Positions 1-64,000 of a stretch of 64,000 nt of DNA are shown here, piece by piece. Positions within the stretch are counted from its first letter, which is position 1. Every line of letters starts with the position of its first letter. The stretch covers positions 153,230 to 217,229 of the forward strand of contig NZ_QUKD01000004.1 in assembly GCF_003480915.1 (NCBI RefSeq), given 5' to 3'. The stretch comes from Parabacteroides sp. TM07-1AC. GTDB taxonomy: Bacteria > Bacteroidota > Bacteroidia > Bacteroidales > Tannerellaceae. The translations under genes were made by a program, and so were the position numbers. Below the pieces are notes generated by a model. It saw only the letters and a program-made list of their open reading frames with translations. It ran no database searches and had not been told where the DNA came from.

Positions 1-2510
1 ATTATCGATATTATCCAAAGAAAGTGACGTAGTTCGTGTGAGAAGTTGGTAAATAATCTCATACGTTCTTCGTGTAATTCCTTCATTTTATCTTGTTCAA
101 GCTGTTTAAAACGGATATTACTTTCCAGTTCATGACGTACCTTTTGATGGTATACGAACTTCCATATAATAGTGCATATCACTGTGATATACAATAGATA
201 AGCCCACCACGTTTTATATAAAGGAGGTAATACTGTAATGCTTAAAGAAGTTTCCTGCGGGTTCCAGTATCCTTCGTTGTTTGCCACCTTTACTTTGAAA
301 TTGTAACTGCCTGGAGCTAAATTACTATAATAAGCTACTCTTCGCCCCTTTACATAGTTCCACTCATTTTCTACCCCTTCCATTTTGTAAGCATATTGAT
401 TTTGTGAGGGTGAAATAAAGTCTGGAGCAGTATATCCGATAGAAATATTGGTTTCGTCAGCCTTTAACCGGATCGATTTGTTATTCCCAAATTCTACCGG
501 AAAATTATTAATAGACAAGGTGGTTAGATAGACGGGAGGTATATATGTGTTTTTGTTCATTTGAATGGGGTTAAAACACAATATCCCTTTATTCCCGGGG
601 AAATAGAGTGTTCCTTTGCTATCACAGGTTCCTGCCTGTCGGGTAAACTCCAAAACCTGTTGGCTGGTATTGTGGACCGAGATGAAATGATCCGTCTCTG
701 GTTTGTAATAATATAGACTATTTCCGGATAAAGCCCATATGGTTTGATCTTTACCCTGTATCATCGTGTAGATATAGCCATCTGTTATACCATTGTCATC
801 CGCATAATGTTTGAGCAAATTCATCTCCCGATCAAACCGATATATGCCGCTGCCGAAAAATGAGACCCATATATTCTGCAAGGAATCAGTCAGGATTGTA
901 CTGATGGCACCGGGTTTCGAATTTTCAGGCAGGTTTAGTTCCAGGGAAGAGATGGTTTTGAGTGTTCCCTGTTTCATGTCGTACCTGTAAAGTTCCTGTT
1001 TAAGCGTTCCCATGATAAAAATATCCGGTTCTATTTCTTTTAATGCGGAGACGAAGAAGAATTTCCTGGTTTCTCCGTTTATTGGGAACTGGTTGATTTC
1101 TTTGTTTTTATCAATTAAAACCAATCCGGAACTGGAATTAGTTGGAATCCATAATCTACCTTTATTGTCATATAATAGCGTATAGATATCACCGCGGTTA
1201 TAATCATAAAGCAATCGGTAATCTTTTCTTTTCTTAGAAAACAGATAAACAGAACCGGCATTGGTTGCACAAATAATGCTGTCGCCTTTGATCAGCAGCG
1301 ATTTGAATATGTTGGAACTGTAATTGCTTTTATACGGTGACTTTTTGGGATAAAACTGTTGGCTCTGTGTCTCCGGATTATAACAGAACAAACCGGCTCC
1401 TTCTGTGGCGAACCAAATATTGCCGTTTTCATCTTCTTGTCCCATTCCTAATAATCCGGTAAAAGCATTAGGGGTAATTTGATAGAATTGTTTCCGGGCA
1501 GGACTGTAATAATTTAGCCCTTTCCAGGTTCCCACCCATAAAGCTCCGGTATTGTCTTTAAGAAGGCTGTGTACGGAATAATAACTCAATGCACCGGGTT
1601 CTTCCGGATTGAATTTATAAGGAGTCACCTGGAGTGTTTTCAGATCGAGACGGTTCAATCCGGCAAAAGTGCCGAGTAATAGTGTGCCGGACTCTTCTTC
1701 CACTATTGTTCGGACTACGTTGCTGTTCAGAGCTGAATTAGCCGTATTCAAATGAACAAATTTGTTATTAGCCTTATCCAAATAGCATATTCCCGATGTC
1801 TCGGAAAGTATCCATAACCGATTGTTGCTATCAGTAAATAATCCGCAAATACTCCCTTTAATAAGGGAAGACGGATCGTCCGGATCGTGTTTATAATAAT
1901 GTATAACTTCTTTTTGTTTGTTTAGTACGACAAGTCCGGATTGAGAACTGGCTATATACAGATTGCCTTCTTCATCTTCCTGCATGGCTTTTATATTGGG
2001 GGCGATAGGAGTGGAGGTCAACCAATCTTTATAGACAAGTGAATCACCTTGTTCATCGTATTGGTAAAGATACTTTTCTCCGGCAAGTAGGAATTCCCCG
2101 TTTTTACTCAGCAGACAGCAGTGCATGAAACGGGTTTCTTTCACATAATATCGTTTGATTGTCTCTGTTTGATGCGTTATTTTGTGAACACCGTTATCTG
2201 TAATGACCCAGATATTCTTATTCCTGTCTTCGGCAATGTCTTGTATATTATTATCTGTTAAAGAACAGGAATCAGCTGGATTATTTTTGAAAACTTTAAA
2301 TTCGTATCCGTCATACCGGTGTAAACCTCCCTGGGTTCCTACCCATAAATATCCGTCTGTGTCCTGGTATATCTTTCCAACAGACCCTTGTGTCAATCCG
2401 TCTTCAATCCCAATCTGCGAAAAAAAATAGGGAGATGTACTCTGACTATAACCTGAAAGGGATAGTAGAGAGAGTAGACTTATTAATGCTATTTGTACGT
2501 GCTTTATCAT
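1..2510 (-). CDS. Hybrid two-component system sensor/regulator, 3' end outside window
   Basis: This is the N-terminal part (about 837 residues) of a one-protein sensor of the Bacteroides hybrid two-component type, which senses glycan fragments in the periplasm and activates a polysaccharide locus. The ATG at 2510 starts a signal peptide. It is followed by about 650 residues with repeated propeller motifs (WVGTQGG-like, near 2340), a Y_Y_Y-type domain (about 240-490), one membrane segment (about 165-225) and a linker leading to the histidine kinase H-box FTNFSHELR at 28-53. The kinase, receiver and AraC domains expected next would lie before position 1. After SHELR the frame reads HFLWIIS instead of the usual TPLTLI, which may be a frameshift, a deletion junction or an assembly edge. 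It is a paralogue of the sensor at 8674-12759. Confidence 0.85.
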   Translation of the reverse strand, partial: MIKHVQIALISLLSLLSLSGYSQSTSPYFFSQIGIEDGLTQGSVGKIYQDTDGYLWVGTQGGLHRYDGYEFKVFKNNPADSCSLTDNNIQDIAEDRNKNIWVITDNGVHKITHQTETIKRYYVKETRFMHCCLLSKNGEFLLAGEKYLYQYDEQGDSLVYKDWLTSTPIAPNIKAMQEDEEGNLYIASSQSGLVVLNKQKEVIHYYKHDPDDPSSLIKGSICGLFTDSNNRLWILSETSGICYLDKANNKFVHLNTANSALNSNVVRTIVEEESGTLLLGTFAGLNRLDLKTLQVTPYKFNPEEPGALSYYSVHSLLKDNTGALWVGTWKGLNYYSPARKQFYQITPNAFTGLLGMGQEDENGNIWFATEGAGLFCYNPETQSQQFYPKKSPYKSNYSSNIFKSLLIKGDSIICATNAGSVYLFSKKRKDYRLLYDYNRGDIYTLLYDNKGRLWIPTNSSSGLVLIDKNKEINQFPINGETRKFFFVSALKEIEPDIFIMGTLKQELYRYDMKQGTLKTISSLELNLPENSKPGAISTILTDSLQNIWVSFFGSGIYRFDREMNLLKHYADDNGITDGYIYTMIQGKDQTIWALSGNSLYYYKPETDHFISVHNTSQQVLEFTRQAGTCDSKGTLYFPGNKGILCFNPIQMNKNTYIPPVYLTTLSINNFPVEFGNNKSIRLKADETNISIGYTAPDFISPSQNQYAYKMEGVENEWNYVKGRRVAYYSNLAPGSYNFKVKVANNEGYWNPQETSLSITVLPPLYKTWWAYLLYITVICTIIWKFVYHQKVRHELESNIRFKQLEQDKMKELHEERMRLFTNFSHELRHFLWIISI

Positions 2511-2559
2511 AGCTTATTGAAGATTAAGGATGAATCGTTGTAGAATTTTGATGTTGTTG

Positions 2560-2567
2560 CAAAGATA
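2560..2567 (-). promoter_or_regulatory. -7 promoter box of the first sensor gene
   Basis: On the minus strand this reads TATCTTTG, a perfect match to the Bacteroidota -7 consensus TAnnTTTG. It lies about 50 bp upstream of the ATG at 2510. No clear TTTG box at -33 is visible. Confidence 0.45.
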
Positions 2568-2669
2568 TGTGATTTTTTGTTTATTCTTCGTCTATTCCGT
2601 TGAATTTCCTGTTGAAATCGCGTAACCTCATAAACCAGGCTTTCGTTTTTAGATTGTTTTTTTGAAAAA

Positions 2670-2700
2670 ATCCCCTGCCAGCGTATGAATGACAGGGGAT
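2670..2700 (-). terminator. Rho-independent terminator
   Basis: Ten-base arms (ATCCCCTGTC paired with GGCAGGGGAT, one mismatch) are followed on the minus strand by a run of T. It lies just after the stop of the small secreted protein at 2710 and ends the locus transcribed from 8576 downwards. Confidence 0.75.
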
Positions 2701-2709
2701 AACTGGAGT

Positions 2710-3168
2710 TTATTTATCAGATAGCGTATAAAATAAGGAGAGTGAATCTTCTTTTAGAGAGACATGTATCCGGTAATCTCCAAAAGTATAAATAGCATTC
2801 AATATTTCTCCGTCTACTTCGATCTCTTCTCCTGAAGCATTGGCTTCCTGTAAAGAAACTTGTTCTAAAAGGTTGGCTGCCCAGTAACGGTGAGCAGGTA
2901 ACAGACGTTCGTAAGATGTACAGACATTGTTCTTCATATTGAACAAATAAGAAACTTCGAACAAACGGCCTAATTCATCTTCTTCCCGGCAAGTCATGGC
3001 GAAGAGTGTATCGGTCTGCCGGGTGTTTTCGATACGTTCTTTGTTATCCATCGTATATTGGAGGATCTCCTTATCTGTTTTTTTCAGCCATGTCTGTGAG
3101 AAAGCAGCCTGGCTGCCTAACAGCAGCAACAGGCCTATCATTAATCTATTCCACATAAAATTCAGCAT
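2710..3168 (-). CDS. Small secreted protein of unknown function
   Basis: A 152-residue protein with an N-terminal signal peptide (MIGLLLLLGSQAAFSQ). I do not recognise a family. The mature part is acidic with no cysteine pair or membrane segment, and is probably periplasmic or surface-attached. The start overlaps the 3' end of the broken GH3 gene by about 20 bases; a second Met at codon 5 would also serve. It is the last gene of the carbohydrate locus and is probably co-transcribed with the upstream hydrolases. Its role is unknown. Confidence 0.7.
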   Translation of the reverse strand: MLNFMWNRLMIGLLLLLGSQAAFSQTWLKKTDKEILQYTMDNKERIENTRQTDTLFAMTCREEDELGRLFEVSYLFNMKNNVCTSYERLLPAHRYWAANLLEQVSLQEANASGEEIEVDGEILNAIYTFGDYRIHVSLKEDSLSLFYTLSDK

Positions 3169-4557
3169 TTAACGGGGTTGACTTGGAAGAGTTTCCGGCA
3201 AACAGGAAGAACTTTCCAGGTTCTACAATAAATTCATTTTTGTCGTTATACATACCGTAAGCACGACGGTTTACTTTGAAAGTGACTGTCTTTTCTTCAC
3301 CCGGTTCCAGAGTAACACGTTCGAAACCGCATAGTTCTTTTTCAAAACGGGAAATGGAAGATGTTTCATCATTCAAATAAAGCTGAACCACTTCGTCCCC
3401 TTTTATGGCTCCTGTATTTTTTACTTTGCAGGTTACGGTCAGGGTATCGCCATCTGTGATCCGGGTTGTTGCCGGTTGAAGGTCACTGATTTCAAAAGTA
3501 GTATAACTCAGTCCGTAACCGAATGGATAAAGTTCACCATCTACACGGGCGAAACCTTTACCGGTAGCATTCGGCTTGAAAGGGAAAGCCCAGGGGATTT
3601 GTCCGACTGACTTAGGGAAGGTTGTCGATAGTTTACCTCCGGGATTGTAGTCGCCGAATAATACTTCGGCTACGGCTTGTCCAGAAAATTCTCCCGGATA
3701 CCAGGCTTCCACAATGGCAGGCAGGTTGGCGTTTTCCCAGTTCAGGGTAACCGGACGTCCGTTGAAGAGAACCAGTACGACGGGAGTTCCGGTTGCCTGT
3801 ACAGCACGTACCAGTTCTTTTTGTCTACCTGACAAATCCAGGTTGACACGACTTCTGGATTCACCGATCGTACGGAAGTCATCGCCTACGTAAACGATGG
3901 CTACTTCTGCTTTTTTAGCTATTTCTACCGCTTCGTCGATTTCTTCTTTTTCTTTATCGCTCAGTTCGAAGAACATTACATCACTTTGTGGGAAATTCTT
4001 GTCTCTGACATTACATCCTTTGGCATACATCAGGTTTACGTTGTCTCCCAATAAGTTCTTTAACCCCTGCAAACCTGTTATTACATTCGGGTTGTGTGAA
4101 CCGTAACGGGATGTAAGTGATTTCACTTCGTCGGCTTGCGGGCCGATCACTGCAATATTCTTGATGTTTTTCGATAAAGGAAGCGTATTGTTCTCGTTTT
4201 TCAGGAGAACGATCGACTCGCGGGCAGCACGAAGAGATACTTCCCGGTTCTTATCACTGTTTACCACTTTATCGGCCAGTTTGGTGTCTTTTACATATGG
4301 CTCATCGAAAAGTCCCAGCCAGAACTTGACGTAGAGTACTCTATCCGTTTGTCGATAGGTTGGGAAGGATCTTCGTAGATATCTTTCTGACCGTTCTTAT
4401 TCAAGTCGATCCAGCCTTTGTGATATATTTTTTTCTGATTTTTGGCAGGATGGGGCATGGAAGCCTGTAAGCTGCTGTTACCTGCATTCAACATCGGTAG
4501 GATGCCGAACGATAAACAAAGGATCAGACGTTTAGCCGGTGTGTTATTGATATTCAT
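3146..4557 (-). pseudogene. GH3 beta-glucosidase/xylosidase-type hydrolase, internally deleted and frameshifted
   Basis: The 5' part (4557 to about 4333) encodes a signal peptide and the GH3 N-terminal lead-in ending in PSQPIDKRIE. The 3' part resumes within RVLYVKFWLGLFDEPYVKD, in another frame, and continues through the (alpha/beta)6 sandwich domain (LRAARESIVLLKNE, RSRVNLDL) and the C-terminal fibronectin-III-like domain (YPFGYGLSYTTFEIS). The roughly 300 residues between, forming the (beta/alpha)8 barrel with the catalytic nucleophile Asp, are absent. The join is near 4335 and has a possible 4-base overlap AGAG shared by both flanks. In the upstream frame the product stops at about residue 88. 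A GTG at 4267 could start a C-terminal fragment, but no active enzyme can result. Upstream neighbour: the alpha-galactosidase-like gene. Confidence 0.88.
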
Positions 4558-4589
4558 GATTTTTATATTATATGGTTAAACAAATCGGT

Positions 4590-6863
4590 TTATTCGACGA
4601 TGTACCAGTTATATCCTTTCGCCGGAATGGTGATAGGGATCGTGATGGAATAGTCGCGTTCCAGGACGTACACCTGTACGTTCTGATCTTGTTCTTTAAT
4701 AGTTACTTTGTCGGTCAGTCCGGTATAATAGAGAGGTATTCTGATCTCTTTCGAGATAGGAGTATCCAGCGGATTATAAACGGATATGAAACCTTTCTGT
4801 TTCAAAGCCGGATTGACGTGCATGATGCCATCCCAATCCTGTCCGTCAGGGCGGCGCAGATGAATAATATCGGAATCCAGTATCTGACGGTATTTCTTGT
4901 AGAAAGAAACCCATTTATTAACAAGCTCTTTCGTTGCTTCGGTATCATACAGACGGGGACCGCGATAGCAAGCCTGTACGCCTGCTCCAAACAGGTTCCG
5001 GAGACGTGTCTCGTAATGATCCAGATGTTCGTTCAGCGGTTCGATCGTGGCAGCTTCACCTCCTCCATGATATTGGGTAAGAGGTACGAACATAAAGCCC
5101 ATGCTGGGTGTTTTCTGCCAGGTACCGTCGTAGATATTCTGCCGTTCGATAATCTCCTGATAAGCGCGGGGTAACGACCAGTTTGTTTCGACATATCCCA
5201 TCGGTGTTTTGTTGGAACCGCTCAGGAAGTACCAGTCCGGTACATTCAGATAAACACCGTTGGCCCGGCACCAACGATAGAACTGACTGATTTTTTTCCA
5301 TTGTGTCCACTGTGAATCGAGATATCCTTTATGACCGCTATGTGATGTCGAAGCACAAGGATCACCGGGGTATGAACCATCGTTTTCGAATACATTCATG
5401 CCCGTTGAGGTAAAGAAGTTCTGTAATTTACGGAAGTAGGTATCTCCCCAATCGGATGCGATACAGGGAGATACGCCAAAACGGCTACCTTCTTCACGTG
5501 TGTTGGCCGGTTTCCCGGTTTTATGACTGATTGCGGCGTCTTTGTCTGTTGCTCCCCGGCTTGCCAAGAGAGAATAACCTCCGATGGCAATGCCCTTTTG
5601 GGCGGCATAATCGCTCAGTTCTTTCATGCGTTGTAAATAGGATGCGGAATCGTTTTCTATTTTAAAACCACTGCCGAAAGTCATGATTACCATTTCAAAA
5701 CCTACCGCAGCGCATTGGTCGATCGCCTGTTTAACAGCTTCATTATCCGATTGGCGTACATGCATAAAAATGGGATTTTCTTGTGTCCACGGAGCCATCA
5801 TACGCCAGAATTTACATTCTGCCAGTCCGCGTCGTTCCTGGTCGGTGGCATCGCGAAGCATTTCAAAAGCAGTACAGGATTCGAAACTTTCTCCGGCTTT
5901 GATATCCAGTCCGGGGCCGAGTAAAGGTGTTACTTCGAGGCGGGCCGGTTTATATTGGCCATAATAACGAATACCGGTAAATTCATATTCCGGATGATCG
6001 AATACCCAGCGTACGGCCGGGTTGTCTTTCATTGCTTCCATATCTCCGCCCATTGCATAATCGGTTACGACGAACAGTTGGGTGAAACGGTCGATATAAT
6101 CGCGTGGAGCATCTGTCTGTACCGGTTGTTTGCGAAAATCATTCGTGTAGGTTCCCGGTTCCTGTGCCATCATACGGACTTCGTGAGGTTCGCCATAATG
6201 CACCTTGGGAGCGGTTTCCACCAGTGCCAGTATTTCCGACTTGAAAGAGTCGAGTGTGATTGTTTTTGTTCCCTTATTATCTATTTCGATCCATTTAGCC
6301 AGGATGGGAGCTCCATCATATAGTTCGTAGATGACACGAACTTTCAGGTCTTTACATTCCTGGGGTGCTTTTGCCGGAGCCTGATAGTTGAAGGTGATCC
6401 GTTTTCCCGGAGCAGGCCAGGGATATAAGTTGGATATCCATTGCGAGTTCGGTTTCCAAGGGAAACGCTCTTTGCTTTCGCTTATTTGATAATCGACTAA
6501 TGTAAAAGCCGAGTCGCAAACCTGCATGTTATTAATAAACTCTTCTGTCAGGAAGTTGTTGACAGGTTGTCCGGTCAATCCTCCGACAGGATATTCTTTT
6601 CCGTTAATGACGAGTAAGGCTTCGGGACGGACAGCACGTAATTCATTTTGTCCAGTCATCAGGTTGTCGAGGGCTATTGTCGCTGCGTTGGGTGTAAGAA
6701 GAAAAGTACGGCGCAGGAGGCCGTTTGTTAGTTCGAGACGTTTCCCTTCGTGTGTTGTCTGTGCAGCAGATTTGTAAGAAGAACCGTCGATCAGCCAATC
6801 CTGGGCAGATAAGCAGAGAGTGGAGGAAATATATAAACTTATTATAAGCAGTAGGTATCTCAT
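4590..6863 (-). CDS. Secreted alpha-galactosidase-like glycoside hydrolase
   Basis: A 757-residue protein with a signal peptide (MRYLLLIISLYISSTLCLSA). The N-terminal half resembles the beta-sandwich domain of clan D enzymes. The central part looks like a TIM barrel with conserved-looking blocks: FMHVRQSDNEAVKQAID, GFEMVIMTFGSGF, and an Asp-rich strand FENDGSYPGDPC that could carry the nucleophile. A small beta domain closes the protein. The overall plan fits the GH36/GH27-like alpha-galactosidases, but I cannot assign the CAZy family or substrate from sequence alone. It lies in the same direction as the broken GH3 gene and the GH105 enzyme, which suggests attack on a pectin-type or galactose-decorated glycan. 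It ends 32 bp before the GH3 start. Confidence 0.7.
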   Translation of the reverse strand: MRYLLLIISLYISSTLCLSAQDWLIDGSSYKSAAQTTHEGKRLELTNGLLRRTFLLTPNAATIALDNLMTGQNELRAVRPEALLVINGKEYPVGGLTGQPVNNFLTEEFINNMQVCDSAFTLVDYQISESKERFPWKPNSQWISNLYPWPAPGKRITFNYQAPAKAPQECKDLKVRVIYELYDGAPILAKWIEIDNKGTKTITLDSFKSEILALVETAPKVHYGEPHEVRMMAQEPGTYTNDFRKQPVQTDAPRDYIDRFTQLFVVTDYAMGGDMEAMKDNPAVRWVFDHPEYEFTGIRYYGQYKPARLEVTPLLGPGLDIKAGESFESCTAFEMLRDATDQERRGLAECKFWRMMAPWTQENPIFMHVRQSDNEAVKQAIDQCAAVGFEMVIMTFGSGFKIENDSASYLQRMKELSDYAAQKGIAIGGYSLLASRGATDKDAAISHKTGKPANTREEGSRFGVSPCIASDWGDTYFRKLQNFFTSTGMNVFENDGSYPGDPCASTSHSGHKGYLDSQWTQWKKISQFYRWCRANGVYLNVPDWYFLSGSNKTPMGYVETNWSLPRAYQEIIERQNIYDGTWQKTPSMGFMFVPLTQYHGGGEAATIEPLNEHLDHYETRLRNLFGAGVQACYRGPRLYDTEATKELVNKWVSFYKKYRQILDSDIIHLRRPDGQDWDGIMHVNPALKQKGFISVYNPLDTPISKEIRIPLYYTGLTDKVTIKEQDQNVQVYVLERDYSITIPITIPAKGYNWYIVE

Positions 6864-6941
6864 GATATGATGTTTTCTTGGTATTTGAAAGGAGAGAAAT
6901 AAGGGGCAAATACATTGCCTGTAGATGCCCTCTATTTTATC

Positions 6942-7292
6942 TCATTTACTGTATCCCGGATTTTGAGGATATTCAGCACCTGTATTAGAATCGATTACAG
7001 ATTGAGGAATAGGCCACAATGCGTGGTGTTCATCCATCTTCGGACCGCTGACGGAGTTGTACTTTTTAGTACGTTCCAATAATTTACCGGTTCTCACCAA
7101 AGTAAAGCGACGCAGTTCTTCACCAACTAGTTCGCGGATAACATTTCCGGATACTTTAATCTCTTGCGCATATACCTGTACGGATATAAACGCCATAAAA
7201 AAGAATAATAAAGAAAGAATCCTGTTCTTTCGTTCTGCTGCCTTATTACAGGGAGGCAGGTTCCCGTCCAGTTGTCTGCTCATGCTTTTCAT
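6942..7292 (-). pseudogene. SusC-SusD deletion remnant (in-frame fusion of SusC start to SusD end)
   Basis: The 116-residue frame begins like a SusC-type TonB receptor: a positively charged leader, a hydrophobic signal segment (SLLFFFMAFISVQVYA), then QEIKVSGNVI, the first strand of the carboxypeptidase-like domain. It then continues directly as the last 65-70 residues of a SusD lipoprotein: RELVGEELRRFTLVRTGKL and, at the end, ALWPIPQSVIDSNTGAEYPQ. About 1,000 residues of SusC and 500 of SusD are missing. The join is near 7142. The product cannot form a transporter or a binding lipoprotein, so the locus has lost its glycan import pair. An operator-like element 100-130 bp upstream is still intact. 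Confidence 0.85.
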
Positions 7293-7390
7293 AATTTATT
7301 TGCGCATTAAACAATTTAAGAAATTAACCATGTGGCTATTTTAATTTTTTGTGTCAAAAGAATGAAAGATGCGTGTTGTGTGCGAACAAA

Positions 7391-7422
7391 ATCGTCCCAA
7401 AAGGATGTAATATCGTCTCAAT
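7391..7422 (-). promoter_or_regulatory. Putative sensor-regulator operator, copy 1
   Basis: A 32-bp element with two direct half-sites, GTCCC (7394-7398) and GTCTC (7415-7419), 21 bp apart and embedded in ATCGTCCCAAAAG and CGTCTCAAT. A near-copy lies at 8647-8678. Each precedes a minus-strand unit of the same locus. Two half-sites about two helical turns apart fit an AraC-type dimer. The assignment to the regulator encoded at 8674-12759 is inferred. Confidence 0.5.
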
Positions 7423-7451
7423 ACGCTAAAAAACATGTAATTTCTATAAAT

Positions 7452-8576
7452 TTATCTGACCAGTCGGTAGATCTCGCAAGCTGCCATCAGGAAGGCTCCG
7501 GTTCCGTATAGTTCGGTCATTTCTTTGGTTACTTTGCGGGGGTCGGCTCCAACGGGTTGTACCCAACCCAGTTTACCGTCGCTCTCTACGGCAGAGCATA
7601 AAGCAGCCCATCCTTTTTCTATAACCGGGAGGTATTTGTCGGCCGGAAGATATCCCTGGTTGACACCATAAGCCAGTCCGTAAACGATAAATCCGGTGGC
7701 ACTTGTTTCCGGTGACGGATAGCTGGCGGGATCTAAAAGGCTGGCATGCCAGAAACCGTCTTTGTTTTGCAATCCGGCCAGACGTTCGCTGATCTCTTTG
7801 AATAGTTGCAGGTAGAAAGGGCGGTATTCGCTATCGTCGGCCGGGAGTGTCTTTAATATTTCAGCCAGTCCGCCGATTACCCAGCCATTGCCTCGTCCCC
7901 AGAATACTTTCTGCCCGTTTGCTTCTTTTTGGTTGAAGTAGCGACTATCACGGAAGAAGAGTTTTTCTTCTTTGTCGTATAGATGATTGTAGGTGGCCTT
8001 AAATTCCGCATCGGCGAAGATCATATACTTTCTATTGCCGGTAAGCGTGTAGAGGCGGGTATATACAGCCGGTGCCATAAACAATGCGTCGCACCATGAC
8101 CAGCGTTCGTAGGACAGTGGTTTGCTGTAATCGATATCCATACCGCCTTTGGAAGGGTTGTTGACTACCCAATCGATGCGTGCCAGCGTAGGGAGTAGCA
8201 TTTTATCTTCCTTATATTTACCATACATGTCGATATAAGTCTGCGATACGCAAACATCGTCGGCATGATACATCCGGTCGGCCACCTGCCAGTGTTGACG
8301 GTTGAATACTTTTTTCATCCAGTCGAAATACTGTTCGTCTCCACTGAGTTCTGCCCAGTCGAACATCCCCATATAAAGAGCCCCTGCAATCCAGCCTTTT
8401 GGTTCACTGACAGCATATTTATTAGTGGGGAACTCTTTGATCTGCCAGTCTACTACTTTACGTGCGATGGTTGTTACTTCATCTTTTTTTAAATCGGCAG
8501 CCTGTAGAGAGACTGCTGCACATCCTAGCATAATAACAGCTGCAATGTGTTTAAATGGTATTCGTTTTGAAATCAT
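7452..8576 (-). CDS. GH105 unsaturated glycuronyl/rhamnogalacturonyl hydrolase
   Basis: A 374-residue secreted enzyme (signal peptide MISKRIPFKHIAAVIMLGCA) of the YteR/RhiN family. It removes the 4,5-unsaturated uronic acid left at oligosaccharide ends by a polysaccharide lyase. The (alpha/alpha)6 barrel motifs are visible: WSWCDALFMAPAVYTRL with the likely catalytic Asp at about residue 163, FWGRGNGWVIGGL, and ETSATGFIVYGLAYGV. The length is normal for the family. It starts about 70 bp from an operator-like element and lies next to its probable regulator. The family points to rhamnogalacturonan or a similar lyase-cleaved glycan. No polysaccharide lyase gene is in the window. Confidence 0.9.
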   Translation of the reverse strand: MISKRIPFKHIAAVIMLGCAAVSLQAADLKKDEVTTIARKVVDWQIKEFPTNKYAVSEPKGWIAGALYMGMFDWAELSGDEQYFDWMKKVFNRQHWQVADRMYHADDVCVSQTYIDMYGKYKEDKMLLPTLARIDWVVNNPSKGGMDIDYSKPLSYERWSWCDALFMAPAVYTRLYTLTGNRKYMIFADAEFKATYNHLYDKEEKLFFRDSRYFNQKEANGQKVFWGRGNGWVIGGLAEILKTLPADDSEYRPFYLQLFKEISERLAGLQNKDGFWHASLLDPASYPSPETSATGFIVYGLAYGVNQGYLPADKYLPVIEKGWAALCSAVESDGKLGWVQPVGADPRKVTKEMTELYGTGAFLMAACEIYRLVR

Positions 8577-8646
8577 AGATCAGTTGTTTTATTAGATTAA
8601 TAAGTTTAATCAAATGAATAAAACAACAAGTTTCCGCGAATACACA

Positions 8647-8678
8647 ATCATCCCAAAAGCGAGTACAAACGTCTCATT
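8647..8678 (-). promoter_or_regulatory. Putative sensor-regulator operator, copy 2
   Basis: Same element as at 7391-7422: ATCATCCCAAAAG and ACGTCTCATT, with half-sites ATCCC (8650-8654) and GTCTC (8671-8675) again 21 bp apart. It lies 71-102 bp upstream of the GH105 start and overlaps the last codons of the sensor gene by five bases. Confidence 0.5.
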
Positions 8679-11600
8679 TACTTTCTTGATACTCGGTAGG
8701 CGACATTCCGTAGACAGCCTTGAAGCTTCGGGCGAAATAAGAACGGCTACTGAAACCGATGTGCTGGGCTATCTCAGACACATTCATATTGGATTCTTTC
8801 AGCAGTTTGGCTCCGGCTTCGAGGCGGATATTCTTTATCAGTTCGATGGGGGATAGACCCGTTACCGCTTTTACTTTCCGGTAGAAATTGGCACGACTCA
8901 TACCAAGTGTCTGATAAATAACCGATACGTCCAGCTCCTGATTGGAGATGTTTGCCTTTACGATCTCGATATATTGAGTCAGGAAGTCGTTGTCCTCTTC
9001 GGGTTCTTCCACTCCCAAGTTACGGAGACTCAGCGATTCACCGTATATGTTTTTCATCTTTTCGCGAATAGAAAGCAGGTTTCTTATGCGTGCTTTCAAG
9101 ATCGCGACGTGGAACGGCTTTATGATGTAATCGTCGGCTCCGGCCTCCAGTCCTTCCTCTATCTGTGATACCATCGACTTACCTGTCAGCAGGATCACGG
9201 GGATGTGGCAGAGGTGTTGACTTTCCTTGATACGTTTGCATAGTTCCAGTCCGTTCATTTCAGGCATCATGACGTCGCTGACGATTATATGAGGGGAAGT
9301 TGTCTCCAGCAGTTCAAGCGCTTCTTTCCCATTGCTCGCTTTCAAAACGATGTAATCGAGCTGCAATTGATGTTCCAGATATTGCAGGACTTCCTGATTG
9401 TCATCTACCAGCAGAACCGTTTGTTTGTTGCGGGTTTCCGTTTCTTCTACAAGCAAAGCCACTTTTTTACTGATTTCGGAAGAGCGGGACAGGGGAGGCT
9501 CTTCCTCTTTCTTTTCGTCTTGTTTGGCTGTGTCGGGGAGAAGGATCAGGAAAGTTGTCCCTGTTTCCTCCGGACTGTTCGTCCAGATACATCCCTGGTG
9601 TTGCCGTACGATCGAACGTGTCAGACTTAATCCTATTCCGGTGCCGGACACTTCTTTGTGTACATCCTCTTCCGAGCGGTAGAAGGGTTCGAATATCTTG
9701 TCGGCTTCCTCTTTGTTGATTCCCTTTCCGGTATCGCTTATTTCTATCAGGATATAGCGGGATTCTACCAGGGTAGAACTGTCCTGTTCGGGGAACATGG
9801 CCAGTTCTTCGCACTTGTCTTGCGTTATCCGGCTGATACGTATTGTCACGTTTCCTTCTGCCGGAGTGAACTTGAACGCATTCGACAGCAGGTTGAAAAA
9901 GACTTTCTCTATTTCGGCCTCATCGTAATAGGTAAAGAACGTTTCCGGCAGTTCGTTTTTCAATACGAATGTTATCTCCCGGTTCTGTGCCACACTTTCG
10001 AAGGAGCGGTACATCTCCTCGATGAATGCCGAGAAATTGAAACGAGTCTTTTGAAGGATCGTTTTGCCGGCTTCGTATTTCTGGATATCCATCAGGTTGT
10101 TGACAAGCAGTAACATACGTCCGGTATTCTTTTTGATCAGTTGTAGGGCATCCTTTACTTCCGGAGAGAAACTGACCCGTTGCAACAGGTCGTTCAACGG
10201 ATTAATGATCAATGTGAGCGGAGTTCTCAGTTCATGCGAGAAGTTAGTGAACATACGCATACGTTCTTCGTGCAGTTCGTTTTCCTTCTCATGTTCCAGC
10301 TGTTTGTATTTGGCCTCCCGTTCCCGTTCGTGTTTGAGGTGCTGTCGCTGTACGATGGCTATCACGATGATCGACAGGATACATAGATAGATCAGGTAAG
10401 CCCACCAGGTCTGGTAGAAGGGAGGGTTTACGGTGATGTGCAAGACAGCCTCTTCCGGATTCCAGACACCATCGTTGTTGGCGGCTTTCACACGGAAAGT
10501 ATATTTTCCCGGGGATAAGTTACTGTAATAGGCTTCCCGGCGGTTTCCGATGTTGTGCCAGTTATGGTCGGCCCCTTCCATCATATAAGCGTACGAATTA
10601 TTTTGGGAATGGATGAAGTTGAGTGCCGAATAGCGGATGGTGATGTTTCCCTGGCTGGCTTCGAGCGTGATGTTGTTGTCGTATTGCAGGGGCAACAGTT
10701 CCTGGTAAGTCGGCAACCCTTCCGGGTCTACCTGCGTGTTTATCTGTAATGAAGTGATATAGACGGGAGGTATGTTCGGGTTTGTAATCGCTTTTTGCGG
10801 ATTGATGGCCAGTATTCCTTTATTCCCGGAGAAATAGAGAGTCCCGTCTTTTGAAACGCAGTTGTTGGCATATAACGAGTATTCCTGTGTAGGGCTGTCG
10901 ACTGGCCTGACCTGTTCGAACTTGTTTGCCGGACGGTTCAGTTTGTATAATTCTTTGCCGGTCACGGCCCATATATTTCCCTCTTTATCGATTGAAAGCG
11001 AATTGATGTAGCTTTCCGACAGACCATCTTCCTTCTGATAGTTCTGTATTACGTTGAGGTCTTTATCGAGCCGGAACAAGCCACCTTTGGTGGTGGCTAT
11101 CCATATATATTGTCCGGAATCTTTCACGACACCGGATATACTTCCCAACCGTTTGTTTTTATCGCCGTTCTGCAACCGGGCGGTGAGGTTGACAGACGTT
11201 TTCTTGTTCATGTCGTAAACAAAAGCACTATCAGTGATGGCCCCGAATAGAAATACGTCCGGTTCCAGTTCTTTGATCAGGCACATTCCCCGGAATACCT
11301 TTTCCACACCGTCTACGTTAAACCTGTTGACCGTCTTACCCTTGTCTACCATGACGGTATGGTCGGGTGTATTGGTCGGTATCCATAACCGTTGCCGGCT
11401 GTCTATATATAAGGTATTGATATCGTTGTATTTGTAGTCATGTATCTTCTGGTATTGCTCCTTACGGATGGAAAAAAGGTAGACGGAACCGAAGTGCGTG
11501 GCACAGAATATGGAATCCCCCTGTATCAGGATAGCTTTGAGGATGTTTATTTCATAATTCCCGGCTTGCAAAGGTTTTATGGGGTAGAGCTTCTGTTCGC

Positions 11601-12759
11601 CGTTCCGTGGGTTGTAATAAAGCAATCCTGCTCCTTCCGTGGCGAACCACATATTACCTTTGTTGTCTTCCTGACCTTGTCCCAGTACACCGGCAAAAGC
11701 CTTCGGAGTGATGAATGAGGTCGGTCTATGGAAAGGGCTGTGGTAGTTAACACCGGCGGAATAGGTCCCGACCCAGAGTGTCTGATCGCGGTCGATCAGC
11801 ATACTATGGATGGAGTAATGGCTGAGTGCTCCTTTCGCTTTCATATCCATGTTGACAGCCGTGATGGTCATGTCGCGGGTGTTCAGGATGTTGAGTCCCC
11901 TGAATGTGGCGATCAATACCGAATCTTTGCCGAATGGAATAAGATGGCGTACGGAGTTGTTGTTGAGGCCCGAGTTGCCGGTGTTGAGGCGTCTGAATGT
12001 TTCGTCTTCCTTATTATAAACACATAGACCGTCTTCATTGGTACCAATGAATATATTATTGGCTGGCGTAGCCAATAATATGGATATCGTACTTATAGGA
12101 AGTTTTTCCGGGTTGTCGGAACTATCCGGAAGGAAATGTTTTTTCAGCTTCCAGTCGGCAGCGTATACATAGAGACCTTTATCTTCCGTTCCGATAAAAA
12201 TATCTCCGTCCTTATCCTGGATAATGGAATGAATGGGCGAATCCATTTCTTTCAGGTAAGGCATTTCTTCGACCGTCTTATCCGGATTACACTTTAATAT
12301 GCTTCGGGTGGTGAAGGCATAAAGCTCGCCGTCGGCATGGGAGAGGAAGTTGCTGACTGCGTTAGTCGTTATCTCCGGGTTGATAGCCTGGGGATAGAAA
12401 CGCGTGATCTGTTGCGTCCGGTAGTCGATGCAGTTGACCCCGTTGGAGGTGCCGATCCAGATGTTTTTCTCCTTGTCTTCGGCGATCCGGCGGATGTAAT
12501 TGTCACTGATTGAAGCCGGGTTGTTTACCTCATTCTGATATATTTTGAATTCATATCCGTCGTAACGATTCGCCCCGTTGCGTGTACCGAACCATATATA
12601 CCCGTCCGAGTCCTGGAATATATTCATAACGGATACCTGCGACAAGCCGTTTTCTACTCCCAGATGGGAAAAGAAGAAAGGGCTGTTATTGCCGTAAGCC
12701 GTAAACACGCCACAGGCAAGGAGAAGCCAGGCTGTGATAAATTTGTATATAGTCTTCAT
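8674..12759 (-). CDS. Hybrid two-component system sensor/regulator, complete
   Basis: A 1,361-residue one-protein signalling system. Order: signal peptide (1-23); two seven-bladed propellers made of Reg_prop repeats (DSDGYIWFGTRNGANRYDGY and many similar); Y_Y_Y domain (about 700-775); one membrane segment (WWAYLIYLCILSIIVIAIV, about 785); HisKA with H-box FTNFSHELRTPL (His about 842); HATPase with N-box NLLSNAFKF and a G-box DTGKGI; receiver domain (TVLLVDDN; phosphoacceptor in VSDVMMPEMNG, about 1161); and a C-terminal AraC-type double helix-turn-helix (about 1266-1361). It should sense an oligosaccharide in the periplasm and activate the neighbouring hydrolase genes. Its ATG overlaps the stop of the HU-like gene (ATGA at 12756-12759), so the two are translationally coupled. 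Confidence 0.95.
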   Translation of the reverse strand: MKTIYKFITAWLLLACGVFTAYGNNSPFFFSHLGVENGLSQVSVMNIFQDSDGYIWFGTRNGANRYDGYEFKIYQNEVNNPASISDNYIRRIAEDKEKNIWIGTSNGVNCIDYRTQQITRFYPQAINPEITTNAVSNFLSHADGELYAFTTRSILKCNPDKTVEEMPYLKEMDSPIHSIIQDKDGDIFIGTEDKGLYVYAADWKLKKHFLPDSSDNPEKLPISTISILLATPANNIFIGTNEDGLCVYNKEDETFRRLNTGNSGLNNNSVRHLIPFGKDSVLIATFRGLNILNTRDMTITAVNMDMKAKGALSHYSIHSMLIDRDQTLWVGTYSAGVNYHSPFHRPTSFITPKAFAGVLGQGQEDNKGNMWFATEGAGLLYYNPRNGEQKLYPIKPLQAGNYEINILKAILIQGDSIFCATHFGSVYLFSIRKEQYQKIHDYKYNDINTLYIDSRQRLWIPTNTPDHTVMVDKGKTVNRFNVDGVEKVFRGMCLIKELEPDVFLFGAITDSAFVYDMNKKTSVNLTARLQNGDKNKRLGSISGVVKDSGQYIWIATTKGGLFRLDKDLNVIQNYQKEDGLSESYINSLSIDKEGNIWAVTGKELYKLNRPANKFEQVRPVDSPTQEYSLYANNCVSKDGTLYFSGNKGILAINPQKAITNPNIPPVYITSLQINTQVDPEGLPTYQELLPLQYDNNITLEASQGNITIRYSALNFIHSQNNSYAYMMEGADHNWHNIGNRREAYYSNLSPGKYTFRVKAANNDGVWNPEEAVLHITVNPPFYQTWWAYLIYLCILSIIVIAIVQRQHLKHEREREAKYKQLEHEKENELHEERMRMFTNFSHELRTPLTLIINPLNDLLQRVSFSPEVKDALQLIKKNTGRMLLLVNNLMDIQKYEAGKTILQKTRFNFSAFIEEMYRSFESVAQNREITFVLKNELPETFFTYYDEAEIEKVFFNLLSNAFKFTPAEGNVTIRISRITQDKCEELAMFPEQDSSTLVESRYILIEISDTGKGINKEEADKIFEPFYRSEEDVHKEVSGTGIGLSLTRSIVRQHQGCIWTNSPEETGTTFLILLPDTAKQDEKKEEEPPLSRSSEISKKVALLVEETETRNKQTVLLVDDNQEVLQYLEHQLQLDYIVLKASNGKEALELLETTSPHIIVSDVMMPEMNGLELCKRIKESQHLCHIPVILLTGKSMVSQIEEGLEAGADDYIIKPFHVAILKARIRNLLSIREKMKNIYGESLSLRNLGVEEPEEDNDFLTQYIEIVKANISNQELDVSVIYQTLGMSRANFYRKVKAVTGLSPIELIKNIRLEAGAKLLKESNMNVSEIAQHIGFSSRSYFARSFKAVYGMSPTEYQESK

Positions 12760-13349
12760 TCCTGGTTATCCTCTCTTAATCCGTATTGTGCATTCGCGCG
12801 GAACCCCAGACGGACGATCTTCCCTTCTTCCTGCAAGGCTTTCAGATCTTTCAGGGCAGTATATTTCGAGCAACCGTTGAGCGAACGGCACAGGAAGGTC
12901 GAGATCGTATCATTCTTTTCGATATAAGCCAAAATGTTGGCCTTGCGCTTTTCTTCCGTATATCCTTTCAGGCGGCTGGGTTCGTCGGCACGTTCCACTT
13001 TCATGTAACGAAGTTGGTCTTTCAACTCTTTGGAACAGCGGAATACCACTTTGTGAAACTTTACCAAATGGGGTTTGATCTCTTTCTCTGTTGTCAGCGA
13101 AGGACATTTAAGCGAGGCGTTGAACGTCCCCAAACCTTCCAACTCGACAATATCGCCGTATTTCAGGTGAAAAGCGATCCGGCTTTTCAGCGCGTCCAGC
13201 ATCCCTTTCACATCGGCTGACGAAAAGGAACTGATCTGTGAGATCTCTTCGCAAAGAGCATCGATACGTACGGTATATTGGTTCACCTGGCGGGCGTGGA
13301 GGTTTTCCTTCTTTCCCGGATTTCTGAATAGGTTGTAAGTGGCTGACAT
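12756..13349 (-). CDS. HU-like DNA-binding protein with C-terminal winged-helix segment
   Basis: A 197-residue protein that begins at the ATG at 13349 (MSATYNLFRNPGKKENLHAR). Residues about 5-125 match the Bacteroidota HU/IHF-like group (SADVKGMLDALKSRIAFHL, GDIVELEGLGTFNASLK). The last 60 residues look like a winged helix (ILAYIEKNDTISTFLCRSL, ALKDLKALQEEGKIVRLG). The frame is open 216 bases further upstream, but that stretch holds a phased inverted-repeat array and reads as unlikely protein, so I reject the longer start. The stop overlaps the sensor start by ATGA. It may bend DNA at, or autoregulate, the HU-sensor operon; this is inferred. Confidence 0.82.
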   Translation of the reverse strand: MSATYNLFRNPGKKENLHARQVNQYTVRIDALCEEISQISSFSSADVKGMLDALKSRIAFHLKYGDIVELEGLGTFNASLKCPSLTTEKEIKPHLVKFHKVVFRCSKELKDQLRYMKVERADEPSRLKGYTEEKRKANILAYIEKNDTISTFLCRSLNGCSKYTALKDLKALQEEGKIVRLGFRANAQYGLREDNQE

Positions 13350-13466
13350 CTGCGGTATTGTTAAAGTGTTTATATAGGTTGTTATTTGGCTCGTCCCGGT
13401 CTTCTTTTCAAAAGACTGCCTTCTAAGCTTCCTTTCCTCGCGACAAAAAGTTTGTTCGACCTCCGT

Positions 13467-13525
13467 CAGACAGCTGTCCGACACTAGTGGGACAGCTATC
13501 CCACCCGGGTCGGACAGCTGTTCGA
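13467..13525. promoter_or_regulatory. Array of three inverted repeats phased at 22 bp
   Basis: Three imperfect palindromes with consensus TCGGACAG/CTGTCCGA have centres at 13473/13474, 13495/13496 and 13517/13518, exactly 22 bp apart. Each has a single mismatch between arms. A fourth half-site (TCGGACAA, 13532-13539) continues the 22-bp register. The array is 120-200 bp upstream of the HU-like gene and about 270 bp upstream of the divergent GH2 gene. The regular phasing indicates cooperative binding of a dimeric regulator; the protein is unknown. Confidence 0.6.
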
Positions 13526-13684
13526 TTGCCGTCGGACAAAGATTAGGATAGCACCAAAGATACATTATATTGGGACAAAATGTATCTCTTGCGGCGTCTT
13601 TTTTTATTTATCCCCGGGTGAAGGCGAAAAGAACTCTTCCATCGGTGCGTGTCGGCCTGCGATTGATACTTATTCGGCTTAGTA

Positions 13685-13709
13685 GGGACGTTTGGCAGCA
13701 AATAGAGAC
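13685..13709 (+). promoter_or_regulatory. Possible third, weaker copy of the sensor-regulator operator
   Basis: GGGACG (13685) and GAGAC (13705) stand 20 bp apart. They resemble the half-sites at 7391 and 8647 read on the opposite strand, but with spacing shorter by one base. The element lies about 55 bp upstream of the -7 box of the GH2 gene. The match is weaker than the other two. Confidence 0.3.
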
Positions 13710-13761
13710 AATCGTGATCGGTAATGAGATGATTTTATTAGTTAGTTTGGGAGTGGAGAGG

Positions 13762-13769
13762 TATATTTG
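13762..13769 (+). promoter_or_regulatory. -7 promoter box of the GH2 gene
   Basis: TATATTTG matches TAnnTTTG and lies 23 bp before the ATG at 13792, giving a very short leader. No properly spaced TTTG -33 box is seen, which fits an activator-dependent promoter. Confidence 0.45.
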
Positions 13770-13791
13770 CAACTCATTCAATTAACAAATC

Positions 13792-15909
13792 ATGAATAAA
13801 CGAGTATTAAGTTTAACCTTATTGTTAGCCTGCCTGGGATTGATGACGATGCAGGCGGAAGGCCGGAAAGTGGAATCTTTTAATTCCGGCTGGTCATTTA
13901 AGAAAGCTCCGGCGGAAAAAGAGCTGGCCCTTAATGCCCCGAAATGGGAGAGCGGCTGGTCGGAAGTGGAAATTCCCCATACCTGGAATGCCAAGGATAT
14001 GCAGGTACAGGCCAATAACTTTTATGAAGGGGCGGCTTATTATAAGAAAAACTATTTCTTTCCTGCCGACCTGAAAGGGAAGCGGGTTTTCCTGCGCTTT
14101 GAGGGTGTCGGTTCCTGTGCGGAAGTGTTCGTGAACGGAATGCTGGCTACTTCTCATAAAGGCGGTTATTCGGCTTTTGCCTGTGAGATCAGTCCGTTGT
14201 TGAAGGTAGGAGAGGAGAATGAGATCATCGTAAAGGCGGATAACAAATCGCGTCCGGATGTGATTCCGGTCAACCATAATTTGTTTGGTGTGTATGGCGG
14301 TATGTATCGTCCGGTATGGTTGATCGTTACCGAACCGTATAATATCAGTGTTACCGATTGTGCCTCTCCGGGCGTTTATATAACCCAGAAGAATGTATCC
14401 AAAAAGCAAGCGGATGTGAAAGTAAAGGTCAAACTGGATAATGGAACCTTGCAGCCCGTCCCTGTGACCTTACAGAATACGATCTATGACCAGGAAGGGA
14501 AACAGATTGCAACGAACAGCCAGTCGTTCGAACTGACTGCACAGGGCGAACAGGCTTACGAATCTTCTTTTACAATCAAAAAGCCGACGTTGTGGCAGGG
14601 ACGTGAAAATCCGTATCTGTATAAGGTGGTCAGCCGCCTGATCAAAGACGGGCAGGTGATCGACGAAATGGTACAACCGTTGGGACTGCGCAAATATGAA
14701 ATTGTAGCAGGTAAAGGCTTTTATCTGAATGGAGAGAAGTACCCGATGTACGGTGTTACCCGTCATCAGGATTGGTGGGGGCTGGGTAGTGCCCTGAAGA
14801 ATGAGAACCATGACTTCGACTTGGCTACTATTATGGATGTCGGTGCAACGACTGTCCGTTTTGCTCATTATCAGCAATCCGACTATCTGTATTCGCGTTG
14901 CGACAGCCTGGGACTGATTATCTGGGCGGAGATTCCATTTGTCAACCGTGTTACCGGCCAGGAAGCGGAAAACTGCCGTAACCAGTTGCGCAAAATGATC
15001 CGTCAGAGTTTCAACCACCCTTCCATCTATGTGTGGGGATTGCATAATGAGGTATATCAACCGCACCAGTACACAAAAGAGTTGACCCAATCGTTGCACG
15101 ACCTGGCAAAGACGGAAGACCCGGATCGTTATACGGTGTCGGTAAACGGATATGGTCACATGGAACATCCGGTGAACCTGGTTGCCGATATCCAGGGAAT
15201 GAACCGCTATTTCGGCTGGTACGAAAAGAAAATACAGGATATCAAACCCTGGGTAGAGGGACTGGAAAAGGAATATCCTCACCAAAAACTGATGCTGACG
15301 GAGTACGGTGCTGATGCCAACCTGAACCATCAGACCGAATATCTGGGAGATGCCTTGAACTGGACAAAAGAATTTTATCCGGAGACATTTGCCACCAAGA
15401 CACACGAATATCAGTGGAGCGTGATTGCTGCCCATCCGTATATCATCGCTTCTTATCTTTGGAATACGTTCGACTTCTGTGCCCCGATGTGGGTTCGCGG
15501 CGGTGTTCCGGCCCGTAATATGAAAGGGTTGGTTACTTTCGACCGTAAGATTAAGAAAGATTCTTATTTCTGGTATAAGGCGAACTGGAGCAAAGAACCT
15601 GTACTGTTCCTGACACAACGTCGTAACTGGGATCGTGAGAAAAAGGAAACATCCATCACTGTTTACTCCAATATCGGTACGCCGACAGTCTACCTGAACG
15701 GTAAGGAACTGAGCGGTATTCGTGAAGGTTATACGCGCGTACATTATATAATAGATAACGTGACACTCGATATGGGTAAGAATATCGTAAAGACAGTCGT
15801 AGTGAAAGACGGCAAGACCTACGAAGACGAAATCGAATGGATGTATAGCGGAGAAAAGAAACGCGATTCGGACCAGTCGGTCAACAAAGAAGAACATGCC
15901 GGATTCTGA
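13792..15909 (+). CDS. GH2 beta-galactosidase-type glycoside hydrolase
   Basis: A 705-residue protein with a signal peptide (MNKRVLSLTLLLACLGLMTMQA), so it acts in the periplasm or at the surface. The GH2 order is clear: jelly-roll sugar-binding domain (FNSGWSFKK to YRPVWLIVTEPY), immunoglobulin-like domain, TIM barrel beginning at FYLNGEKYPMYGVTRHQDW, and a C-terminal beta domain. The general acid/base is Glu420 in WGLHNEVYQ and the nucleophile is Glu504 in MLTEYGAD. The length is normal for a short GH2. It is transcribed divergently from the HU-sensor operon across a 440-bp regulatory region, which suggests control by the same sensor. The exact sugar specificity (galactosidase, glucuronidase or other) cannot be read from sequence. 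Confidence 0.9.
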   Translation: MNKRVLSLTLLLACLGLMTMQAEGRKVESFNSGWSFKKAPAEKELALNAPKWESGWSEVEIPHTWNAKDMQVQANNFYEGAAYYKKNYFFPADLKGKRVFLRFEGVGSCAEVFVNGMLATSHKGGYSAFACEISPLLKVGEENEIIVKADNKSRPDVIPVNHNLFGVYGGMYRPVWLIVTEPYNISVTDCASPGVYITQKNVSKKQADVKVKVKLDNGTLQPVPVTLQNTIYDQEGKQIATNSQSFELTAQGEQAYESSFTIKKPTLWQGRENPYLYKVVSRLIKDGQVIDEMVQPLGLRKYEIVAGKGFYLNGEKYPMYGVTRHQDWWGLGSALKNENHDFDLATIMDVGATTVRFAHYQQSDYLYSRCDSLGLIIWAEIPFVNRVTGQEAENCRNQLRKMIRQSFNHPSIYVWGLHNEVYQPHQYTKELTQSLHDLAKTEDPDRYTVSVNGYGHMEHPVNLVADIQGMNRYFGWYEKKIQDIKPWVEGLEKEYPHQKLMLTEYGADANLNHQTEYLGDALNWTKEFYPETFATKTHEYQWSVIAAHPYIIASYLWNTFDFCAPMWVRGGVPARNMKGLVTFDRKIKKDSYFWYKANWSKEPVLFLTQRRNWDREKKETSITVYSNIGTPTVYLNGKELSGIREGYTRVHYIIDNVTLDMGKNIVKTVVVKDGKTYEDEIEWMYSGEKKRDSDQSVNKEEHAGF

Positions 15910-15928
15910 TCTTTAGTCGATATTAGAG

Positions 15929-16018
15929 AACGCAGATGACGCAGAAGATACAGAGTCTCGCAGATTTATATAATTATTTAGTCTGCGAGATTCTGCGTTT
16001 ATCTGCGTCATCTGTGTT
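15929..16018. repeat. Long imperfect inverted repeat with internal CGCAGATGACGCAG-like units
   Basis: About 38-base arms (15929-15966 and 15980-16018) pair with few mismatches around a 13-base AT loop. Within each arm the words CTGCG and ATCTGCGTC recur, so the element is both palindromic and internally repetitive. It fills the gap between the convergent GH2 and nitroreductase genes, where it could also serve as a two-way terminator. It resembles a dispersed REP-like repeat; other copies cannot be checked here. Confidence 0.75.
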
Positions 16019-16035
16019 CCTTAATATTGTCTTTC

Positions 16036-16626
16036 TCACCACCCATTGTAATGTATCTGCTTCTTGTTGAATTTATCCTTCGGCTTCTCTATGCCTATGG
16101 GGTAGCCAATCGGAATAACCGTAAGAGGAATGACGTGGTCGGGCAGCTGCAGGGCATCTCGCACAACTTTCATCCGTTCGGGATAAGGATAGGAGGCCGT
16201 CCATACGGCTCCCAGTCCTAGCGATTCGGCTGCCAGCAGTACGTTTTGTGCAGCAGCGGAACAATCCAACTGCCAGGCATTGCCGGATTTGACGGTATCG
16301 CCACAAACGATAATCGCCTGTTTGGTCTCTTTCAACATACGGGCTAATGGTAATCCGTCTCCCATCGTATCCAGGATATCACGGTCTGTTACGATGATAA
16401 ACTCCCAGGGACGGCGGTCTCTAGACGAAGGGGCGGCCATTCCTGCACGGACCAATGTTTCCAGCTTCTCTTTTTCAACCGGTTGCTGTGTATATTTACG
16501 TACGCTTTTGCGGTTGAAGATTGTTTCCAATGTCTGGTTTTCTTTCTGACTGTCTTTTGGTTCTGTATGGTTGTTGCAAGCAACCAGGACAGAGAATAAT
16601 GCGATAAAAGAATATGTCCATTTCAT
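16036..16626 (-). CDS. Nitroreductase-family lipoprotein
   Basis: A 196-residue protein beginning at the ATG at 16626. The signal ends in a lipobox-like LVAC, so it is probably a membrane-anchored lipoprotein, unusual for a family whose members are normally cytoplasmic. The FMN-binding nitroreductase fold is clear: LETIFNRKSVRKYTQQPVE, AGMAAPSSRDRRPWEFIIV, AAAQNVLLAAESLGLGAVW and VIPIGYPIG. The physiological substrate is unknown. The gene stands alone and converges on GH2. Confidence 0.87.
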   Translation of the reverse strand: MKWTYSFIALFSVLVACNNHTEPKDSQKENQTLETIFNRKSVRKYTQQPVEKEKLETLVRAGMAAPSSRDRRPWEFIIVTDRDILDTMGDGLPLARMLKETKQAIIVCGDTVKSGNAWQLDCSAAAQNVLLAAESLGLGAVWTASYPYPERMKVVRDALQLPDHVIPLTVIPIGYPIGIEKPKDKFNKKQIHYNGW

Positions 16627-16715
16627 ACTGCAAACATACAAATTGAAACGGATAAAATCCGGAATTGCAATAAGATTATTTCTATCTTTGTGAAGTCACT
16701 TTAAAAATCAAAATC

Positions 16716-16997
16716 ATGTCGATCAATTCAATAAACAGGCGTCGGGAAGACTTGATAAAGCAGATCAGTCAAATAGAAGACGAAGAATTGCTGATTTCTC
16801 TGGAAGATCAGATATTTGCTTACCAACAGCAAGGTGATCGGGAGCTATTGTCATCTCCGGAGAGTTTTCAGATTCGCTCCGCAGAACATTTTCGTAGCCT
16901 GATCGATCAGGTGCTGGATGATGATCGGAATGGGAGGATGATAGACGGGGATGAGTTTTTTGCGGAAATGGATAAGGAATTTGAACTTGACAAATGA
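16716..16997 (+). CDS. Antitoxin of a RelE/ParE-type pair
   Basis: A 93-residue acidic, helix-rich protein (INRRREDLIKQISQIEDEEL; DDDRNGRMIDGDEFFAEMDK) of the short antitoxin type found upstream of ParE-like toxins in Bacteroidota. Its stop overlaps the start of the toxin gene by ATGA (16994-16997). Such antitoxins bind the toxin and usually repress their own promoter. Assignment rests on size, composition and linkage, as no DNA-binding motif is obvious. Confidence 0.75.
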   Translation: MSINSINRRREDLIKQISQIEDEELLISLEDQIFAYQQQGDRELLSSPESFQIRSAEHFRSLIDQVLDDDRNGRMIDGDEFFAEMDKEFELDK

Positions 16998-17356
16998 AAA
17001 GATTAAAATTGATTGTGTCCCCTTTAGCAAAAGGACAAACCCGGGAAATGAAGGTCTTTTATAAGACGATGTATGGTTTGCCGGTTGCCCAGAAAGTTTA
17101 TGCTTCTATCAAAGAGAATATGAAAACTTTAACTAGTTATCCTGGTTTAGGATATGTGGAACCGACATTGGTGGACTACCCTCAATGTTTTCGGACTTTT
17201 GTTCAGCATCCGAATCTAAAGATCGTTTACTGGATTGAGGACGGAACAGTGAAAATAGCCATGTTCTTCGATACTCGTCAGGAACCGGGAAAGCTACGTT
17301 ATACAATAGAACATAGCTCCGACTGGGTATGTGAAGATATGGAACCTTACGGTTGA
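16994..17356 (+). CDS. RelE/ParE-family toxin
   Basis: A 120-residue basic protein of the RelE/ParE fold: LIVSPLAKGQTREMKVFYKT, VAQKVYASIKENMKTLTSYP and a C-terminal strand pattern KIVYWIEDGTVKIAMFFDTR. Depending on subfamily, such toxins cleave ribosome-bound mRNA or poison gyrase; the sequence does not decide which. It is coupled to the antitoxin by a 4-base overlap. Its last 10 bases overlap the 3' end of the convergent Fpg/Nei gene. It is somewhat longer than typical ParE (about 95-105 residues), with an extra C-terminal tail. Confidence 0.8.
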   Translation: MKRLKLIVSPLAKGQTREMKVFYKTMYGLPVAQKVYASIKENMKTLTSYPGLGYVEPTLVDYPQCFRTFVQHPNLKIVYWIEDGTVKIAMFFDTRQEPGKLRYTIEHSSDWVCEDMEPYG

Positions 17357-18192
17357 GACTGCTTCTGACATTCAAAGCAATAATAGATACTTCCTCCCAT
17401 ATAACTCTCTTTTCGTATATCTTCTCCGCAAACCGGGCAAGGCTTACCGGCGGTATCTTTGGACAGTATGGGGATATAGCGGCCTTTATTTCCGAGCAGG
17501 TCTGTTTCCGAGTTACGTCCGCCTGCCTGATAGATTTCCTGAAGTGTCGCTTTAGTGCAATGAAATAGCGTATCTTTCTGTTCTTCAGATAATATGTTGA
17601 TACGAGTCTTAGGATGGATATGTGCTTTGAACAGGATGTCCTGTAAAACACCGTTACCTAATCCCGGTATCGTTTGCTCGGTCGCAAGGAAGGCTTTTGC
17701 CGTTTTCTTTTGTTTCTCCTCACTGTTTATCAGGCTCAGAAAATAGGTTTTGTCGAAAGCTTCCGAAAGCACCTGCGGCTTGGTACGTGCCCCTTCACGA
17801 TAGGAACTGAAACCGCAATCGAAAGAACCGTCTGGAAAACACATGACTGCCCCGTACATCCGGACGGATCCCATGATACAACTTTCGTCTTCGAAAGCAA
17901 TGAGCAACTGGTGTTTTTCCGGTATCTTTTCACCGGGAGCGTAGTATCGGATATTCATTCCGTCTCCGAATAATAAACGCACATCTTCTATCTCTATCTC
18001 GATCAGACCACCATAGGCATGGGCTTCCCCGATTATCTTACCGGTAAGCATCGCCGAATAATTGGCCGGATCTCCATAGAACCAGGCAAACTTATGAGGT
18101 GTATATCCTGCGCTGACAAATGTTATTCTTTTCCCTTTAATCGTTTGATTCATCTGCTCGGAGATGTACAAGGCTTCCGGTGCTTCTATCAT
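17347..18192 (-). CDS. Fpg/Nei-family DNA glycosylase
   Basis: A 281-residue base-excision repair enzyme of the formamidopyrimidine-glycosylase / endonuclease VIII family. The N-terminus is MIEAPEALYI: the Glu at position 3 is conserved, but position 2 is Ile instead of the catalytic Pro used by classical Fpg/Nei. The helix-two-turn-helix is visible (ATEQTIPGLGNGVLQDILF), and a C-terminal zinc finger is present (CPVCGEDIRKES ... YYCFEC). Cytoplasmic, acting on oxidised bases. The changed N-terminal nucleophile may mean altered activity or another start. It is transcribed divergently from the TetR gene. Confidence 0.88.
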   Translation of the reverse strand: MIEAPEALYISEQMNQTIKGKRITFVSAGYTPHKFAWFYGDPANYSAMLTGKIIGEAHAYGGLIEIEIEDVRLLFGDGMNIRYYAPGEKIPEKHQLLIAFEDESCIMGSVRMYGAVMCFPDGSFDCGFSSYREGARTKPQVLSEAFDKTYFLSLINSEEKQKKTAKAFLATEQTIPGLGNGVLQDILFKAHIHPKTRINILSEEQKDTLFHCTKATLQEIYQAGGRNSETDLLGNKGRYIPILSKDTAGKPCPVCGEDIRKESYMGGSIYYCFECQKQSQP

Positions 18193-18367
18193 TTTTAACA
18201 GGTTTATTCGTTACGTATGTTTTTACTTGGTAAACATACGAATATATCTCTGTTTAGAAAGCAACCGGATCGCTTTTTCTGAAGAAATAAATAAAATAAT
18301 TAGTTTTTTCTTGTGATGTTACCGCTGGGTAACTTATGTTTGTGACCGAATGGTAACAACAGTAAGA

Positions 18368-18985
18368 ATGATGGAAAAAGAAAGAATGAGTAAAAACAGA
18401 GAACTGACGGAGTTGGCTTTCCTGAAGGCGATAGATGACTTGATAGAGGAAGACGGTTTTGAAAACCTTGGAGTAAATGCCGTGGCAGCAAAAGCCGGAT
18501 TGTCGAAGATGTTGATCTATCGTTATTTCGAATCGTTGGACGGACTGATCGTCGCCTATATTCAACGGAATGACTATTGGATCAACCTGGAGCCGGAATT
18601 GCCTGATGTTGCACATTTGGGAGACTTTGTCAAGAAGTTATTTCGTGATCAGATCACGATGTTGCGCGACAGTTACACCTTGAGACGGTTGTATCGCTGG
18701 GAACTTTCAGCGAAAAATAAAGTGATAAAAGAGTTACGCGAAAGGAGAGAAGCAAAAGGTATTTGGCTGATTGAAGCAGTCAGCCGATTAACGAACCGGC
18801 CAAAAGAGGATATAGCCGTTATGGCGACTGTCCTGACTTCTTCCATCACTTATCTTGTCCTGCTGGAAGAAAATTGTCCGGTTTTCAATGGCTTCAAACT
18901 GCAAAGTGAGACAGGCTGGGAACAACTGGAGAAAGGATTAGACCGATTGATCGATAACTGGATTAAAAATTATACAAATGAATAA
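18368..18985 (+). CDS. TetR-family transcriptional regulator
   Basis: About 205 residues. The N-terminal helix-turn-helix is typical: AFLKAIDDLIEEDGFENLGV, then AVAAKAGLSKMLIYRYFES. The C-terminal ligand domain is divergent. Several Met codons (18350, 18368, 18371, 18386) can start; I prefer 18368. The last 8 bases overlap the next gene, so it is the first gene of a three-gene operon with a lipoprotein and an outer-membrane-protein remnant, and probably a local repressor. Ligand unknown. Confidence 0.88.
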   Translation: MMEKERMSKNRELTELAFLKAIDDLIEEDGFENLGVNAVAAKAGLSKMLIYRYFESLDGLIVAYIQRNDYWINLEPELPDVAHLGDFVKKLFRDQITMLRDSYTLRRLYRWELSAKNKVIKELRERREAKGIWLIEAVSRLTNRPKEDIAVMATVLTSSITYLVLLEENCPVFNGFKLQSETGWEQLEKGLDRLIDNWIKNYTNE

Positions 18986-19706
18986 GACAAGTATTTTTGC
19001 TGGAGCCTGCATGGTTTTGCTGGCTTGTTGTTCATGCAACAATGATTTGGTGGAGTATAAAAAGAATGACCTGAAAATTACGTTGGAGAAAGGCGAATCA
19101 TGGTTGCATGACTTTCCCTTGTTCCTGGGAATAAACAAAAAGAATCCTCCCCAGATAGCTATATGGTTGGAAGACAGGGACGGCAACTATCTCTCTACAG
19201 TTTATGTGACCTATAAGATCGCAACCCAAAGCTGGCAAATGGCAGGTAAAAACAGGAGGAAGGAGTCTTTGCCGTACTGGTGTTACTCACGTGGAGTAAA
19301 ATATGATGACGGACTGTATCTGCCGACCAAAAAAGAACCTTTTACGGATGGTTTGACTGGAGCGACCCCGCATGACGGTTTCGATGTGAAGATGCAGCCT
19401 GCGGAAGGATTGAAGCAGTTCAGAGTGAAAATAGAGATCAATCATTCCACTGATTTTAATGACAACTATCCAAAATCGGCTCAGGAGGGAGATAAGAATT
19501 ATTCAGGCGGAAAGGAGGGGAGCGGACAACCTGCCGTTATCTATGCGGCGGATATCGACCTGTCGTCGGATGCTATATCGTATGTCGCTACGCTGGTCGG
19601 ACATAGTTCGCCGGACGGAAGTGACGGACAGATATATCCGGATACCTCTTCCCTGACCTCCGCCTTACAGATTGTAAAACAGATCACAATAACGATCCAG
19701 CCATGA
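18978..19706 (+). CDS. DUF2271-like lipoprotein
   Basis: A 242-residue protein with a lipoprotein signal (MNKTSIFAGACMVLLACCSC). The mature part contains PQIAIWLEDRDGNYLSTVYV, the opening of the DUF2271 family, followed by LPYWCYSRG and DGLTGATPHDGFDVK. The function of DUF2271 proteins is not established; they often occur with iron- or redox-related surface proteins. It overlaps the TetR gene by 8 bases and the following remnant by ATGA (19703-19706). Confidence 0.7.
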   Translation: MNKTSIFAGACMVLLACCSCNNDLVEYKKNDLKITLEKGESWLHDFPLFLGINKKNPPQIAIWLEDRDGNYLSTVYVTYKIATQSWQMAGKNRRKESLPYWCYSRGVKYDDGLYLPTKKEPFTDGLTGATPHDGFDVKMQPAEGLKQFRVKIEINHSTDFNDNYPKSAQEGDKNYSGGKEGSGQPAVIYAADIDLSSDAISYVATLVGHSSPDGSDGQIYPDTSSLTSALQIVKQITITIQP

Positions 19707-19894
19707 AACAATACCTGTTCGTATTTTTCTTTATTCTGAATGTATGGTCTGATAAGAAACTTTTGTTTGCTTTGGGATATGGGCTGCAGGATCTAAAACG
19801 TTTACGGGAATATTCAACCTCCCATTTTGTTTCTTCTTATGAAGAATCATTGAATTATCATTGTCTTTCAGTCAAACTGGGTGTCATTTTTTGA
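19703..19894 (+). pseudogene. Probable outer-membrane beta-barrel protein remnant (signal peptide joined to last strands)
   Basis: The 63-residue frame starts with a clear signal segment (MKQYLFVFFFILNVW) and goes directly into DKKLLFALGYGL ... LNYHCLSVKLGVIF. This ending, with alternating hydrophobic residues and a terminal Phe, is the signature of the last strand of an outer-membrane beta-barrel. A middle part therefore seems to be missing, as in the GH3 and SusC-SusD remnants of this window. It is coupled to the lipoprotein by ATGA. It could instead be a real small secreted protein, but the C-terminal strand makes a deletion more likely. Confidence 0.5.
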
Positions 19895-19937
19895 ACTTTA
19901 TTAAACTGATTTTACCTGTAAAGATTAAAAACTAATG

Positions 19938-19945
19938 TACCTTTG
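19938..19945 (+). promoter_or_regulatory. -7 promoter box of map
   Basis: TACCTTTG matches TAnnTTTG and lies 35 bp before the map start. No clear -33 box is found. Confidence 0.45.
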
Positions 19946-19979
19946 TTGTGTTATTACTAAAGAATAACGGAATAGATGT

Positions 19980-20831
19980 ATGAGAAAAAGAAATAATTGG
20001 CAGGTAATCAAGGGCCAATCACTTACCGAACTAGATAAAAAGATTCTCTATCTCCAGAATAAAGGTCATTTGGTTCCTTCCCGGAAATTGATTAAAACAG
20101 AAGAGCAGATTGAAGGTATCCGCAAAAGCGGAGTTGTAAATTCAGGTATCCTCGATTTAGTGGGGAAGGAAATAAAAGCCGGTATGTCGACCGCTGAAAT
20201 AGATAAACTGGTCTATGACTATACGATTTCCCACGGGGCTATCCCGGCTCCGTTGAATTTTGAAGGATTCCCGAAGAGTGTCTGTACTTCCATCAATGAG
20301 GTTGTTTGTCATGGTATTCCCAGTGAAAAAGAGAAATTAAGAGATGGTGATATCATCAATGTGGATGTTTCTACGATCCTGGACGGTTATTATTCGGATG
20401 CTTCCCGGATGTATATGATCGGCAAGGTTTCTCCAGAAAAAGAAAAATTGGTGCGTGTGGCAAAGGAATGCCTGGAAATAGGTATGGAAGCTGCTAAACC
20501 GTTCGGTTATGTGGGCGATATCGGTCATGCGATCCAGAAACATGCGGAGAAGAATGGTTTTTCGGTAGTCCGTGACTTATGCGGTCATGGAGTAGGCCTG
20601 GAATTTCATGAAGAGCCGGAAGTTACCCATTTCGGCCGTAAAGGAACCGGCATGTTACTGGTTCCGGGCATGGTTTTCACCATCGAGCCGATGATCAATA
20701 TGGGAACATATCGTGTTTATATTGCAGAAGAAGATGGCTGGACTGTCATTACCGACGACGAACTTCCTTCCGCCCAATGGGAACATACTTTCGTGATGCG
20801 GGAAGACGGACTGGAGATATTATCCGATTAA
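19980..20831 (+). CDS. map: Methionine aminopeptidase, type I
   Basis: A 283-residue cytoplasmic metalloprotease that removes the initiator methionine from new proteins. Metal-binding and active-site blocks are all present: FEGFPKSVCTSINEVVCHGI, GDIINVDVSTILDGYYSDAS, DLCGHGVGLEFHEEPEV, MVFTIEPMI and WEHTFVM. The N-terminus is about 30 residues longer than the enterobacterial enzyme (MRKRNNWQVIKGQSLTELD). It stands alone with its own promoter and a hairpin after the stop. Confidence 0.95.
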   Translation: MRKRNNWQVIKGQSLTELDKKILYLQNKGHLVPSRKLIKTEEQIEGIRKSGVVNSGILDLVGKEIKAGMSTAEIDKLVYDYTISHGAIPAPLNFEGFPKSVCTSINEVVCHGIPSEKEKLRDGDIINVDVSTILDGYYSDASRMYMIGKVSPEKEKLVRVAKECLEIGMEAAKPFGYVGDIGHAIQKHAEKNGFSVVRDLCGHGVGLEFHEEPEVTHFGRKGTGMLLVPGMVFTIEPMINMGTYRVYIAEEDGWTVITDDELPSAQWEHTFVMREDGLEILSD

Positions 20832-20847
20832 TTATATAGGTGAGTGT

Positions 20848-20890
20848 CAAAAGTCTGTCACATTTTGTTCAGTAATAGATTTTTGACATT
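20848..20890. terminator. Hairpin between convergent genes
   Basis: Arms TGTCAAAAGTCTG and GATTTTTGACA pair imperfectly over a loop of about 17 bases. It lies between map and the lipoprotein at 20914 and can act in both directions. Confidence 0.45.
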
Positions 20891-20913
20891 CCCTGCTACG
20901 ATTCTTTATACTA

Positions 20914-21237
20914 TTATTTCTCCTGACAATTATTTTTGCATTTGTTAGGTTGCAGGTAATCCCACTCCTGAAGTTCCCCGTCAAGCAGGCGTAACCGATA
21001 AAGTCCATCCTGATAGTCTGAATATCCGAGTGTTTCCTGGTAACCATCGGACGTTTGTTTAACCTCAAGTCTTTTATAAGTATTCCCCATAATGGTTATA
21101 ACTTCCTGTTTGGTCATTCCCAACTCCAGTTTTTGAATATTGTTATCCGCTGCCAATGCATTGGTAAGAGTTGCCCCGCAAGAAGTTAACAGGCAGATTG
21201 AAAGAATGGATATGAATGCGTATTTAATTATATTCAT
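20914..21237 (-). CDS. Small BamE/SmpA-like lipoprotein
   Basis: A 107-residue protein from the ATG at 21237. The lipobox is LLTSC in a signal peptide MNIIKYAFISILSICLLTSC. The motif LELGMTKQEVITIMGNTY is typical of the BamE/SmpA/OmlA fold (beginning of the alpha-alpha-beta domain), where it mediates contacts at the outer membrane. The rest is short and poorly conserved, so a role in barrel assembly is not proven. Further in-frame Met codons upstream lack a signal and are rejected. Confidence 0.7.
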   Translation of the reverse strand: MNIIKYAFISILSICLLTSCGATLTNALAADNNIQKLELGMTKQEVITIMGNTYKRLEVKQTSDGYQETLGYSDYQDGLYRLRLLDGELQEWDYLQPNKCKNNCQEK

Positions 21238-21356
21238 GATGTTATTTGTTGTCTCTTGATTTTTAACCAGTGATAAACTGTACGCAATATACAACTATTA
21301 TTTGATATAAGAATATGATGTAGATGACGTATCGGGGTTTAGTCTAAAAAACAAAA

Positions 21357-21379
21357 AAGCGATACAATCTGTATCGCTT
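21357..21379 (-). terminator. Terminator of tRNA-Trp
   Basis: Perfect 10-base arms AAGCGATACA / TGTATCGCTT with a 3-base loop, followed on the minus strand by a T-rich run. It lies 4 bases after the tRNA 3' end. Confidence 0.8.
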
Positions 21380-21382
21380 CTG

Positions 21383-21455
21383 CACGGAAGGAGAGGCTCG
21401 AACTCCCGACACCTGGTTTTGGAGACCAGTGCTCTACCGACTGAGCTACTTCCGT
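21383..21455 (-). tRNA. tRNA-Trp (anticodon CCA)
   Basis: Full cloverleaf on the minus strand: acceptor ACGGAAG / CTTCCGT, D arm GCTC-AGTCGGTA-GAGC, anticodon stem CTGGT / ACCAG with loop CTCCAAA (anticodon CCA), T arm GGGAG-TTCGAGC-CTCTC. Discriminator G. The 3' CCA is not encoded. Confidence 0.95.
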
Positions 21456-21641
21456 ATTGCGGGTGCAAAGGTAGGGCTTTATTTTTAATATGCAAGAGTT
21501 TTTGGGAAAAACTACTTCTGTATTTTTTCTTACGCGATAAAAGTGAAGGAAAACGAAGCTGCCGTAATATCTTTTTTTTATCTTTGGAAGCATATAGAAA
21601 ATGTAATTGAATCTATACTGTATAAAAACAATCAACAGAAA

Positions 21642-23144
21642 ATGGAAAACGAATTAGAAATGAATTCGAATCTTTTAGTCGAATTCTTACAAAAACCTTC
21701 ATCTGAGTTTACAAAAGCGGACATTATTTCTTTCATCCGCGAAAAAGGGATCAAGATGGTCAATTTTATGTATCCGGCAGGAGACGGGCGTCTGAAAACA
21801 TTGAACTTTGTTATTAATAATGCGGCTTACCTAAATGCAATTCTTACCTGCGGTGAGCGTGTCGACGGTTCGAGCTTGTTCTCTTTTATTGAGGCCGGCA
21901 GTAGCGATTTATATGTTATTCCCCGTTTCCGGACAGCTTTCGTCGATCCTTTTGCCGAATTGCCGACGGTGACGATGCTTTGCTCTTTCTTTAACAAGGA
22001 TGGCGAACCGTTGGAAAGCTCTCCCGAATATACTTTACATAAAGCCAGCAAGGCATTTACGGAAGTGACGGGCATGGAATTTCAGGCAATGGGCGAACTG
22101 GAATATTATGTGATTGCTGAGGAAGAAGATTTGTTTCCGGCAACCGACCAGCGGGGATATCATGAATCAGGCCCTTTCGCTAAATTCAATGAATTTCGCA
22201 CACAATGTATGCAATATATAGCCCAGACTGGCGGACAGATCAAATACGGTCACTCTGAAGTCGGTAACTTTACATTGAACGGAAAGATATACGAACAGAA
22301 CGAGATCGAGTTTCTGCCGACCAAGGTCGAAGATGCTGCCGACCAGCTGATGATCGCTAAATGGGTAATTCGTAACCTGGCTTACGATTATGGTCTGGAT
22401 ATCACCTTTGCCCCTAAGATCACGGTTGGAAAGGCAGGATCAGGATTGCATATCCATATGCGTATAATGAAAGACGGCAAGAATCAGATGTTGGCAGACG
22501 GTGTTTTGTCTGAAACAGCCCGTAAAGCAATTGCCGGTATGATGGAGCTGGCTCCGTCCATCACCGCGTTTGGTAATACGAATCCGACTTCTTATTTCCG
22601 TTTGGTACCTCACCAGGAAGCTCCGACAAATGTTTGCTGGGGTGACCGGAACCGTTCGGTGTTGGTTCGTGTACCTCTGGGATGGGCAGCGAAGAAGGAT
22701 ATGTGTGTGCTGGCTAACCCACTGGAGTCGGAAAGCCATTATGATACGACACAGAAGCAGACGGTCGAAATGCGTTCACCGGATGGTTCGGCCGATCTGT
22801 ACCAGTTATTAGCCGGTTTGGCTGTGGCCTGCCGTCATGGATTTGAGATTGATAATGCGTTGGATATTGCGGAAAAGACGTATGTAAATGTAAATATCCA
22901 CCAGGAGGAAAATAAGGACCGTTTACAGACATTGGATCAGCTTCCCGACAGTTGTGCTGCATCCGCTCAACGTTTGCAGAAGCAGCGTGCTGTCTATGAA
23001 AAATACAATGTGTTCAGTCCGAGCATGATCGATGGTATTATCAAAAAGCTGACTTCGTATAACGACTTTACCCTTCGTGATGATTTGAAAAATGATCCTG
23101 AAGGAATGCTCCGGTTGGTGAAGACTTATTTCCATTGCGGATAA
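21642..23144 (+). CDS. Glutamine synthetase family protein
   Basis: A 500-residue enzyme making glutamine from glutamate, ammonia and ATP, or a related gamma-glutamyl ligase. Catalytic blocks are present: MGELEYYVI, KITVGKAGSGLHIHMRI, NPTSYFRLVPHQEAPTNVCW, GDRNRSVLVRVP and TVEMRSPDGSADLY. The start is the ATG at 21642; 33 upstream in-frame codons are rejected as they follow the tRNA promoter region and look non-coding. The length is near type I enzymes, but I see no adenylylation Tyr motif, so control by adenylylation is unlikely. It is not the long GSIII type also common in Bacteroidota. Confidence 0.88.
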   Translation: MENELEMNSNLLVEFLQKPSSEFTKADIISFIREKGIKMVNFMYPAGDGRLKTLNFVINNAAYLNAILTCGERVDGSSLFSFIEAGSSDLYVIPRFRTAFVDPFAELPTVTMLCSFFNKDGEPLESSPEYTLHKASKAFTEVTGMEFQAMGELEYYVIAEEEDLFPATDQRGYHESGPFAKFNEFRTQCMQYIAQTGGQIKYGHSEVGNFTLNGKIYEQNEIEFLPTKVEDAADQLMIAKWVIRNLAYDYGLDITFAPKITVGKAGSGLHIHMRIMKDGKNQMLADGVLSETARKAIAGMMELAPSITAFGNTNPTSYFRLVPHQEAPTNVCWGDRNRSVLVRVPLGWAAKKDMCVLANPLESESHYDTTQKQTVEMRSPDGSADLYQLLAGLAVACRHGFEIDNALDIAEKTYVNVNIHQEENKDRLQTLDQLPDSCAASAQRLQKQRAVYEKYNVFSPSMIDGIIKKLTSYNDFTLRDDLKNDPEGMLRLVKTYFHCG

Positions 23145-23151
23145 GATAAAA

Positions 23152-23179
23152 GGCTGGGGGTGTTAAAGCATCCCCAGCC
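23152..23179. terminator. Terminator between convergent genes
   Basis: Arms GGCTGGGG and CCCCAGCC enclose an 11-12-base loop. It overlaps the last codons of the glycosylase on the minus strand and follows the glutamine synthetase stop by 7 bases. Confidence 0.65.
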
Positions 23180-23738
23180 CTTCAAACATACCCCGGTAAA
23201 CAGCAGCTTTCTCTTCCAACGGTTTGGGGTAAGCACGTGAAGAGGATGGCATCCGGTACAACCTGAATGTCCGGTCCAATAAGGTGAAAGTCGAGTAGCT
23301 GCCGACTTTAGGTTCTTCTGTCGGAGGCAGAACCGATAGGAGGGTATCCATTGCTTTCTGTCCTGTAACGACAATAGCTTTACATTCCGGTATTTGCGAC
23401 AAAACCTCTTCCGGGTCGATAGGCTTGATCACTTGCAGGAAGTTATCGGAAGCATTATTCTTTAACCGGATAATTTCCATTGCCGTATCACCGATACCGA
23501 TTCCTTTTTCCAGGCAAAACTTCTTCGCTTTTTCTTCACTGAACGCTTTCTTACTTTCCAGGAAATATTCCTTATTACTATAAAATAGCAATCCGAGAAT
23601 ACGCCACATGTCATTCTGGATATTCGGATAGTAGAAATTCATAGACCAACGTGGCATGGGAGGGGGGAAACTTCCCAGCATCAAAAGCTTGGTATGTTCA
23701 GGCAGGAAGAAACCTAACGGGTGTAATTCTGAAACCAT
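23163..23738 (-). CDS. Uracil-DNA glycosylase superfamily protein (Mug-like)
   Basis: A 191-residue protein with the uracil-DNA glycosylase fold signature KLLMLGSFPPPMPRWSMNFY close to the N-terminus and a second block VVTGQKAMDTLL. The C-terminus RLYRMPSSSRAYPKPL corresponds to the second catalytic loop region. It is likely a DNA repair enzyme acting on uracil or mismatched bases; the sub-family is uncertain. It is the last gene of a minus-strand run with cupin, ArsC-like and an unknown gene. Confidence 0.72.
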   Translation of the reverse strand: MVSELHPLGFFLPEHTKLLMLGSFPPPMPRWSMNFYYPNIQNDMWRILGLLFYSNKEYFLESKKAFSEEKAKKFCLEKGIGIGDTAMEIIRLKNNASDNFLQVIKPIDPEEVLSQIPECKAIVVTGQKAMDTLLSVLPPTEEPKVGSYSTFTLLDRTFRLYRMPSSSRAYPKPLEEKAAVYRGMFEGLGML

Positions 23739-23759
23739 ATGCTATGACAGATAAGATGA

Positions 23760-24074
23760 TTATTTTGCTTTTACAGAAATACCGATCATGACGGTCGTAC
23801 CATCTATATTATTCCATACCGAATGGGGAATATGGCCATTTACGAGAAACGATTCGTTTGCATCTACGATCCTGATCTCGCCATCGAGTTCAACTCTGGC
23901 TTGCCCGCTGACCACAATGAACAGATGATTATGCTCGTGAGTATGTAAAGAAGTAGGTCCACCACCGCCTTTTTCCAAATAGGCAATAGAACCGTCGATA
24001 ATTTCCCCGCAGTCTGCAAATAGCTTTTTTGCCAGGAAATGAATATGATCCGGAGGGGTGATGAACTCTTTCAT
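23760..24074 (-). CDS. Small cupin-domain protein
   Basis: A 104-residue single cupin barrel. The two cupin motifs are GGGGPTSLHTHEHNHLFIVV (metal-binding His, His, Glu/His) and a second NGHIPHSVWNN. Such proteins are metal-dependent enzymes or sensors; the substrate is unknown. It lies 8 bases after the ArsC-like gene and is probably in the same transcript. Confidence 0.8.
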   Translation of the reverse strand: MKEFITPPDHIHFLAKKLFADCGEIIDGSIAYLEKGGGGPTSLHTHEHNHLFIVVSGQARVELDGEIRIVDANESFLVNGHIPHSVWNNIDGTTVMIGISVKAK

Positions 24075-24082
24075 ATATTTTA

Positions 24083-24439
24083 CTATTTAACGGATTCTTC
24101 CCATTCTGCAACTTTAAAACCGACCAGAACCTGGTTTTCGCTCACCAGCAAAGGGCGTTTGATCAGTTTTCCATCGGAAGCCAGCAATTCGATCTGCTCT
24201 TTTTCGCTCATGGACGGCAATTTGTCTTTCAACTGCATTGCTTTATAGACCAATCCACTCGTATTAAAGAAATTCTTCAATGGTAATTGGCTGCGTTCTA
24301 TCCATTCAGTCAATTCTTCGACAGATGGATTCCGGTCGATGATATGACGGTCTTCGTAAGAAACCTTCCGTTCATCCAGCCATTTCTTTGCATTCCGACA
24401 GGTTCCGCATTTCGGATATTCTAAAAAAAGATATTTCAT
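24083..24439 (-). CDS. ArsC/Spx-family thioredoxin-fold protein
   Basis: A 118-residue protein with the thioredoxin-like active site YPKCGTCRNAKKWLDE (CGTC) and the family region NTSGLVYKAMQLKD. It belongs to the ArsC/YffB/Spx group. The double-cysteine motif and absence of an arsenic operon make a YffB-like reductase more likely than true arsenate reductase. Cytoplasmic. Located between the cupin and an unknown gene, with short spacing to both. Confidence 0.83.
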   Translation of the reverse strand: MKYLFLEYPKCGTCRNAKKWLDERKVSYEDRHIIDRNPSVEELTEWIERSQLPLKNFFNTSGLVYKAMQLKDKLPSMSEKEQIELLASDGKLIKRPLLVSENQVLVGFKVAEWEESVK

Positions 24440-24451
24440 AACCTTAGGGAT

Positions 24452-25087
24452 TTATTTGTCTTTCTTACGCTGGTTCTTAGCATCTTCTTTGGCTAACAGG
24501 ACGACATTGTAAACAAAATCCGTCATCCATTCTTCCGAATAGCCTAATGTTTCTTTGTATTTACGGATGCTCCATGCCGTTTTCTGAACGCTGACTTCTT
24601 TCCATTCCGAACGGGTTACGATCTCATGGATTGTTTTTGCCGTTTGATTGTATAACAGCTTTTTTACTAGCATCGAGAAACGGAATTTCCATTGCATCAG
24701 GTTGTCCAGTAAAGAAAACAAATCGTTACAGAATCCCTGGAAAAGGAAAAAGTACGATTTGATATCGTTCTGCGACTTACAGTTCTTTTTTACCGACGCA
24801 TCTATTTCTTTGAAAAAACTTTCTTTCATGCCGTAATCCTGCATCAGTATCTTGCGAACCCGTGACTTTTCTGCAATACCTGGTTTGTTATTTTGTGTCG
24901 GGATTTTCAGCATCCTTTTGAAAAGGGCCATATCCGATAGCATGTTGATATTGGTTATACCCAGTTGTACTGCCATTACGGCTTGATAATAAACGCGGAT
25001 AAGCGATACGAATTCTTCCACGCTACCCTTTGACGATGCTTCGGTTTCCTCTTTTTCTTTCTTGAAAAGTTTAGAAATGATATTCAT
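24452..25087 (-). CDS. Conserved-looking protein of unknown function
   Basis: A 211-residue lysine-rich helical protein without signal peptide or clear membrane segment. I do not recognise a domain. Features seen: a charged N-terminus (KLFKKEKEETEASS), a long central helix region rich in Phe/Leu (YFFLFQGFCNDLFSLL), and a basic tail. It is the first gene of the ArsC-cupin-glycosylase run (13-base gap to the next gene) and starts 64 bases after a hairpin. Confidence 0.65.
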   Translation of the reverse strand: MNIISKLFKKEKEETEASSKGSVEEFVSLIRVYYQAVMAVQLGITNINMLSDMALFKRMLKIPTQNNKPGIAEKSRVRKILMQDYGMKESFFKEIDASVKKNCKSQNDIKSYFFLFQGFCNDLFSLLDNLMQWKFRFSMLVKKLLYNQTAKTIHEIVTRSEWKEVSVQKTAWSIRKYKETLGYSEEWMTDFVYNVVLLAKEDAKNQRKKDK

Positions 25088-25109
25088 GTGTATTTGTTAT
25101 ATAATGATT

Positions 25110-25141
25110 ACGGGGACAAATATACTAAAACTTGTCCCCGT
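25110..25141 (-). terminator. Hairpin after the MgtC-family gene
   Basis: Perfect 10-base arms ACGGGGACAA / TTGTCCCCGT with a 12-base loop, 11 bases after the mgtC-like stop. No long T-run follows. Confidence 0.55.
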
Positions 25142-25151
25142 TTCAGTTATT

Positions 25152-25814
25152 CTATTCAATTCTCTCGACTGTTACTTCCGGAAAATCTTCCATAAAGAGT
25201 AATAACTGGTTGTCGTCTGTACTTTTTTTGGCTTTAATGACCAATGTGACGATGAAAGTATCCACGTCTGAATGGCTGACTTTTTCCATTTGATAGGAGA
25301 CAAGTAAATAGCCTTTATCATTCAGCACATGCGTTACTTTACTTATAATTTCTTTCTCATTGGTGGAGAAAATGATCATCGAGCTTTTCATCCCCAGGCT
25401 TTTAAAGATATAGCTCAGCAGTTCCAGCCCCATTAACGTCAGGATAGTTGCTGCAACTCCGATGCCATACATGCCGGCTCCAATCGCAAGTCCGATTCCG
25501 GCTGTTGCCCATATTCCGGCAGCAGTGGTCAGGCCGCGTACAAATTGTTTTTGGATGATAATTGTTCCGGCTCCGATAAAACCGATACCGCTTACTACCT
25601 GTGCCGCCACACGGCTCGGATCGAGCGATACACTGTTTTCCTGAATGATTTGTTGGAAGCCATATTGAGACACGATCATGATCAGGGCACTTCCCAGCGA
25701 CACCAGAAAGTGCGTACGATAGCCGGCCTCTTTAGCCCTGTATTCCCGGTCAAGACCAACTACGGCTCCGAGAATACCAGCAATGAATAATCTCAGAATA
25801 AAATCCCATAACAT
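25152..25814 (-). CDS. MgtC/SapB-family membrane protein
   Basis: A 220-residue inner-membrane protein. About five membrane helices fill the first 140 residues, with family motifs LGAVVGLDREYRAKEAGYRT and GIGFIGAGTIIIQKQFVRGL. The C-terminal 80 residues form a soluble ACT-like domain. The ATG at 25814 fits the family start (MLWDFILRLFIAG); upstream in-frame codons overlap the antiporter gene and are rejected. The family affects magnesium homeostasis and membrane potential; the exact role here is unknown. It follows the NhaD-like gene by 17 bases. Confidence 0.88.
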   Translation of the reverse strand: MLWDFILRLFIAGILGAVVGLDREYRAKEAGYRTHFLVSLGSALIMIVSQYGFQQIIQENSVSLDPSRVAAQVVSGIGFIGAGTIIIQKQFVRGLTTAAGIWATAGIGLAIGAGMYGIGVAATILTLMGLELLSYIFKSLGMKSSMIIFSTNEKEIISKVTHVLNDKGYLLVSYQMEKVSHSDVDTFIVTLVIKAKKSTDDNQLLLFMEDFPEVTVERIE

Positions 25815-25831
25815 ATTAGTGTCTCCTTTTA

Positions 25832-27262
25832 TTATAGTCCCAATAGAACTTTTTGTAAAATATAAACTCCGGCCCCCGATAAATATCCGAGGAATGCAAG
25901 TAACGAAATATTTTTGAGATACCAAATAAAATTAATACGTTCCAGTCCCATGACAACGACTCCGGCTGCCGATCCGATGATCAGCATACTTCCTCCGACA
26001 CCGGCACAATAGGCCAGGAATTGCCAGAAAGTACCATCCATGACAAAGTGTGCCATATAGGTAGGATCTGCAGCTGTAGCGATCATGGCCTCGTTTGCTA
26101 CCGGATACATTCCGATCGCTCCGGCTACCAGCGGAACGTTGTCTACGACTGCCGACAATGTACCGATGATCAGGTTTACGGCGTATACATTTCCTACGGT
26201 TTCATCCAGCCAAAATGCAAAATCAGTCAATACGCCGCTACAACGAAGGGCATCGACCGCCAAAAGGATTCCGAGGAAGAACAATAAGGTCGCCCCGTCT
26301 ATCCGGCGGACTATTTTAGACAGACGTAACTTTATATCTTCATTTGCGATATTCCGTTTATACATTAATTCCGTATATACCCATAAAATGCCGACCCCCA
26401 TCAGGATTCCCATGAATGGTGGTAAATGAGTGACTGTTTTAAATATAGGCACGAATATGAGACAGAATATACCCAGTATCAGTATGGATAATTTTTCTTT
26501 TGTCCTTAATTCTTTCAGTAATTCGTTATTCTCATTATCGACGAATGCATTGGGTGGAGTTACTTTCCCATGTAAAAAACGCATCATGATCAATACAGGT
26601 ACCAATGCTGATACTATACTGGGTAAAATCAGATGGGGGATGGTTGAGGAAGAAGAAATATTCCCTCTTACCCAAAGCATGATCGTCGTTACGTCGCCGA
26701 TGGGTGACCAGGCACCACCGCTGTTCGCTGCAATAATGATAACGCTTCCGAATACCCAGCGTTCTTTGTAGTTGCCAAGCAGTTTCCGCATCAGCATGAC
26801 CATAACGATGGAAGTCGTCAGGTTATCGAGTATGGCAGACATAAAGAATGTGATACATGCGATCAATAGTAATAGTTTCTTTTTTTGATTGGTTTTGATA
26901 CGGTTCGTAATAAACATAAAACCTCCGTGAGCGTCTATCAACTCGACAGTGATCATGGCTCCAATCAGGAATATCAAAGTTTCTGCAATTTCACCAATAC
27001 TGTCGAGTACCTGATGTTCAACGACAAAGCGGGTACACTGTTCGACGAATGGAAGTTCTGCGATGGCCGGATAAGCATCTAAAAATTCTTTGAACTCTTC
27101 TGCAGAAGCGAGTGGGATTAAATCTGGCGCAGCAAATGTGTATAAAACCCAAAGTATAGTACCTGTTAATAAGGCTGTTCCGGCTTTGTTTACTTTTAAT
27201 GGATGCTCTAAAGCAATACATAGGTATCCAATCAAAAAAACAAAAATCATTACTGTCAACAT
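25832..27262 (-). CDS. nhaD: NhaD-type Na+/H+ antiporter
   Basis: A 476-residue inner-membrane protein with about 12 hydrophobic helices and the NhaD features SAILDNLTTSIVMVMLMRKL, NSGGAWSPIGDVTTIM and AVVDNVPLVAGAIGMY. It exchanges sodium (or lithium) for protons. The first gene of an operon with the MgtC-like gene. It begins 200 bases from the terminator of tRNA-Gly. Confidence 0.92.
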   Translation of the reverse strand: MLTVMIFVFLIGYLCIALEHPLKVNKAGTALLTGTILWVLYTFAAPDLIPLASAEEFKEFLDAYPAIAELPFVEQCTRFVVEHQVLDSIGEIAETLIFLIGAMITVELIDAHGGFMFITNRIKTNQKKKLLLLIACITFFMSAILDNLTTSIVMVMLMRKLLGNYKERWVFGSVIIIAANSGGAWSPIGDVTTIMLWVRGNISSSSTIPHLILPSIVSALVPVLIMMRFLHGKVTPPNAFVDNENNELLKELRTKEKLSILILGIFCLIFVPIFKTVTHLPPFMGILMGVGILWVYTELMYKRNIANEDIKLRLSKIVRRIDGATLLFFLGILLAVDALRCSGVLTDFAFWLDETVGNVYAVNLIIGTLSAVVDNVPLVAGAIGMYPVANEAMIATAADPTYMAHFVMDGTFWQFLAYCAGVGGSMLIIGSAAGVVVMGLERINFIWYLKNISLLAFLGYLSGAGVYILQKVLLGL

Positions 27263-27417
27263 GGCAATTCTTCTTTTTCTTTTTAATTTTAGTTAACTGA
27301 TGCAAATGTAGGAATAATATAGAACTAACACTCATTTTGGATGAATTGTTTTTATAGACCTGTGCTATTCGGCAATAGACAGTATTGAACAGGTGGAATA
27401 TTCGAATGTTCACAAAA

Positions 27418-27453
27418 AAACAGGAAGAAAACAGTTTCGTTTTCCTCCTGTTT
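27418..27453 (-). terminator. Terminator of tRNA-Gly
   Basis: Arms AAACAGGAAGAAAAC / GTTTTCCTCCTGTTT (one mismatch) with a 6-base loop, followed on the minus strand by a run of T, 7 bases after the tRNA. Confidence 0.8.
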
Positions 27454-27460
27454 GATTGTG

Positions 27461-27533
27461 AGCGGTAAATGGGACTCGAACCCACGACCCTTAGCTTGGG
27501 AAGCTAATGCTCTACCAACTGAGCTACTACCGC
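27461..27533 (-). tRNA. tRNA-Gly (anticodon CCC)
   Basis: Cloverleaf on the minus strand: acceptor GCGGTAG / TTACCGC, D arm GCTC / GAGC, anticodon stem TTAGC / GCTAA with loop TTCCCAA (anticodon CCC), T arm GTGGG-TTCGAGT-CCCAT. The 3' CCA is not encoded. Confidence 0.93.
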
Positions 27534-27603
27534 GTTGAGCGCTACAAAAGTATTAAATCTTTTCTTTTTTTAGTAACTTTGGCGCTAAAATATTTTATCA
27601 GAT

Positions 27604-28377
27604 ATGAAGAAAGAAAAGCTTACGCTTATAAAAGTCGGAGGAAAAATCGTAGAGGAAGAAGAGACGTTGAAGAATCTGCTTCGCGATTTCTCTCAGATAG
27701 AGGGTTTTAAAGCTTTGGTGCATGGTGGAGGACGTTCTGCAACTAAGCTGGCTAGCCAGCTGGGCATCGAAAGTAAAATGGTGAATGGACGCAGGGTAAC
27801 GGATGCTGAAACGCTGAAAGTCGTAACGATGGTATACGGCGGACTGGTGAATAAGAATATTGTTGCCGGTTTGCAGGCCTTAAATGTGAATGCACTGGGA
27901 TTGACCGGAGCCGATATGAACCTGATGTGTTCGGATAAACGTCCGGTGGCCGAAGTCGATTATGGCTTCGTGGGAGATGTAAAAGAAGTGAATGCAGATT
28001 TGCTGGCCTCGCTTATTCATCAGGGGATTGTTCCGGTACTGGCACCTTTGACACATGACAAACAGGGACATATGCTGAATACAAATGCTGATACGATTGC
28101 CGGAGAGGCAGCCAAAGCCCTGGCAAAGCATTTTGATGTGACTTTGGTGTTTTGCTTTGAGAAAAAGGGAGTGCTGAGAGACGAGAATGATGACGAAAGT
28201 GTTATTCCCGAATTGGACCGTGCTGTTTTTAAACAATTGGTAGAAGAGGGCGTTATACAGGGAGGTATGATCCCGAAACTGGAAAACTCATTCCAGTCCA
28301 TCGATGCCGGAGTGAAAGAGGTTATTATAACACAAGCTTCTGAAATCCATCAGGGAAAAGGAACAAAGGTTTATTGA
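27604..28377 (+). CDS. argB: Acetylglutamate kinase
   Basis: A 257-residue amino-acid kinase that phosphorylates N-acetylglutamate in arginine synthesis. Motifs: LTLIKVGGKIVEEEETL (phosphate-binding loop), FKALVHGGGRSATKLASQLG, MLNTNADTIAGEAAKALAKH and QGGMIPKLENSF. The length is standard for the family. In Bacteroidota the natural substrate may be N-succinylglutamate; this cannot be decided from the gene alone. It stands alone here, away from other arg genes, and ends at a two-way terminator. Confidence 0.93.
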   Translation: MKKEKLTLIKVGGKIVEEEETLKNLLRDFSQIEGFKALVHGGGRSATKLASQLGIESKMVNGRRVTDAETLKVVTMVYGGLVNKNIVAGLQALNVNALGLTGADMNLMCSDKRPVAEVDYGFVGDVKEVNADLLASLIHQGIVPVLAPLTHDKQGHMLNTNADTIAGEAAKALAKHFDVTLVFCFEKKGVLRDENDDESVIPELDRAVFKQLVEEGVIQGGMIPKLENSFQSIDAGVKEVIITQASEIHQGKGTKVY

Positions 28378-28383
28378 AAATAA

Positions 28384-28414
28384 AAAGAGGAAAGTCAATC
28401 GAACTTTCCTCTTT
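28384..28414. terminator. Bidirectional terminator
   Basis: Perfect 12-base arms AAAGAGGAAAGT / ACTTTCCTCTTT around a 7-base loop, flanked by A- and T-rich runs, between the convergent argB and DUF1080 genes. Confidence 0.85.
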
Positions 28415-28422
28415 CCTTTTTA

Positions 28423-29088
28423 TTATAAGCTTCTTACTTTTACGTTACGGAACCAAATCAGGGAGTCTCCATGCTTGCCTTGCAATCCGATGTATCCTTT
28501 TGTCGGAAGTTCAGCAAAAGGCTTGGGTAACCAGCTGGGGATTTCGCTGCCATCCGGGTTTACTGTTCCGGAAGTCCATTTGCTCATGTCCATCTCCGTT
28601 ACTTTCTTTCCGTTCAGAATCACACTGATGTGTTGTCCTGAACATCTGATACGCATATGATTCCATACTCCGGGCTTTTTTACCACTTTGTCCTGACTGG
28701 CACCTAAATGACCGTAAATAGCTCCGCATTTTTCATAAGGCTTTCCATTTCCCCATTTTTCACAGTGATCGTCTGCTATCTGTATTTCTACGGAATTGGG
28801 AATCCAGTTCTGGGTGTCGGTACAATAGATGACAACACCGCTGTTAGTTCCTACGTCAGTCTTGAAATCCAGATCCAGTTCGAAATTTTCATATTCGGTC
28901 TTTGTCCAGATAGATTCATCCTGAACGGCTGCAAGCACGCCGTCTGTCAAACTCCAGACTTCCGGATTGTAGCTGGCATCGGACAGGTTTTCACCAAATA
29001 ACGGTTTCCATTTGTTGCCGGATATAGAAATACAAAGGATACTGATGATACCCAGAATGAGAATTGAGAAAAAAACTAGTCGTTTCAT
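28423..29088 (-). CDS. DUF1080 (3-keto-disaccharide hydrolase-like) secreted protein
   Basis: A 221-residue protein with an N-terminal hydrophobic signal or anchor (LVFFSILILGIISILCIS) and the DUF1080 lectin-like jelly roll: WKPLFGENLSD, ENFELDLDFKTDVGTNSGVV, KPGVWNHMRIRCSGQHISVI, GYIGLQGKHGDSLIWFRNVK. Some members of this family hydrolyse 3-keto-glycosides; others may only bind sugars. It stands alone; substrate unknown. Confidence 0.85.
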   Translation of the reverse strand: MKRLVFFSILILGIISILCISISGNKWKPLFGENLSDASYNPEVWSLTDGVLAAVQDESIWTKTEYENFELDLDFKTDVGTNSGVVIYCTDTQNWIPNSVEIQIADDHCEKWGNGKPYEKCGAIYGHLGASQDKVVKKPGVWNHMRIRCSGQHISVILNGKKVTEMDMSKWTSGTVNPDGSEIPSWLPKPFAELPTKGYIGLQGKHGDSLIWFRNVKVRSL

Positions 29089-29252
29089 GTTATTGATTTT
29101 AATAAAAATAAATTAGGTGTTCAAAGATAGAGAATCTGTTTTAATCAGCGAGTAAAAAGGATGAAATATTACTCTTGCTTTTTGATTGATAGCAAACTGC
29201 GTGCTTTTGTATAAAAAATGATATTTTCTATTGCTTTTTTCCTTTGTTTTAT

Positions 29253-29457
29253 TACTTTTGTTTCATAAAGACTAAGGTCTGATTACTGAATTAAACAGGA
29301 TAAATAATGAATACGATAAATATGTATTGAATAGAATCGTTGAGTTGAGTAGGGAATTTACAGGCATTAAAATAACTAATTTGTAAGAATTTCATAGACA
29401 TACCAGGCCTGTATATATAATAAGGGATTGCTCGGGATGAGTAATCCCTTTTCTAAT
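29253..29457 (+). ncRNA. Candidate small RNA or long leader with promoter and terminator
   Basis: The 440 bases between the DUF1080 and ABC genes hold no convincing reading frame. They hold a -7 box TACTTTTG (29253-29260) with a near -33 ATTG 19 bp upstream, and a hairpin AAGGGATTGCTC / GAGTAATCCCTT (about 29422-29451) followed by TTTT. Between these, TACAGGC (about 29360) and GCCTGTA (about 29407) can pair. A transcript of roughly 185 bases would result. It could be an independent small RNA or an attenuated leader for the ABC operon. No known family is recognised. Confidence 0.35.
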
Positions 29458-29528
29458 GGCTCCTTTTGCACCGGTATGCTTAATTTTATAAATAAACTAT
29501 TTACCTTTGGGGAGACAAATTAAGAACA

Positions 29529-30974
29529 ATGGAAAATAATAAAGCGATAGCCTATATAAATAATATAGTGACCCGTTTGCCGGAACTGCGTTTTGCTGAA
29601 CCTTTCAGCTGGACAATCAACGAAGGGGAACAGTGGGCGATAGTGGGACCTAACGGTTCGGGAAAAACTTTGATTGCCGATCTGATGCAGCGTAAGTTTG
29701 CATTGAAAGAGGGAGAGGTGATCTTTGGTTATGACGACAAAGTCAGTAACCTGATCAAAAGTATAGCATTCAAGGATATTTATTCATTAGCCGATTGCCG
29801 GAACACATATTATCAGCAACGTTGGCATTCCACGGAGACAGATGAGGTGCCGACGGTGGAGGAAATATTGAAAGATCATTCCAGAACGGATGATTTGCAA
29901 AAGATACTTTCTTTTTTCGGCATCGCAGATTTATTGCCTAAGAAACTTATTTTTCTTTCCAGCGGGGAGCTGCGCAAATTCCTTATTGTCCGTTCTTTGT
30001 TGAGCCATCCGCGCATCTTGATATTGGATAATCCTTTTATCGGTCTCGATGCCGCTTCGCGCGATGTTTTGGTAAGTCTGTTGCAGCAAATGGCGAAACT
30101 GGAGAATGTACAGGTTATTCTGTTGTTGTCGAATCCGGGTGATATTCCGGAAATGATTACTCATGTTCTTCCTGTACATAACCGGAAACCTTATGAACCG
30201 TGTACACGTGCGGAATTTATGGCGGATAAGGAGTTGCAGGCACATTTGTTTCCCTGTCATCCGGAGGATTTGTCATTACCTCTGTCAGACAAAGAACCAT
30301 CCGTACATGAAATTACATTCCGTATGGAACATGTTTCTATAAAATACGGCAGTCGTACGATCCTGAAAGAACTGGACTGGGAAGTGAAAAACGGGGAAAA
30401 GTGGGCTTTATTCGGTCCTAACGGAGCCGGAAAATCTACTTTGTTGAGTCTGATTTATGCCGATAATCCGCAATCTTACGCAAATAGTTTATTTTTGTTT
30501 GACCGGAAGCGGGGATCGGGTGAAAGTATCTGGGATATAAAGAAAAGGATAGGGTATGTTTCTCCGGAGATGCATCTGTTTTATATGGAGAATGTGCCGA
30601 CTCTGAATATTGTAGGTTCCGGTTTTTTTGATTCTATCGGGCTGTATCGTAAATGTACGGAAGAACAGCAGGCTGTTGCTTTGGCATGGATGCGTGTCTT
30701 TGGTATTGAAGAGTTGAAAGACCGTTCATTTCTGACATTGTCTTCCGGCGAGCAGCGGCTGGCTTTGCTGGCACGGGCTTTTGTGAAAGATCCGGATCTG
30801 ATCATTCTGGACGAGCCGTTGCATGGCCTCGATATCAGTAATAAGCGGAAAGCAGCACATGTGATCGAGCAGTTTTGTGCGCGTCCGGGAAAGACACTGA
30901 TTTACGTAACCCACTATCCGCATGAATTACCTTCGTGTGTCGACAGGCGTTTCGAACTGATTAAACATACTTAA
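29529..30974 (+). CDS. Tandem-domain ABC ATPase, ModF/PhrA-like
   Basis: A 481-residue cytoplasmic protein with two ABC ATPase domains and no membrane part. Domain 1: Walker A GPNGSGKT (about 39), signature LSSGELRKF, Walker B ILILDNPF. Domain 2: Walker A GPNGAGKST, signature LSSGEQRLALLARAF, Walker B LIILDEPLHGLD, H-loop YVTHYPHELP. The arrangement matches ModF (PhrA), whose function is not settled. In domain 1 the Walker B Glu is replaced by Asn (DNPF), so it may hydrolyse poorly. It is the first gene of a three-gene operon with DUF6057 and the heme-motif propeller protein. Confidence 0.85.
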   Translation: MENNKAIAYINNIVTRLPELRFAEPFSWTINEGEQWAIVGPNGSGKTLIADLMQRKFALKEGEVIFGYDDKVSNLIKSIAFKDIYSLADCRNTYYQQRWHSTETDEVPTVEEILKDHSRTDDLQKILSFFGIADLLPKKLIFLSSGELRKFLIVRSLLSHPRILILDNPFIGLDAASRDVLVSLLQQMAKLENVQVILLLSNPGDIPEMITHVLPVHNRKPYEPCTRAEFMADKELQAHLFPCHPEDLSLPLSDKEPSVHEITFRMEHVSIKYGSRTILKELDWEVKNGEKWALFGPNGAGKSTLLSLIYADNPQSYANSLFLFDRKRGSGESIWDIKKRIGYVSPEMHLFYMENVPTLNIVGSGFFDSIGLYRKCTEEQQAVALAWMRVFGIEELKDRSFLTLSSGEQRLALLARAFVKDPDLIILDEPLHGLDISNKRKAAHVIEQFCARPGKTLIYVTHYPHELPSCVDRRFELIKHT

Positions 30975-30987
30975 AAATCATAATACC

Positions 30988-32739
30988 ATGAGATTGAAAG
31001 TCACAGCTTTCTGGTTGGTTGTATTGGCTGCTTTGTTCGTCTTTTTACAGGAATATAGTCGATTCCATTTCTTTTTTATTGAGCAAAGCCAGTTGTTTCA
31101 GTTTACCGGTGAATATATCTCCGGCAAATTGTCTATGCCAGGCGGATTTGCGTTAACCTTATCTGAATTTTTAGTGCAGTTCTTTCGGTATCCGTATGCC
31201 GGGGCAGGGATTACGGCTGTATTGCTACTGTTCGCAGGGATTGGAATGAGAGGAATCGTCCGCCGGATCGTACCGGGTACAGGGTTGTTCCTGCTTTATC
31301 TGATACCAGTTATTTTGCTTATGTTCCTTCATTTTGATTTCAATTATCTGGTTTTCGGAACGATTGCGTTCAATCTGATGCTTCTGGCTCTGTATTTGTG
31401 CTTGCGTATATCGGATGATAAATGGCGGATGATAGCAGAGATCGTTGTGACACCGTTGCTTTATGGGCTGGCGGGAGCGGTGGCATGTTTGTTTGCCCTG
31501 TCTGTTTTGATTTATGAGTTCCTGAATAAAACTCCGAAGTTTTACTGGGTTTTATTAGCTGTTCTGTTGGGGAGCTTATGTGGAATTTGCAGTGTTTATT
31601 TTGCCTTGTTGGGAGAGTACCGTTTTGCCTTTTTACCGGATGCATATTATCATACGGCATTGGAGCCTAAATCTGTCATCTATTATTCATGGATTTCATT
31701 CCCTCTCATTCTGATTGTAGCTTTTCTGCTGAGGAAAAGGAAGAAAGAGATCGGTAAAAAAACAAGAATCGCAGGAGTTGTTTTACAACTGGCTCTTTTA
31801 TTTGCGTTCTGTTGGTGGGGTATTCCAAAGTACGGAGATAGAAAGTCAGCCAAGGTGAAAGAACTGGATTATTATGCAAGAACGGAGCAATGGGATAAGA
31901 TCCTGGATGCCAGTAAAGGTACGTTGACTAATTATTTGAATATGTGCTATCTGAATCTGGCTTTGGCACAGAGAGGAGAATTGGCAGATCAGATGTTCAA
32001 TTTCGATCAGAGAGGTCCGCAGGGATTGATGGTCGGTTGGAATAAAACTGAACAGATATCTTCTTTATTGAGTGATATTGCTTTTGCGATGGGCAATTCG
32101 GCAATGGCGCAGGAAATGGCTTTTGAGGCTTATGCGACCGCCATAGGAGAGGGGAATCCGAGAATGCTGAAAAGGCTTGTCCAGACAAATATTATTTACG
32201 GAGAATATCAGGTAGCGGAAAAGTATCTGAATATATTGGGGAATACGGTTTATTATAAGAATTGGGCAGATGAACACCGGAAGTTTTTATATAACGATGC
32301 TGCGGTAGAGCAGGATTCGGCATTAGGATCAAGGCGTAAATGCCTGCCAAAGGAAAATTATCTTTCCGAAATAAACTATATGGAAAAAGATTTGTGCATG
32401 GTTGCAGAGGCTAATCCGAAAAATAAAGCGGCTATCCAGTATCTGGGGGCTTTGTATTTGCTGGCGAAGAATATGGATGGCTTCAAAAAGATGGTGGAGA
32501 CTTATTATGGTACGGAGGTCCTTCCTTCATTGCCGAAATCTTTTCAGGAAGCTGTGATCACTTTGTCGGAGGCTGAACCGGATTATTGGAAACGTTTCGA
32601 TATTTCTCCGTCTGTGGTGCAGCGTTTTGCCGAATACAAGAAACAGGTATTAGGAAACCGGAATAATAAAAATGCGTTGCCCGGATTGATGAGACGGGCT
32701 TATGGAGATACGTACTGGTTTTATTTTATGTTTAAATAA
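30988..32739 (+). CDS. DUF6057-like multi-pass membrane protein
   Basis: A 583-residue protein. The first 270 residues hold about eight hydrophobic helices (ALFVFLQEYSRFHFFFIEQS, GLFLLYLIPVILLMFL, LYGLAGAVACLFALSVLIYE). The last 310 residues are soluble and helical, reminiscent of TPR-like repeats (LDYYARTEQWDKIL; NSAMAQEMAFEAYATA). This plan matches the Bacteroidota DUF6057 family of unknown function. It starts 13 bases after the ABC gene and ends 12 bases before the propeller gene, so the three form one operon. Confidence 0.75.
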   Translation: MRLKVTAFWLVVLAALFVFLQEYSRFHFFFIEQSQLFQFTGEYISGKLSMPGGFALTLSEFLVQFFRYPYAGAGITAVLLLFAGIGMRGIVRRIVPGTGLFLLYLIPVILLMFLHFDFNYLVFGTIAFNLMLLALYLCLRISDDKWRMIAEIVVTPLLYGLAGAVACLFALSVLIYEFLNKTPKFYWVLLAVLLGSLCGICSVYFALLGEYRFAFLPDAYYHTALEPKSVIYYSWISFPLILIVAFLLRKRKKEIGKKTRIAGVVLQLALLFAFCWWGIPKYGDRKSAKVKELDYYARTEQWDKILDASKGTLTNYLNMCYLNLALAQRGELADQMFNFDQRGPQGLMVGWNKTEQISSLLSDIAFAMGNSAMAQEMAFEAYATAIGEGNPRMLKRLVQTNIIYGEYQVAEKYLNILGNTVYYKNWADEHRKFLYNDAAVEQDSALGSRRKCLPKENYLSEINYMEKDLCMVAEANPKNKAAIQYLGALYLLAKNMDGFKKMVETYYGTEVLPSLPKSFQEAVITLSEAEPDYWKRFDISPSVVQRFAEYKKQVLGNRNNKNALPGLMRRAYGDTYWFYFMFK

Positions 32740-32751
32740 AAGAGATGGAAT

Positions 32752-34212
32752 ATGAATGGAAATTATAAATATATAGCTTTGCTGACCCTGTTTTTTTCAT
32801 GTTCGGATTCGGTTCAGGTGAGTGAAACATTGGATAGAAAGCCAGCTATTGTTCCGGATTATGCGGATATAACAATTCCGGCAAATATCGCTCCTTTGAA
32901 TTTCTCCCTGAAGGATTCTGTCGAAGATGCACAGGTCGTTTTGTCGTACGCCGGTCAGCAGGTGGAAGTGAGGGCAAAGGATAACCAATTTGTTTTCCCG
33001 ATCTCTAAATGGAAGAAACTTTTATCGTCTGCAACAGGAAATACGGTAGAGGTGGTTGTCCGTGTGAAAGAGAAGGGAAAGTGGCTGGAATATGCTCCTG
33101 TCAAATGGAGTGTGGCGGCAGAACCGATCGATCCTTATATTGCTTACCGTCTGATCGCTCCGGGATATACTCTATGGAATAAAATGGGACTTTACCAGCG
33201 CAATTTGGAAAACTATACAGAAACTCCGATCATCGAGAATAAGATGAGTGGCAGGAATTGTGTGAATTGCCATTCGTTCTGTATGCAAAATCCCGATAAG
33301 ATGTTATTCCACATGCGAGAAACCTATCCGGGAACAATCCTGGTCGATGGTGATAAGATCGAGAAACTGAATACAAAAACGGAACAAACGATTTCATCTT
33401 TGGTATATCCTTCCTGGCATCCTTCCGGAAAGTATGTCGCATTTTCTGTGAATAATACAAAACAGGGATTCCATGCAAATGACAGGAACCGTATAGAGGT
33501 GTTTGATGAGGCTTCAGACGTGGTTGTATATGACATGGTGAAACATGAAGTTGTCACAACAGCCAGGCTGTTTTCAAAAGATGCTTTTGAAACTTTTCCC
33601 ACGTTTTCTCCGGACGGGAAAACACTTTATTTCTGCACGGCTGTTCCCCGTCCTATTCCGGAAGAATATTCCGAAATTAAATATAGCTTGTGTTCTATCG
33701 GTTTTGATCCGGATACCCGAAGCTTCGGTTCGGTAGTGGATACTTTATATAACGCTTCTGTTTCAGAACAAAGTGCATCTTTCCCCCGTGTGTCTCCGGA
33801 TGGAAAACACTTGATGTATACGCTGTCCGGTTATGGTAATTTTTCTATTTGGCATAAAGATGCCGATCTGTATATGGCTGATTTGTCAACCGGCGAAAGC
33901 ACACCTTTGGATATATTGAATAGCGATGATGTGGAAAGCTATCATTCCTGGAGCAGTAACAGTCGTTGGGTCATCTTCAGCAGTCGTCGGATAGACGGGT
34001 TGTATACGCGTCTGTATATCGCTTATATCGATGAGAACGGACAAGCATGCAAACCATTTCTGTTGCCTCAGAAAGATACCGGATTTTATGACCGTTTTAT
34101 GATGTCCTATAATATCCCGGAATTTATTACCGGAAAGGTGAAAGTAGGAGGGAGAGTCCTCGGGCTAAAAGCAAAAGAAGATAAAGGTATCGATGTGAAG
34201 TTTGTGAAATAA
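32752..34212 (+). CDS. PD40/TolB-type propeller lipoprotein with a CxxCH heme motif
   Basis: A 486-residue protein. The lipobox is LTLFFSC (Cys about 17). A sandwich-like N-terminal domain leads to GRNCVNCHSFCMQ, a c-type heme-binding CxxCH (Cys170, Cys173, His174). A WD40-like propeller follows (SSLVYPSWHPSGKYVAFSVN, FPTFSPDGKTLYFCT, ASFPRVSPDGKHLMYTLSG, SYHSWSSNSRWVIFSSRR). Probably anchored on the periplasmic side, where one heme could serve electron transfer or sensing. The role is unknown. It is the last gene of the ABC-DUF6057 operon, before a strong terminator. Confidence 0.82.
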   Translation: MNGNYKYIALLTLFFSCSDSVQVSETLDRKPAIVPDYADITIPANIAPLNFSLKDSVEDAQVVLSYAGQQVEVRAKDNQFVFPISKWKKLLSSATGNTVEVVVRVKEKGKWLEYAPVKWSVAAEPIDPYIAYRLIAPGYTLWNKMGLYQRNLENYTETPIIENKMSGRNCVNCHSFCMQNPDKMLFHMRETYPGTILVDGDKIEKLNTKTEQTISSLVYPSWHPSGKYVAFSVNNTKQGFHANDRNRIEVFDEASDVVVYDMVKHEVVTTARLFSKDAFETFPTFSPDGKTLYFCTAVPRPIPEEYSEIKYSLCSIGFDPDTRSFGSVVDTLYNASVSEQSASFPRVSPDGKHLMYTLSGYGNFSIWHKDADLYMADLSTGESTPLDILNSDDVESYHSWSSNSRWVIFSSRRIDGLYTRLYIAYIDENGQACKPFLLPQKDTGFYDRFMMSYNIPEFITGKVKVGGRVLGLKAKEDKGIDVKFVK

Positions 34213-34244
34213 ATAAAAAAGTTACTTGATAGAAATAAAAAAGA

Positions 34245-34288
34245 AAGACCGGTAAAGTTCAACAGCAACTTTACCGGTCTTCTTTTTT
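34245..34288. terminator. Strong bidirectional terminator
   Basis: Perfect 15-base arms AAGACCGGTAAAGTT / AACTTTACCGGTCTT with a 7-base loop and a T run on both sides. It ends the operon from 29529 (+) and the silent susD at 34309 (-). Confidence 0.92.
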
Positions 34289-34308
34289 ATTTGAAATGAG
34301 TATTTCGT

Positions 34309-35919
34309 TTATCGGCTTCCTCCGGCCCACCAAACATTTTCAGAAAATACATACTGACCATTGCCATAAGCATTTTTAACATTAGGATTGGTTGTAACGT
34401 CATCGCTGCCGTAAGGCGTGCGTAGCGGAAATTTACCCGGATTCTCGAAGTCATAGATGTCATGACCTTCTGATTTCAAACGACGTACATCGTTATAGCA
34501 TTCGGTTGATTCACCGTTCGCTCCCCAAAATGCCAGATACTTCTGGATCATTGTTTCTTTTAGCGGATCTGCATTGAACAAAGGAACAACTTCTGTCTCA
34601 AAATATTCTTCAGCCTCTGCTATTGTTACAGCTTCTGTTGAGTTACCTTTAACCGGAACAGAGGTGTTTTCCAAAGCTGCATCAACGCTAACTTCCATAT
34701 TCATCAAACCGGCAACAATAGCTTCTTTCAATGTTGCTTTTGCTTCTTCCAAACGATTTAATCTTACTAAAGCTTCAGCTTCCAGGAATTTAACTTCATG
34801 GTAACTCATGAACATAGTAGGCGCAGTTGCAGCAAACAAGAAAATAGATGTGTTATAAACTTCCTGTACCTGTTGAGGCTTGCCGTTGGGAGCCATCATG
34901 GATAAGAAGTTCTCTTCCTTTCCTGTTAATTGTTTGCTGTAAAAACCTTCGGCACCCAGACTTTCATCGGCACCGATAGCATCAGCAAAAGCACGATGTA
35001 AGCGTGGATCATTACGAACGATCAGTTTTTTTGTCAGACTGGCACTGGCTGCAGTATATTCGCGGCTATAGAAAAAATCAAACAAAGGGTTTAAATTAGC
35101 AACACCGTCATACACATTGAAAGCTGCTTGATCACCAGCATTCTGTGCAGCTTTTTTGCAGCATTCTAAAACTGTATTTAATGCAGCGGTTTTATCTTCC
35201 GTCACATTTAATGTATGCATTGTATAACGTGCTTTTAGTCCGTAAGCTAACTTTAACCATTTGTTGGCATCTCCTTTGAACAGAATATCCTGAGCTCCGG
35301 GTTTACCTGTTGCATGTGTATCTCCTTTAGGAAGGTCTTCAATAGCGGCATCCAGGTAGGCAATGATAGCAGTGTAAATATCTTTCTGTTTGTCCATCTC
35401 CGGTGTCATGAACTGAGGTTTACCATTGTCTAATTGAGGCAATGCTGCCTGGCTGAAAGGTGCATCTCCAAAAGCATCAGCTATCAGACCTGCATTTACA
35501 GCAGCCAAAACTTCACCCATACCTTTTGTTGTATAGTTACCGGGTTGACTTCCTTCTTCCGAGCATTTGTCGATAATAATACGTGCATTTTTCAATGAAC
35601 TATAAACTCCTCCCCAAATATTGTTGAAGGTGGCAGATGAATAAACCTCAGAAACACGGGTTTCAGCATTGTATAACTGATTGAAAATACCAACTTCATT
35701 TTCTACATAAGAAGAAAAGTAGTGGTTGAAATCGCCACCGATATTACTGAATGCTGTAGAAGTGATTACATCTGTCAGAATGAATTTAGCATCGACACTG
35801 TGCGGATTGTCTATATCCTGGTTGATCTTGTCCATTTTGTCTTCAGAGCAAGAGAACAAAACTCCGGCTACTAAAGCTACAGACAGATATGTTTTAATTT
35901 TATTATATCTAACTTTCAT
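34309..35919 (-). CDS. SusD/RagB-type lipoprotein of silent cassette 1
   Basis: A 536-residue outer-membrane lipoprotein (signal with lipobox VLFSC) of the SusD_2 branch. Such proteins cap a SusC channel and bind the substrate. Helical repeats typical of the branch are visible: FNNIWGGVYSSLKNARIII, GLIADAFGDAPFSQAAL, YHEVKFLEAEALVRLNRLEE and the C-terminal VWWAGG. It follows its susC partner by 11 bases. As the susC body lacks a promoter, this gene should also be silent in the present orientation. Confidence 0.9.
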   Translation of the reverse strand: MKVRYNKIKTYLSVALVAGVLFSCSEDKMDKINQDIDNPHSVDAKFILTDVITSTAFSNIGGDFNHYFSSYVENEVGIFNQLYNAETRVSEVYSSATFNNIWGGVYSSLKNARIIIDKCSEEGSQPGNYTTKGMGEVLAAVNAGLIADAFGDAPFSQAALPQLDNGKPQFMTPEMDKQKDIYTAIIAYLDAAIEDLPKGDTHATGKPGAQDILFKGDANKWLKLAYGLKARYTMHTLNVTEDKTAALNTVLECCKKAAQNAGDQAAFNVYDGVANLNPLFDFFYSREYTAASASLTKKLIVRNDPRLHRAFADAIGADESLGAEGFYSKQLTGKEENFLSMMAPNGKPQQVQEVYNTSIFLFAATAPTMFMSYHEVKFLEAEALVRLNRLEEAKATLKEAIVAGLMNMEVSVDAALENTSVPVKGNSTEAVTIAEAEEYFETEVVPLFNADPLKETMIQKYLAFWGANGESTECYNDVRRLKSEGHDIYDFENPGKFPLRTPYGSDDVTTNPNVKNAYGNGQYVFSENVWWAGGSR

Positions 35920-35930
35920 ATTATTTTTGT

Positions 35931-38882
35931 TTAAAATTTGAATGTTAAACCGAAACCGTAACTAGAACTTCCCGGCATAGAGAAACGTTCGAATGCACCA
36001 GCCATGTTGTTGTTTCCTAAAGTCGCTTCCGGATCAAGACCTGGTAATTGAGACCAAAGAAGAATATTACGTGCAAATACACTAGCAGTAATATTTAAAT
36101 ATGATTTTTCAAAGACAGGGTAGCTTAAAGATATTTCACGCAGTTTGATGAATGAATTATCGTAAACACTGGCTTCATCGATAGCATTCATTGCGTTGAA
36201 GTAGTCGTAGGCATTTTCTCCTTTGATCTTGATATCATTCGGAGAATAAGAACCGTCAGCATTTTGTTTAACCGCTGATTTTTCAAATAAGAATTCGGAC
36301 ATTTTGCGATAATCGGCAGAACGTTGAGTTACACCATAATAGTCAAGAACACCCATTGTTCCGCTATAGATCTGTCCTCCTTGTTTCCAATCAAGAACTG
36401 CTGATAAACGGAACTTATACAGTTCGAATGTTGTATTGAATCCTAAACGGAAGTCTGGAGAAACTTTACCGATAACCTGAGGTTCACCTGCTTGAGGCAA
36501 ACCATTTTCATCGACAATGATCTGTCCTGCATCATTACGCAAATAACCGGAACCGTAAATAACCGGGAATTTATCACCGATACCTGCACGTACCTGAGGT
36601 GTTACGAAACCTCCCAACATAATGCTATTTACGCCTTCTGCCAGTTCATCCACATAATTGTCGATTTTAGAGAAGTTAAATCCGAAGTCCCAGTAAATAT
36701 TCTTTTTCTCGATCGGTTTAACTGTTAAAGTGATCTCATGAGAATTAGTGTGAATAGCCCCGCCATTTGTTACCATAGAACTATAACCGGTAGAAGTTGA
36801 CAATGGAACTTCAAAGATTTGATCTTTTACGTTTTGGCGAGAGTAGGTATAATTTACAGAAACCAAACCGTTCAGGAAAGTCAAATCTAAACCTAGTTCA
36901 TAAGATTTGGTGTTCTGCGGCTTTAAATTCGGGTCATATATTTTGTAATAAGGGATATACGCGGTTGTAGAACCGAACGGATATTGAATAGGAGTACCTG
37001 CTGAGAAACCACCACCATATCCTGGTGTATAATATAAATTATCTACATAATCTCCGGCCATACCAACTTCTGCATAAGAACCACGTATTTTACCAAATGT
37101 AAGAATATTATTGTCTTTCAAAGCGGGTAGTTCTGTAAAGATCCATCCCAAAGAGACAGAAGGATAAGTAAATGAACGACTACCACGCGGCATGGAAGAT
37201 ACGATGTCATTACGAACAGTTGCGTTTAGGTACAGCATGTTTTTCCAAGATAAAGCCAAATTTCCGAAATTACCTACTGTACGCTTTTTAGTTGTACTTT
37301 GATTGGCTTGGAAAGTTGTAGCATTACCGATATGATTCCAGCCCGGAAAGTTAAAGTTGTATCCTTCACCGGTTGTAATTCTTGTAGATTTATTTACAAA
37401 TTCATTGCCATATAATACATTTAAATCCAATTCCGGAGTAATTTTCCAGTCGTAATTCAATGTGAACAAAGAGTTCATTTCATTGATATGATAACTGTCC
37501 TGACGAGAGTAACCACTTGAATAACTTTTATCGCCATATCCGTAATTATCGGAATAAATGGTACTGTAAGCATCTGCTCCTAACTGGTATTTTGCTGTCA
37601 GAATATGATTTTCGCCAAATTGGGTCTTATACTGTGTATAGGCATTACCGAAAAAGCGTTGTGAGCGTTCTACGAAAGAGTTATTTTCGCTAGCCCAGTA
37701 AGCATTATTGAATGTAGTAGGACGGTAGTTGTTTTGTGTATAAGGGTCGCCGTCTACGTGCGAAGGAATGCCGTTAAAGTCATAGCTGGAGGGTGAACCA
37801 TAAATAGTTGCGACAACACCTTCATTACCTGCACTCTGTTTTCTGATCTTTGATGTTACAAAGTTTCCGCTGAAACCTGTTGTCCAATGCTCGCTTAAAT
37901 TGGCTGTAGCATTCAATTTTGCATTGTAACGGTCCATACCTGTATTAGGAATAATACCTTCGGTAGTATTATTACCTAATGAGAATGAATAATTACCTTT
38001 ATCAAACGCCTGTGCAACATTGACGTTATTGCTCCAGGATACTCCTGTGTTGAAGAAATTCTTGGCGTTGTCGTAAGCACGCGGTGTAGCCCAAGGATCT
38101 AATCCGGCTGCTGCACGCTGAGACACATAATACATTCCTTCATGTTTACCATACTGCTGTGTATAAGTATTATCCGTATTACCTCCATAATTGGGGTCAT
38201 TTGCTAGGTCGGATATTTTCGGTCCCCACGCTAATGAAGATGTAGGAGAGAATGTACCGCTACCTTGTGCAAATTCTTTCTGGAATTCAGGAAGAGTTGA
38301 TACTTTGTCGAATGCCAGATTAGAAGTGAATGTGATAGAAGGCTTACCTTTTCTTGCATTTTTTCCACTCTTAGTTGTAATAACAATTACGCCGTTAGAA
38401 GCACGCATACCATAAAGGGCAGAAGCGGCTTGGCCTTTTAGGATATTGATACTTTCAATATCGTTAGGGTCCAGGTCGACAGCACGGTTAGCAAAGTCTG
38501 CTCCAGCAACACTACCAGTATTTCTTTTGTCTGTGTCAATATCTGCAGCAGATGCAATGGGCATACCATCAATTACATACAGCGGAGTATTGTCACCCGT
38601 AAAAGAACGGACACCACGAATCGTGATTTGAGAGGAGGCTCCTGGCATACCTGATGAAGGAGTAATATCTACACCCGAAACTTTTCCTTGTAATGCAGAA
38701 GAGATGCTAGTGCTGGCTGCACGTGTTAAATCATCTCCTTTTACATCCTGAACAGCATAACCTAATGCTTTCTTTTCTTTAGAAATCCCCATTGCTGTAA
38801 CAACAACTTCTTCAATATTCTGTGTATCAGAGTTTAACAGAATATTTATCACAGGCTTAACAGAGACTTCCTGGCTTTTCAT
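35931..38882 (-). CDS. SusC/RagA TonB-dependent transporter body, silent cassette 1 (no promoter, no signal peptide)
   Basis: About 983 residues from the Met in SYVGMKSQ. Plug domain: EEVVVTAMGISKEKKALGYA, TPLYVIDGMPI, GMRASNGVIVITTKSG. The rest is the 22-strand barrel ending in SYGFGLTFKF. Missing are the signal peptide and the carboxypeptidase-like domain present in the complete paralogue at 52049. Upstream of SSAKT the frame quickly meets a stop, and no start codon or -7 box precedes it. The gene would become functional when joined at the 14-bp core (38905-38918) to the expression head. Paired with susD at 34309. The substrate is unknown. Confidence 0.9.
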   Translation of the reverse strand: MKSQEVSVKPVINILLNSDTQNIEEVVVTAMGISKEKKALGYAVQDVKGDDLTRAASTSISSALQGKVSGVDITPSSGMPGASSQITIRGVRSFTGDNTPLYVIDGMPIASAADIDTDKRNTGSVAGADFANRAVDLDPNDIESINILKGQAASALYGMRASNGVIVITTKSGKNARKGKPSITFTSNLAFDKVSTLPEFQKEFAQGSGTFSPTSSLAWGPKISDLANDPNYGGNTDNTYTQQYGKHEGMYYVSQRAAAGLDPWATPRAYDNAKNFFNTGVSWSNNVNVAQAFDKGNYSFSLGNNTTEGIIPNTGMDRYNAKLNATANLSEHWTTGFSGNFVTSKIRKQSAGNEGVVATIYGSPSSYDFNGIPSHVDGDPYTQNNYRPTTFNNAYWASENNSFVERSQRFFGNAYTQYKTQFGENHILTAKYQLGADAYSTIYSDNYGYGDKSYSSGYSRQDSYHINEMNSLFTLNYDWKITPELDLNVLYGNEFVNKSTRITTGEGYNFNFPGWNHIGNATTFQANQSTTKKRTVGNFGNLALSWKNMLYLNATVRNDIVSSMPRGSRSFTYPSVSLGWIFTELPALKDNNILTFGKIRGSYAEVGMAGDYVDNLYYTPGYGGGFSAGTPIQYPFGSTTAYIPYYKIYDPNLKPQNTKSYELGLDLTFLNGLVSVNYTYSRQNVKDQIFEVPLSTSTGYSSMVTNGGAIHTNSHEITLTVKPIEKKNIYWDFGFNFSKIDNYVDELAEGVNSIMLGGFVTPQVRAGIGDKFPVIYGSGYLRNDAGQIIVDENGLPQAGEPQVIGKVSPDFRLGFNTTFELYKFRLSAVLDWKQGGQIYSGTMGVLDYYGVTQRSADYRKMSEFLFEKSAVKQNADGSYSPNDIKIKGENAYDYFNAMNAIDEASVYDNSFIKLREISLSYPVFEKSYLNITASVFARNILLWSQLPGLDPEATLGNNNMAGAFERFSMPGSSSYGFGLTFKF

Positions 38883-38904
38883 ACCTACGTACGAAATTAC
38901 CAGA

Positions 38905-38918
38905 GTCTTTGCAGAACT
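38905..38918 (-). repeat. Recombination core, copy C1
   Basis: AGTTCTGCAAAGAC on the minus strand, in the frame coding SSAKT. It continues into ACTCTGGTAATTTCG and a further 20 bases almost identical to the expressed copy. Inverted with respect to the copy at 52244. Confidence 0.8.
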
Positions 38919-39081
38919 ACGCGCATTACTAAATCACTGATTAATAGAATGTTATATGCTTGTATGTTGTTTGTTTACTAATATGGAAAATACATTTGTT
39001 AGAGATTTATTATTAAATCGGAAGTGTATTTTAATATTGATTATCAACAAGTTTTTACACTGTTTAAATTAGATATAATAA

Positions 39082-39130
39082 ATCGGGTAGAATTTGATAT
39101 TAAAATATAAACACTCAAATTCTACCCGAT
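39082..39130 (-). terminator. Hairpin after the first ATPase gene
   Basis: Perfect 15-base arms ATCGGGTAGAATTTG / CAAATTCTACCCGAT with a 19-base AT loop. A sister hairpin with GTAGAATTTGA in its arms follows the second ATPase gene at 45422-45460. Confidence 0.7.
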
Positions 39131-39167
39131 ATACAAGGTTTTCTAACTGCTTAACAAAGTGGGAAAG

Positions 39168-40379
39168 TTATTTGAATTCCATCAAAAATTTGCGGATCGG
39201 AATCTGTTTTATTCCTTCATATGAAATCCCCTCTATTTCATCCATTGTAATAACCATCTTAGGATAATTGTCCTTTATTGCTAAGAGGTTTCCAAATTCA
39301 CGCTCATAAGTTTTGGGATCCATTACAGAATAGGCTACTTGTATATATATTTTTTCTCCATCTTTCACACCAACGAAGTCTATTTCTTTATCTCCATCCC
39401 TTCCTACCGATAAAGTGTAGCCGTTGACAAGAAGATGATGGCATACAATATTCTCTAATACTTGTGCTATATCGTTTGCTCTGAAAGGACGGATCGCATG
39501 TCGAATCCCCAAATCTTCAAAATAATATTTTTCTCCGATTTGAAACTGACGTTTTCCCTGGATATCTGACGGACGTAACCTTTTTACAAAGTAAGCATTA
39601 TTCAGATAATTCAAGTATTCTAATATGGTTTTAGGAGGCAAATCGACACGTTGAGATTTAAGGTATTCACTTATTTTATTGGCTGAAAACAAATTACCAA
39701 TCGTATCAGCCAAATATATTGTTAAATCCTGTAACTGTCTGACATTCCTTATATTATATCTATTTACTACATCCTTAAGTATAATTGTGTCATAAATACT
39801 TCGTAAATAATCCGAAACCAGTAATTCATTAAAAGGTAGATTTATTAAATATGGTAAACCTCCAAACTTATAAAACTTAGTGAAAGAATCGGAACTATCT
39901 TCCAACTTATGAAACAGTAAGAACTCTTTATAAGTCAAACTATATATTTTAAATTCGATGTACCGACCGCTTAAATAGGTTGCCAATTCACTTGAAAGCA
40001 TATTAGCATTACTTCCAGTACAATATATATCATAACTTCCTTCTGCAAAGAAATGTCGCAATGCTTTCTCAAAACTCGCAATATCCTGTACCTCATCAAT
40101 AAACAAAAAACATTTATTGTTCGGATCATTACGTTTCTGTGTTACATAATTTATCAGATCTGCATAGTCTTTTAAGCTGTCGAATTCAAACAATTCTTTA
40201 TTAATATAGATTATATCCGAAAGCGGGTATGAGATGCGTATATAATCCATTAATTGGAAAAGAAGAAAACTTTTTCCAACACGGCGTTGACCGGTCAGAA
40301 CTTTTATCATCTGTGTATTGACAAATGGTTTGATACGATCAAGATATAAATCTCTATTATAGAACTCCGGAGTTTTCAT
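39168..40379 (-). CDS. AAA ATPase with DUF4143-type C-terminus (ATPase 1)
   Basis: A 403-residue protein. Walker A is GQRRVGKSFLLFQL (about 30-43), Walker B CFLFIDEVQDI, sensor region YCTGSNANMLS. The C-terminal half fits the DUF4143 nuclease-like domain (GEKYYFEDLGIRHAIRPF, GDKEIDFVGVKDGEKIYIQV). Such ATPases are common in Bacteroidota accessory regions; their function is unproven. It sits between the terminator of silent cassette 2 and the core of cassette 1. The gene is visibly AT-rich. Its promoter is flanked by two CTTATAAG palindromes. Confidence 0.87.
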   Translation of the reverse strand: MKTPEFYNRDLYLDRIKPFVNTQMIKVLTGQRRVGKSFLLFQLMDYIRISYPLSDIIYINKELFEFDSLKDYADLINYVTQKRNDPNNKCFLFIDEVQDIASFEKALRHFFAEGSYDIYCTGSNANMLSSELATYLSGRYIEFKIYSLTYKEFLLFHKLEDSSDSFTKFYKFGGLPYLINLPFNELLVSDYLRSIYDTIILKDVVNRYNIRNVRQLQDLTIYLADTIGNLFSANKISEYLKSQRVDLPPKTILEYLNYLNNAYFVKRLRPSDIQGKRQFQIGEKYYFEDLGIRHAIRPFRANDIAQVLENIVCHHLLVNGYTLSVGRDGDKEIDFVGVKDGEKIYIQVAYSVMDPKTYEREFGNLLAIKDNYPKMVITMDEIEGISYEGIKQIPIRKFLMEFK

Positions 40380-40387
40380 TTTTTATT

Positions 40388-40440
40388 ACTTATAAGTAAA
40401 ACTAAAAGCAAATATAGCACTTTTATTTCTTATAAGAAAT
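40388..40440 (-). promoter_or_regulatory. Promoter of ATPase 1 bracketed by twin palindromes
   Basis: The minus-strand -7 box TATATTTG occupies 40409-40416. A 10-bp palindrome ACTTATAAGT (40388-40397) lies just past the expected start of transcription. A perfect 16-bp palindrome ATTTCTTATAAGAAAT (40425-40440) covers the -33 region. Both contain CTTATAAG. The geometry suggests a repressor gripping both sides of the promoter. Confidence 0.55.
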
Positions 40441-40524
40441 AGATACTACTTGTAATTAAAGTTATTTGGTGTTACCTGATATCCTTCACTGAGTAGGGGG
40501 AACATGTTTGGGCGAACAAAAAAA

Positions 40525-40552
40525 AGAAGGCATCCCGGAGGACACCTTCTTT
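40525..40552 (-). terminator. Terminator of silent cassette 2
   Basis: Arms AAGAAGGTG / GCCTTCTT (one mismatch) followed on the minus strand by eight T. It lies 20-50 bases after the susD stop at 40575. Confidence 0.7.
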
Positions 40553-40574
40553 TCTATAATATTGCAAATTCTAA

Positions 40575-42236
40575 TTAGTCAACTACTCCATCAGTCAGAC
40601 CTGCACCTTCACCACTCTGTGGTAATGTACCTTCATTATTATTGTCTGATTCCGAAATACCGTTGTTGGCATTAATTTCATTACGCGGGATACGCATCAG
40701 CAACCAACCGTTGTTGGCAGCCAAATTAAATTTGAATCCATCCGGGAAGTTACTCTCGACACGATTGTTGAAACGAACAACATTTTTCTGAAGACGTAGG
40801 ATATCAAATAAAGCAAATCCTTCTCCCCACAATTCAACACGGCGCTGCATCCATACTTCATCCTGGAATCCTGTAGCAGAAGTAGCTTTGCTTGTATAAG
40901 ACGGATCACGATAATTCTTTACGAAATCTTCCAGGATACGTTTTCCACCACCGAGATCTCCGCTCATAGCTTTAGCTTCAGCCTGGATCAAGATCATTTC
41001 TTCTGCACGCATCATACACCAGTCACCGGCATTGATGTTATTCCCCAAAATACCCTGATAAGCACCAAACTTAACGTTTGTATAAGGAAGATATGCCATT
41101 TTTACATCAGGAACTACCAACGGTCCGATAGGTTGTCCATCGTAGCCTCTCCAAGATACATTTTTCAGGTTCGGAGAATCCAGTTTTTCATCTACCCACC
41201 ATCCTTTTCTTACATCCGTATCCGGTATCTTCGTATAAAGCAGCGTATTGATCATTTTATAACATCCAACACCACAAGAATATGAATCACCAGAGAAAGA
41301 AGAAATCACAGAAGGCCATGAAGGATAAGCATCCGGCATATTGGTCGGAGTCAGAATCAACGCCCACATCCAGTTATGGTCATTAGAATCAACGAAACCC
41401 GGTTTGCTTACTTCGTCACGGCTATAAGGAGTATATCCGCCTAATGCATTTGTTGCATCTTCATAAGCAGCAGCCCAGTTTTGCATAACCAGATTTGCAC
41501 GAGCGCGAAGTCCATAAGCCACATTCTGATCGATCTCGTTTTTAGACTTTCTGTTGTATCCTTCCAACAAAGGAATTGCAGTATTCAGGTCGTCCATGAT
41601 CAAGTCATATACTTCTTGAACAGATGCACGCGGATTATTCAACAGATCACCTTCTACCTTATCTGTCACAATCGGAACAGCCGGCTTACTTTCATTTCCT
41701 TTATAAGTGAACTGATACTGCTGAACCAGTGTCAGATAATCGAATGCACGGGTTGCGATAGCTTGTGCCTTATAGTAATTAAGTGTTTTATCCGTATTAT
41801 CTTCCGGGATAGTGGCGATAATATCGTTTGCCATTTTAATCTGGTTGTAAATCATAGCCCAACGCATATTCGGATTTGCATAATTATATATTCTATCCGC
41901 ATATTCACTGGCAACGGAGAACCAGTTATATCCACTGGCATCACTCACCATGTCCGCTCCATTCAAATCCAGCGACAAACAAGCTGCCGGATAACCGAAG
42001 TCGTCATCACGTGGATTATCTTCACCATACACACAATACTGTTTACCGATTGAAAAGTACATACCGCTCAAATCGGCTGCTACACGTTCGGGAATTGCTT
42101 CCGCTATTTCCTGTTTCTGGTCAGAAGTAGAATTTCCGCCTTCGGGTTGTGTATCTAGATCTGTACAAGAGGCAGTTGCCAAAACCAGTCCCGGAATTAA
42201 TATCCATGATTTATTTATAAATTTCATAATCTTCAT
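40575..42236 (-). CDS. SusD/RagB-type lipoprotein of silent cassette 2
   Basis: A 553-residue lipoprotein (lipobox LATASC). SusD helices: NPNMRWAMIYNQIKMANDII, KAQAIATRAFDYLTLVQQYQ, ARANLVMQNWAAAYEDATNA, and the characteristic C-terminal VELWGEGFALFDILRL. It closely resembles the SusD of the expressed operon (55248), as do their SusC partners. It begins 19 bases after its susC. No own promoter is seen. Confidence 0.92.
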   Translation of the reverse strand: MKIMKFINKSWILIPGLVLATASCTDLDTQPEGGNSTSDQKQEIAEAIPERVAADLSGMYFSIGKQYCVYGEDNPRDDDFGYPAACLSLDLNGADMVSDASGYNWFSVASEYADRIYNYANPNMRWAMIYNQIKMANDIIATIPEDNTDKTLNYYKAQAIATRAFDYLTLVQQYQFTYKGNESKPAVPIVTDKVEGDLLNNPRASVQEVYDLIMDDLNTAIPLLEGYNRKSKNEIDQNVAYGLRARANLVMQNWAAAYEDATNALGGYTPYSRDEVSKPGFVDSNDHNWMWALILTPTNMPDAYPSWPSVISSFSGDSYSCGVGCYKMINTLLYTKIPDTDVRKGWWVDEKLDSPNLKNVSWRGYDGQPIGPLVVPDVKMAYLPYTNVKFGAYQGILGNNINAGDWCMMRAEEMILIQAEAKAMSGDLGGGKRILEDFVKNYRDPSYTSKATSATGFQDEVWMQRRVELWGEGFALFDILRLQKNVVRFNNRVESNFPDGFKFNLAANNGWLLMRIPRNEINANNGISESDNNNEGTLPQSGEGAGLTDGVVD

Positions 42237-42255
42237 CTTTTTTGTTTACAATAAA

Positions 42256-45234
42256 TTAGAATGTAACACTGATACCTCCTGACAAACTACGGAGTGCAGA
42301 ATATTTTGCACCTACGGCATCATCATTACCGAAGTATGCAACACCTAAGTTCTGGCGAGCATCAAGACCTTTTCTGGAAGCGATAAGTGCCACGTTATCT
42401 CCAGAGAAGAAGATACGCAAGTTATTTACCATAAATTTAGTTGTCCATTTTTTCGGGAATGTATATCCTACCATCACGCTATTCAAGCTCAAATAGTTAG
42501 AGCTCTGAAGGAATCGTGAAGACAAATCCTGATTTCTCTTATCTGCACTGCTGATACGAGGGATATTGCTGCCTTTATTGGTTTCACTCCATGCATTCAA
42601 AATATCTTTGTGCCAGTTAGTACCTGCTGTATTTGCCTCACCACTGTGCATCAACTGTTGGTAAGAATAGTCGTACACTTTACCACCCAATTGATAAGAC
42701 AATCCTACAGAAACGTCAAATCCGCGATATTGAACAGAAGTACCGAAACCTCCGTATATCTTAGGCAAAGTAGAACCTAAATCTGATTGCTTGGCTGCAC
42801 TGAAATCATCAGTAGTAGTCATGTCTCCATTATCCGGATCTACATAATATAAAGCCTTGCCTGTTTCAGGATCAACGCCTGCATCTTTAACCAAATATGC
42901 GTTATACAAAGAACCTCCGACATTACGGATAGTTACAGAACTCTTGATACCGCCATTATTCTTTGCTGTCTCTGCCAGATCAAGAATCTTGTTCTTATAA
43001 TGAGTCATGTTCAGATTGAATGACCATGTCAAATCTTTCGTTCTGATAATATCAGCATTCAAATCTAATTCAACACCTGCATTTCTCATAGAACCAACAT
43101 TCATCGGGATCGTTGAATAACCTAATGAAATAGGCACCGGCTGGTTGTAAAGCAAATCGACTGTCTTACGGCTGAAATATTCGAAACTACCGCTTAATCT
43201 TTCTTTGAACAAGGTAAATTCAAGACCGGCATTAAAACTATATGAAGTTTCCCAGGTTATATCCTTATTACCTTTGTAAGTAAATGATGTTGCAAAATCA
43301 CCAGCACTGTTAGATACAGTATACTGATCCAAATAAGCATAATAGTTAGGAGTAATACCATCTGTAAGCAACAAGTTGTCATTACCTTGTACACCATAAC
43401 TGGCTTTTATCTTCAACAAGTCGATCCATGTAGCATCCAGATTCTTGAAGAACTCTTCCTTGTTCATCAACCACGCAGCACCAACACTACCGAAGTTACC
43501 CCAACGGTGATCCGGGTGGAAACGTGAAGAAGCATCGCGACGATAAGAAGCAGAAGCAAAATACTTTCCATCATAGTCATACTGAACACGAGCCAGAATA
43601 CCGAGTGTAGAATAAGTATCCGTAGAGGAACTTACAGTCGGAGGTGTTTGGATAGCATTGCTAAGTTCACCAATGAACGGGTTATAAAGTTTTTTGTTTG
43701 AACCTTCCATTTTCTGGATTTTCAGATTATAAGATTCATAACCTACCAATGCGTCGATATTATGTGAACCGAAACTTTGCTTATAAGTAAGCAAATATTG
43801 CTGGTTCAAACCGATATTTCTTTCATTCTTAACGTTTACATAACCTTCAGAACCAACAGCTCCGCCATAAAAAGGATTGTTCAGGATAGAACTTCTTTGG
43901 TTACTTGAGTTTACACCGACATTTGCTGTAAACTGCAAGCCTTTATACAAATCAACGATTGCGTAAAATTTAGTATTCAATACATCTGTATATGCATGGA
44001 ATTTATCCAGTTCCAAAGTTACGCCCGGATTAGCCATAGGCATGAAAGGACGAACCTGACCTGTAGAGTTACCAAAGTCATAAACAGTATAACCGCGATT
44101 ATCCACCTTTATGCTACCGTCATTATTTCTTACATAGATCGGATAAACCGGAGCAATCAGGTCGGTAATATAGAAAAGGTTACCAGATGAACCCCATTTG
44201 TCCTGAGCATCCGGAGCCTTACTGTCATAATATGTATAAGCCATATTTGCACCAATCTTCAACCAGCTCTTTGCCTGGTAGTCTACTTTTGAACGCCCTG
44301 TATAACGAGTAAAACCTGAGCCGGAAATAATACCTGCATCATCCAAATAACCTAAAGAGAAATAATAATTGATCTTTTCAGAAGCACCTGATACTGTTGC
44401 GTTATATTCCTGACGTAAATTTCCTTTATTAAAAGTATTATCATACCAGTCATCCGGTGTATAATAATAAGAACCATCACTGTAACCTAATGTTGCATTA
44501 GGATTGATACGACCGTCTGTACCGATAAAATCTTCTCCGTTAGGAGTAGTATAAACCTGATATCCTACTCCACCATTGTCTGAAGAGAAAATATTATTCA
44601 ATGCATAAGCACGAGCATCCGCAGCACTTCCTCCGGCATAAGCTTTGCTGTTATACAGAGCCTTGTATGCTGTTTCATAATACATGGCAGGGTCTTTCAT
44701 TACATTATATTGAGGTACGGCACGTGAATTGCTACCCCATTTTGCATCGACAGTTACTACTGCTTCTCTAGCAGTACCTTTTTTAGTTGTAATCAATACA
44801 ACACCATTTGCACCACGTGCTCCGTAGATTGCACTGGCAGAAGCATCTTTCAGTACACTCATCGATTCGATATCGTTCGGGTTGATCGCTGCAATATCAC
44901 CATCATAAGGAACGCCGTCAACTACGTATAAAGGAGAACTGCTAGAACTCATAGAACCAATACCACGGATACGGATAGTAGCAGCTTTTCCCGGTTGTCC
45001 GTTTGCACTCACACCCTGTACACCGGCTACCTGACCAGCCAAAGCATTTGTAACGTTTGCAACTTGGCGTTCTGCAATCTTTTCTGCTTTCATTGTAGAT
45101 GCAGATCCTGTGAACGCTGATTTCTTTGCCGTACCGTAAGCTACGACCATTACTTCTTCCAAAGCCTGTGAACTAGACTCCATTAGTACCCGCAGTTTAG
45201 GCTTAATTGCCAATTCTTGGGTTTCCATACCCAC
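42256..45234 (-). CDS. SusC/RagA TonB-dependent transporter body, silent cassette 2
   Basis: About 992 residues from the Met in SYVGMETQ. The plug (EEVMVVAYGTAKKSAFTGSA; SPLYVVDGVPYDGDIAAINP; GARGANGVVLITTKKG) and barrel (ending in GGISVTF) are intact. The sequence is strikingly similar to the expressed SusC at 52049, which points to duplication. There is no signal peptide, no carboxypeptidase-like domain and no promoter. The open frame enters at the core (45251-45264) and reaches a stop 13 codons further upstream without an ATG. Silent in this configuration. Confidence 0.92.
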   Translation of the reverse strand: MGMETQELAIKPKLRVLMESSSQALEEVMVVAYGTAKKSAFTGSASTMKAEKIAERQVANVTNALAGQVAGVQGVSANGQPGKAATIRIRGIGSMSSSSSPLYVVDGVPYDGDIAAINPNDIESMSVLKDASASAIYGARGANGVVLITTKKGTAREAVVTVDAKWGSNSRAVPQYNVMKDPAMYYETAYKALYNSKAYAGGSAADARAYALNNIFSSDNGGVGYQVYTTPNGEDFIGTDGRINPNATLGYSDGSYYYTPDDWYDNTFNKGNLRQEYNATVSGASEKINYYFSLGYLDDAGIISGSGFTRYTGRSKVDYQAKSWLKIGANMAYTYYDSKAPDAQDKWGSSGNLFYITDLIAPVYPIYVRNNDGSIKVDNRGYTVYDFGNSTGQVRPFMPMANPGVTLELDKFHAYTDVLNTKFYAIVDLYKGLQFTANVGVNSSNQRSSILNNPFYGGAVGSEGYVNVKNERNIGLNQQYLLTYKQSFGSHNIDALVGYESYNLKIQKMEGSNKKLYNPFIGELSNAIQTPPTVSSSTDTYSTLGILARVQYDYDGKYFASASYRRDASSRFHPDHRWGNFGSVGAAWLMNKEEFFKNLDATWIDLLKIKASYGVQGNDNLLLTDGITPNYYAYLDQYTVSNSAGDFATSFTYKGNKDITWETSYSFNAGLEFTLFKERLSGSFEYFSRKTVDLLYNQPVPISLGYSTIPMNVGSMRNAGVELDLNADIIRTKDLTWSFNLNMTHYKNKILDLAETAKNNGGIKSSVTIRNVGGSLYNAYLVKDAGVDPETGKALYYVDPDNGDMTTTDDFSAAKQSDLGSTLPKIYGGFGTSVQYRGFDVSVGLSYQLGGKVYDYSYQQLMHSGEANTAGTNWHKDILNAWSETNKGSNIPRISSADKRNQDLSSRFLQSSNYLSLNSVMVGYTFPKKWTTKFMVNNLRIFFSGDNVALIASRKGLDARQNLGVAYFGNDDAVGAKYSALRSLSGGISVTF

Positions 45235-45250
45235 GTACGAAATTACCAGA

Positions 45251-45264
45251 GTCTTTGCAGAACT
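45251..45264 (-). repeat. Recombination core, copy C2
   Basis: AGTTCTGCAAAGAC on the minus strand, preceded by CGT and followed by TCTGGTAATTTCGTACGT. It is identical to C1 over about 35 bases. Inverted relative to the expressed copy. Confidence 0.8.
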
Positions 45265-45421
45265 ACGTTTATCTGTAATATATTGATAATCAATGTATTA
45301 TAATTTGCGCGTAAATCTCTGTCAATCCAATAAATACCCCTATCCAAACAGCTTAAACTAATGGATTATTTTTTAGATCTATTGAAATCTAACTTATGAT
45401 AATTTATACTGAAAAAAGAAA

Positions 45422-45460
45422 GTAGAATTTGAGTAGCTAATTTGCATACTCAAATTCTAC
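45422..45460 (-). terminator. Hairpin after the second ATPase gene
   Basis: Perfect 14-base arms GTAGAATTTGAGTA / TACTCAAATTCTAC with an 11-base loop, 15 bases beyond the ATPase stop. The arms share GTAGAATTTG with the hairpin at 39082-39130. Confidence 0.7.
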
Positions 45461-45474
45461 CTAAAAGGAGGTGT

Positions 45475-46620
45475 TTACCGTAGTGAACCTGTATAAATAT
45501 TTTTTATCCAATATTCAAAAACAGGATCCTGAAGTTCGGTTATATTTCCGGGTAGAATGTCTATTAAATCTTTTTCCAAAGTCGCCTTTCTTAGATTTTT
45601 TATATTTGCAGAAGTTCCCAGTTTATATTTTGTAAGAACATCTTTCGACGAGAAATTTGTGACACCATCTGCCACCGCCAATAAAAAATTAATTTGTTTG
45701 GATGTTAATGTGTCTATTATATTGGCAAACAGAAGACTTAACTGACCTGTCAGACTTAAGAATGCTTCATCGAGAATACTGTCGGTACACTTTTTTTCTG
45801 TACGTAACCAAACTTGTTGGCTTAACTGCTGAACATAATATGGATGATCCTTTACCCTGGCTGCTATTTGATTACATAATTCTTTTGAAATTTCTTTTCC
45901 GGTATCGGAAAAGCGACTGGAAATAAATGAAATCCAATCTTCCCTTCCTATCTTGTGAAGAAATAAAATGTCCCCGAATTTATAGAATGGCATGCTATAG
46001 TCATTAAAAATATCCAGTAACATATGCCGTTTACTCCCGTAAAGACAATAACAGACAGAAGTTTGTTTCTGCCAATGAGCGCGCAGTTTACGTTGGAAAG
46101 CCAAAGAATCTTCGTATTCATTGATATTTTGGAATTCATCGATACAGACAATGATTTTTTTCCCGGTATCATTCGCTATGACTTGCGGTAAATCCAATAT
46201 TTCATCATATCCCATCTTATTATCCTTAAAACTTATTCCGAATGAAAACTCATAGGTTTGACTACTGTCTGATACTGAAATAAGCGGAGCCATTTTTCCT
46301 AAATATTTTTTTACACCGGATACAAATTCTTCCCAGGCAGAGGTTGAAACTTTTAGCAATGCATTGGCAAAAGCAACATAAAATTCTTCTTCTGTCCGGC
46401 AGTTAAATATGTCTACCTGACAAATAATAAAATCCCTACTTGAACTTTGAAGTATTTGTGCCGTCTTACTTACCAAAGAAGTTTTCCCCCAACGGCGTGG
46501 AGAAATAATGACGGTATTAACCAAGCCATTGAAATTTTGGGTAAGCAACTTAACCTCTTGTACCCTGTCTGTAAAATTATCTTTATCGGCTATGCGGCCA
46601 TACACAAAAGGAGTATTCAT
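45475..46620 (-). CDS. Archaeal-type AAA ATPase (ATPase 2)
   Basis: A 381-residue P-loop protein. Walker A is SPRRWGKTSLVSK (about 40-52), Walker B IIVCIDEFQNI, followed by a sensor-like CLYGSKRHML and a C-terminal winged-helix-like part (LTSKQINFLLAVADG; LGTSANIKNLRKATL). The family is distinct from ATPase 1 but occupies the equivalent place: after a silent susD and before the core of the next silent susC. Function unknown; it may be independent cargo or influence recombination. A 64-bp perfect palindrome lies just upstream of its promoter. Confidence 0.87.
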   Translation of the reverse strand: MNTPFVYGRIADKDNFTDRVQEVKLLTQNFNGLVNTVIISPRRWGKTSLVSKTAQILQSSSRDFIICQVDIFNCRTEEEFYVAFANALLKVSTSAWEEFVSGVKKYLGKMAPLISVSDSSQTYEFSFGISFKDNKMGYDEILDLPQVIANDTGKKIIVCIDEFQNINEYEDSLAFQRKLRAHWQKQTSVCYCLYGSKRHMLLDIFNDYSMPFYKFGDILFLHKIGREDWISFISSRFSDTGKEISKELCNQIAARVKDHPYYVQQLSQQVWLRTEKKCTDSILDEAFLSLTGQLSLLFANIIDTLTSKQINFLLAVADGVTNFSSKDVLTKYKLGTSANIKNLRKATLEKDLIDILPGNITELQDPVFEYWIKNIYTGSLR

Positions 46621-46646
46621 AACTTTTATCTATTTTTCGATTGAAA

Positions 46647-46654
46647 CAAAGGTA
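46647..46654 (-). promoter_or_regulatory. -7 promoter box of ATPase 2
   Basis: On the minus strand TACCTTTG matches TAnnTTTG, 27 bp before the ATG at 46620. The -33 region would lie inside the large palindrome 46658-46721. Confidence 0.5.
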
Positions 46655-46657
46655 ATT

Positions 46658-46721
46658 AAAACAGATGTAACCAACAAATTTGAAATCAATTGATTTCAAA
46701 TTTGTTGGTTACATCTGTTTT
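46658..46721. repeat. Perfect 64-bp palindrome without spacer
   Basis: The arms 46658-46689 and 46690-46721 are exact reverse complements of 32 bases with no loop (centre CAATTG). Each arm contains ACAGATGTAACC and CAAATTTG. It starts 3 bases upstream of the ATPase 2 -7 box and ends about 180 bases beyond the susD stop of cassette 3. It may act as operator, terminator or cruciform. Confidence 0.9.
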
Positions 46722-46898
46722 TTTACGTTAAAATATTTACCCGGACACTTTTTTTCTAATTATCAATTTGTCACTACCTTACCGGGTAAATCGGATTAAT
46801 ATACCAGGTAAATGAAAATACCTTGGCGACTAATATTTTTTAACATATCTATTTAATGCATAAAGACTCGAAAATATATCTTCTTGTCAATATGAGGT

Positions 46899-48494
46899 TT
46901 ATTCCCAACCCGCATTTTGCTGTTTTGCCAATGTCGGATTTCTTAAGATATCATTCAACGGAATAGGCCAAATAAAACGTTTGTCTGTATAAGGAATAAA
47001 TTTCTTACTGGAACTATACCATTCAGATTTAACTTCTCCGTTTACAACGAATGCACCTACGCCCTTGCTGTTGTTGTATTCAATTTTAGCCGGGATACCA
47101 CCGGAAGGGAATAGATCGTCATTTGCAAGACGATGAATATCTTCCCAACGACGGCCTTCACCGTGAAATTCAATACGACGTTCCCAAAGAATAGCTTCTA
47201 ACAGCGCTTTGGTATCAGCGAAATCTGAAGCCTTGTAACTTTCCTGTGCCGGATTTGCCAGTGATCTGTTACGCACTTCATTCAATTTTTCAAGAGCCAA
47301 TGTCTTATTGTTACTACGTGCTGCTGCTTCTGCTTCATTCAGAAGAACTTCCGAGTAACGAAGAATCGGAGCCCATGCGTCCTGAGAAGTAGGATCCTGA
47401 TATTTATCACAGTAATAATATTTGTCGGATTCACGGTATAGTAGCAAGTTACGCCGCTTGTCGTCTTTTGTCCAGTATTTGGAGTTATAAACGGTAGGAG
47501 ATGAAGTTATAATGGCACGTCCTCCGTTACGACCCGACATCATCTGACCTAAAGAACCATTGACGTCCGGATTATCTTCCGTAGTATGTTCAATCGAGAA
47601 AACAGATTCTTTGTTATCAGCACTTGAAGTAAACGGAGTAACCGGATCTGCTTCCAATTGGAAACGTCCGCCATCCAGTTTTTCAGCTTCTTCGATAACT
47701 TTAGCCCAATTCCGCATATGCAAGTAAACACGGGTCTTTAAAGCAATAGCAGCCCCTTTAGATGCGCGGGATATCTTGCCTGCAGTGACAACCTCCGGCA
47801 ATAATTGTTCTGCATCATCCAGATCTTTAATGATTTGTGCATATGTTTCAGCAACAGTTGAACGACCGATCAGCAAAGCCTCCTGAATGGCTTCCGGTGT
47901 ATTGATTGCCGTAATATAAAGCGGCATACCATAATTATTATTACCATCCACATTGTAAGGGAGTGCATAATGAACCATCAAATTATGATATGTTAAAGCA
48001 CGTAAAAACAGGCATTCGCCTTTATATTGATTAGCTGTCGCTTCATCGAGTATGCCATTGCTACCGGCATATTCCTGACCTGCATAAACTGTATTGTAAC
48101 GGTTTATGGCCTCAAAAGAAGTCTCCCACATAGCGACATTATTTGCCGTAGACAAATTGTAGGTCGCAGAATAGGTGTAATCGTAAAATACGGCTGTCAA
48201 GTTCATATCTTCGCCTCTCATTTCACCTTGTTGTATGCTGGCAGCCCCGAATGGATAACCACGTTGCCAGCCATTGTCTGAGTTGATATACATGCCGCAC
48301 TGGGCTGCATCATAAGCACCGATCATAGATAACTCACATCGTGCCGGAGTACCGTAAGCTGTCAAATCGGAGAATTTATCGACCGGAGATAGATCCACCA
48401 CATCGCTTTCACAAGCAGTGAATAAGGGTAGCGAAATTAAGGCTGCGCCCAATGCTACAACTGATATATTTTTATATAGTTTTCTATTTAGCAT
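46899..48494 (-). CDS. SusD/RagB-type lipoprotein of silent cassette 3
   Basis: A 531-residue lipoprotein (lipobox LFTAC). Typical SusD segments: AMWETSFEAINRYNTVYAGQ, KGECLFLRALTYHNLMVHYA, ALKTRVYLHMRNWAKVIEEA, and the C-terminal RIEFHGEGRRWEDIHRL with RFIWPIPLNDILRNPTL. It starts 29 bases after its susC. It is expected to be silent unless cassette 3 is joined to the promoter. Confidence 0.92.
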   Translation of the reverse strand: MLNRKLYKNISVVALGAALISLPLFTACESDVVDLSPVDKFSDLTAYGTPARCELSMIGAYDAAQCGMYINSDNGWQRGYPFGAASIQQGEMRGEDMNLTAVFYDYTYSATYNLSTANNVAMWETSFEAINRYNTVYAGQEYAGSNGILDEATANQYKGECLFLRALTYHNLMVHYALPYNVDGNNNYGMPLYITAINTPEAIQEALLIGRSTVAETYAQIIKDLDDAEQLLPEVVTAGKISRASKGAAIALKTRVYLHMRNWAKVIEEAEKLDGGRFQLEADPVTPFTSSADNKESVFSIEHTTEDNPDVNGSLGQMMSGRNGGRAIITSSPTVYNSKYWTKDDKRRNLLLYRESDKYYYCDKYQDPTSQDAWAPILRYSEVLLNEAEAAARSNNKTLALEKLNEVRNRSLANPAQESYKASDFADTKALLEAILWERRIEFHGEGRRWEDIHRLANDDLFPSGGIPAKIEYNNSKGVGAFVVNGEVKSEWYSSSKKFIPYTDKRFIWPIPLNDILRNPTLAKQQNAGWE

Positions 48495-48523
48495 AATTGT
48501 AATTTTTCTACTGTTTTATAATC

Positions 48524-51460
48524 TTAGAATGTAACATTTGCTCCAAAAGTAAACGAACGCTGCTGAGGCATACCATTCCAGTCTACGCCCAGACGAGTGT
48601 TAGTTTCCGGGTCCAAACCTGAGTACCCGGTGATAGTGAACAAATTCTGAGCCTGTGCATACACACGTACCTTTGTTATATTTATTGCCGATAAAACAGA
48701 TTTCGGCAAAGTATATCCCAAAGCCAGGTTAGACAGTTTCAGGTAATTTCCTTTTTCAACGAAGTGAGAGTCAGTGAAACCGTCATTAAACAAGACAGAC
48801 TGGTCATTATAACCGATTCTTGGAGTCATACCATCACCCGTTTGTGTAGGAGATACCCATCTGCCTAAAATTTCCTTACCGTTATTAGCAAATTCCATAT
48901 TCATCAAAGCGCTCTGGCGAGAGGCATTCATGATTTTATTACCGCCTGAGAAACGAAGGAATACATTCAAATCAAAATCTTTATAGGTTATTGTATTGTT
49001 CCATCCACCATACCAGGTAGGCATAGATGAACCTAATATTTTACGGTCGCTGGATCCTAAAGAGGATGGTTTGGATACGTCTTTAGCATTGGACGGATCA
49101 TATTCAACATAGTCATACGAGCCGAATGTATCGAACTGAACCAGGCTGCCATCAGCTTTTCTCCAGATAGGGTTACCATTTACCATATTGACACCGTAAT
49201 AGTCGTATCCGTATAGTGAACGATAAGACTCACCTTCGCGAATAATTGTATAATTGTCAATGATATCAGTTCCACCATACAATGACTTAACTGTATTCTT
49301 TACAGTAGAGAAGTTCAATTCTGAACGCCAGTTCCAATCTTTCGTTGAGATAACTGTTCCACTTACGGTCAGCTCAAATCCGGAGTTCTTAATTTTACCA
49401 ATGTTATCGTAATATGAATTGTAAGGAATACCCATTGTCGGAGGAGTCGGAACTTCCAATACAAGGTCTTTTGAATTTTTCTGCCAATAAGCCAGCTCAA
49501 ATGTCAGACGGTTGTTGAAGAAAGAACCATCCAGGCCTAAATCGAAAGTTTCGGTCGTTTCCCATTTCAGGTTGTTATTACCCATGCGGTTCCAGGCAAC
49601 ACCGGATTGCGAGCCGTACAGTTTCGCTCCATAAGTTCCCAAATACGGGAAGTTATTACCCAAATCTGAATTACCTAATGTAGCGTAGCTGGCACGAATA
49701 CGCAAATCGTTGAACCATTCGTTCACCTGAGAATCTTTCCAGAAGTTCTCACGGGATAAACGCCATGCAACAGAAGCTCCCCAAAACGTACCCCAGCGAG
49801 TATCTTTCGGCAAACTGGACAATCCATCGTAACGGATAGATGCACCTGCATAATATTTACTATCATAATTGTAGTTCGCACGGAACATATAAGAAGCAAG
49901 CCCGTTAAATGTTTTGTATCCGCCGATATCTTTTATTCCAAAAGTATTGGAGATAATATGGTCTGTAAAGAACCTGTCGGACAACTGCTGAACGGCAGCA
50001 TCTGTATATTCATACTCACTGTGAGTGTATTCCTGAACAGCTGTTGCACTTAAATTATGCACATCGTTAAATGAACGGTTAAAATTCAGGATATTTTGCC
50101 AGTTCCAGTTTTCGTAAGTTGTATTTACTTCTTCAAGCAAACCTTTACGTCCATAACCGTCACCTGATTCAGAATCCCAATACATGAAGTCTTTTACATT
50201 AGAGATATCGAGACCTCCCTGAGTTTTCAGTGTAAGTCCGTCTATAATAGTGATCTCAGCCCAACCACCACCGATGGTACGTGTATTGGTAGAGCGGTTC
50301 ACATTATTATCCAATGCCCAAACGATGTTTTGAATACCATTGTCGATATAAGAAAGATTGTTTCCGCGTCCCAATGTTTTACGGCTTTCTTTATCAATAT
50401 TGTAACCTGTTACATCATTAGGATCGAAAACGGCCACATTCGGAAGCATACGAACTCCGGCAAAACCTACACCACCCAGTGAGTTTTCCGAATTTGATAT
50501 ACCATTCAATTTGGTCCGGCTCATTTGGCCATTCAAACCAATACGTAACCATTTTGTTGCCTGCTGGGTCAAATCGGCTTTCAAAGTCAGACGATTCATA
50601 TCATTTGAACGAACAATACCTTCCTGCTCTGTAAACCCGAAAGATACATAATACTGACTTTTGTCTGTACCACCGCTGGCAGCAACGTTGTGATTATGCT
50701 GGAAACCGGTCTGGAAGATATAATCGTTCCATTTTGTATCAGGATCTGAAGCATTATAAACCGCTTGTCCTTTCTCATCCCAGTTCTCTAATTTTTCATT
50801 AGCGATCATGACAAAATCTTTTGCACCCAAAAGATCATGTAATTTAGCTGCACTGGCTGCACTTACATATCCGTCATAAGTAACTTTAGCACGTCCTTTT
50901 GTTCCCTTTTTCGTAGTGATCAAAACAACGCCATTCGCTGCACGTGAACCATAAATGGCCGTAGCAGCACCGTCTTTTAATATTTCAACTGATTCAATAT
51001 CATTCGGGTTTATATCCGACATGGCATTGAATGAAGCATACAACTGTCCCAGACCGGTTTTACCATCTCCATTGTCTCCGGTAGCGATAGGCATACCGTC
51101 TACAATAAACAGTGGTTGTGAGCTGGAGCTGATGGTACTCATACCGCGAACCTTAAACTGAGGTCCAGCACCGAGTACTCCGCTAGGGGTTGTAACTTGT
51201 ACCCCGGCAGCACGTCCTGCCAGCTGGGTATCAAATGAGGATGCTACCAGGTTGCTAAGCGCTTCGCCTCCAACTTTGGCGATAGAGCTTGTAACATCTT
51301 TCTTGCGTTGAGTTCCATAGCCTACAACGACAACCTCATCGAGGTTCTGTGTATCTGATTTCAACTTGATATAAACCCTGGAAGACACCGCCAGCTCTTG
51401 AGTTTCCATACCTACGTAAGAAACGACCAGCGTCTTTGCAGAACTATGTTTTTTATTCAC
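48524..51460 (-). CDS. SusC/RagA TonB-dependent transporter body, silent cassette 3
   Basis: About 970 residues after the shared junction. Plug: DEVVVVGYGTQRKKDVTSSI, QPLFIVDGMPIATGDNG, GSRAANGVVLITTKKG; the barrel ends in FTFGANVTF. A GTG at 51460 gives a short chance start (NKKHSSAKT) without signal peptide, so a protein from it could not be exported. The N-terminal carboxypeptidase-like domain is missing. The core is at 51432-51445, only 800 bases from the expressed copy in inverted orientation, making it the nearest switch partner. Confidence 0.9.
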   Translation of the reverse strand: MNKKHSSAKTLVVSYVGMETQELAVSSRVYIKLKSDTQNLDEVVVVGYGTQRKKDVTSSIAKVGGEALSNLVASSFDTQLAGRAAGVQVTTPSGVLGAGPQFKVRGMSTISSSSQPLFIVDGMPIATGDNGDGKTGLGQLYASFNAMSDINPNDIESVEILKDGAATAIYGSRAANGVVLITTKKGTKGRAKVTYDGYVSAASAAKLHDLLGAKDFVMIANEKLENWDEKGQAVYNASDPDTKWNDYIFQTGFQHNHNVAASGGTDKSQYYVSFGFTEQEGIVRSNDMNRLTLKADLTQQATKWLRIGLNGQMSRTKLNGISNSENSLGGVGFAGVRMLPNVAVFDPNDVTGYNIDKESRKTLGRGNNLSYIDNGIQNIVWALDNNVNRSTNTRTIGGGWAEITIIDGLTLKTQGGLDISNVKDFMYWDSESGDGYGRKGLLEEVNTTYENWNWQNILNFNRSFNDVHNLSATAVQEYTHSEYEYTDAAVQQLSDRFFTDHIISNTFGIKDIGGYKTFNGLASYMFRANYNYDSKYYAGASIRYDGLSSLPKDTRWGTFWGASVAWRLSRENFWKDSQVNEWFNDLRIRASYATLGNSDLGNNFPYLGTYGAKLYGSQSGVAWNRMGNNNLKWETTETFDLGLDGSFFNNRLTFELAYWQKNSKDLVLEVPTPPTMGIPYNSYYDNIGKIKNSGFELTVSGTVISTKDWNWRSELNFSTVKNTVKSLYGGTDIIDNYTIIREGESYRSLYGYDYYGVNMVNGNPIWRKADGSLVQFDTFGSYDYVEYDPSNAKDVSKPSSLGSSDRKILGSSMPTWYGGWNNTITYKDFDLNVFLRFSGGNKIMNASRQSALMNMEFANNGKEILGRWVSPTQTGDGMTPRIGYNDQSVLFNDGFTDSHFVEKGNYLKLSNLALGYTLPKSVLSAINITKVRVYAQAQNLFTITGYSGLDPETNTRLGVDWNGMPQQRSFTFGANVTF
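51432..51445 (-). repeat. Recombination core, copy C3
   Basis: AGTTCTGCAAAGAC on the minus strand, followed by GCTGGTCGTTTCTTACGTAG, so it differs from the other copies by several bases after the core. Confidence 0.78.
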
Positions 51461-52243
51461 TTATCACCCATCATTCATGATGAGCAGACTCAGGGGAGTA
51501 CATTACTATATAGATATGGGTAACTTTTATGCACTTTTTATCTTATTAATTTAGAAATAGAAATATTCTTGATTACGACTTTTTTTAGAGTAAAAAAATA
51601 AAAGATCAAGATGCTTTATACGAAAAATGAGTATTGAAAAAGATCCATGCGGCGTTACGTTTCAACAGTGCGTACTGTATTTCTGCATAAATTTAGGGCA
51701 AAAAAAGCTTTGTCTTTTCTACCAAAATGGACCCAACACCTTTTTAGAGCATGATTTACTTACCTAGAAGAATAAACAAGGTCCGGTTAAAAATAAGAAA
51801 ATTTAAACTATCAGCCCTGTTAATTTATGAAATAGGAAGATGAATAATTATCAGAAAACAGCCATTTGAAGGACTATTTAGTTAATTAACAGTCTGTTTT
51901 TTGTAAATTCCTGTTACATTTGTAGTGTTATAATAAATTTATTATTACATTTGCAGCTTCTCAGATATGTTTTAGAATAGGTTTTAGGCGAATTATACAT
52001 AATATAGTACAAATTAGTTATCTATAAGTTAAATAAAAAAGTGTGTCTATGAAGAAGTTGACTTATCTTCTATTTTGCCTGTTTTTAGGCATTGGATTGG
52101 CTAATGCTCAGACGACCAAAGTAACAGGTACTGTTATTTCGGCGGATGACAATGAGCCAATTATTGGTGCATCGATTGTCGTAAAGGGTACGATGGTCGG
52201 TACAGTGACTGATTTTGATGGTGCGTTCTCTTTGGATGTACCA
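51446..52243 (+). promoter_or_regulatory. Predicted invertible expression head (promoter, leader and first 65 codons of susC)
   Basis: The segment lies between the inverted cores C3 and A. It contains about 600 non-coding bases and the first 195 bases of the expressed susC. The non-coding part is AT-rich and holds the only convincing promoter of the four susC-susD units, with a possible -7 TACATTTG at 51946-51953 and an upstream repeat of the same word at 51915-51922. Inversion would turn this promoter to face cassette 3. The 580-base gap upstream of susC is therefore control DNA; I see no gene in it. Confidence 0.7.
51946..51953 (+). promoter_or_regulatory. -7 promoter box of the expressed susC-susD operon
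   Basis: TACATTTG matches TAnnTTTG. TTTG at 51919-51922 may be the -33 box, though the spacing of 23 bases is longer than usual. Transcription would start near 51960, giving a leader of about 90 bases before the ATG at 52049. Confidence 0.5.
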
Positions 52244-55225
52244 AGTTCTGCAAAGACTTTGGTAATTTCGTACGTAGGTATGAAAAGCCAGGAAGTAGCT
52301 GTAAAACCAGTATTAAATGTAATGTTGGAAGGTGATAATCAAGTGCTTGATGAAGTTATGGTTGTTGCGTATGGTACTGCAAAGAAATCTGCATTTACCG
52401 GATCGGCTGCAACGATTAAAACCGAAAAGATTGCAGCACGTCAGGCAGCCAACCTGACAGGTGCTTTGGCTGGTCAGGTTGCCGGTGTACAAACAACCAA
52501 CAATAACGGACAGCCAGGTAAAGATGCTGAAGTACGTATCCGTGGCATCGGTTCTATTTCTGCCAGCAATAAGCCATTGTATGTAGTGGACGGTGTTCCT
52601 TACGATGGCGAAATTTCAGCAATCAGCACTTCTGATATTGAATCGATGACAGTGTTGAAAGATGCAGCATCGAATGCTTTGTATGGTGCTCGTGGTGCTA
52701 ATGGTGTAATCTTAATCACTACTAAAAAAGGTAAGTCCGGTGATGCTCGCGTGACATTTGATGCTAAATGGGGTGTTAACAAACGCGGTATTCCTTCATA
52801 CGAAGCTGTAACAGATCCGGGTAAGTTCTATGAATTGGCTTATGCGGCTATTTATAATGGAGACTTGGAAGGATATGCGGCGGCGGGTGATCTAGCTAAT
52901 GCAAATCTTTATGCAAATAACGCTATGCTTTCCAGCAGTTATTTAGGATATCAAGTATTTACTTTACCGAATGGTGAACGGCTGATCGGCATGGATGGTA
53001 GATTGAATCCGAATGCAAAATTAGGATACAGTGATGGTACATATTATTATAAACCTGACAACTGGAGCGATGAATTGTTCGAAAACAATACCCGTCAAGA
53101 ATATAACTTGAGTGTCAGCGGAGCTACTGAAAAAATGAACTATTATATGTCTGCAGGTTATTTGGATGATAAGGGTATTGTTCCGAACTCAGGTTTTCAA
53201 CGTTATACAGCTCGTTTGAAAGCGGAATATCAAGTGAAATCTTGGTTGAGAATGGGTGGTAATGTCTCATTTACTCATTATGACAGCCGTGAACAGGATA
53301 CAGAAGGTGGTACTTCCAATGGTAATGCTTTCTATGCTGCTAATATAATGGGGGCTATTTATCCGATGTATATCCGTGATGCAGAAGGAAATATCATGAC
53401 TGACAATCGTGGTTACAAGCGCTATGATTACGGATCTGATACAAACTTCAGCCGTGAAAACGTAGTTCCGAATGCGAATCCGCTGGCTAGCTATATGTTG
53501 GATAAGAGAAACTATTCTGGTGATGTAGTAAGCGGTAAATGGTTTGCTGATATTGATATTTGGGGTGGCATTAAAGCTAAAATCAATATCGGTGTTGATG
53601 CAAATAACGTACGTATGAGAGATTTAATAAATCCATTTTACGGACAGTATTCAGAAACAAGTGGTGTTGGTGGTATTATCAATACTGAAGCTACTCGCTC
53701 ATTCAGTACAAACCAGCAGTATTTGTTGACTTACAATAAGACATTCAATGATGTTCACAATTTGGATGTTTTGGCAGGTCACGAAAACTATAATTATAAG
53801 TATTCTTATCTGTATGGTAGTCGTGAGAAGTTGTATAACCCGAATGTTCCTGAACTGAACAATGGTATCCTGAACCAGAACAATGCATCTTACACAAACA
53901 ATTATGCTACAGAAGGTTGGTTGTTCCGTGTACAATATGATTATGATGGCAAATATTTCGGTTCTGCTTCTTTCCGTCGTGATGCTTCTTCTGCTTTCCA
54001 TCCGGATAACCGTTGGGGTAATTTCTGGTCAATCGGTGCTGGCTGGTTGATGAACAAGGAAGCTTTCTTAGCTGATCAGAATTGGATCGATATGTTGAAG
54101 TTCAAAATTAGCTATGGTTTACAGGGTAATGATAATCTGATGTTTCAAGGTGGTTTATACCGTAACTACTATCCTTATATGGATCAGCTAACCTTATCTA
54201 ATAGTAATGGCGATTTTGCAACCTCTTTGTATTATAAAGGTAATCCGGACATCACTTGGGAAACATCACACAGTTTCAATACCGGATTTGACTTTAATTT
54301 CTGGGGTGGAAAGTTAAGTGGTACTGCTGAATACTTCTCACGTAAGACAACTGATATGCTTTACTTTAAGCCGGTTTCTCCGTCTATGGGATATTCCCGT
54401 TATCCGGAAAATGTAGGTTCAATGGTAAACCGTGGTGTTGAAGTAGATTTGAACTCTGCTATCATTGATACAAAGAATTTTAGCTGGAATATCAATTTGA
54501 ACTTGACGCATTTTAAGAATAAAGTGTTGGAATTAGCCCCTGAATTGAATGGACAGTTGATTGATGGTTCTCGTATTTATCGTGAAGATGAATCTATGTA
54601 TCAACTTTATTTGCCTAAATATGCGGGAGTTAATCCGGAAACAGGTGAAAGCCAGTGGGCATTATTGGAACCGGATAAAGATGGTAATACAGTTACTACT
54701 GAATATTCTGTAGCTTCTAATAATCGTTTTGCTACAGGTGATATTTTGCCGAAAGTATATGGCGGTTTTGGAACTAGCTTCACTGCTTACGGATTCGATT
54801 TCTCTATTGCATTTGCTTATCAGTTAGGCGGACGTGTTTTGGATTATACCTATCAAGGTTTGATGAGTGTTGATGCTCAGGGATCTGCTTGGCATAAAGA
54901 TATGTTGAATGCCTGGACTCCGGAAAATAAAAATACAGATGTTCCCCGTATGAATGTACAAGATCAGTATGCTAACAGATTGACGGACCGTTTCCTGACA
55001 AGTTCCGATTATTTGAGTTTACAGAATATCACATTCGGTTATACATTGCCGAAATCATTGACACGGAAGTTCCAGGTTGAGGGTATTCGTTTGTATTTCG
55101 TAGCAGATAATGTTGCATTACTCACAGCGCGTAAAGGGCTTGATCCACGTCAGGGTTATGTGTCTTCTGATAATGTTTATTCACCGATCCGCACTATCTC
55201 AGGCGGTATCTCTTTGAATTTCTAA
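52049..55225 (+). CDS. SusC/RagA TonB-dependent transporter, complete expressed copy
   Basis: A 1,058-residue outer-membrane transporter. Signal peptide KKLTYLLFCLFLGIGLANA; carboxypeptidase-like regulatory domain (residues about 22-100, VTGTVISADDNEPIIGASI); plug with LYVVDGVPYDGEISAI and GARGANGVILITTKKG; barrel ending in GGISLNF. It imports a large nutrient, probably a glycan, using TonB energy with its SusD partner. The ATG at 52049 is preferred over the GTG two codons upstream. The core AGTTCTGCAAAGAC (52244-52257) codes for SSAKT at residues 66-70, exactly where the three silent paralogues begin. Confidence 0.95.
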   Translation: MKKLTYLLFCLFLGIGLANAQTTKVTGTVISADDNEPIIGASIVVKGTMVGTVTDFDGAFSLDVPSSAKTLVISYVGMKSQEVAVKPVLNVMLEGDNQVLDEVMVVAYGTAKKSAFTGSAATIKTEKIAARQAANLTGALAGQVAGVQTTNNNGQPGKDAEVRIRGIGSISASNKPLYVVDGVPYDGEISAISTSDIESMTVLKDAASNALYGARGANGVILITTKKGKSGDARVTFDAKWGVNKRGIPSYEAVTDPGKFYELAYAAIYNGDLEGYAAAGDLANANLYANNAMLSSSYLGYQVFTLPNGERLIGMDGRLNPNAKLGYSDGTYYYKPDNWSDELFENNTRQEYNLSVSGATEKMNYYMSAGYLDDKGIVPNSGFQRYTARLKAEYQVKSWLRMGGNVSFTHYDSREQDTEGGTSNGNAFYAANIMGAIYPMYIRDAEGNIMTDNRGYKRYDYGSDTNFSRENVVPNANPLASYMLDKRNYSGDVVSGKWFADIDIWGGIKAKINIGVDANNVRMRDLINPFYGQYSETSGVGGIINTEATRSFSTNQQYLLTYNKTFNDVHNLDVLAGHENYNYKYSYLYGSREKLYNPNVPELNNGILNQNNASYTNNYATEGWLFRVQYDYDGKYFGSASFRRDASSAFHPDNRWGNFWSIGAGWLMNKEAFLADQNWIDMLKFKISYGLQGNDNLMFQGGLYRNYYPYMDQLTLSNSNGDFATSLYYKGNPDITWETSHSFNTGFDFNFWGGKLSGTAEYFSRKTTDMLYFKPVSPSMGYSRYPENVGSMVNRGVEVDLNSAIIDTKNFSWNINLNLTHFKNKVLELAPELNGQLIDGSRIYREDESMYQLYLPKYAGVNPETGESQWALLEPDKDGNTVTTEYSVASNNRFATGDILPKVYGGFGTSFTAYGFDFSIAFAYQLGGRVLDYTYQGLMSVDAQGSAWHKDMLNAWTPENKNTDVPRMNVQDQYANRLTDRFLTSSDYLSLQNITFGYTLPKSLTRKFQVEGIRLYFVADNVALLTARKGLDPRQGYVSSDNVYSPIRTISGGISLNF
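52244..52257 (+). repeat. Recombination core, expressed copy A
   Basis: AGTTCTGCAAAGAC on the plus strand. After one mismatch (T for C at the 16th base) identity with C1 continues for about 36 bases, through the GMKSQE codons. Confidence 0.8.
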
Positions 55226-55247
55226 TCCGTAAATGTATTTAGAGAAT

Positions 55248-56828
55248 ATGAAAATGACAAATAAATATTTAATGTTCGCAGGTGTTGCTTTAGCACTGGC
55301 TTCCTGTGATTTGGATAAATTGCCGGAAGGTCAATATGTAGGTGGCGAACAAAACGAGGATATTATCGAACAGCGTCCGAATATGGTGATAGCTGGTGTG
55401 AATGCAATGTCAGCCCAGTTGAATGTATTCGGCACTATTTCCGATGATGCAAATACATATCACAATGATTATGGTATAGCAGCCGTTTTCCAGTTTTATG
55501 ATCAAAGTTGTCAAGATATGCCTTGTACGACTTCTGGTTATAACTGGTTTAATCGTTCTCAGAATTATTCAGATCGTCTTTATGATAGTTCTGAAGGCGA
55601 ATTGATTTGGAAGACATATTATAACCATCTGAAAGCAGCAAATGATGTTATTGCATTGACAGAGGGGACTGATGATCCCACTATGTTGGTTTATCGTGGT
55701 CAGGCTTTAGCTGCCCGTGCTTTCGATTATCTGAATTTAGCTCAGACTTATCAATTTACATATGTTGGTCATGAAAATGATCTTTGTGTTCCGATCATTA
55801 CAGAAGGAATGACAGAAGAAGAAATGCAGACGAATCCGCGTGCTACAGTTGCTCAGGTTTATGAATTGATTATGTCTGATTTGAATCAAGCTGTTGAATT
55901 ATTGGCAGGTAATGATAACGGTACAAATAAGGACAAGATTGACGAAGCTGTTGCTTATGGTCTGCGTGCTCGTGCCAATCTGTTAATGCAGAAGTGGGCA
56001 GATGCTGCTAAGGATGCAGAAAAGGCTTTGGCTGGTGGAACTCCGTATTCTTTGGCTGAAGTGTCAAAACCGGCTTTCAATTCAGCTTCTGCTGATTCCT
56101 GGTTGTGGGGTGTGATGATTACTCCGGATAATGATGTTGTAACGACCGGTATCATCAACTGGCCGTCGCACTTGTGTTCATTGACTGGTAACGGATATAC
56201 AACTTTGACAGGTGCATGGCGTTATGTAAGTTCTGCATTATATAATCAGATTCCGGATACAGACATCCGTAAACAATGGTTTATTTCTCCGGATACAACC
56301 TCTACTTTGGTTGATAATGCTTCAGTTGGAGGTGAATCTGTGATTGATTATTTTGGTTTGACACCTTATGCTAATGTGAAATTTGGTGCTTATCAGGATG
56401 TAATGGGTAATACGACCAACTCTCAGGACTGGCCTTTAATGCGTGTGGAGGAAATGTACTATATCAAAGCGGAAGGTGAAGCAATGTCCGGAAACGTATC
56501 TGCAGCAAAACGTACATTGGAAGATTTCGTAAAAACGTATCGTAATCCGTCATACAGTTGTACGGCTTCTTCTGCTCAGGATTTGCAGGATGAAATTTGG
56601 TTGCAACGTCGTATGGAATTTTGGGGTGAAGGTTTTTCTTTGTTCGATGTTTTACGCCTAAAAAAACCTATCGTACGTAAGAATACGAATTATGCTGCTA
56701 TTGTTCAGTATAATATAGAACCGGAGTCTCAGATTTTGATTTATCGTATTCCGCAATGTGAAATGGAAACCAATAAAGGTATTGCAGATAAAGACAACAA
56801 TCCTGCAGCGCCTCAACCTACTGTATAA
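55248..56828 (+). CDS. SusD/RagB-type lipoprotein of the expressed operon
   Basis: About 526 residues; the lipobox is LALASC. SusD helices: YYNHLKAANDVIALTEG, RGQALAARAFDYLNLAQTYQ, ARANLLMQKWADAAKDAEKA and the C-terminal MEFWGEGFSLFDVLRL. It binds substrate at the surface and caps the SusC channel. It follows susC by about 20 bases (Met codons at 55233, 55248 and 55254 are possible). It resembles the SusD of silent cassette 2. A terminator follows. Confidence 0.93.
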   Translation: MKMTNKYLMFAGVALALASCDLDKLPEGQYVGGEQNEDIIEQRPNMVIAGVNAMSAQLNVFGTISDDANTYHNDYGIAAVFQFYDQSCQDMPCTTSGYNWFNRSQNYSDRLYDSSEGELIWKTYYNHLKAANDVIALTEGTDDPTMLVYRGQALAARAFDYLNLAQTYQFTYVGHENDLCVPIITEGMTEEEMQTNPRATVAQVYELIMSDLNQAVELLAGNDNGTNKDKIDEAVAYGLRARANLLMQKWADAAKDAEKALAGGTPYSLAEVSKPAFNSASADSWLWGVMITPDNDVVTTGIINWPSHLCSLTGNGYTTLTGAWRYVSSALYNQIPDTDIRKQWFISPDTTSTLVDNASVGGESVIDYFGLTPYANVKFGAYQDVMGNTTNSQDWPLMRVEEMYYIKAEGEAMSGNVSAAKRTLEDFVKTYRNPSYSCTASSAQDLQDEIWLQRRMEFWGEGFSLFDVLRLKKPIVRKNTNYAAIVQYNIEPESQILIYRIPQCEMETNKGIADKDNNPAAPQPTV

Positions 56829-56850
56829 GGTAGTTTTGATATATTGATAA

Positions 56851-56908
56851 AAATGTTGTAGATGCTTTGAATGATTATACAAACAAAGCATTTACAACAT
56901 TTTTTTTG
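56851..56908 (+). terminator. Terminator of the expressed susC-susD operon
   Basis: Arms AAATGTTGTAGATGCTTTG / CAAAGCATTTACAACATTT (one mismatch) with a 14-base loop, followed by eight T. It separates the operon from the recombinase gene. Confidence 0.88.
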
Positions 56909-57144
56909 GGTAGAAGAACATCTGTTTTTTTCTTGCTTTAATCCCCGGATATATAATAATCTGATACTATTTCTCTTATGAATAATCAAAAAGAGTTACA
57001 TTCCAATGATTTTTCTTTCTAACATTAGAAAATAATAATAATCTTGTTTTGTTTTTAGAACCGAGTGGGCAAAAAAGGCTTTTTTGTATCCATTTTGGAA
57101 AGCTACTTCTTGTTTTTTGTTTTTTATGATTAGTAAGTCTCTTT

Positions 57145-57152
57145 TATCTTTG
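57145..57152 (+). promoter_or_regulatory. -7 promoter box of the recombinase gene
   Basis: TATCTTTG matches TAnnTTTG and would give a leader of about 170 bases before the ATG at 57332. The remaining 500 bases between susD and the recombinase contain the terminator, AT-rich DNA and no gene. Confidence 0.4.
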
Positions 57153-57331
57153 TACACTCATAGTAGAAATGAGTTTTCCGGATCATTTGTTTTTTAAGGC
57201 AAGGGTAAGACGTGATATCGTCTTTTCGGAACTCCGGTAAATATGTAATAACAAATTTTTAATTTGTCTTAGACATAAGAAAGAACTAATTATTGTTCCT
57301 TCGTGTTTCATTCAGAAAATAATTATATATC

Positions 57332-58495
57332 ATGGAAAAAGTAATTTATAACTTGGTGTTCAACCGTAAAAAACAGTTGAACTCAGAGGGTAAAGCTTTG
57401 ATTCAGGTAGAAGCCTACCTGAACAAGCAGAAAAAGTATTTTTCGACAAAGGTTTATGTCAAGCCTTTTCAGTGGGATGCAAAGAGAAAAGCAGTGAAGA
57501 ATCATCCTAATATGGAGTCTTTAAATCAGTATCTGACTAATTTCATTGCAGAATTGGAACAGGTGGAGCTTGAAGTTGCTCATAGTGGTAAAGAGTTTTC
57601 TTTGAGTGATCTGAAAGAGAAACCTGATGCTGGTCAGACTTCTTTTTCTTTGTTTATGAAAAATGAGATCACTCAGAGTAATCTGAAACAGTCAACGCTG
57701 AAGAATCATTTTTCGACATTACAGGTGTTGTCTTCGTTTCAAGCGGATGTGAGTTTCAATGATCTGAGCTTTAATTTTCTTTGCGATTTCGAGCATTATA
57801 TGCTGGTAAATAAATATCATCGGAATACGATTGCTAAACATATGAAGCATTTGAAGCGCTACATAAACCTGGCTATCAATAAGGATCTGTTTGATTTGCA
57901 CCGTTATCCTTTCCGCAAATATAAAATAAAGTATATGGAAAGCAAACGAACTCATCTTACACCGGAAGAATTGGAGCAGTTGGAAAGTTTAAATCTGAAA
58001 GGTCGCCGGACGCTGCAACGGACACTGGATATGTTCTTGTTCAGTTGCTATACTGGGCTTCGTTTTTCGGATATCGTAAGTATCACGAAGGATAATTTTC
58101 TCTTTATCGAAGATAAAGTCTGGTTGATCTATTCATCTGTTAAAACAGATGTCCATGTTCGTCTGCCTTTGTTCTTATTGTTTGATGGGAAATCTCTTCC
58201 TATCTACGAGCGTTATAAGAATAATCCGTGGACCTTGTTCGATATGCCAGTCTCTTCCAATTCGAACGTGAACAAGCAATTGCGCCGGATTTGTAAGATG
58301 GCGAATGTAGATAAGAAAGTCTCATTCCATACGGCCCGGCATACGAACGCTACATTATTATTATATAACGGTGCAAATATTACGACTGTACAGAAGCTTT
58401 TAGGACACAAAAGTGTGCGTACAACAGAGATATACAGTAATATTATGGACATGACTGTGGTTCGTGACTTATCGAGTCTGTCAAGTGTTAAATGA
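57332..58495 (+). CDS. Tyrosine recombinase, likely invertase of the susC shufflon
   Basis: A 387-residue site-specific recombinase. An arm-type N-terminal domain (about 1-95), a SAM-like core-binding domain (about 105-195) and the catalytic domain follow in order. All catalytic residues are seen: Arg244 in TGLRFSD, Lys271 in SSVKTD, His333 and Arg336 in FHTARHT, His359 in LLGHKS, Tyr368 in TTEIYSN. The size matches Bacteroides invertases and transposon integrases. It lies directly beyond the expressed susC-susD operon, without phage, transfer genes or a tRNA target nearby, which points to local inversion at the AGTTCTGCAAAGAC cores. Related Bacteroides fragilis enzymes invert SusC/SusD loci. 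The link here is inferred from position. Confidence 0.92.
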   Translation: MEKVIYNLVFNRKKQLNSEGKALIQVEAYLNKQKKYFSTKVYVKPFQWDAKRKAVKNHPNMESLNQYLTNFIAELEQVELEVAHSGKEFSLSDLKEKPDAGQTSFSLFMKNEITQSNLKQSTLKNHFSTLQVLSSFQADVSFNDLSFNFLCDFEHYMLVNKYHRNTIAKHMKHLKRYINLAINKDLFDLHRYPFRKYKIKYMESKRTHLTPEELEQLESLNLKGRRTLQRTLDMFLFSCYTGLRFSDIVSITKDNFLFIEDKVWLIYSSVKTDVHVRLPLFLLFDGKSLPIYERYKNNPWTLFDMPVSSNSNVNKQLRRICKMANVDKKVSFHTARHTNATLLLYNGANITTVQKLLGHKSVRTTEIYSNIMDMTVVRDLSSLSSVK

Positions 58496-58719
58496 TATTG
58501 GATAATGGCATTAGGGAACGTGGAAGAAATGATGGAGGGATTTCTGTGTTCTCTAATGTTTGTTGACAAAATGCTAGTATTGTATATGTTTGACTTTGGT
58601 ATTAGGGTTAATCAGTTGACTTTTTGTTATAAAAATCTGTTCTCAAACATTTGTTTACGGATTAATTTTTACGCTGGTTATGCTTTGAAAAGTAAATAAA
58701 ATATCCGACTTTTGTCTGC

Positions 58720-59991
58720 ATGATGAATCAACCTTTAGCAGAGAGATTACGTCCGAAAACACTGGATGATTATATCGGACAGAAGCACCTTGTAGGGCAA
58801 GGAGCCGTGTTGAGGAAAATGATAGATGCTGGCCGGGTCCCATCTTTTATTTTGTGGGGACCACCGGGAGTAGGTAAGACCACACTGGCACAGATCATTT
58901 CCAATAAACTGGAGGCACCTTTTTATACATTGAGTGCTATCAGTTCGGGTGTGAAGGATGTACGTGATGTGATTGAAAAAGCAAAGAGCAATCGTTTTTT
59001 CAATACGGTATCGCCTATTTTATTTATTGATGAAATACATCGTTTCAGTAAATCCCAGCAGGATTCTTTGTTGAATGCTGTAGAAACGGGAGTGGTTACG
59101 CTGATCGGGGCTACAACGGAAAATCCTTCTTTTGAAGTGATCCGTCCGCTATTATCCAGGTGTCAGGTTTATGTATTGAAATCGTTGGATAAAAGTGATT
59201 TGCTTACCTTATTGAATCATGCGGTCAAAGAGGATATCGTATTAAAAGAGAAAGATATTGTCCTGACAGAGACAGATGCTATGCTTCGTTATTCGGGTGG
59301 AGATGCACGGAAATTACTGAATATACTGGAACTGGTCATATCGGCAGAAGAAACGGATAAGATCGAGATAACGGATCAGAAAGTAGTAGACCGTTTGCAG
59401 GAAAATCCAGCAGCATATGATAAAGGCGGAGAGATGCATTATGATATTATTTCAGCTTTTATCAAATCGATCAGGGGAAGTGACCCTGATGGAGCTATTT
59501 ATTGGTTGGCACGTATGGTGGCAGGAGGGGAGGATCCGGAGTTTATTGCCCGGAGGCTGGTAATCTCTGCATCGGAGGATATAGGATTGGCTAACCCCAA
59601 TGCGTTATTGCTGGCGAATGCCTGTTTTGATGCTTTGAAGAAGATCGGTTGGCCGGAAGGGCGTATCATCCTGGCCGAAACGACAATTTATCTGGCCAGT
59701 AGCCCTAAAAGTAATTCTGCCTATATGGCAATCAATGACGCATTGGCTTTGGTAGAGCGTACTGGTAATCTTCCGGTTCCGCTTCATTTGCGGAATGCTC
59801 CGACGGCTTTGATGAAGGAGTTGGAGTATGGGAAAGAATATAAATATGCACATGATTATAAGAACAACTTTGTTGAACAGGAATATTTGCCCAAGGAAGT
59901 ATTGAATCAACGCTTTTGGAAAGGGCAGAATAATCCGGCTGAACAGAAACTGATTGAACAGATGAAAAAATTGTGGGGAGATCGGTTTTAG
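58720..59991 (+). CDS. rarA: Replication-associated recombination protein RarA (MgsA)
   Basis: A 423-residue AAA+ ATPase related to clamp loaders, acting at stalled replication forks. Motifs: AERLRPKTLDDYIGQKHLVG, Walker A WGPPGVGKTTLAQ, Walker B LFIDEIHRFS, sensor 1 LIGATTENPSF, and the C-terminal tetramer domain (MVAGGEDPEFIARRLVISAS). Normal length. It begins 224 bases after the recombinase gene; that gap holds no gene. Confidence 0.95.
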   Translation: MMNQPLAERLRPKTLDDYIGQKHLVGQGAVLRKMIDAGRVPSFILWGPPGVGKTTLAQIISNKLEAPFYTLSAISSGVKDVRDVIEKAKSNRFFNTVSPILFIDEIHRFSKSQQDSLLNAVETGVVTLIGATTENPSFEVIRPLLSRCQVYVLKSLDKSDLLTLLNHAVKEDIVLKEKDIVLTETDAMLRYSGGDARKLLNILELVISAEETDKIEITDQKVVDRLQENPAAYDKGGEMHYDIISAFIKSIRGSDPDGAIYWLARMVAGGEDPEFIARRLVISASEDIGLANPNALLLANACFDALKKIGWPEGRIILAETTIYLASSPKSNSAYMAINDALALVERTGNLPVPLHLRNAPTALMKELEYGKEYKYAHDYKNNFVEQEYLPKEVLNQRFWKGQNNPAEQKLIEQMKKLWGDRF

Positions 59992-60179
59992 TAATTGACA
60001 ATTGATAATTGAAAGCAGAAAATTGACTGTGTAAAAGACGGTGAAAATGATGAATATGTGCCTTTTTGCTAATAATTTTCGGGTTTTGATTTTCAAATTT
60101 CAATTTAATTCGTACATTAGCCGCCTGTTTTCGAAAAACACGTTACTTAAATAATATATAACATTAAAAAGAAATAGAT

Positions 60180-61247
60180 ATGAAGAAGCACAATTTTTCT
60201 GCAGGACCTTCCATTCTGAGCGAATACACGATTAAGAATGCAGCAGCAGCTGTTGAGAATTTCGCAGGTACAGGGTTATCAATTCTTGAAGTATCTCACA
60301 GAGGTAAAGAATTTGTTGCAGTAAACGACGAGGCCAGAGCTTTGATCAAAGAGTTACTGGATGTGCCGGCTGGTTACGAAGTTGTATTTCTGGGTGGTGG
60401 TGCCAGCATGCAGTTTTGTATGGTTCCTTTTAACTTGTTGAACAAAAAAGCTTCTTATCTGGATACGGGGACATGGGCCTCTAATGCGATCAAGGAAGCT
60501 AAATTATTCGGAGAAGTGGATGTTGTAGCATCTTCAAAGGAAGCTAACTACACCTATATCCCTAAAGGCTATAAAGTCGCAGAAGATTCGGACTATTTCC
60601 ACTTTACATCTAACAATACGATCTATGGTACGGAAATGCGTTATGATCCTGATATGAATGTACGTTTGGTATCCGACATGTCTTCTGATATTTTCTCTCG
60701 TCCGATCGATATCTCCAAATATGATATAATTTATGCCGGTGCACAGAAAAATCTGGCTCCTGCAGGTGTCACTTTGGCCATTGTACGTACGGATGCTTTG
60801 GGGCATGTAGATCGTGCAATTCCTACCATGTTGAATTACAACACTCATATCAAAAAAGATTCTATGTTCAACACTCCTCCTGTATTTCCGATCTTTGCTG
60901 CATTGCAGACATTGAAGTGGTATAAGGAATTGGGTGGTGTTGCTGTTATTGAAAAGATGAATCTTGAAAAAGCAGCAATTCTGTATGATGAAATCGATCG
61001 GAATAAATTATTCAAGGGTACGGCTGCTGTGGAAGACCGTTCTATTATGAATGTTTGTTTCGTTATGAATGACGAATATAAGGAACTGGAAGACGAATTT
61101 AATAAATTCGCATCTGCAGCCGGTATGGTAGGCATCAAAGGACACCGTTCTGTCGGTGGATTCCGTGCTTCTCTTTATAACGCTATGCCGAAGAGCAGCG
61201 TAGAAGCTTTGGTTGCAACAATGAAAGAATTTGAAAAACTACATTGA
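60180..61247 (+). CDS. serC: Phosphoserine aminotransferase
   Basis: A 355-residue PLP enzyme converting 3-phosphohydroxypyruvate to phosphoserine. Motifs: [37 protein letters not shown], and the PLP lysine in [18 protein letters not shown]. Length is usual. The first gene of the serine operon, followed by serA after 4 bases. Confidence 0.95.
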
Positions 61248-61251
61248 TCCT

Positions 61252-62175
61252 ATGACAAAAGTATTGGTTGCTACAGATAAACCTTTCGCTGCGATAGCAG
61301 TGAAAGGCATCCGTGAAGTGGTTGAAGGTGCAGGTTATGAACTGGCTCTTCTTGAAAAATACACGGATAAAAGTCAATTGCTGGACGCTGTTAAAGATGC
61401 GAATGCGGTAATCATCCGCAGTGATATCATCGATGCTCCGGTATTGGAAGCTGCGAAAGAATTAAAGATAGTGGTTCGTGCCGGTGCCGGTTACGACAAT
61501 GTGGATCTGGCTGCTGCGACTGCACACAACGTTTGTGTGATGAATACGCCGGGGCAAAATTCCAATGCTGTCGCCGAATTAGTTTTTGGTATGTTGGTAT
61601 ATGCTGTCCGAAACTTCTATAACGGAACTTCCGGAACAGAACTGAAGGGTAAAAAACTGGGCATTCTGGCTTATGGTAATGTGGGTCGTAATGTGGCACG
61701 TATTGCTAAAGGCTTCGGCATGGATGTATATGCTTTTGATGCATTCTGTCCGGCAGAAGTGATAGAGAAAGACGGAGTGAAAGCAGTAGCTTCTACTGCA
61801 GACCTGTTTAAGTCTTGTCAGATTGTATCTCTGCATATTCCGGCAACAGCCGAAACAAAGGGATCCATCAATTTTGAATTAATGAATTCAATGCCTAAAG
61901 GTGCTATCGTTGTGAATACAGCCCGTAAGGAAGTGATCGACGAAGCAGGTTTGGCAAAGATGATGGAAGAACGTCCTGATTTTAAATATATCACAGATAT
62001 CAAGCCGGCTATCGATGCGGATTTGGCTGCTAAATATTCGGACCGTTATTTCGGGACACCGAAGAAGATGGGAGCACAGACAGCTGAGGCGAATATCAAT
62101 GCCGGTATTGCTGCAGCAAAACAGATCGTCGATTTTCTGCAGAACGGTAACGAGAAATTCAGAGTCAATAAATAA
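61252..62175 (+). CDS. serA: D-3-phosphoglycerate dehydrogenase (short form)
   Basis: A 307-residue NAD-dependent dehydrogenase for the first step of serine synthesis. Motifs: VVRAGAGYDNVDLAAATAHN, nucleotide-binding LGILAYGNVGRNVARIAKGF, and IVNTARKEVIDEAGL-like catalytic region. The C-terminal ACT domain of long SerA proteins is missing, so serine feedback through ACT is not expected. The ATG at 61252 is preferred over the TTG at 61231, which overlaps serC. The typical catalytic His near the C-terminus is not obvious. Confidence 0.9.
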   Translation: MTKVLVATDKPFAAIAVKGIREVVEGAGYELALLEKYTDKSQLLDAVKDANAVIIRSDIIDAPVLEAAKELKIVVRAGAGYDNVDLAAATAHNVCVMNTPGQNSNAVAELVFGMLVYAVRNFYNGTSGTELKGKKLGILAYGNVGRNVARIAKGFGMDVYAFDAFCPAEVIEKDGVKAVASTADLFKSCQIVSLHIPATAETKGSINFELMNSMPKGAIVVNTARKEVIDEAGLAKMMEERPDFKYITDIKPAIDADLAAKYSDRYFGTPKKMGAQTAEANINAGIAAAKQIVDFLQNGNEKFRVNK

Positions 62176-62200
62176 GTTGTCAATTGTCAACTGTAAAACT

Positions 62201-63448
62201 ATGGCAAAAATAAAACCATTCAAAGGTATCCGTCCGCCGAAGGATTTGATAAAGGAAGTCGCTTCACGTCCTTATGATGTGCTTAATTCTGAAGAAGCGC
62301 GTGAAGAAGCACTAGGTAACGAGAAATCATTATATCATATAATCAAACCGGAGATTGATTTTCCGGTGGGAACAGATGAACATGATCCGGCTGTCTATGA
62401 AAAAGCAGCAGAGAACTTTCAGAAATTCCAGGATAAAGGTTGGTTGATTCAGGATCAGAAAGAACAATATTACGTATATGCCCAAACTATGAACGGGCAT
62501 ACACAATATGGATTGGTAGTCTGTGCATATGTGGATGATTATCTGAAAGGGAATATCAAAAAGCATGAGTTGACTCGTCGTGATAAGGAAGAAGACCGTA
62601 TGAAACATGTACGTGTCAACAATGCCAATATCGAACCGGTTTTCTTTGCTTATCCCGATAATGCGGAACTGGATGCTATTGTAAAGAAGTATACGGCAAA
62701 AACTCCGGAATATGACTTTGTCGCAGAACTGGATGGCTTTGGACATACATTTTGGATTATCGATGAGGAAAATGATATAGCCCGTATCACGGAGTTGTTC
62801 GAAGCAATGCCTTCCTTATATATTGCAGACGGACATCACCGTTCAGCTGCAGCAGCTTTAGTTGGTGCGGAAAAAGCAAAACAAAATCCGAATCACCGTG
62901 GAGATGAAGAATACAACTATTTTATGGCTGTATGCTTTCCGGCAAATCAGCTGACTATTATCGATTATAACCGTGTAGTCAAAGATTTGAACGGACTGAC
63001 TGAAGAAGAGTTTTTGGCAAAAGTAGCCACAAACTTTACGGTAGAAGAGAAAGGTACAGATATCTATAAACCGGCAGAGTTGCACAATTTCTCCCTTTAT
63101 TTGGGTGGCAAATGGTATTCTCTGACAGCCAAACCGGGAACATATAACGATCATGATCCGATCGGTGTACTAGATGTTACAATCTCTTCGAACCTGATTC
63201 TGGATGAAGTGCTGGGGATTAAAGACCTGCGTTCGGATAAACGGATTGATTTCGTAGGGGGAATCCGTGGCTTAGGTGAACTGAAACGGCGTGTAGACAG
63301 TGGTGAAATGAAAGTGGCATTAGCTCTCTATCCTGTCACTATGAAACAGTTGATGGATATAGCCGATACAGGAAATATCATGCCTCCTAAGACAACCTGG
63401 TTCGAACCGAAACTGCGTTCGGGACTGGTTATTCATAAGCTGGTGTAA
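62201..63448 (+). CDS. DUF1015 family protein
   Basis: A 415-residue cytoplasmic protein beginning at the ATG at 62201. The family blocks are KPFKGIRPPKDLIKEVASRP at the start, YIADGHHRSAAAALVG in the middle and FVGGIRGLGELKRRVDSGEM near the end. DUF1015 genes commonly sit next to serA/serC, and the family has been proposed to work in serine metabolism, for example as a serine kinase-like protein. It lies 25 bases after serA and is the third gene of the operon. Upstream in-frame codons overlap serA and are rejected. Confidence 0.9.
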   Translation: MAKIKPFKGIRPPKDLIKEVASRPYDVLNSEEAREEALGNEKSLYHIIKPEIDFPVGTDEHDPAVYEKAAENFQKFQDKGWLIQDQKEQYYVYAQTMNGHTQYGLVVCAYVDDYLKGNIKKHELTRRDKEEDRMKHVRVNNANIEPVFFAYPDNAELDAIVKKYTAKTPEYDFVAELDGFGHTFWIIDEENDIARITELFEAMPSLYIADGHHRSAAAALVGAEKAKQNPNHRGDEEYNYFMAVCFPANQLTIIDYNRVVKDLNGLTEEEFLAKVATNFTVEEKGTDIYKPAELHNFSLYLGGKWYSLTAKPGTYNDHDPIGVLDVTISSNLILDEVLGIKDLRSDKRIDFVGGIRGLGELKRRVDSGEMKVALALYPVTMKQLMDIADTGNIMPPKTTWFEPKLRSGLVIHKLV

Positions 63449-63475
63449 AAAGGTATGTCTGTAAGATAAATAAGT

Positions 63476-63512
63476 AAGCGAGTGTGTTCTATATGAAATA
63501 CACTCGCTTTTG
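63476..63512. terminator. Bidirectional terminator
   Basis: Perfect 10-base arms AAGCGAGTGT / ACACTCGCTT with a 14-base loop and a T run, between the convergent DUF1015 and DUF4833 genes. Confidence 0.85.
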
Positions 63513-64000
63513 TTATTTCTTTATTTTTTCGGAAACTTTGGCTCCGGTACTGGTTGAAATACCTCTCAGTTCAACATAATCTACACTTAAAGGGCTGCCG
63601 GATTTGGTCTGGACATAGAGGGATTCCAGTATGGCCGGTTGATTGTCGATCATTGTCATGCAGACATATTTCGAATCCTGCTTGCATATCTTCAGCTTTT
63701 TACCCGCATAAGCTGTTAGTGTCACTTCGCTGTAATCGTTTCCTTCCGATATCAGTTTGTATCCGTATGCCATCTTTTTCTGGAAGAAACTTAAACCGTT
63801 GGTTTCTCCCGGTCGTTCTTCCCGGTTGACCCAATATACGTTGAGAGGAGATTTGGTGTTCAGTTTTCCGTTCTCCAGATTCACATCGTAGCAAACCAGG
63901 TTTTTGTTTGTACTTCGTGCTATGTGGAAAAGCCTTTCGGTTGTCGGATAAGTGTTTTCTTCAGGGTTACCTGCATAAGCGGTGATAAAGGTGAAAAGCA
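63513..64000 (-). CDS. DUF4833 secreted protein, 5' end outside window
   Basis: The last 162 residues of a secreted protein. The frame enters with the end of a signal peptide (LFTFITAYA), then RLFHIARSTNKNLVCYDVNL and NVYWVNREERPGETNGLSFF, which are typical of the DUF4833 family. The start codon is beyond 64000, only a few codons away. A GTG at 63884 inside the domain is not a credible start. Function unknown; probably periplasmic. Confidence 0.8.
   Translation of the reverse strand, partial: LFTFITAYAGNPEENTYPTTERLFHIARSTNKNLVCYDVNLENGKLNTKSPLNVYWVNREERPGETNGLSFFQKKMAYGYKLISEGNDYSEVTLTAYAGKKLKICKQDSKYVCMTMIDNQPAILESLYVQTKSGSPLSVDYVELRGISTSTGAKVSEKIKK

Follow-up and report, generated by a model that had tools for sequence, protein, structure and literature searches.

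A likely Tsr0667-type SusC/SusD shufflon with an intragenic crossover in Parabacteroides

Inversion of SusC/SusD loci by Tsr-type recombinases, which a sequence-only reading of the DNA studied here had cited as known from Bacteroides fragilis, is in print: that species carries Tsr0667-controlled SusC/SusD shufflons (PMC4747536, PMC11852207), and Tsr0667 acts on nine other regions as well (PMC4747536), as far as the consulted portions of these papers go. In region EE of B. fragilis, an invertible promoter precedes the repeats, which overlap the start codon of susC (PMC5729914). For B. thetaiotaomicron, the accessible text describes the pairs BT2263/2264 and BT2268/2269 (MAFF) together with the invertase homologue BT2267; it also reports that P. 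distasonis has a BT2268 ortholog and that, in the bacteria compared, BT2268 occurs with another SusC/D pair in reverse orientation (PMC6080902). Excerpts of further sources mention nutrient-receptor shufflons in B. thetaiotaomicron (PMC12548429), inversion states near susC/susD that differ between IBD patients and controls (PMC10939037), and numerous inversion sites in P. distasonis (PMC5903667). The locus reported here had been thought possibly undescribed, and our literature search indeed found no description of a four-body Parabacteroides locus, although Milman 2023, which could list it, lay outside that search.

The window, meaning the whole 64,000-nucleotide stretch that was analysed, is Parabacteroides DNA near P. 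faecis as judged by its sequence, being 91% identical to that species over 5.1 kb beside the recombinase. It holds one complete susC/susD operon on the plus strand (52043-56828) and, on the minus strand, three susC/susD pairs whose susC frames open at an internal point (susC/susD at 48524-51460/46899-48494, 42256-45234/40575-42236 and 35931-38882/34309-35919), with the two AAA-ATPase genes between the silent pairs (Table 1). The headed susC frame opens at a GTG (52043), while the ATG at 52049 gives a 1058-aa product known from other entries too. Counted from the site, the silent frames are open for 973, 1002 and 995 codons, and only 5, 11 and 5 codons are open upstream of it, so that they lack a signal peptide and the first half of CarboxypepD_reg. 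In the headed gene the site lies inside the CarboxypepD_reg domain (27-107, frame from the GTG); PF13715 is complete solely across the head-body junction, and any match in the headless bodies is weak and confined to its last part. Between the sites 51432 and 52244, promoter and head make up a 0.8-kb segment of their own. The open frames bear out what the sequence-only reading had described, namely a full plus-strand operon, three headless minus-strand pairs and silent susC genes without signal peptide or N-terminal domain. A search with Rfam at gathering scores over 33500-59000 gave no match.

Table 1. Parts of the SusC/SusD locus, with window coordinates.
Feature	Coordinates	Strand	Basis and comparison
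Likely -7 box of head promoter	51946-51953	+	TACATTTG, within element TTATAATAAATTTATTATTACATTTG (51928-51953); matched to the TAnnTTTG consensus
Constant head: signal peptide and first part of CarboxypepD_reg, 65 codons	52049-52243	+	On different bodies in relatives
Head recombination site, codons 66-70	52244-52257	+	AGTTCTGCAAAGAC
SusC body A, joined to head in the window	52258-55225	+	TIGR04056; headless in P0244 at 99.7%
SusD partner of A	55233-56828	+	Solved SusD-like relatives; orthologs after body A in G008, G016, G017, G038
Tyrosine recombinase, likely shufflon invertase	57332-58495	+	PF00589, PF17293, PF13102
Site of silent body B1	51432-51445	-	Exact AGTTCTGCAAAGAC copy
Silent headless SusC body B1	48524-51445	-	TIGR04056; 97% ortholog silent in P. 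goldsteinii as well
SusD partner of B1	46899-48494	-	PF07980, PF14322
Site of silent body B2	45251-45264	-	Exact AGTTCTGCAAAGAC copy
Silent headless SusC body B2	42256-45264	-	TIGR04056; headed in P0123 at 99.39%
SusD partner of B2	40575-42236	-	PF14322, PF07980
Site of silent body B3	38905-38918	-	Exact AGTTCTGCAAAGAC copy; P. goldsteinii collinearity stops at 38918
Silent headless SusC body B3	35931-38918	-	TIGR04056; headed in P. goldsteinii; nearest solved BT_2264 (5fq6)
SusD partner of B3 (SusD-like_2)	34309-35919	-	PF12771; nearest solved 3fdh
AAA ATPase 1, passenger in invertible region	45475-46620	-	Present in G001, G002, G008, G016, G017, G038
AAA_14/DUF4143 ATPase 2, passenger	39168-40379	-	Matches candidate defence model PDC-S01; 89% ortholog in G038

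The locus has in common with the B. fragilis Tsr0667 shufflons a tyrosine recombinase, several susC/susD pairs and multiple inversions. Its assignment to the Tsr0667 type draws on one headed and several headless pairs exchanged by inversion (from anatomy and between-genome exchange), on sites that fit the consensus, and on the full set of catalytic residues. The Tsr0667 site consensus is AGTYYYN4GDACT; read on the other strand, three of the four window sites match it exactly and that of B1 has one mismatch. Matches with one mismatch are common by chance (20 in the whole window, 17.8 expected), so the weight rests on the match at sites defined beforehand. In the R64 shufflon, Rci swaps the C-terminal ends of a pilin. 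That system likewise has one constant end, several exchangeable ends and inversion by a tyrosine recombinase, whereas here the constant end is N-terminal and brings the promoter, and susD travels with each body. The layout of region EE, as given in the available part of its description, is a different one, since here the crossover falls at codon 66 and promoter plus head are the moving piece. The MAFF locus, compared through a partial description and not through B. thetaiotaomicron DNA, is similar in its oppositely oriented susC/D pairs and invertase homologue, but has two pairs against four bodies here; the first residue of the deposited BT_2264 chain is the Met at the SYVGM position, which is the headless start. 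In P. distasonis (L006) both divergent susC genes are headed and the sites flank the intergenic stretch. The kind of system is already known; this Parabacteroides locus adds a member with an intragenic crossover, unlike the description of region EE.

All four exact window copies of AGTTCTGCAAAGAC (AGTTC-TGCAA-AGAC), at 52244(+), 51432(-), 45251(-) and 38905(-), are read in the same frame as SSAKT, in agreement with the earlier claim of a same-frame repeat at the four junctions. Allowing up to two mismatches raises the count to 7, where 0.40 would be expected and no more than 3 arose in any of 100 shuffles, which rules out a chance repeat. The exact 14-mer is found in 12 of the 38 genus genomes. 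That it could be a general SusC sequence was rejected, as in P. goldsteinii (G001) each of its 4 exact copies lies in the shufflon locus and none in the 56 SusC matches scored outside it. Among 30 other SusC sequences read in that genome (56 scored, 181 candidates), the wider motif occurs in 19, at best with 6 mismatches, and is absent in 11; two unshuffled SusC with an identical SSAKTL use different codons. Thirteen genomes read closely for four listed site variants gave 11 heads and 24 silent junctions, the latter including a fragment of 54 codons in G008 and, in G038, a frame that breaks off after 416 codons. In two species, head and silent body share a variant of the site, AGTTCCGCAAAGAC at L013 and AGTTCTGCAAGAAC at L015, where the 15-mer is a perfect inverted repeat (AGTTC-TGCAA-GAACT). 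The silent site of G003 differs in its first base. Seven of the 18 genus genomes with a full-length recombinase ortholog are without the exact 14-mer, and no site variant was found in these seven, the variants being sought only where the locus was fetched. Upstream of the silent sites, a T stands at -28 in 21 of 24 junctions and a few other columns also exceed a shuffled control that ignores relatedness; a conserved cap motif there is at most a candidate. Stray exact 14-mers in G002, G008, G009, G015 and G016 have no SusC match around them and were dismissed as distant targets. Another in G038 sits on a 72% B3-like body beside N in the contig and may mark a scaffold join.

Bodies have changed places between genomes. 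When the window is aligned with P. goldsteinii, collinearity holds for the flanks 27458-34217 and 57081-63968 and for 34302-38918 (B3), which ends at the last base of the B3 site, and 46898-52318 (B1, promoter and head) is inverted; in this alignment, a single inversion between the sites 38905 and 52244 explains the order of the parts that the two genomes have in common. The P. goldsteinii head, 97% identical, is joined to the B3 ortholog at 91%. Over the 90 nt upstream of this junction, identity is 100% with the window head and 31% with the sequence before B3 in the window; on the downstream side, B3 fits best (78%, against 73% for A). Two other bodies are unlike B2 (about 32% identity) and A, and ATPase 2 was not found in the stretch read, so the inversion is not the sole difference from the window. 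P. gordonii (G002) has its head on a body that shares 49% identity with B3, and its B1 copy (94%) is silent. Body B2 has a head in P0123 but none in P0121 (the window), P0122 and P0124; these four entries are at least 99.29% identical over 990 residues and have four different N-termini, short in the headless ones, and P0125 starts inside the motif. The P0123 head is identical to that of P. gordonii and differs from the window head at 6 of 65 residues. Entries P0241-P0243 and P0245-P0250 (41 contigs) carry body A with a head, and P0244 carries it without one and with a different N-terminus. In P0251-P0260 (49 contigs) body A starts at an internal Met and is headless or cut at the site; these 981-aa entries could stem from contigs cut there. 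Of the A orthologs at 84%, those in G008 and G017 have a head and those in G016 and G038 are silent. G016 and G017 share another body at 96% identity, and here the states are the other way round: the G016 copy has the head, and the G017 copy is silent. The two genomes thus show a reciprocal swap. No headed copy of B1 above 84% identity is among the 120 matches listed. The P. acidifaciens contig stops one base into the site, and promoter and head, used as a DNA query against that assembly, gave no match. Other body orders, for which the sequence-only reading had advised looking in relatives, thus exist; full N-termini for the genes silent here occur in other genomes only, which is what switching predicts, and the earlier claim that the locus switches which transporter is made gains support from the body exchange and from breakpoints at the site in relatives. 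Differences among cells in nutrient uptake and in phage or antibody exposure, which that reading also proposed, are conjecture at this stage.

The promoter consensus of Bacteroidota is TAnnTTTG. Of 11 aligned head regions, 8 have the element TTATAATAAATTTATTATTACATTTG in nearly identical form; it is altered in G026 and SIG124 and missing from G029. A leader ending in AAAAAGTGTGTCTATG is kept in all 11 genomes. Promoter and head move as one 0.8-kb piece, and we therefore infer that the body adjoining the head should be the expressed one.

We interpret the locus, at a probability of roughly 93%, as a Tsr0667-type SusC/SusD shufflon whose head would be switched among four bodies by recombinase-driven inversion. 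The features observed directly are the anatomy, the body exchange between genomes, the breakpoints at the site, the co-varying sites and the conserved enzyme. In the proposed mechanism, the 0.8-kb segment would carry the promoter and the first 65 susC codons and end at AGTTC-TGCAA-AGAC, and each of the four bodies (susC from codon 66 with its susD) would start with the same site. The recombinase, most likely that at 57332-58495, would exchange strands at two oppositely oriented sites, the DNA between them would be inverted, and the head would be joined in frame to another body; a single inversion of 0.8, 7.0 or 13.4 kb would lead to expression of B1, B2 or B3. A search over inversions between oppositely oriented sites reached 12 orders, in which every body can be expressed (A and B3 in 2 orders each, B1 and B2 in 4 each). 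Switching is presumably reversible within a clone, and cells probably gain from varying the importers they display. The silent bodies have their sites in direct repeat, and recombination between two of these could therefore delete bodies. The differing body sets of relatives would fit such deletion, or exchange between species, at which the 99.4% identity of B2 hints where the head differs at 6 of 65 residues.

The tyrosine recombinase reported to follow the active operon does have its full catalytic set: R244, K271, H333, R336, H359 and Y368, whose catalytic roles we take as given, are invariant in all 17 aligned copies (the window and L001-L016, with L017-L019 left out). A search with this protein returned 19 loci (L001-L019), with the best identities in P. 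faecis (95%), P. goldsteinii (91%) and P. gordonii (88%); because the recombinase was the query, linkage at these loci is partly by construction. Linkage, conserved catalytic residues and site type together suggest that the neighbouring recombinase is the enzyme of the switch. The inversions could instead be real and the work of a different recombinase in the genome, with the neighbour a passenger or directed at another target. We consider this unlikely, although related recombinases are many (2 to at least 50 matches per genome), G022 has 21 AGTTCN5GAACT sites with a closest ortholog at 31%, and in G029 the shufflon has no close ortholog beside it, its SusC cluster being accompanied only by a 51% relative about 20 kb off; in G026 the ortholog is on another contig. 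Against it, AGTTCN5GAACT is dense near the orthologs: the window and L001-L019 (20 sequences, 405 kb) hold 12 exact copies, in 6 of the 20 and none in the window, where a crude estimate at equal base use expects 0.39. In L004, L005 and L006, moreover, invertible-promoter layouts stand beside the enzyme, which adjoins two divergent headed susC genes with the intergenic stretch between inverted AGTTCN5GAACT-type copies.

The exchange of bodies might also be ascribed to homologous recombination between like susC 5' ends, or to gene conversion. Downstream of the site the bodies are indeed alike over 62 nt, at 84-85% among the three silent copies and 78-80% to the head copy; with bodies otherwise 25-30% identical in pairs (55% for A and B2), this likeness is local. 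Fifteen of 16 comparisons between P. goldsteinii and the window, however, show 22-38% over 90 nt upstream against 57-78% downstream, the sixteenth being head to head at 100%. The sites co-vary as units, a tyrosine recombinase adjoins, and the 56 P. goldsteinii SusC matches scored elsewhere keep open frames of 1015-1194 codons, all of which makes this origin extremely improbable. Decay of the headless genes into pseudogenes, with slow evolution in place of a running switch behind the orders seen in relatives, is likewise very improbable: upstream of the sites there is no start and no long frame, as decay would leave, but the three headless genes keep reading frames of 973-1002 codons, their partner susD genes are intact, and B2 and A are found in both states at 99.3-100% identity.

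In this further major gut genus, genome comparison supports DNA inversion as the means by which the outer-membrane importer available to a cell would be swapped. Because databases list one and the same body both as a complete importer and as a truncated gene, annotation of a single genome misreads such genes. By E-value, the nearest solved structures are BT_2264 for B3, RagA for A (with head) and 8aa4 for B1. Bt2261-64 bound oligopeptides and RagAB is a peptide importer, according to the parts of the sources consulted, which hints at peptides as possible cargo of B3 and A; at these structural distances any substrate assignment would be a guess.

Sites of the wider form are abundant in some genomes of the genus. 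Counts of AGTTCN5GAACT against a reversed control pattern are 54/2 in G002, 46/2 in G038, 45/2 in G001, 25/7 in G008, 24/7 in G017, 22/9 in G016 and 21/2 in G022. That one enzyme governs all these sites is argued against by G022, which has no close ortholog. In 22 of 38 Parabacteroides genomes the count is not above control. Pair analysis took the two rich genomes G001, with all 45 of its sites, and G002, with the 42 of its 54 sites that were listed. When two sites lie no more than 1.5 kb from each other, their centres are reverse-complementary in 13 of 13 cases in G001 and 15 of 16 in G002; among the remaining pairs this holds for 9 of 1822. All 13 pair addresses in G001 are different, and 15 pairs among the listed G002 sites give 14 different ones; 3 of the 13 and, again among those listed, 2 of the 15 recur at a lone site elsewhere, and 19 of the 45 G001 sites are without a near partner. 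Tentatively, and at somewhat less than even odds, we suggest a genome-wide switch in some Parabacteroides, in which a Tsr0667-type family would act on AGTTC-N5-GAACT with the 5-bp centre as partner address. The centre, as the likely point of crossover, would restrict each site largely to its own partner. In this way one enzyme could serve tens of promoters along with the susC bodies and leave the chromosome unscrambled, and the four bodies would interchange owing to their common address TGCAA, which lies within the codons of a conserved protein motif. Against this stand the recurrence of some addresses and the use of TGCAA by other pairs in G001 and G002. Matching centres would offer a testable rule for the inversions possible in a genome. 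Six places were then read, L082-L085 chosen for a TGCAA centre and L086 and L087 for a known nearby susC. L083 is a single site and the L085 pair lies elsewhere; in L086 the pair overlaps two divergent genes ahead of susC genes, and in L082, L084 and L087 it is just upstream of susC. Such pairs near susC fit the reported action of Tsr0667 on nine other regions.

Headed and headless forms of a single SusC body were also found beyond Parabacteroides. In Phocaeicola plebeius, a head sequence is present or absent on one body (entries P0316, P0317 and P0347; 99.9% identity over 980 residues), and P. barnesiae likewise carries one body with and without a head (P0285 and P0294; 98.4% over 997 residues), so both species have switches like the Parabacteroides shufflon. 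In the deposited chain of BT_2264 (PDB 5fq6_B), the opening residues are MQTQEV; the chain starts at the place of the methionine in SYVGM, as annotated headless shufflon bodies do.

Throughout the genomes of P. goldsteinii (G001) and P. gordonii (G002), paired AGTTC-N5-GAACT sites have 5-bp centres that are reverse-complementary within each pair and mostly private to it. The matching, mostly private centres look as if they were an address code separating invertons. In P. goldsteinii, an inverted site pair (L086, 4924-5497) overlaps two divergent genes ahead of divergent susC genes, so inversion there may exchange the ends of the two genes.

Several further elements accompany the genes and promoter of the shufflon.

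Features near the recombinase, the head promoter and the AAA-ATPase genes (window coordinates)
Feature	Position	Context
Degenerate site CGTCTTTTCGGAACT	57219-57233	113-114 bases ahead of recombinase start
Element GGTTAAAAATA...AATTTTAA	51785-51807	Upstream of head promoter
Perfect 64-bp palindrome	46658-46721	Directly upstream of AAA-ATPase 1 gene
Similar hairpins GTAGAATTTGAGT...ACTCAAATTCTAC	39086-39125 and 45422-45461	One after each AAA-ATPase gene
AAA_14/DUF4143 ATPase (AAA-ATPase 2)	39168-40379	Within invertible region; PDC-S01 match, 1e-145

The degenerate site keeps its position before the recombinase in three related loci (L001, L002 and L003), and self-regulation of the recombinase is possible; the element upstream of the head promoter is kept in several of 11 genomes. 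Long near-perfect palindromes with altered arms lie at the same place upstream of AAA-ATPase 1 in G002, G008 and G017, while the palindrome is shorter in G016 and reduced to remnants in G001 and G038. PDC-S01, the model matched by AAA-ATPase 2, is a candidate anti-phage model.

Two relatives carry duplicated or split parts. Locus L005 (16558-18328) holds two tandem copies of the head, the first on a body truncated after about 300 residues. In L074 of G038 (15740-19516), body B1 is split, with residues 362-973 on one strand and residues 1-416 on the opposite strand at the contig end, reflecting either rearrangement or misassembly.
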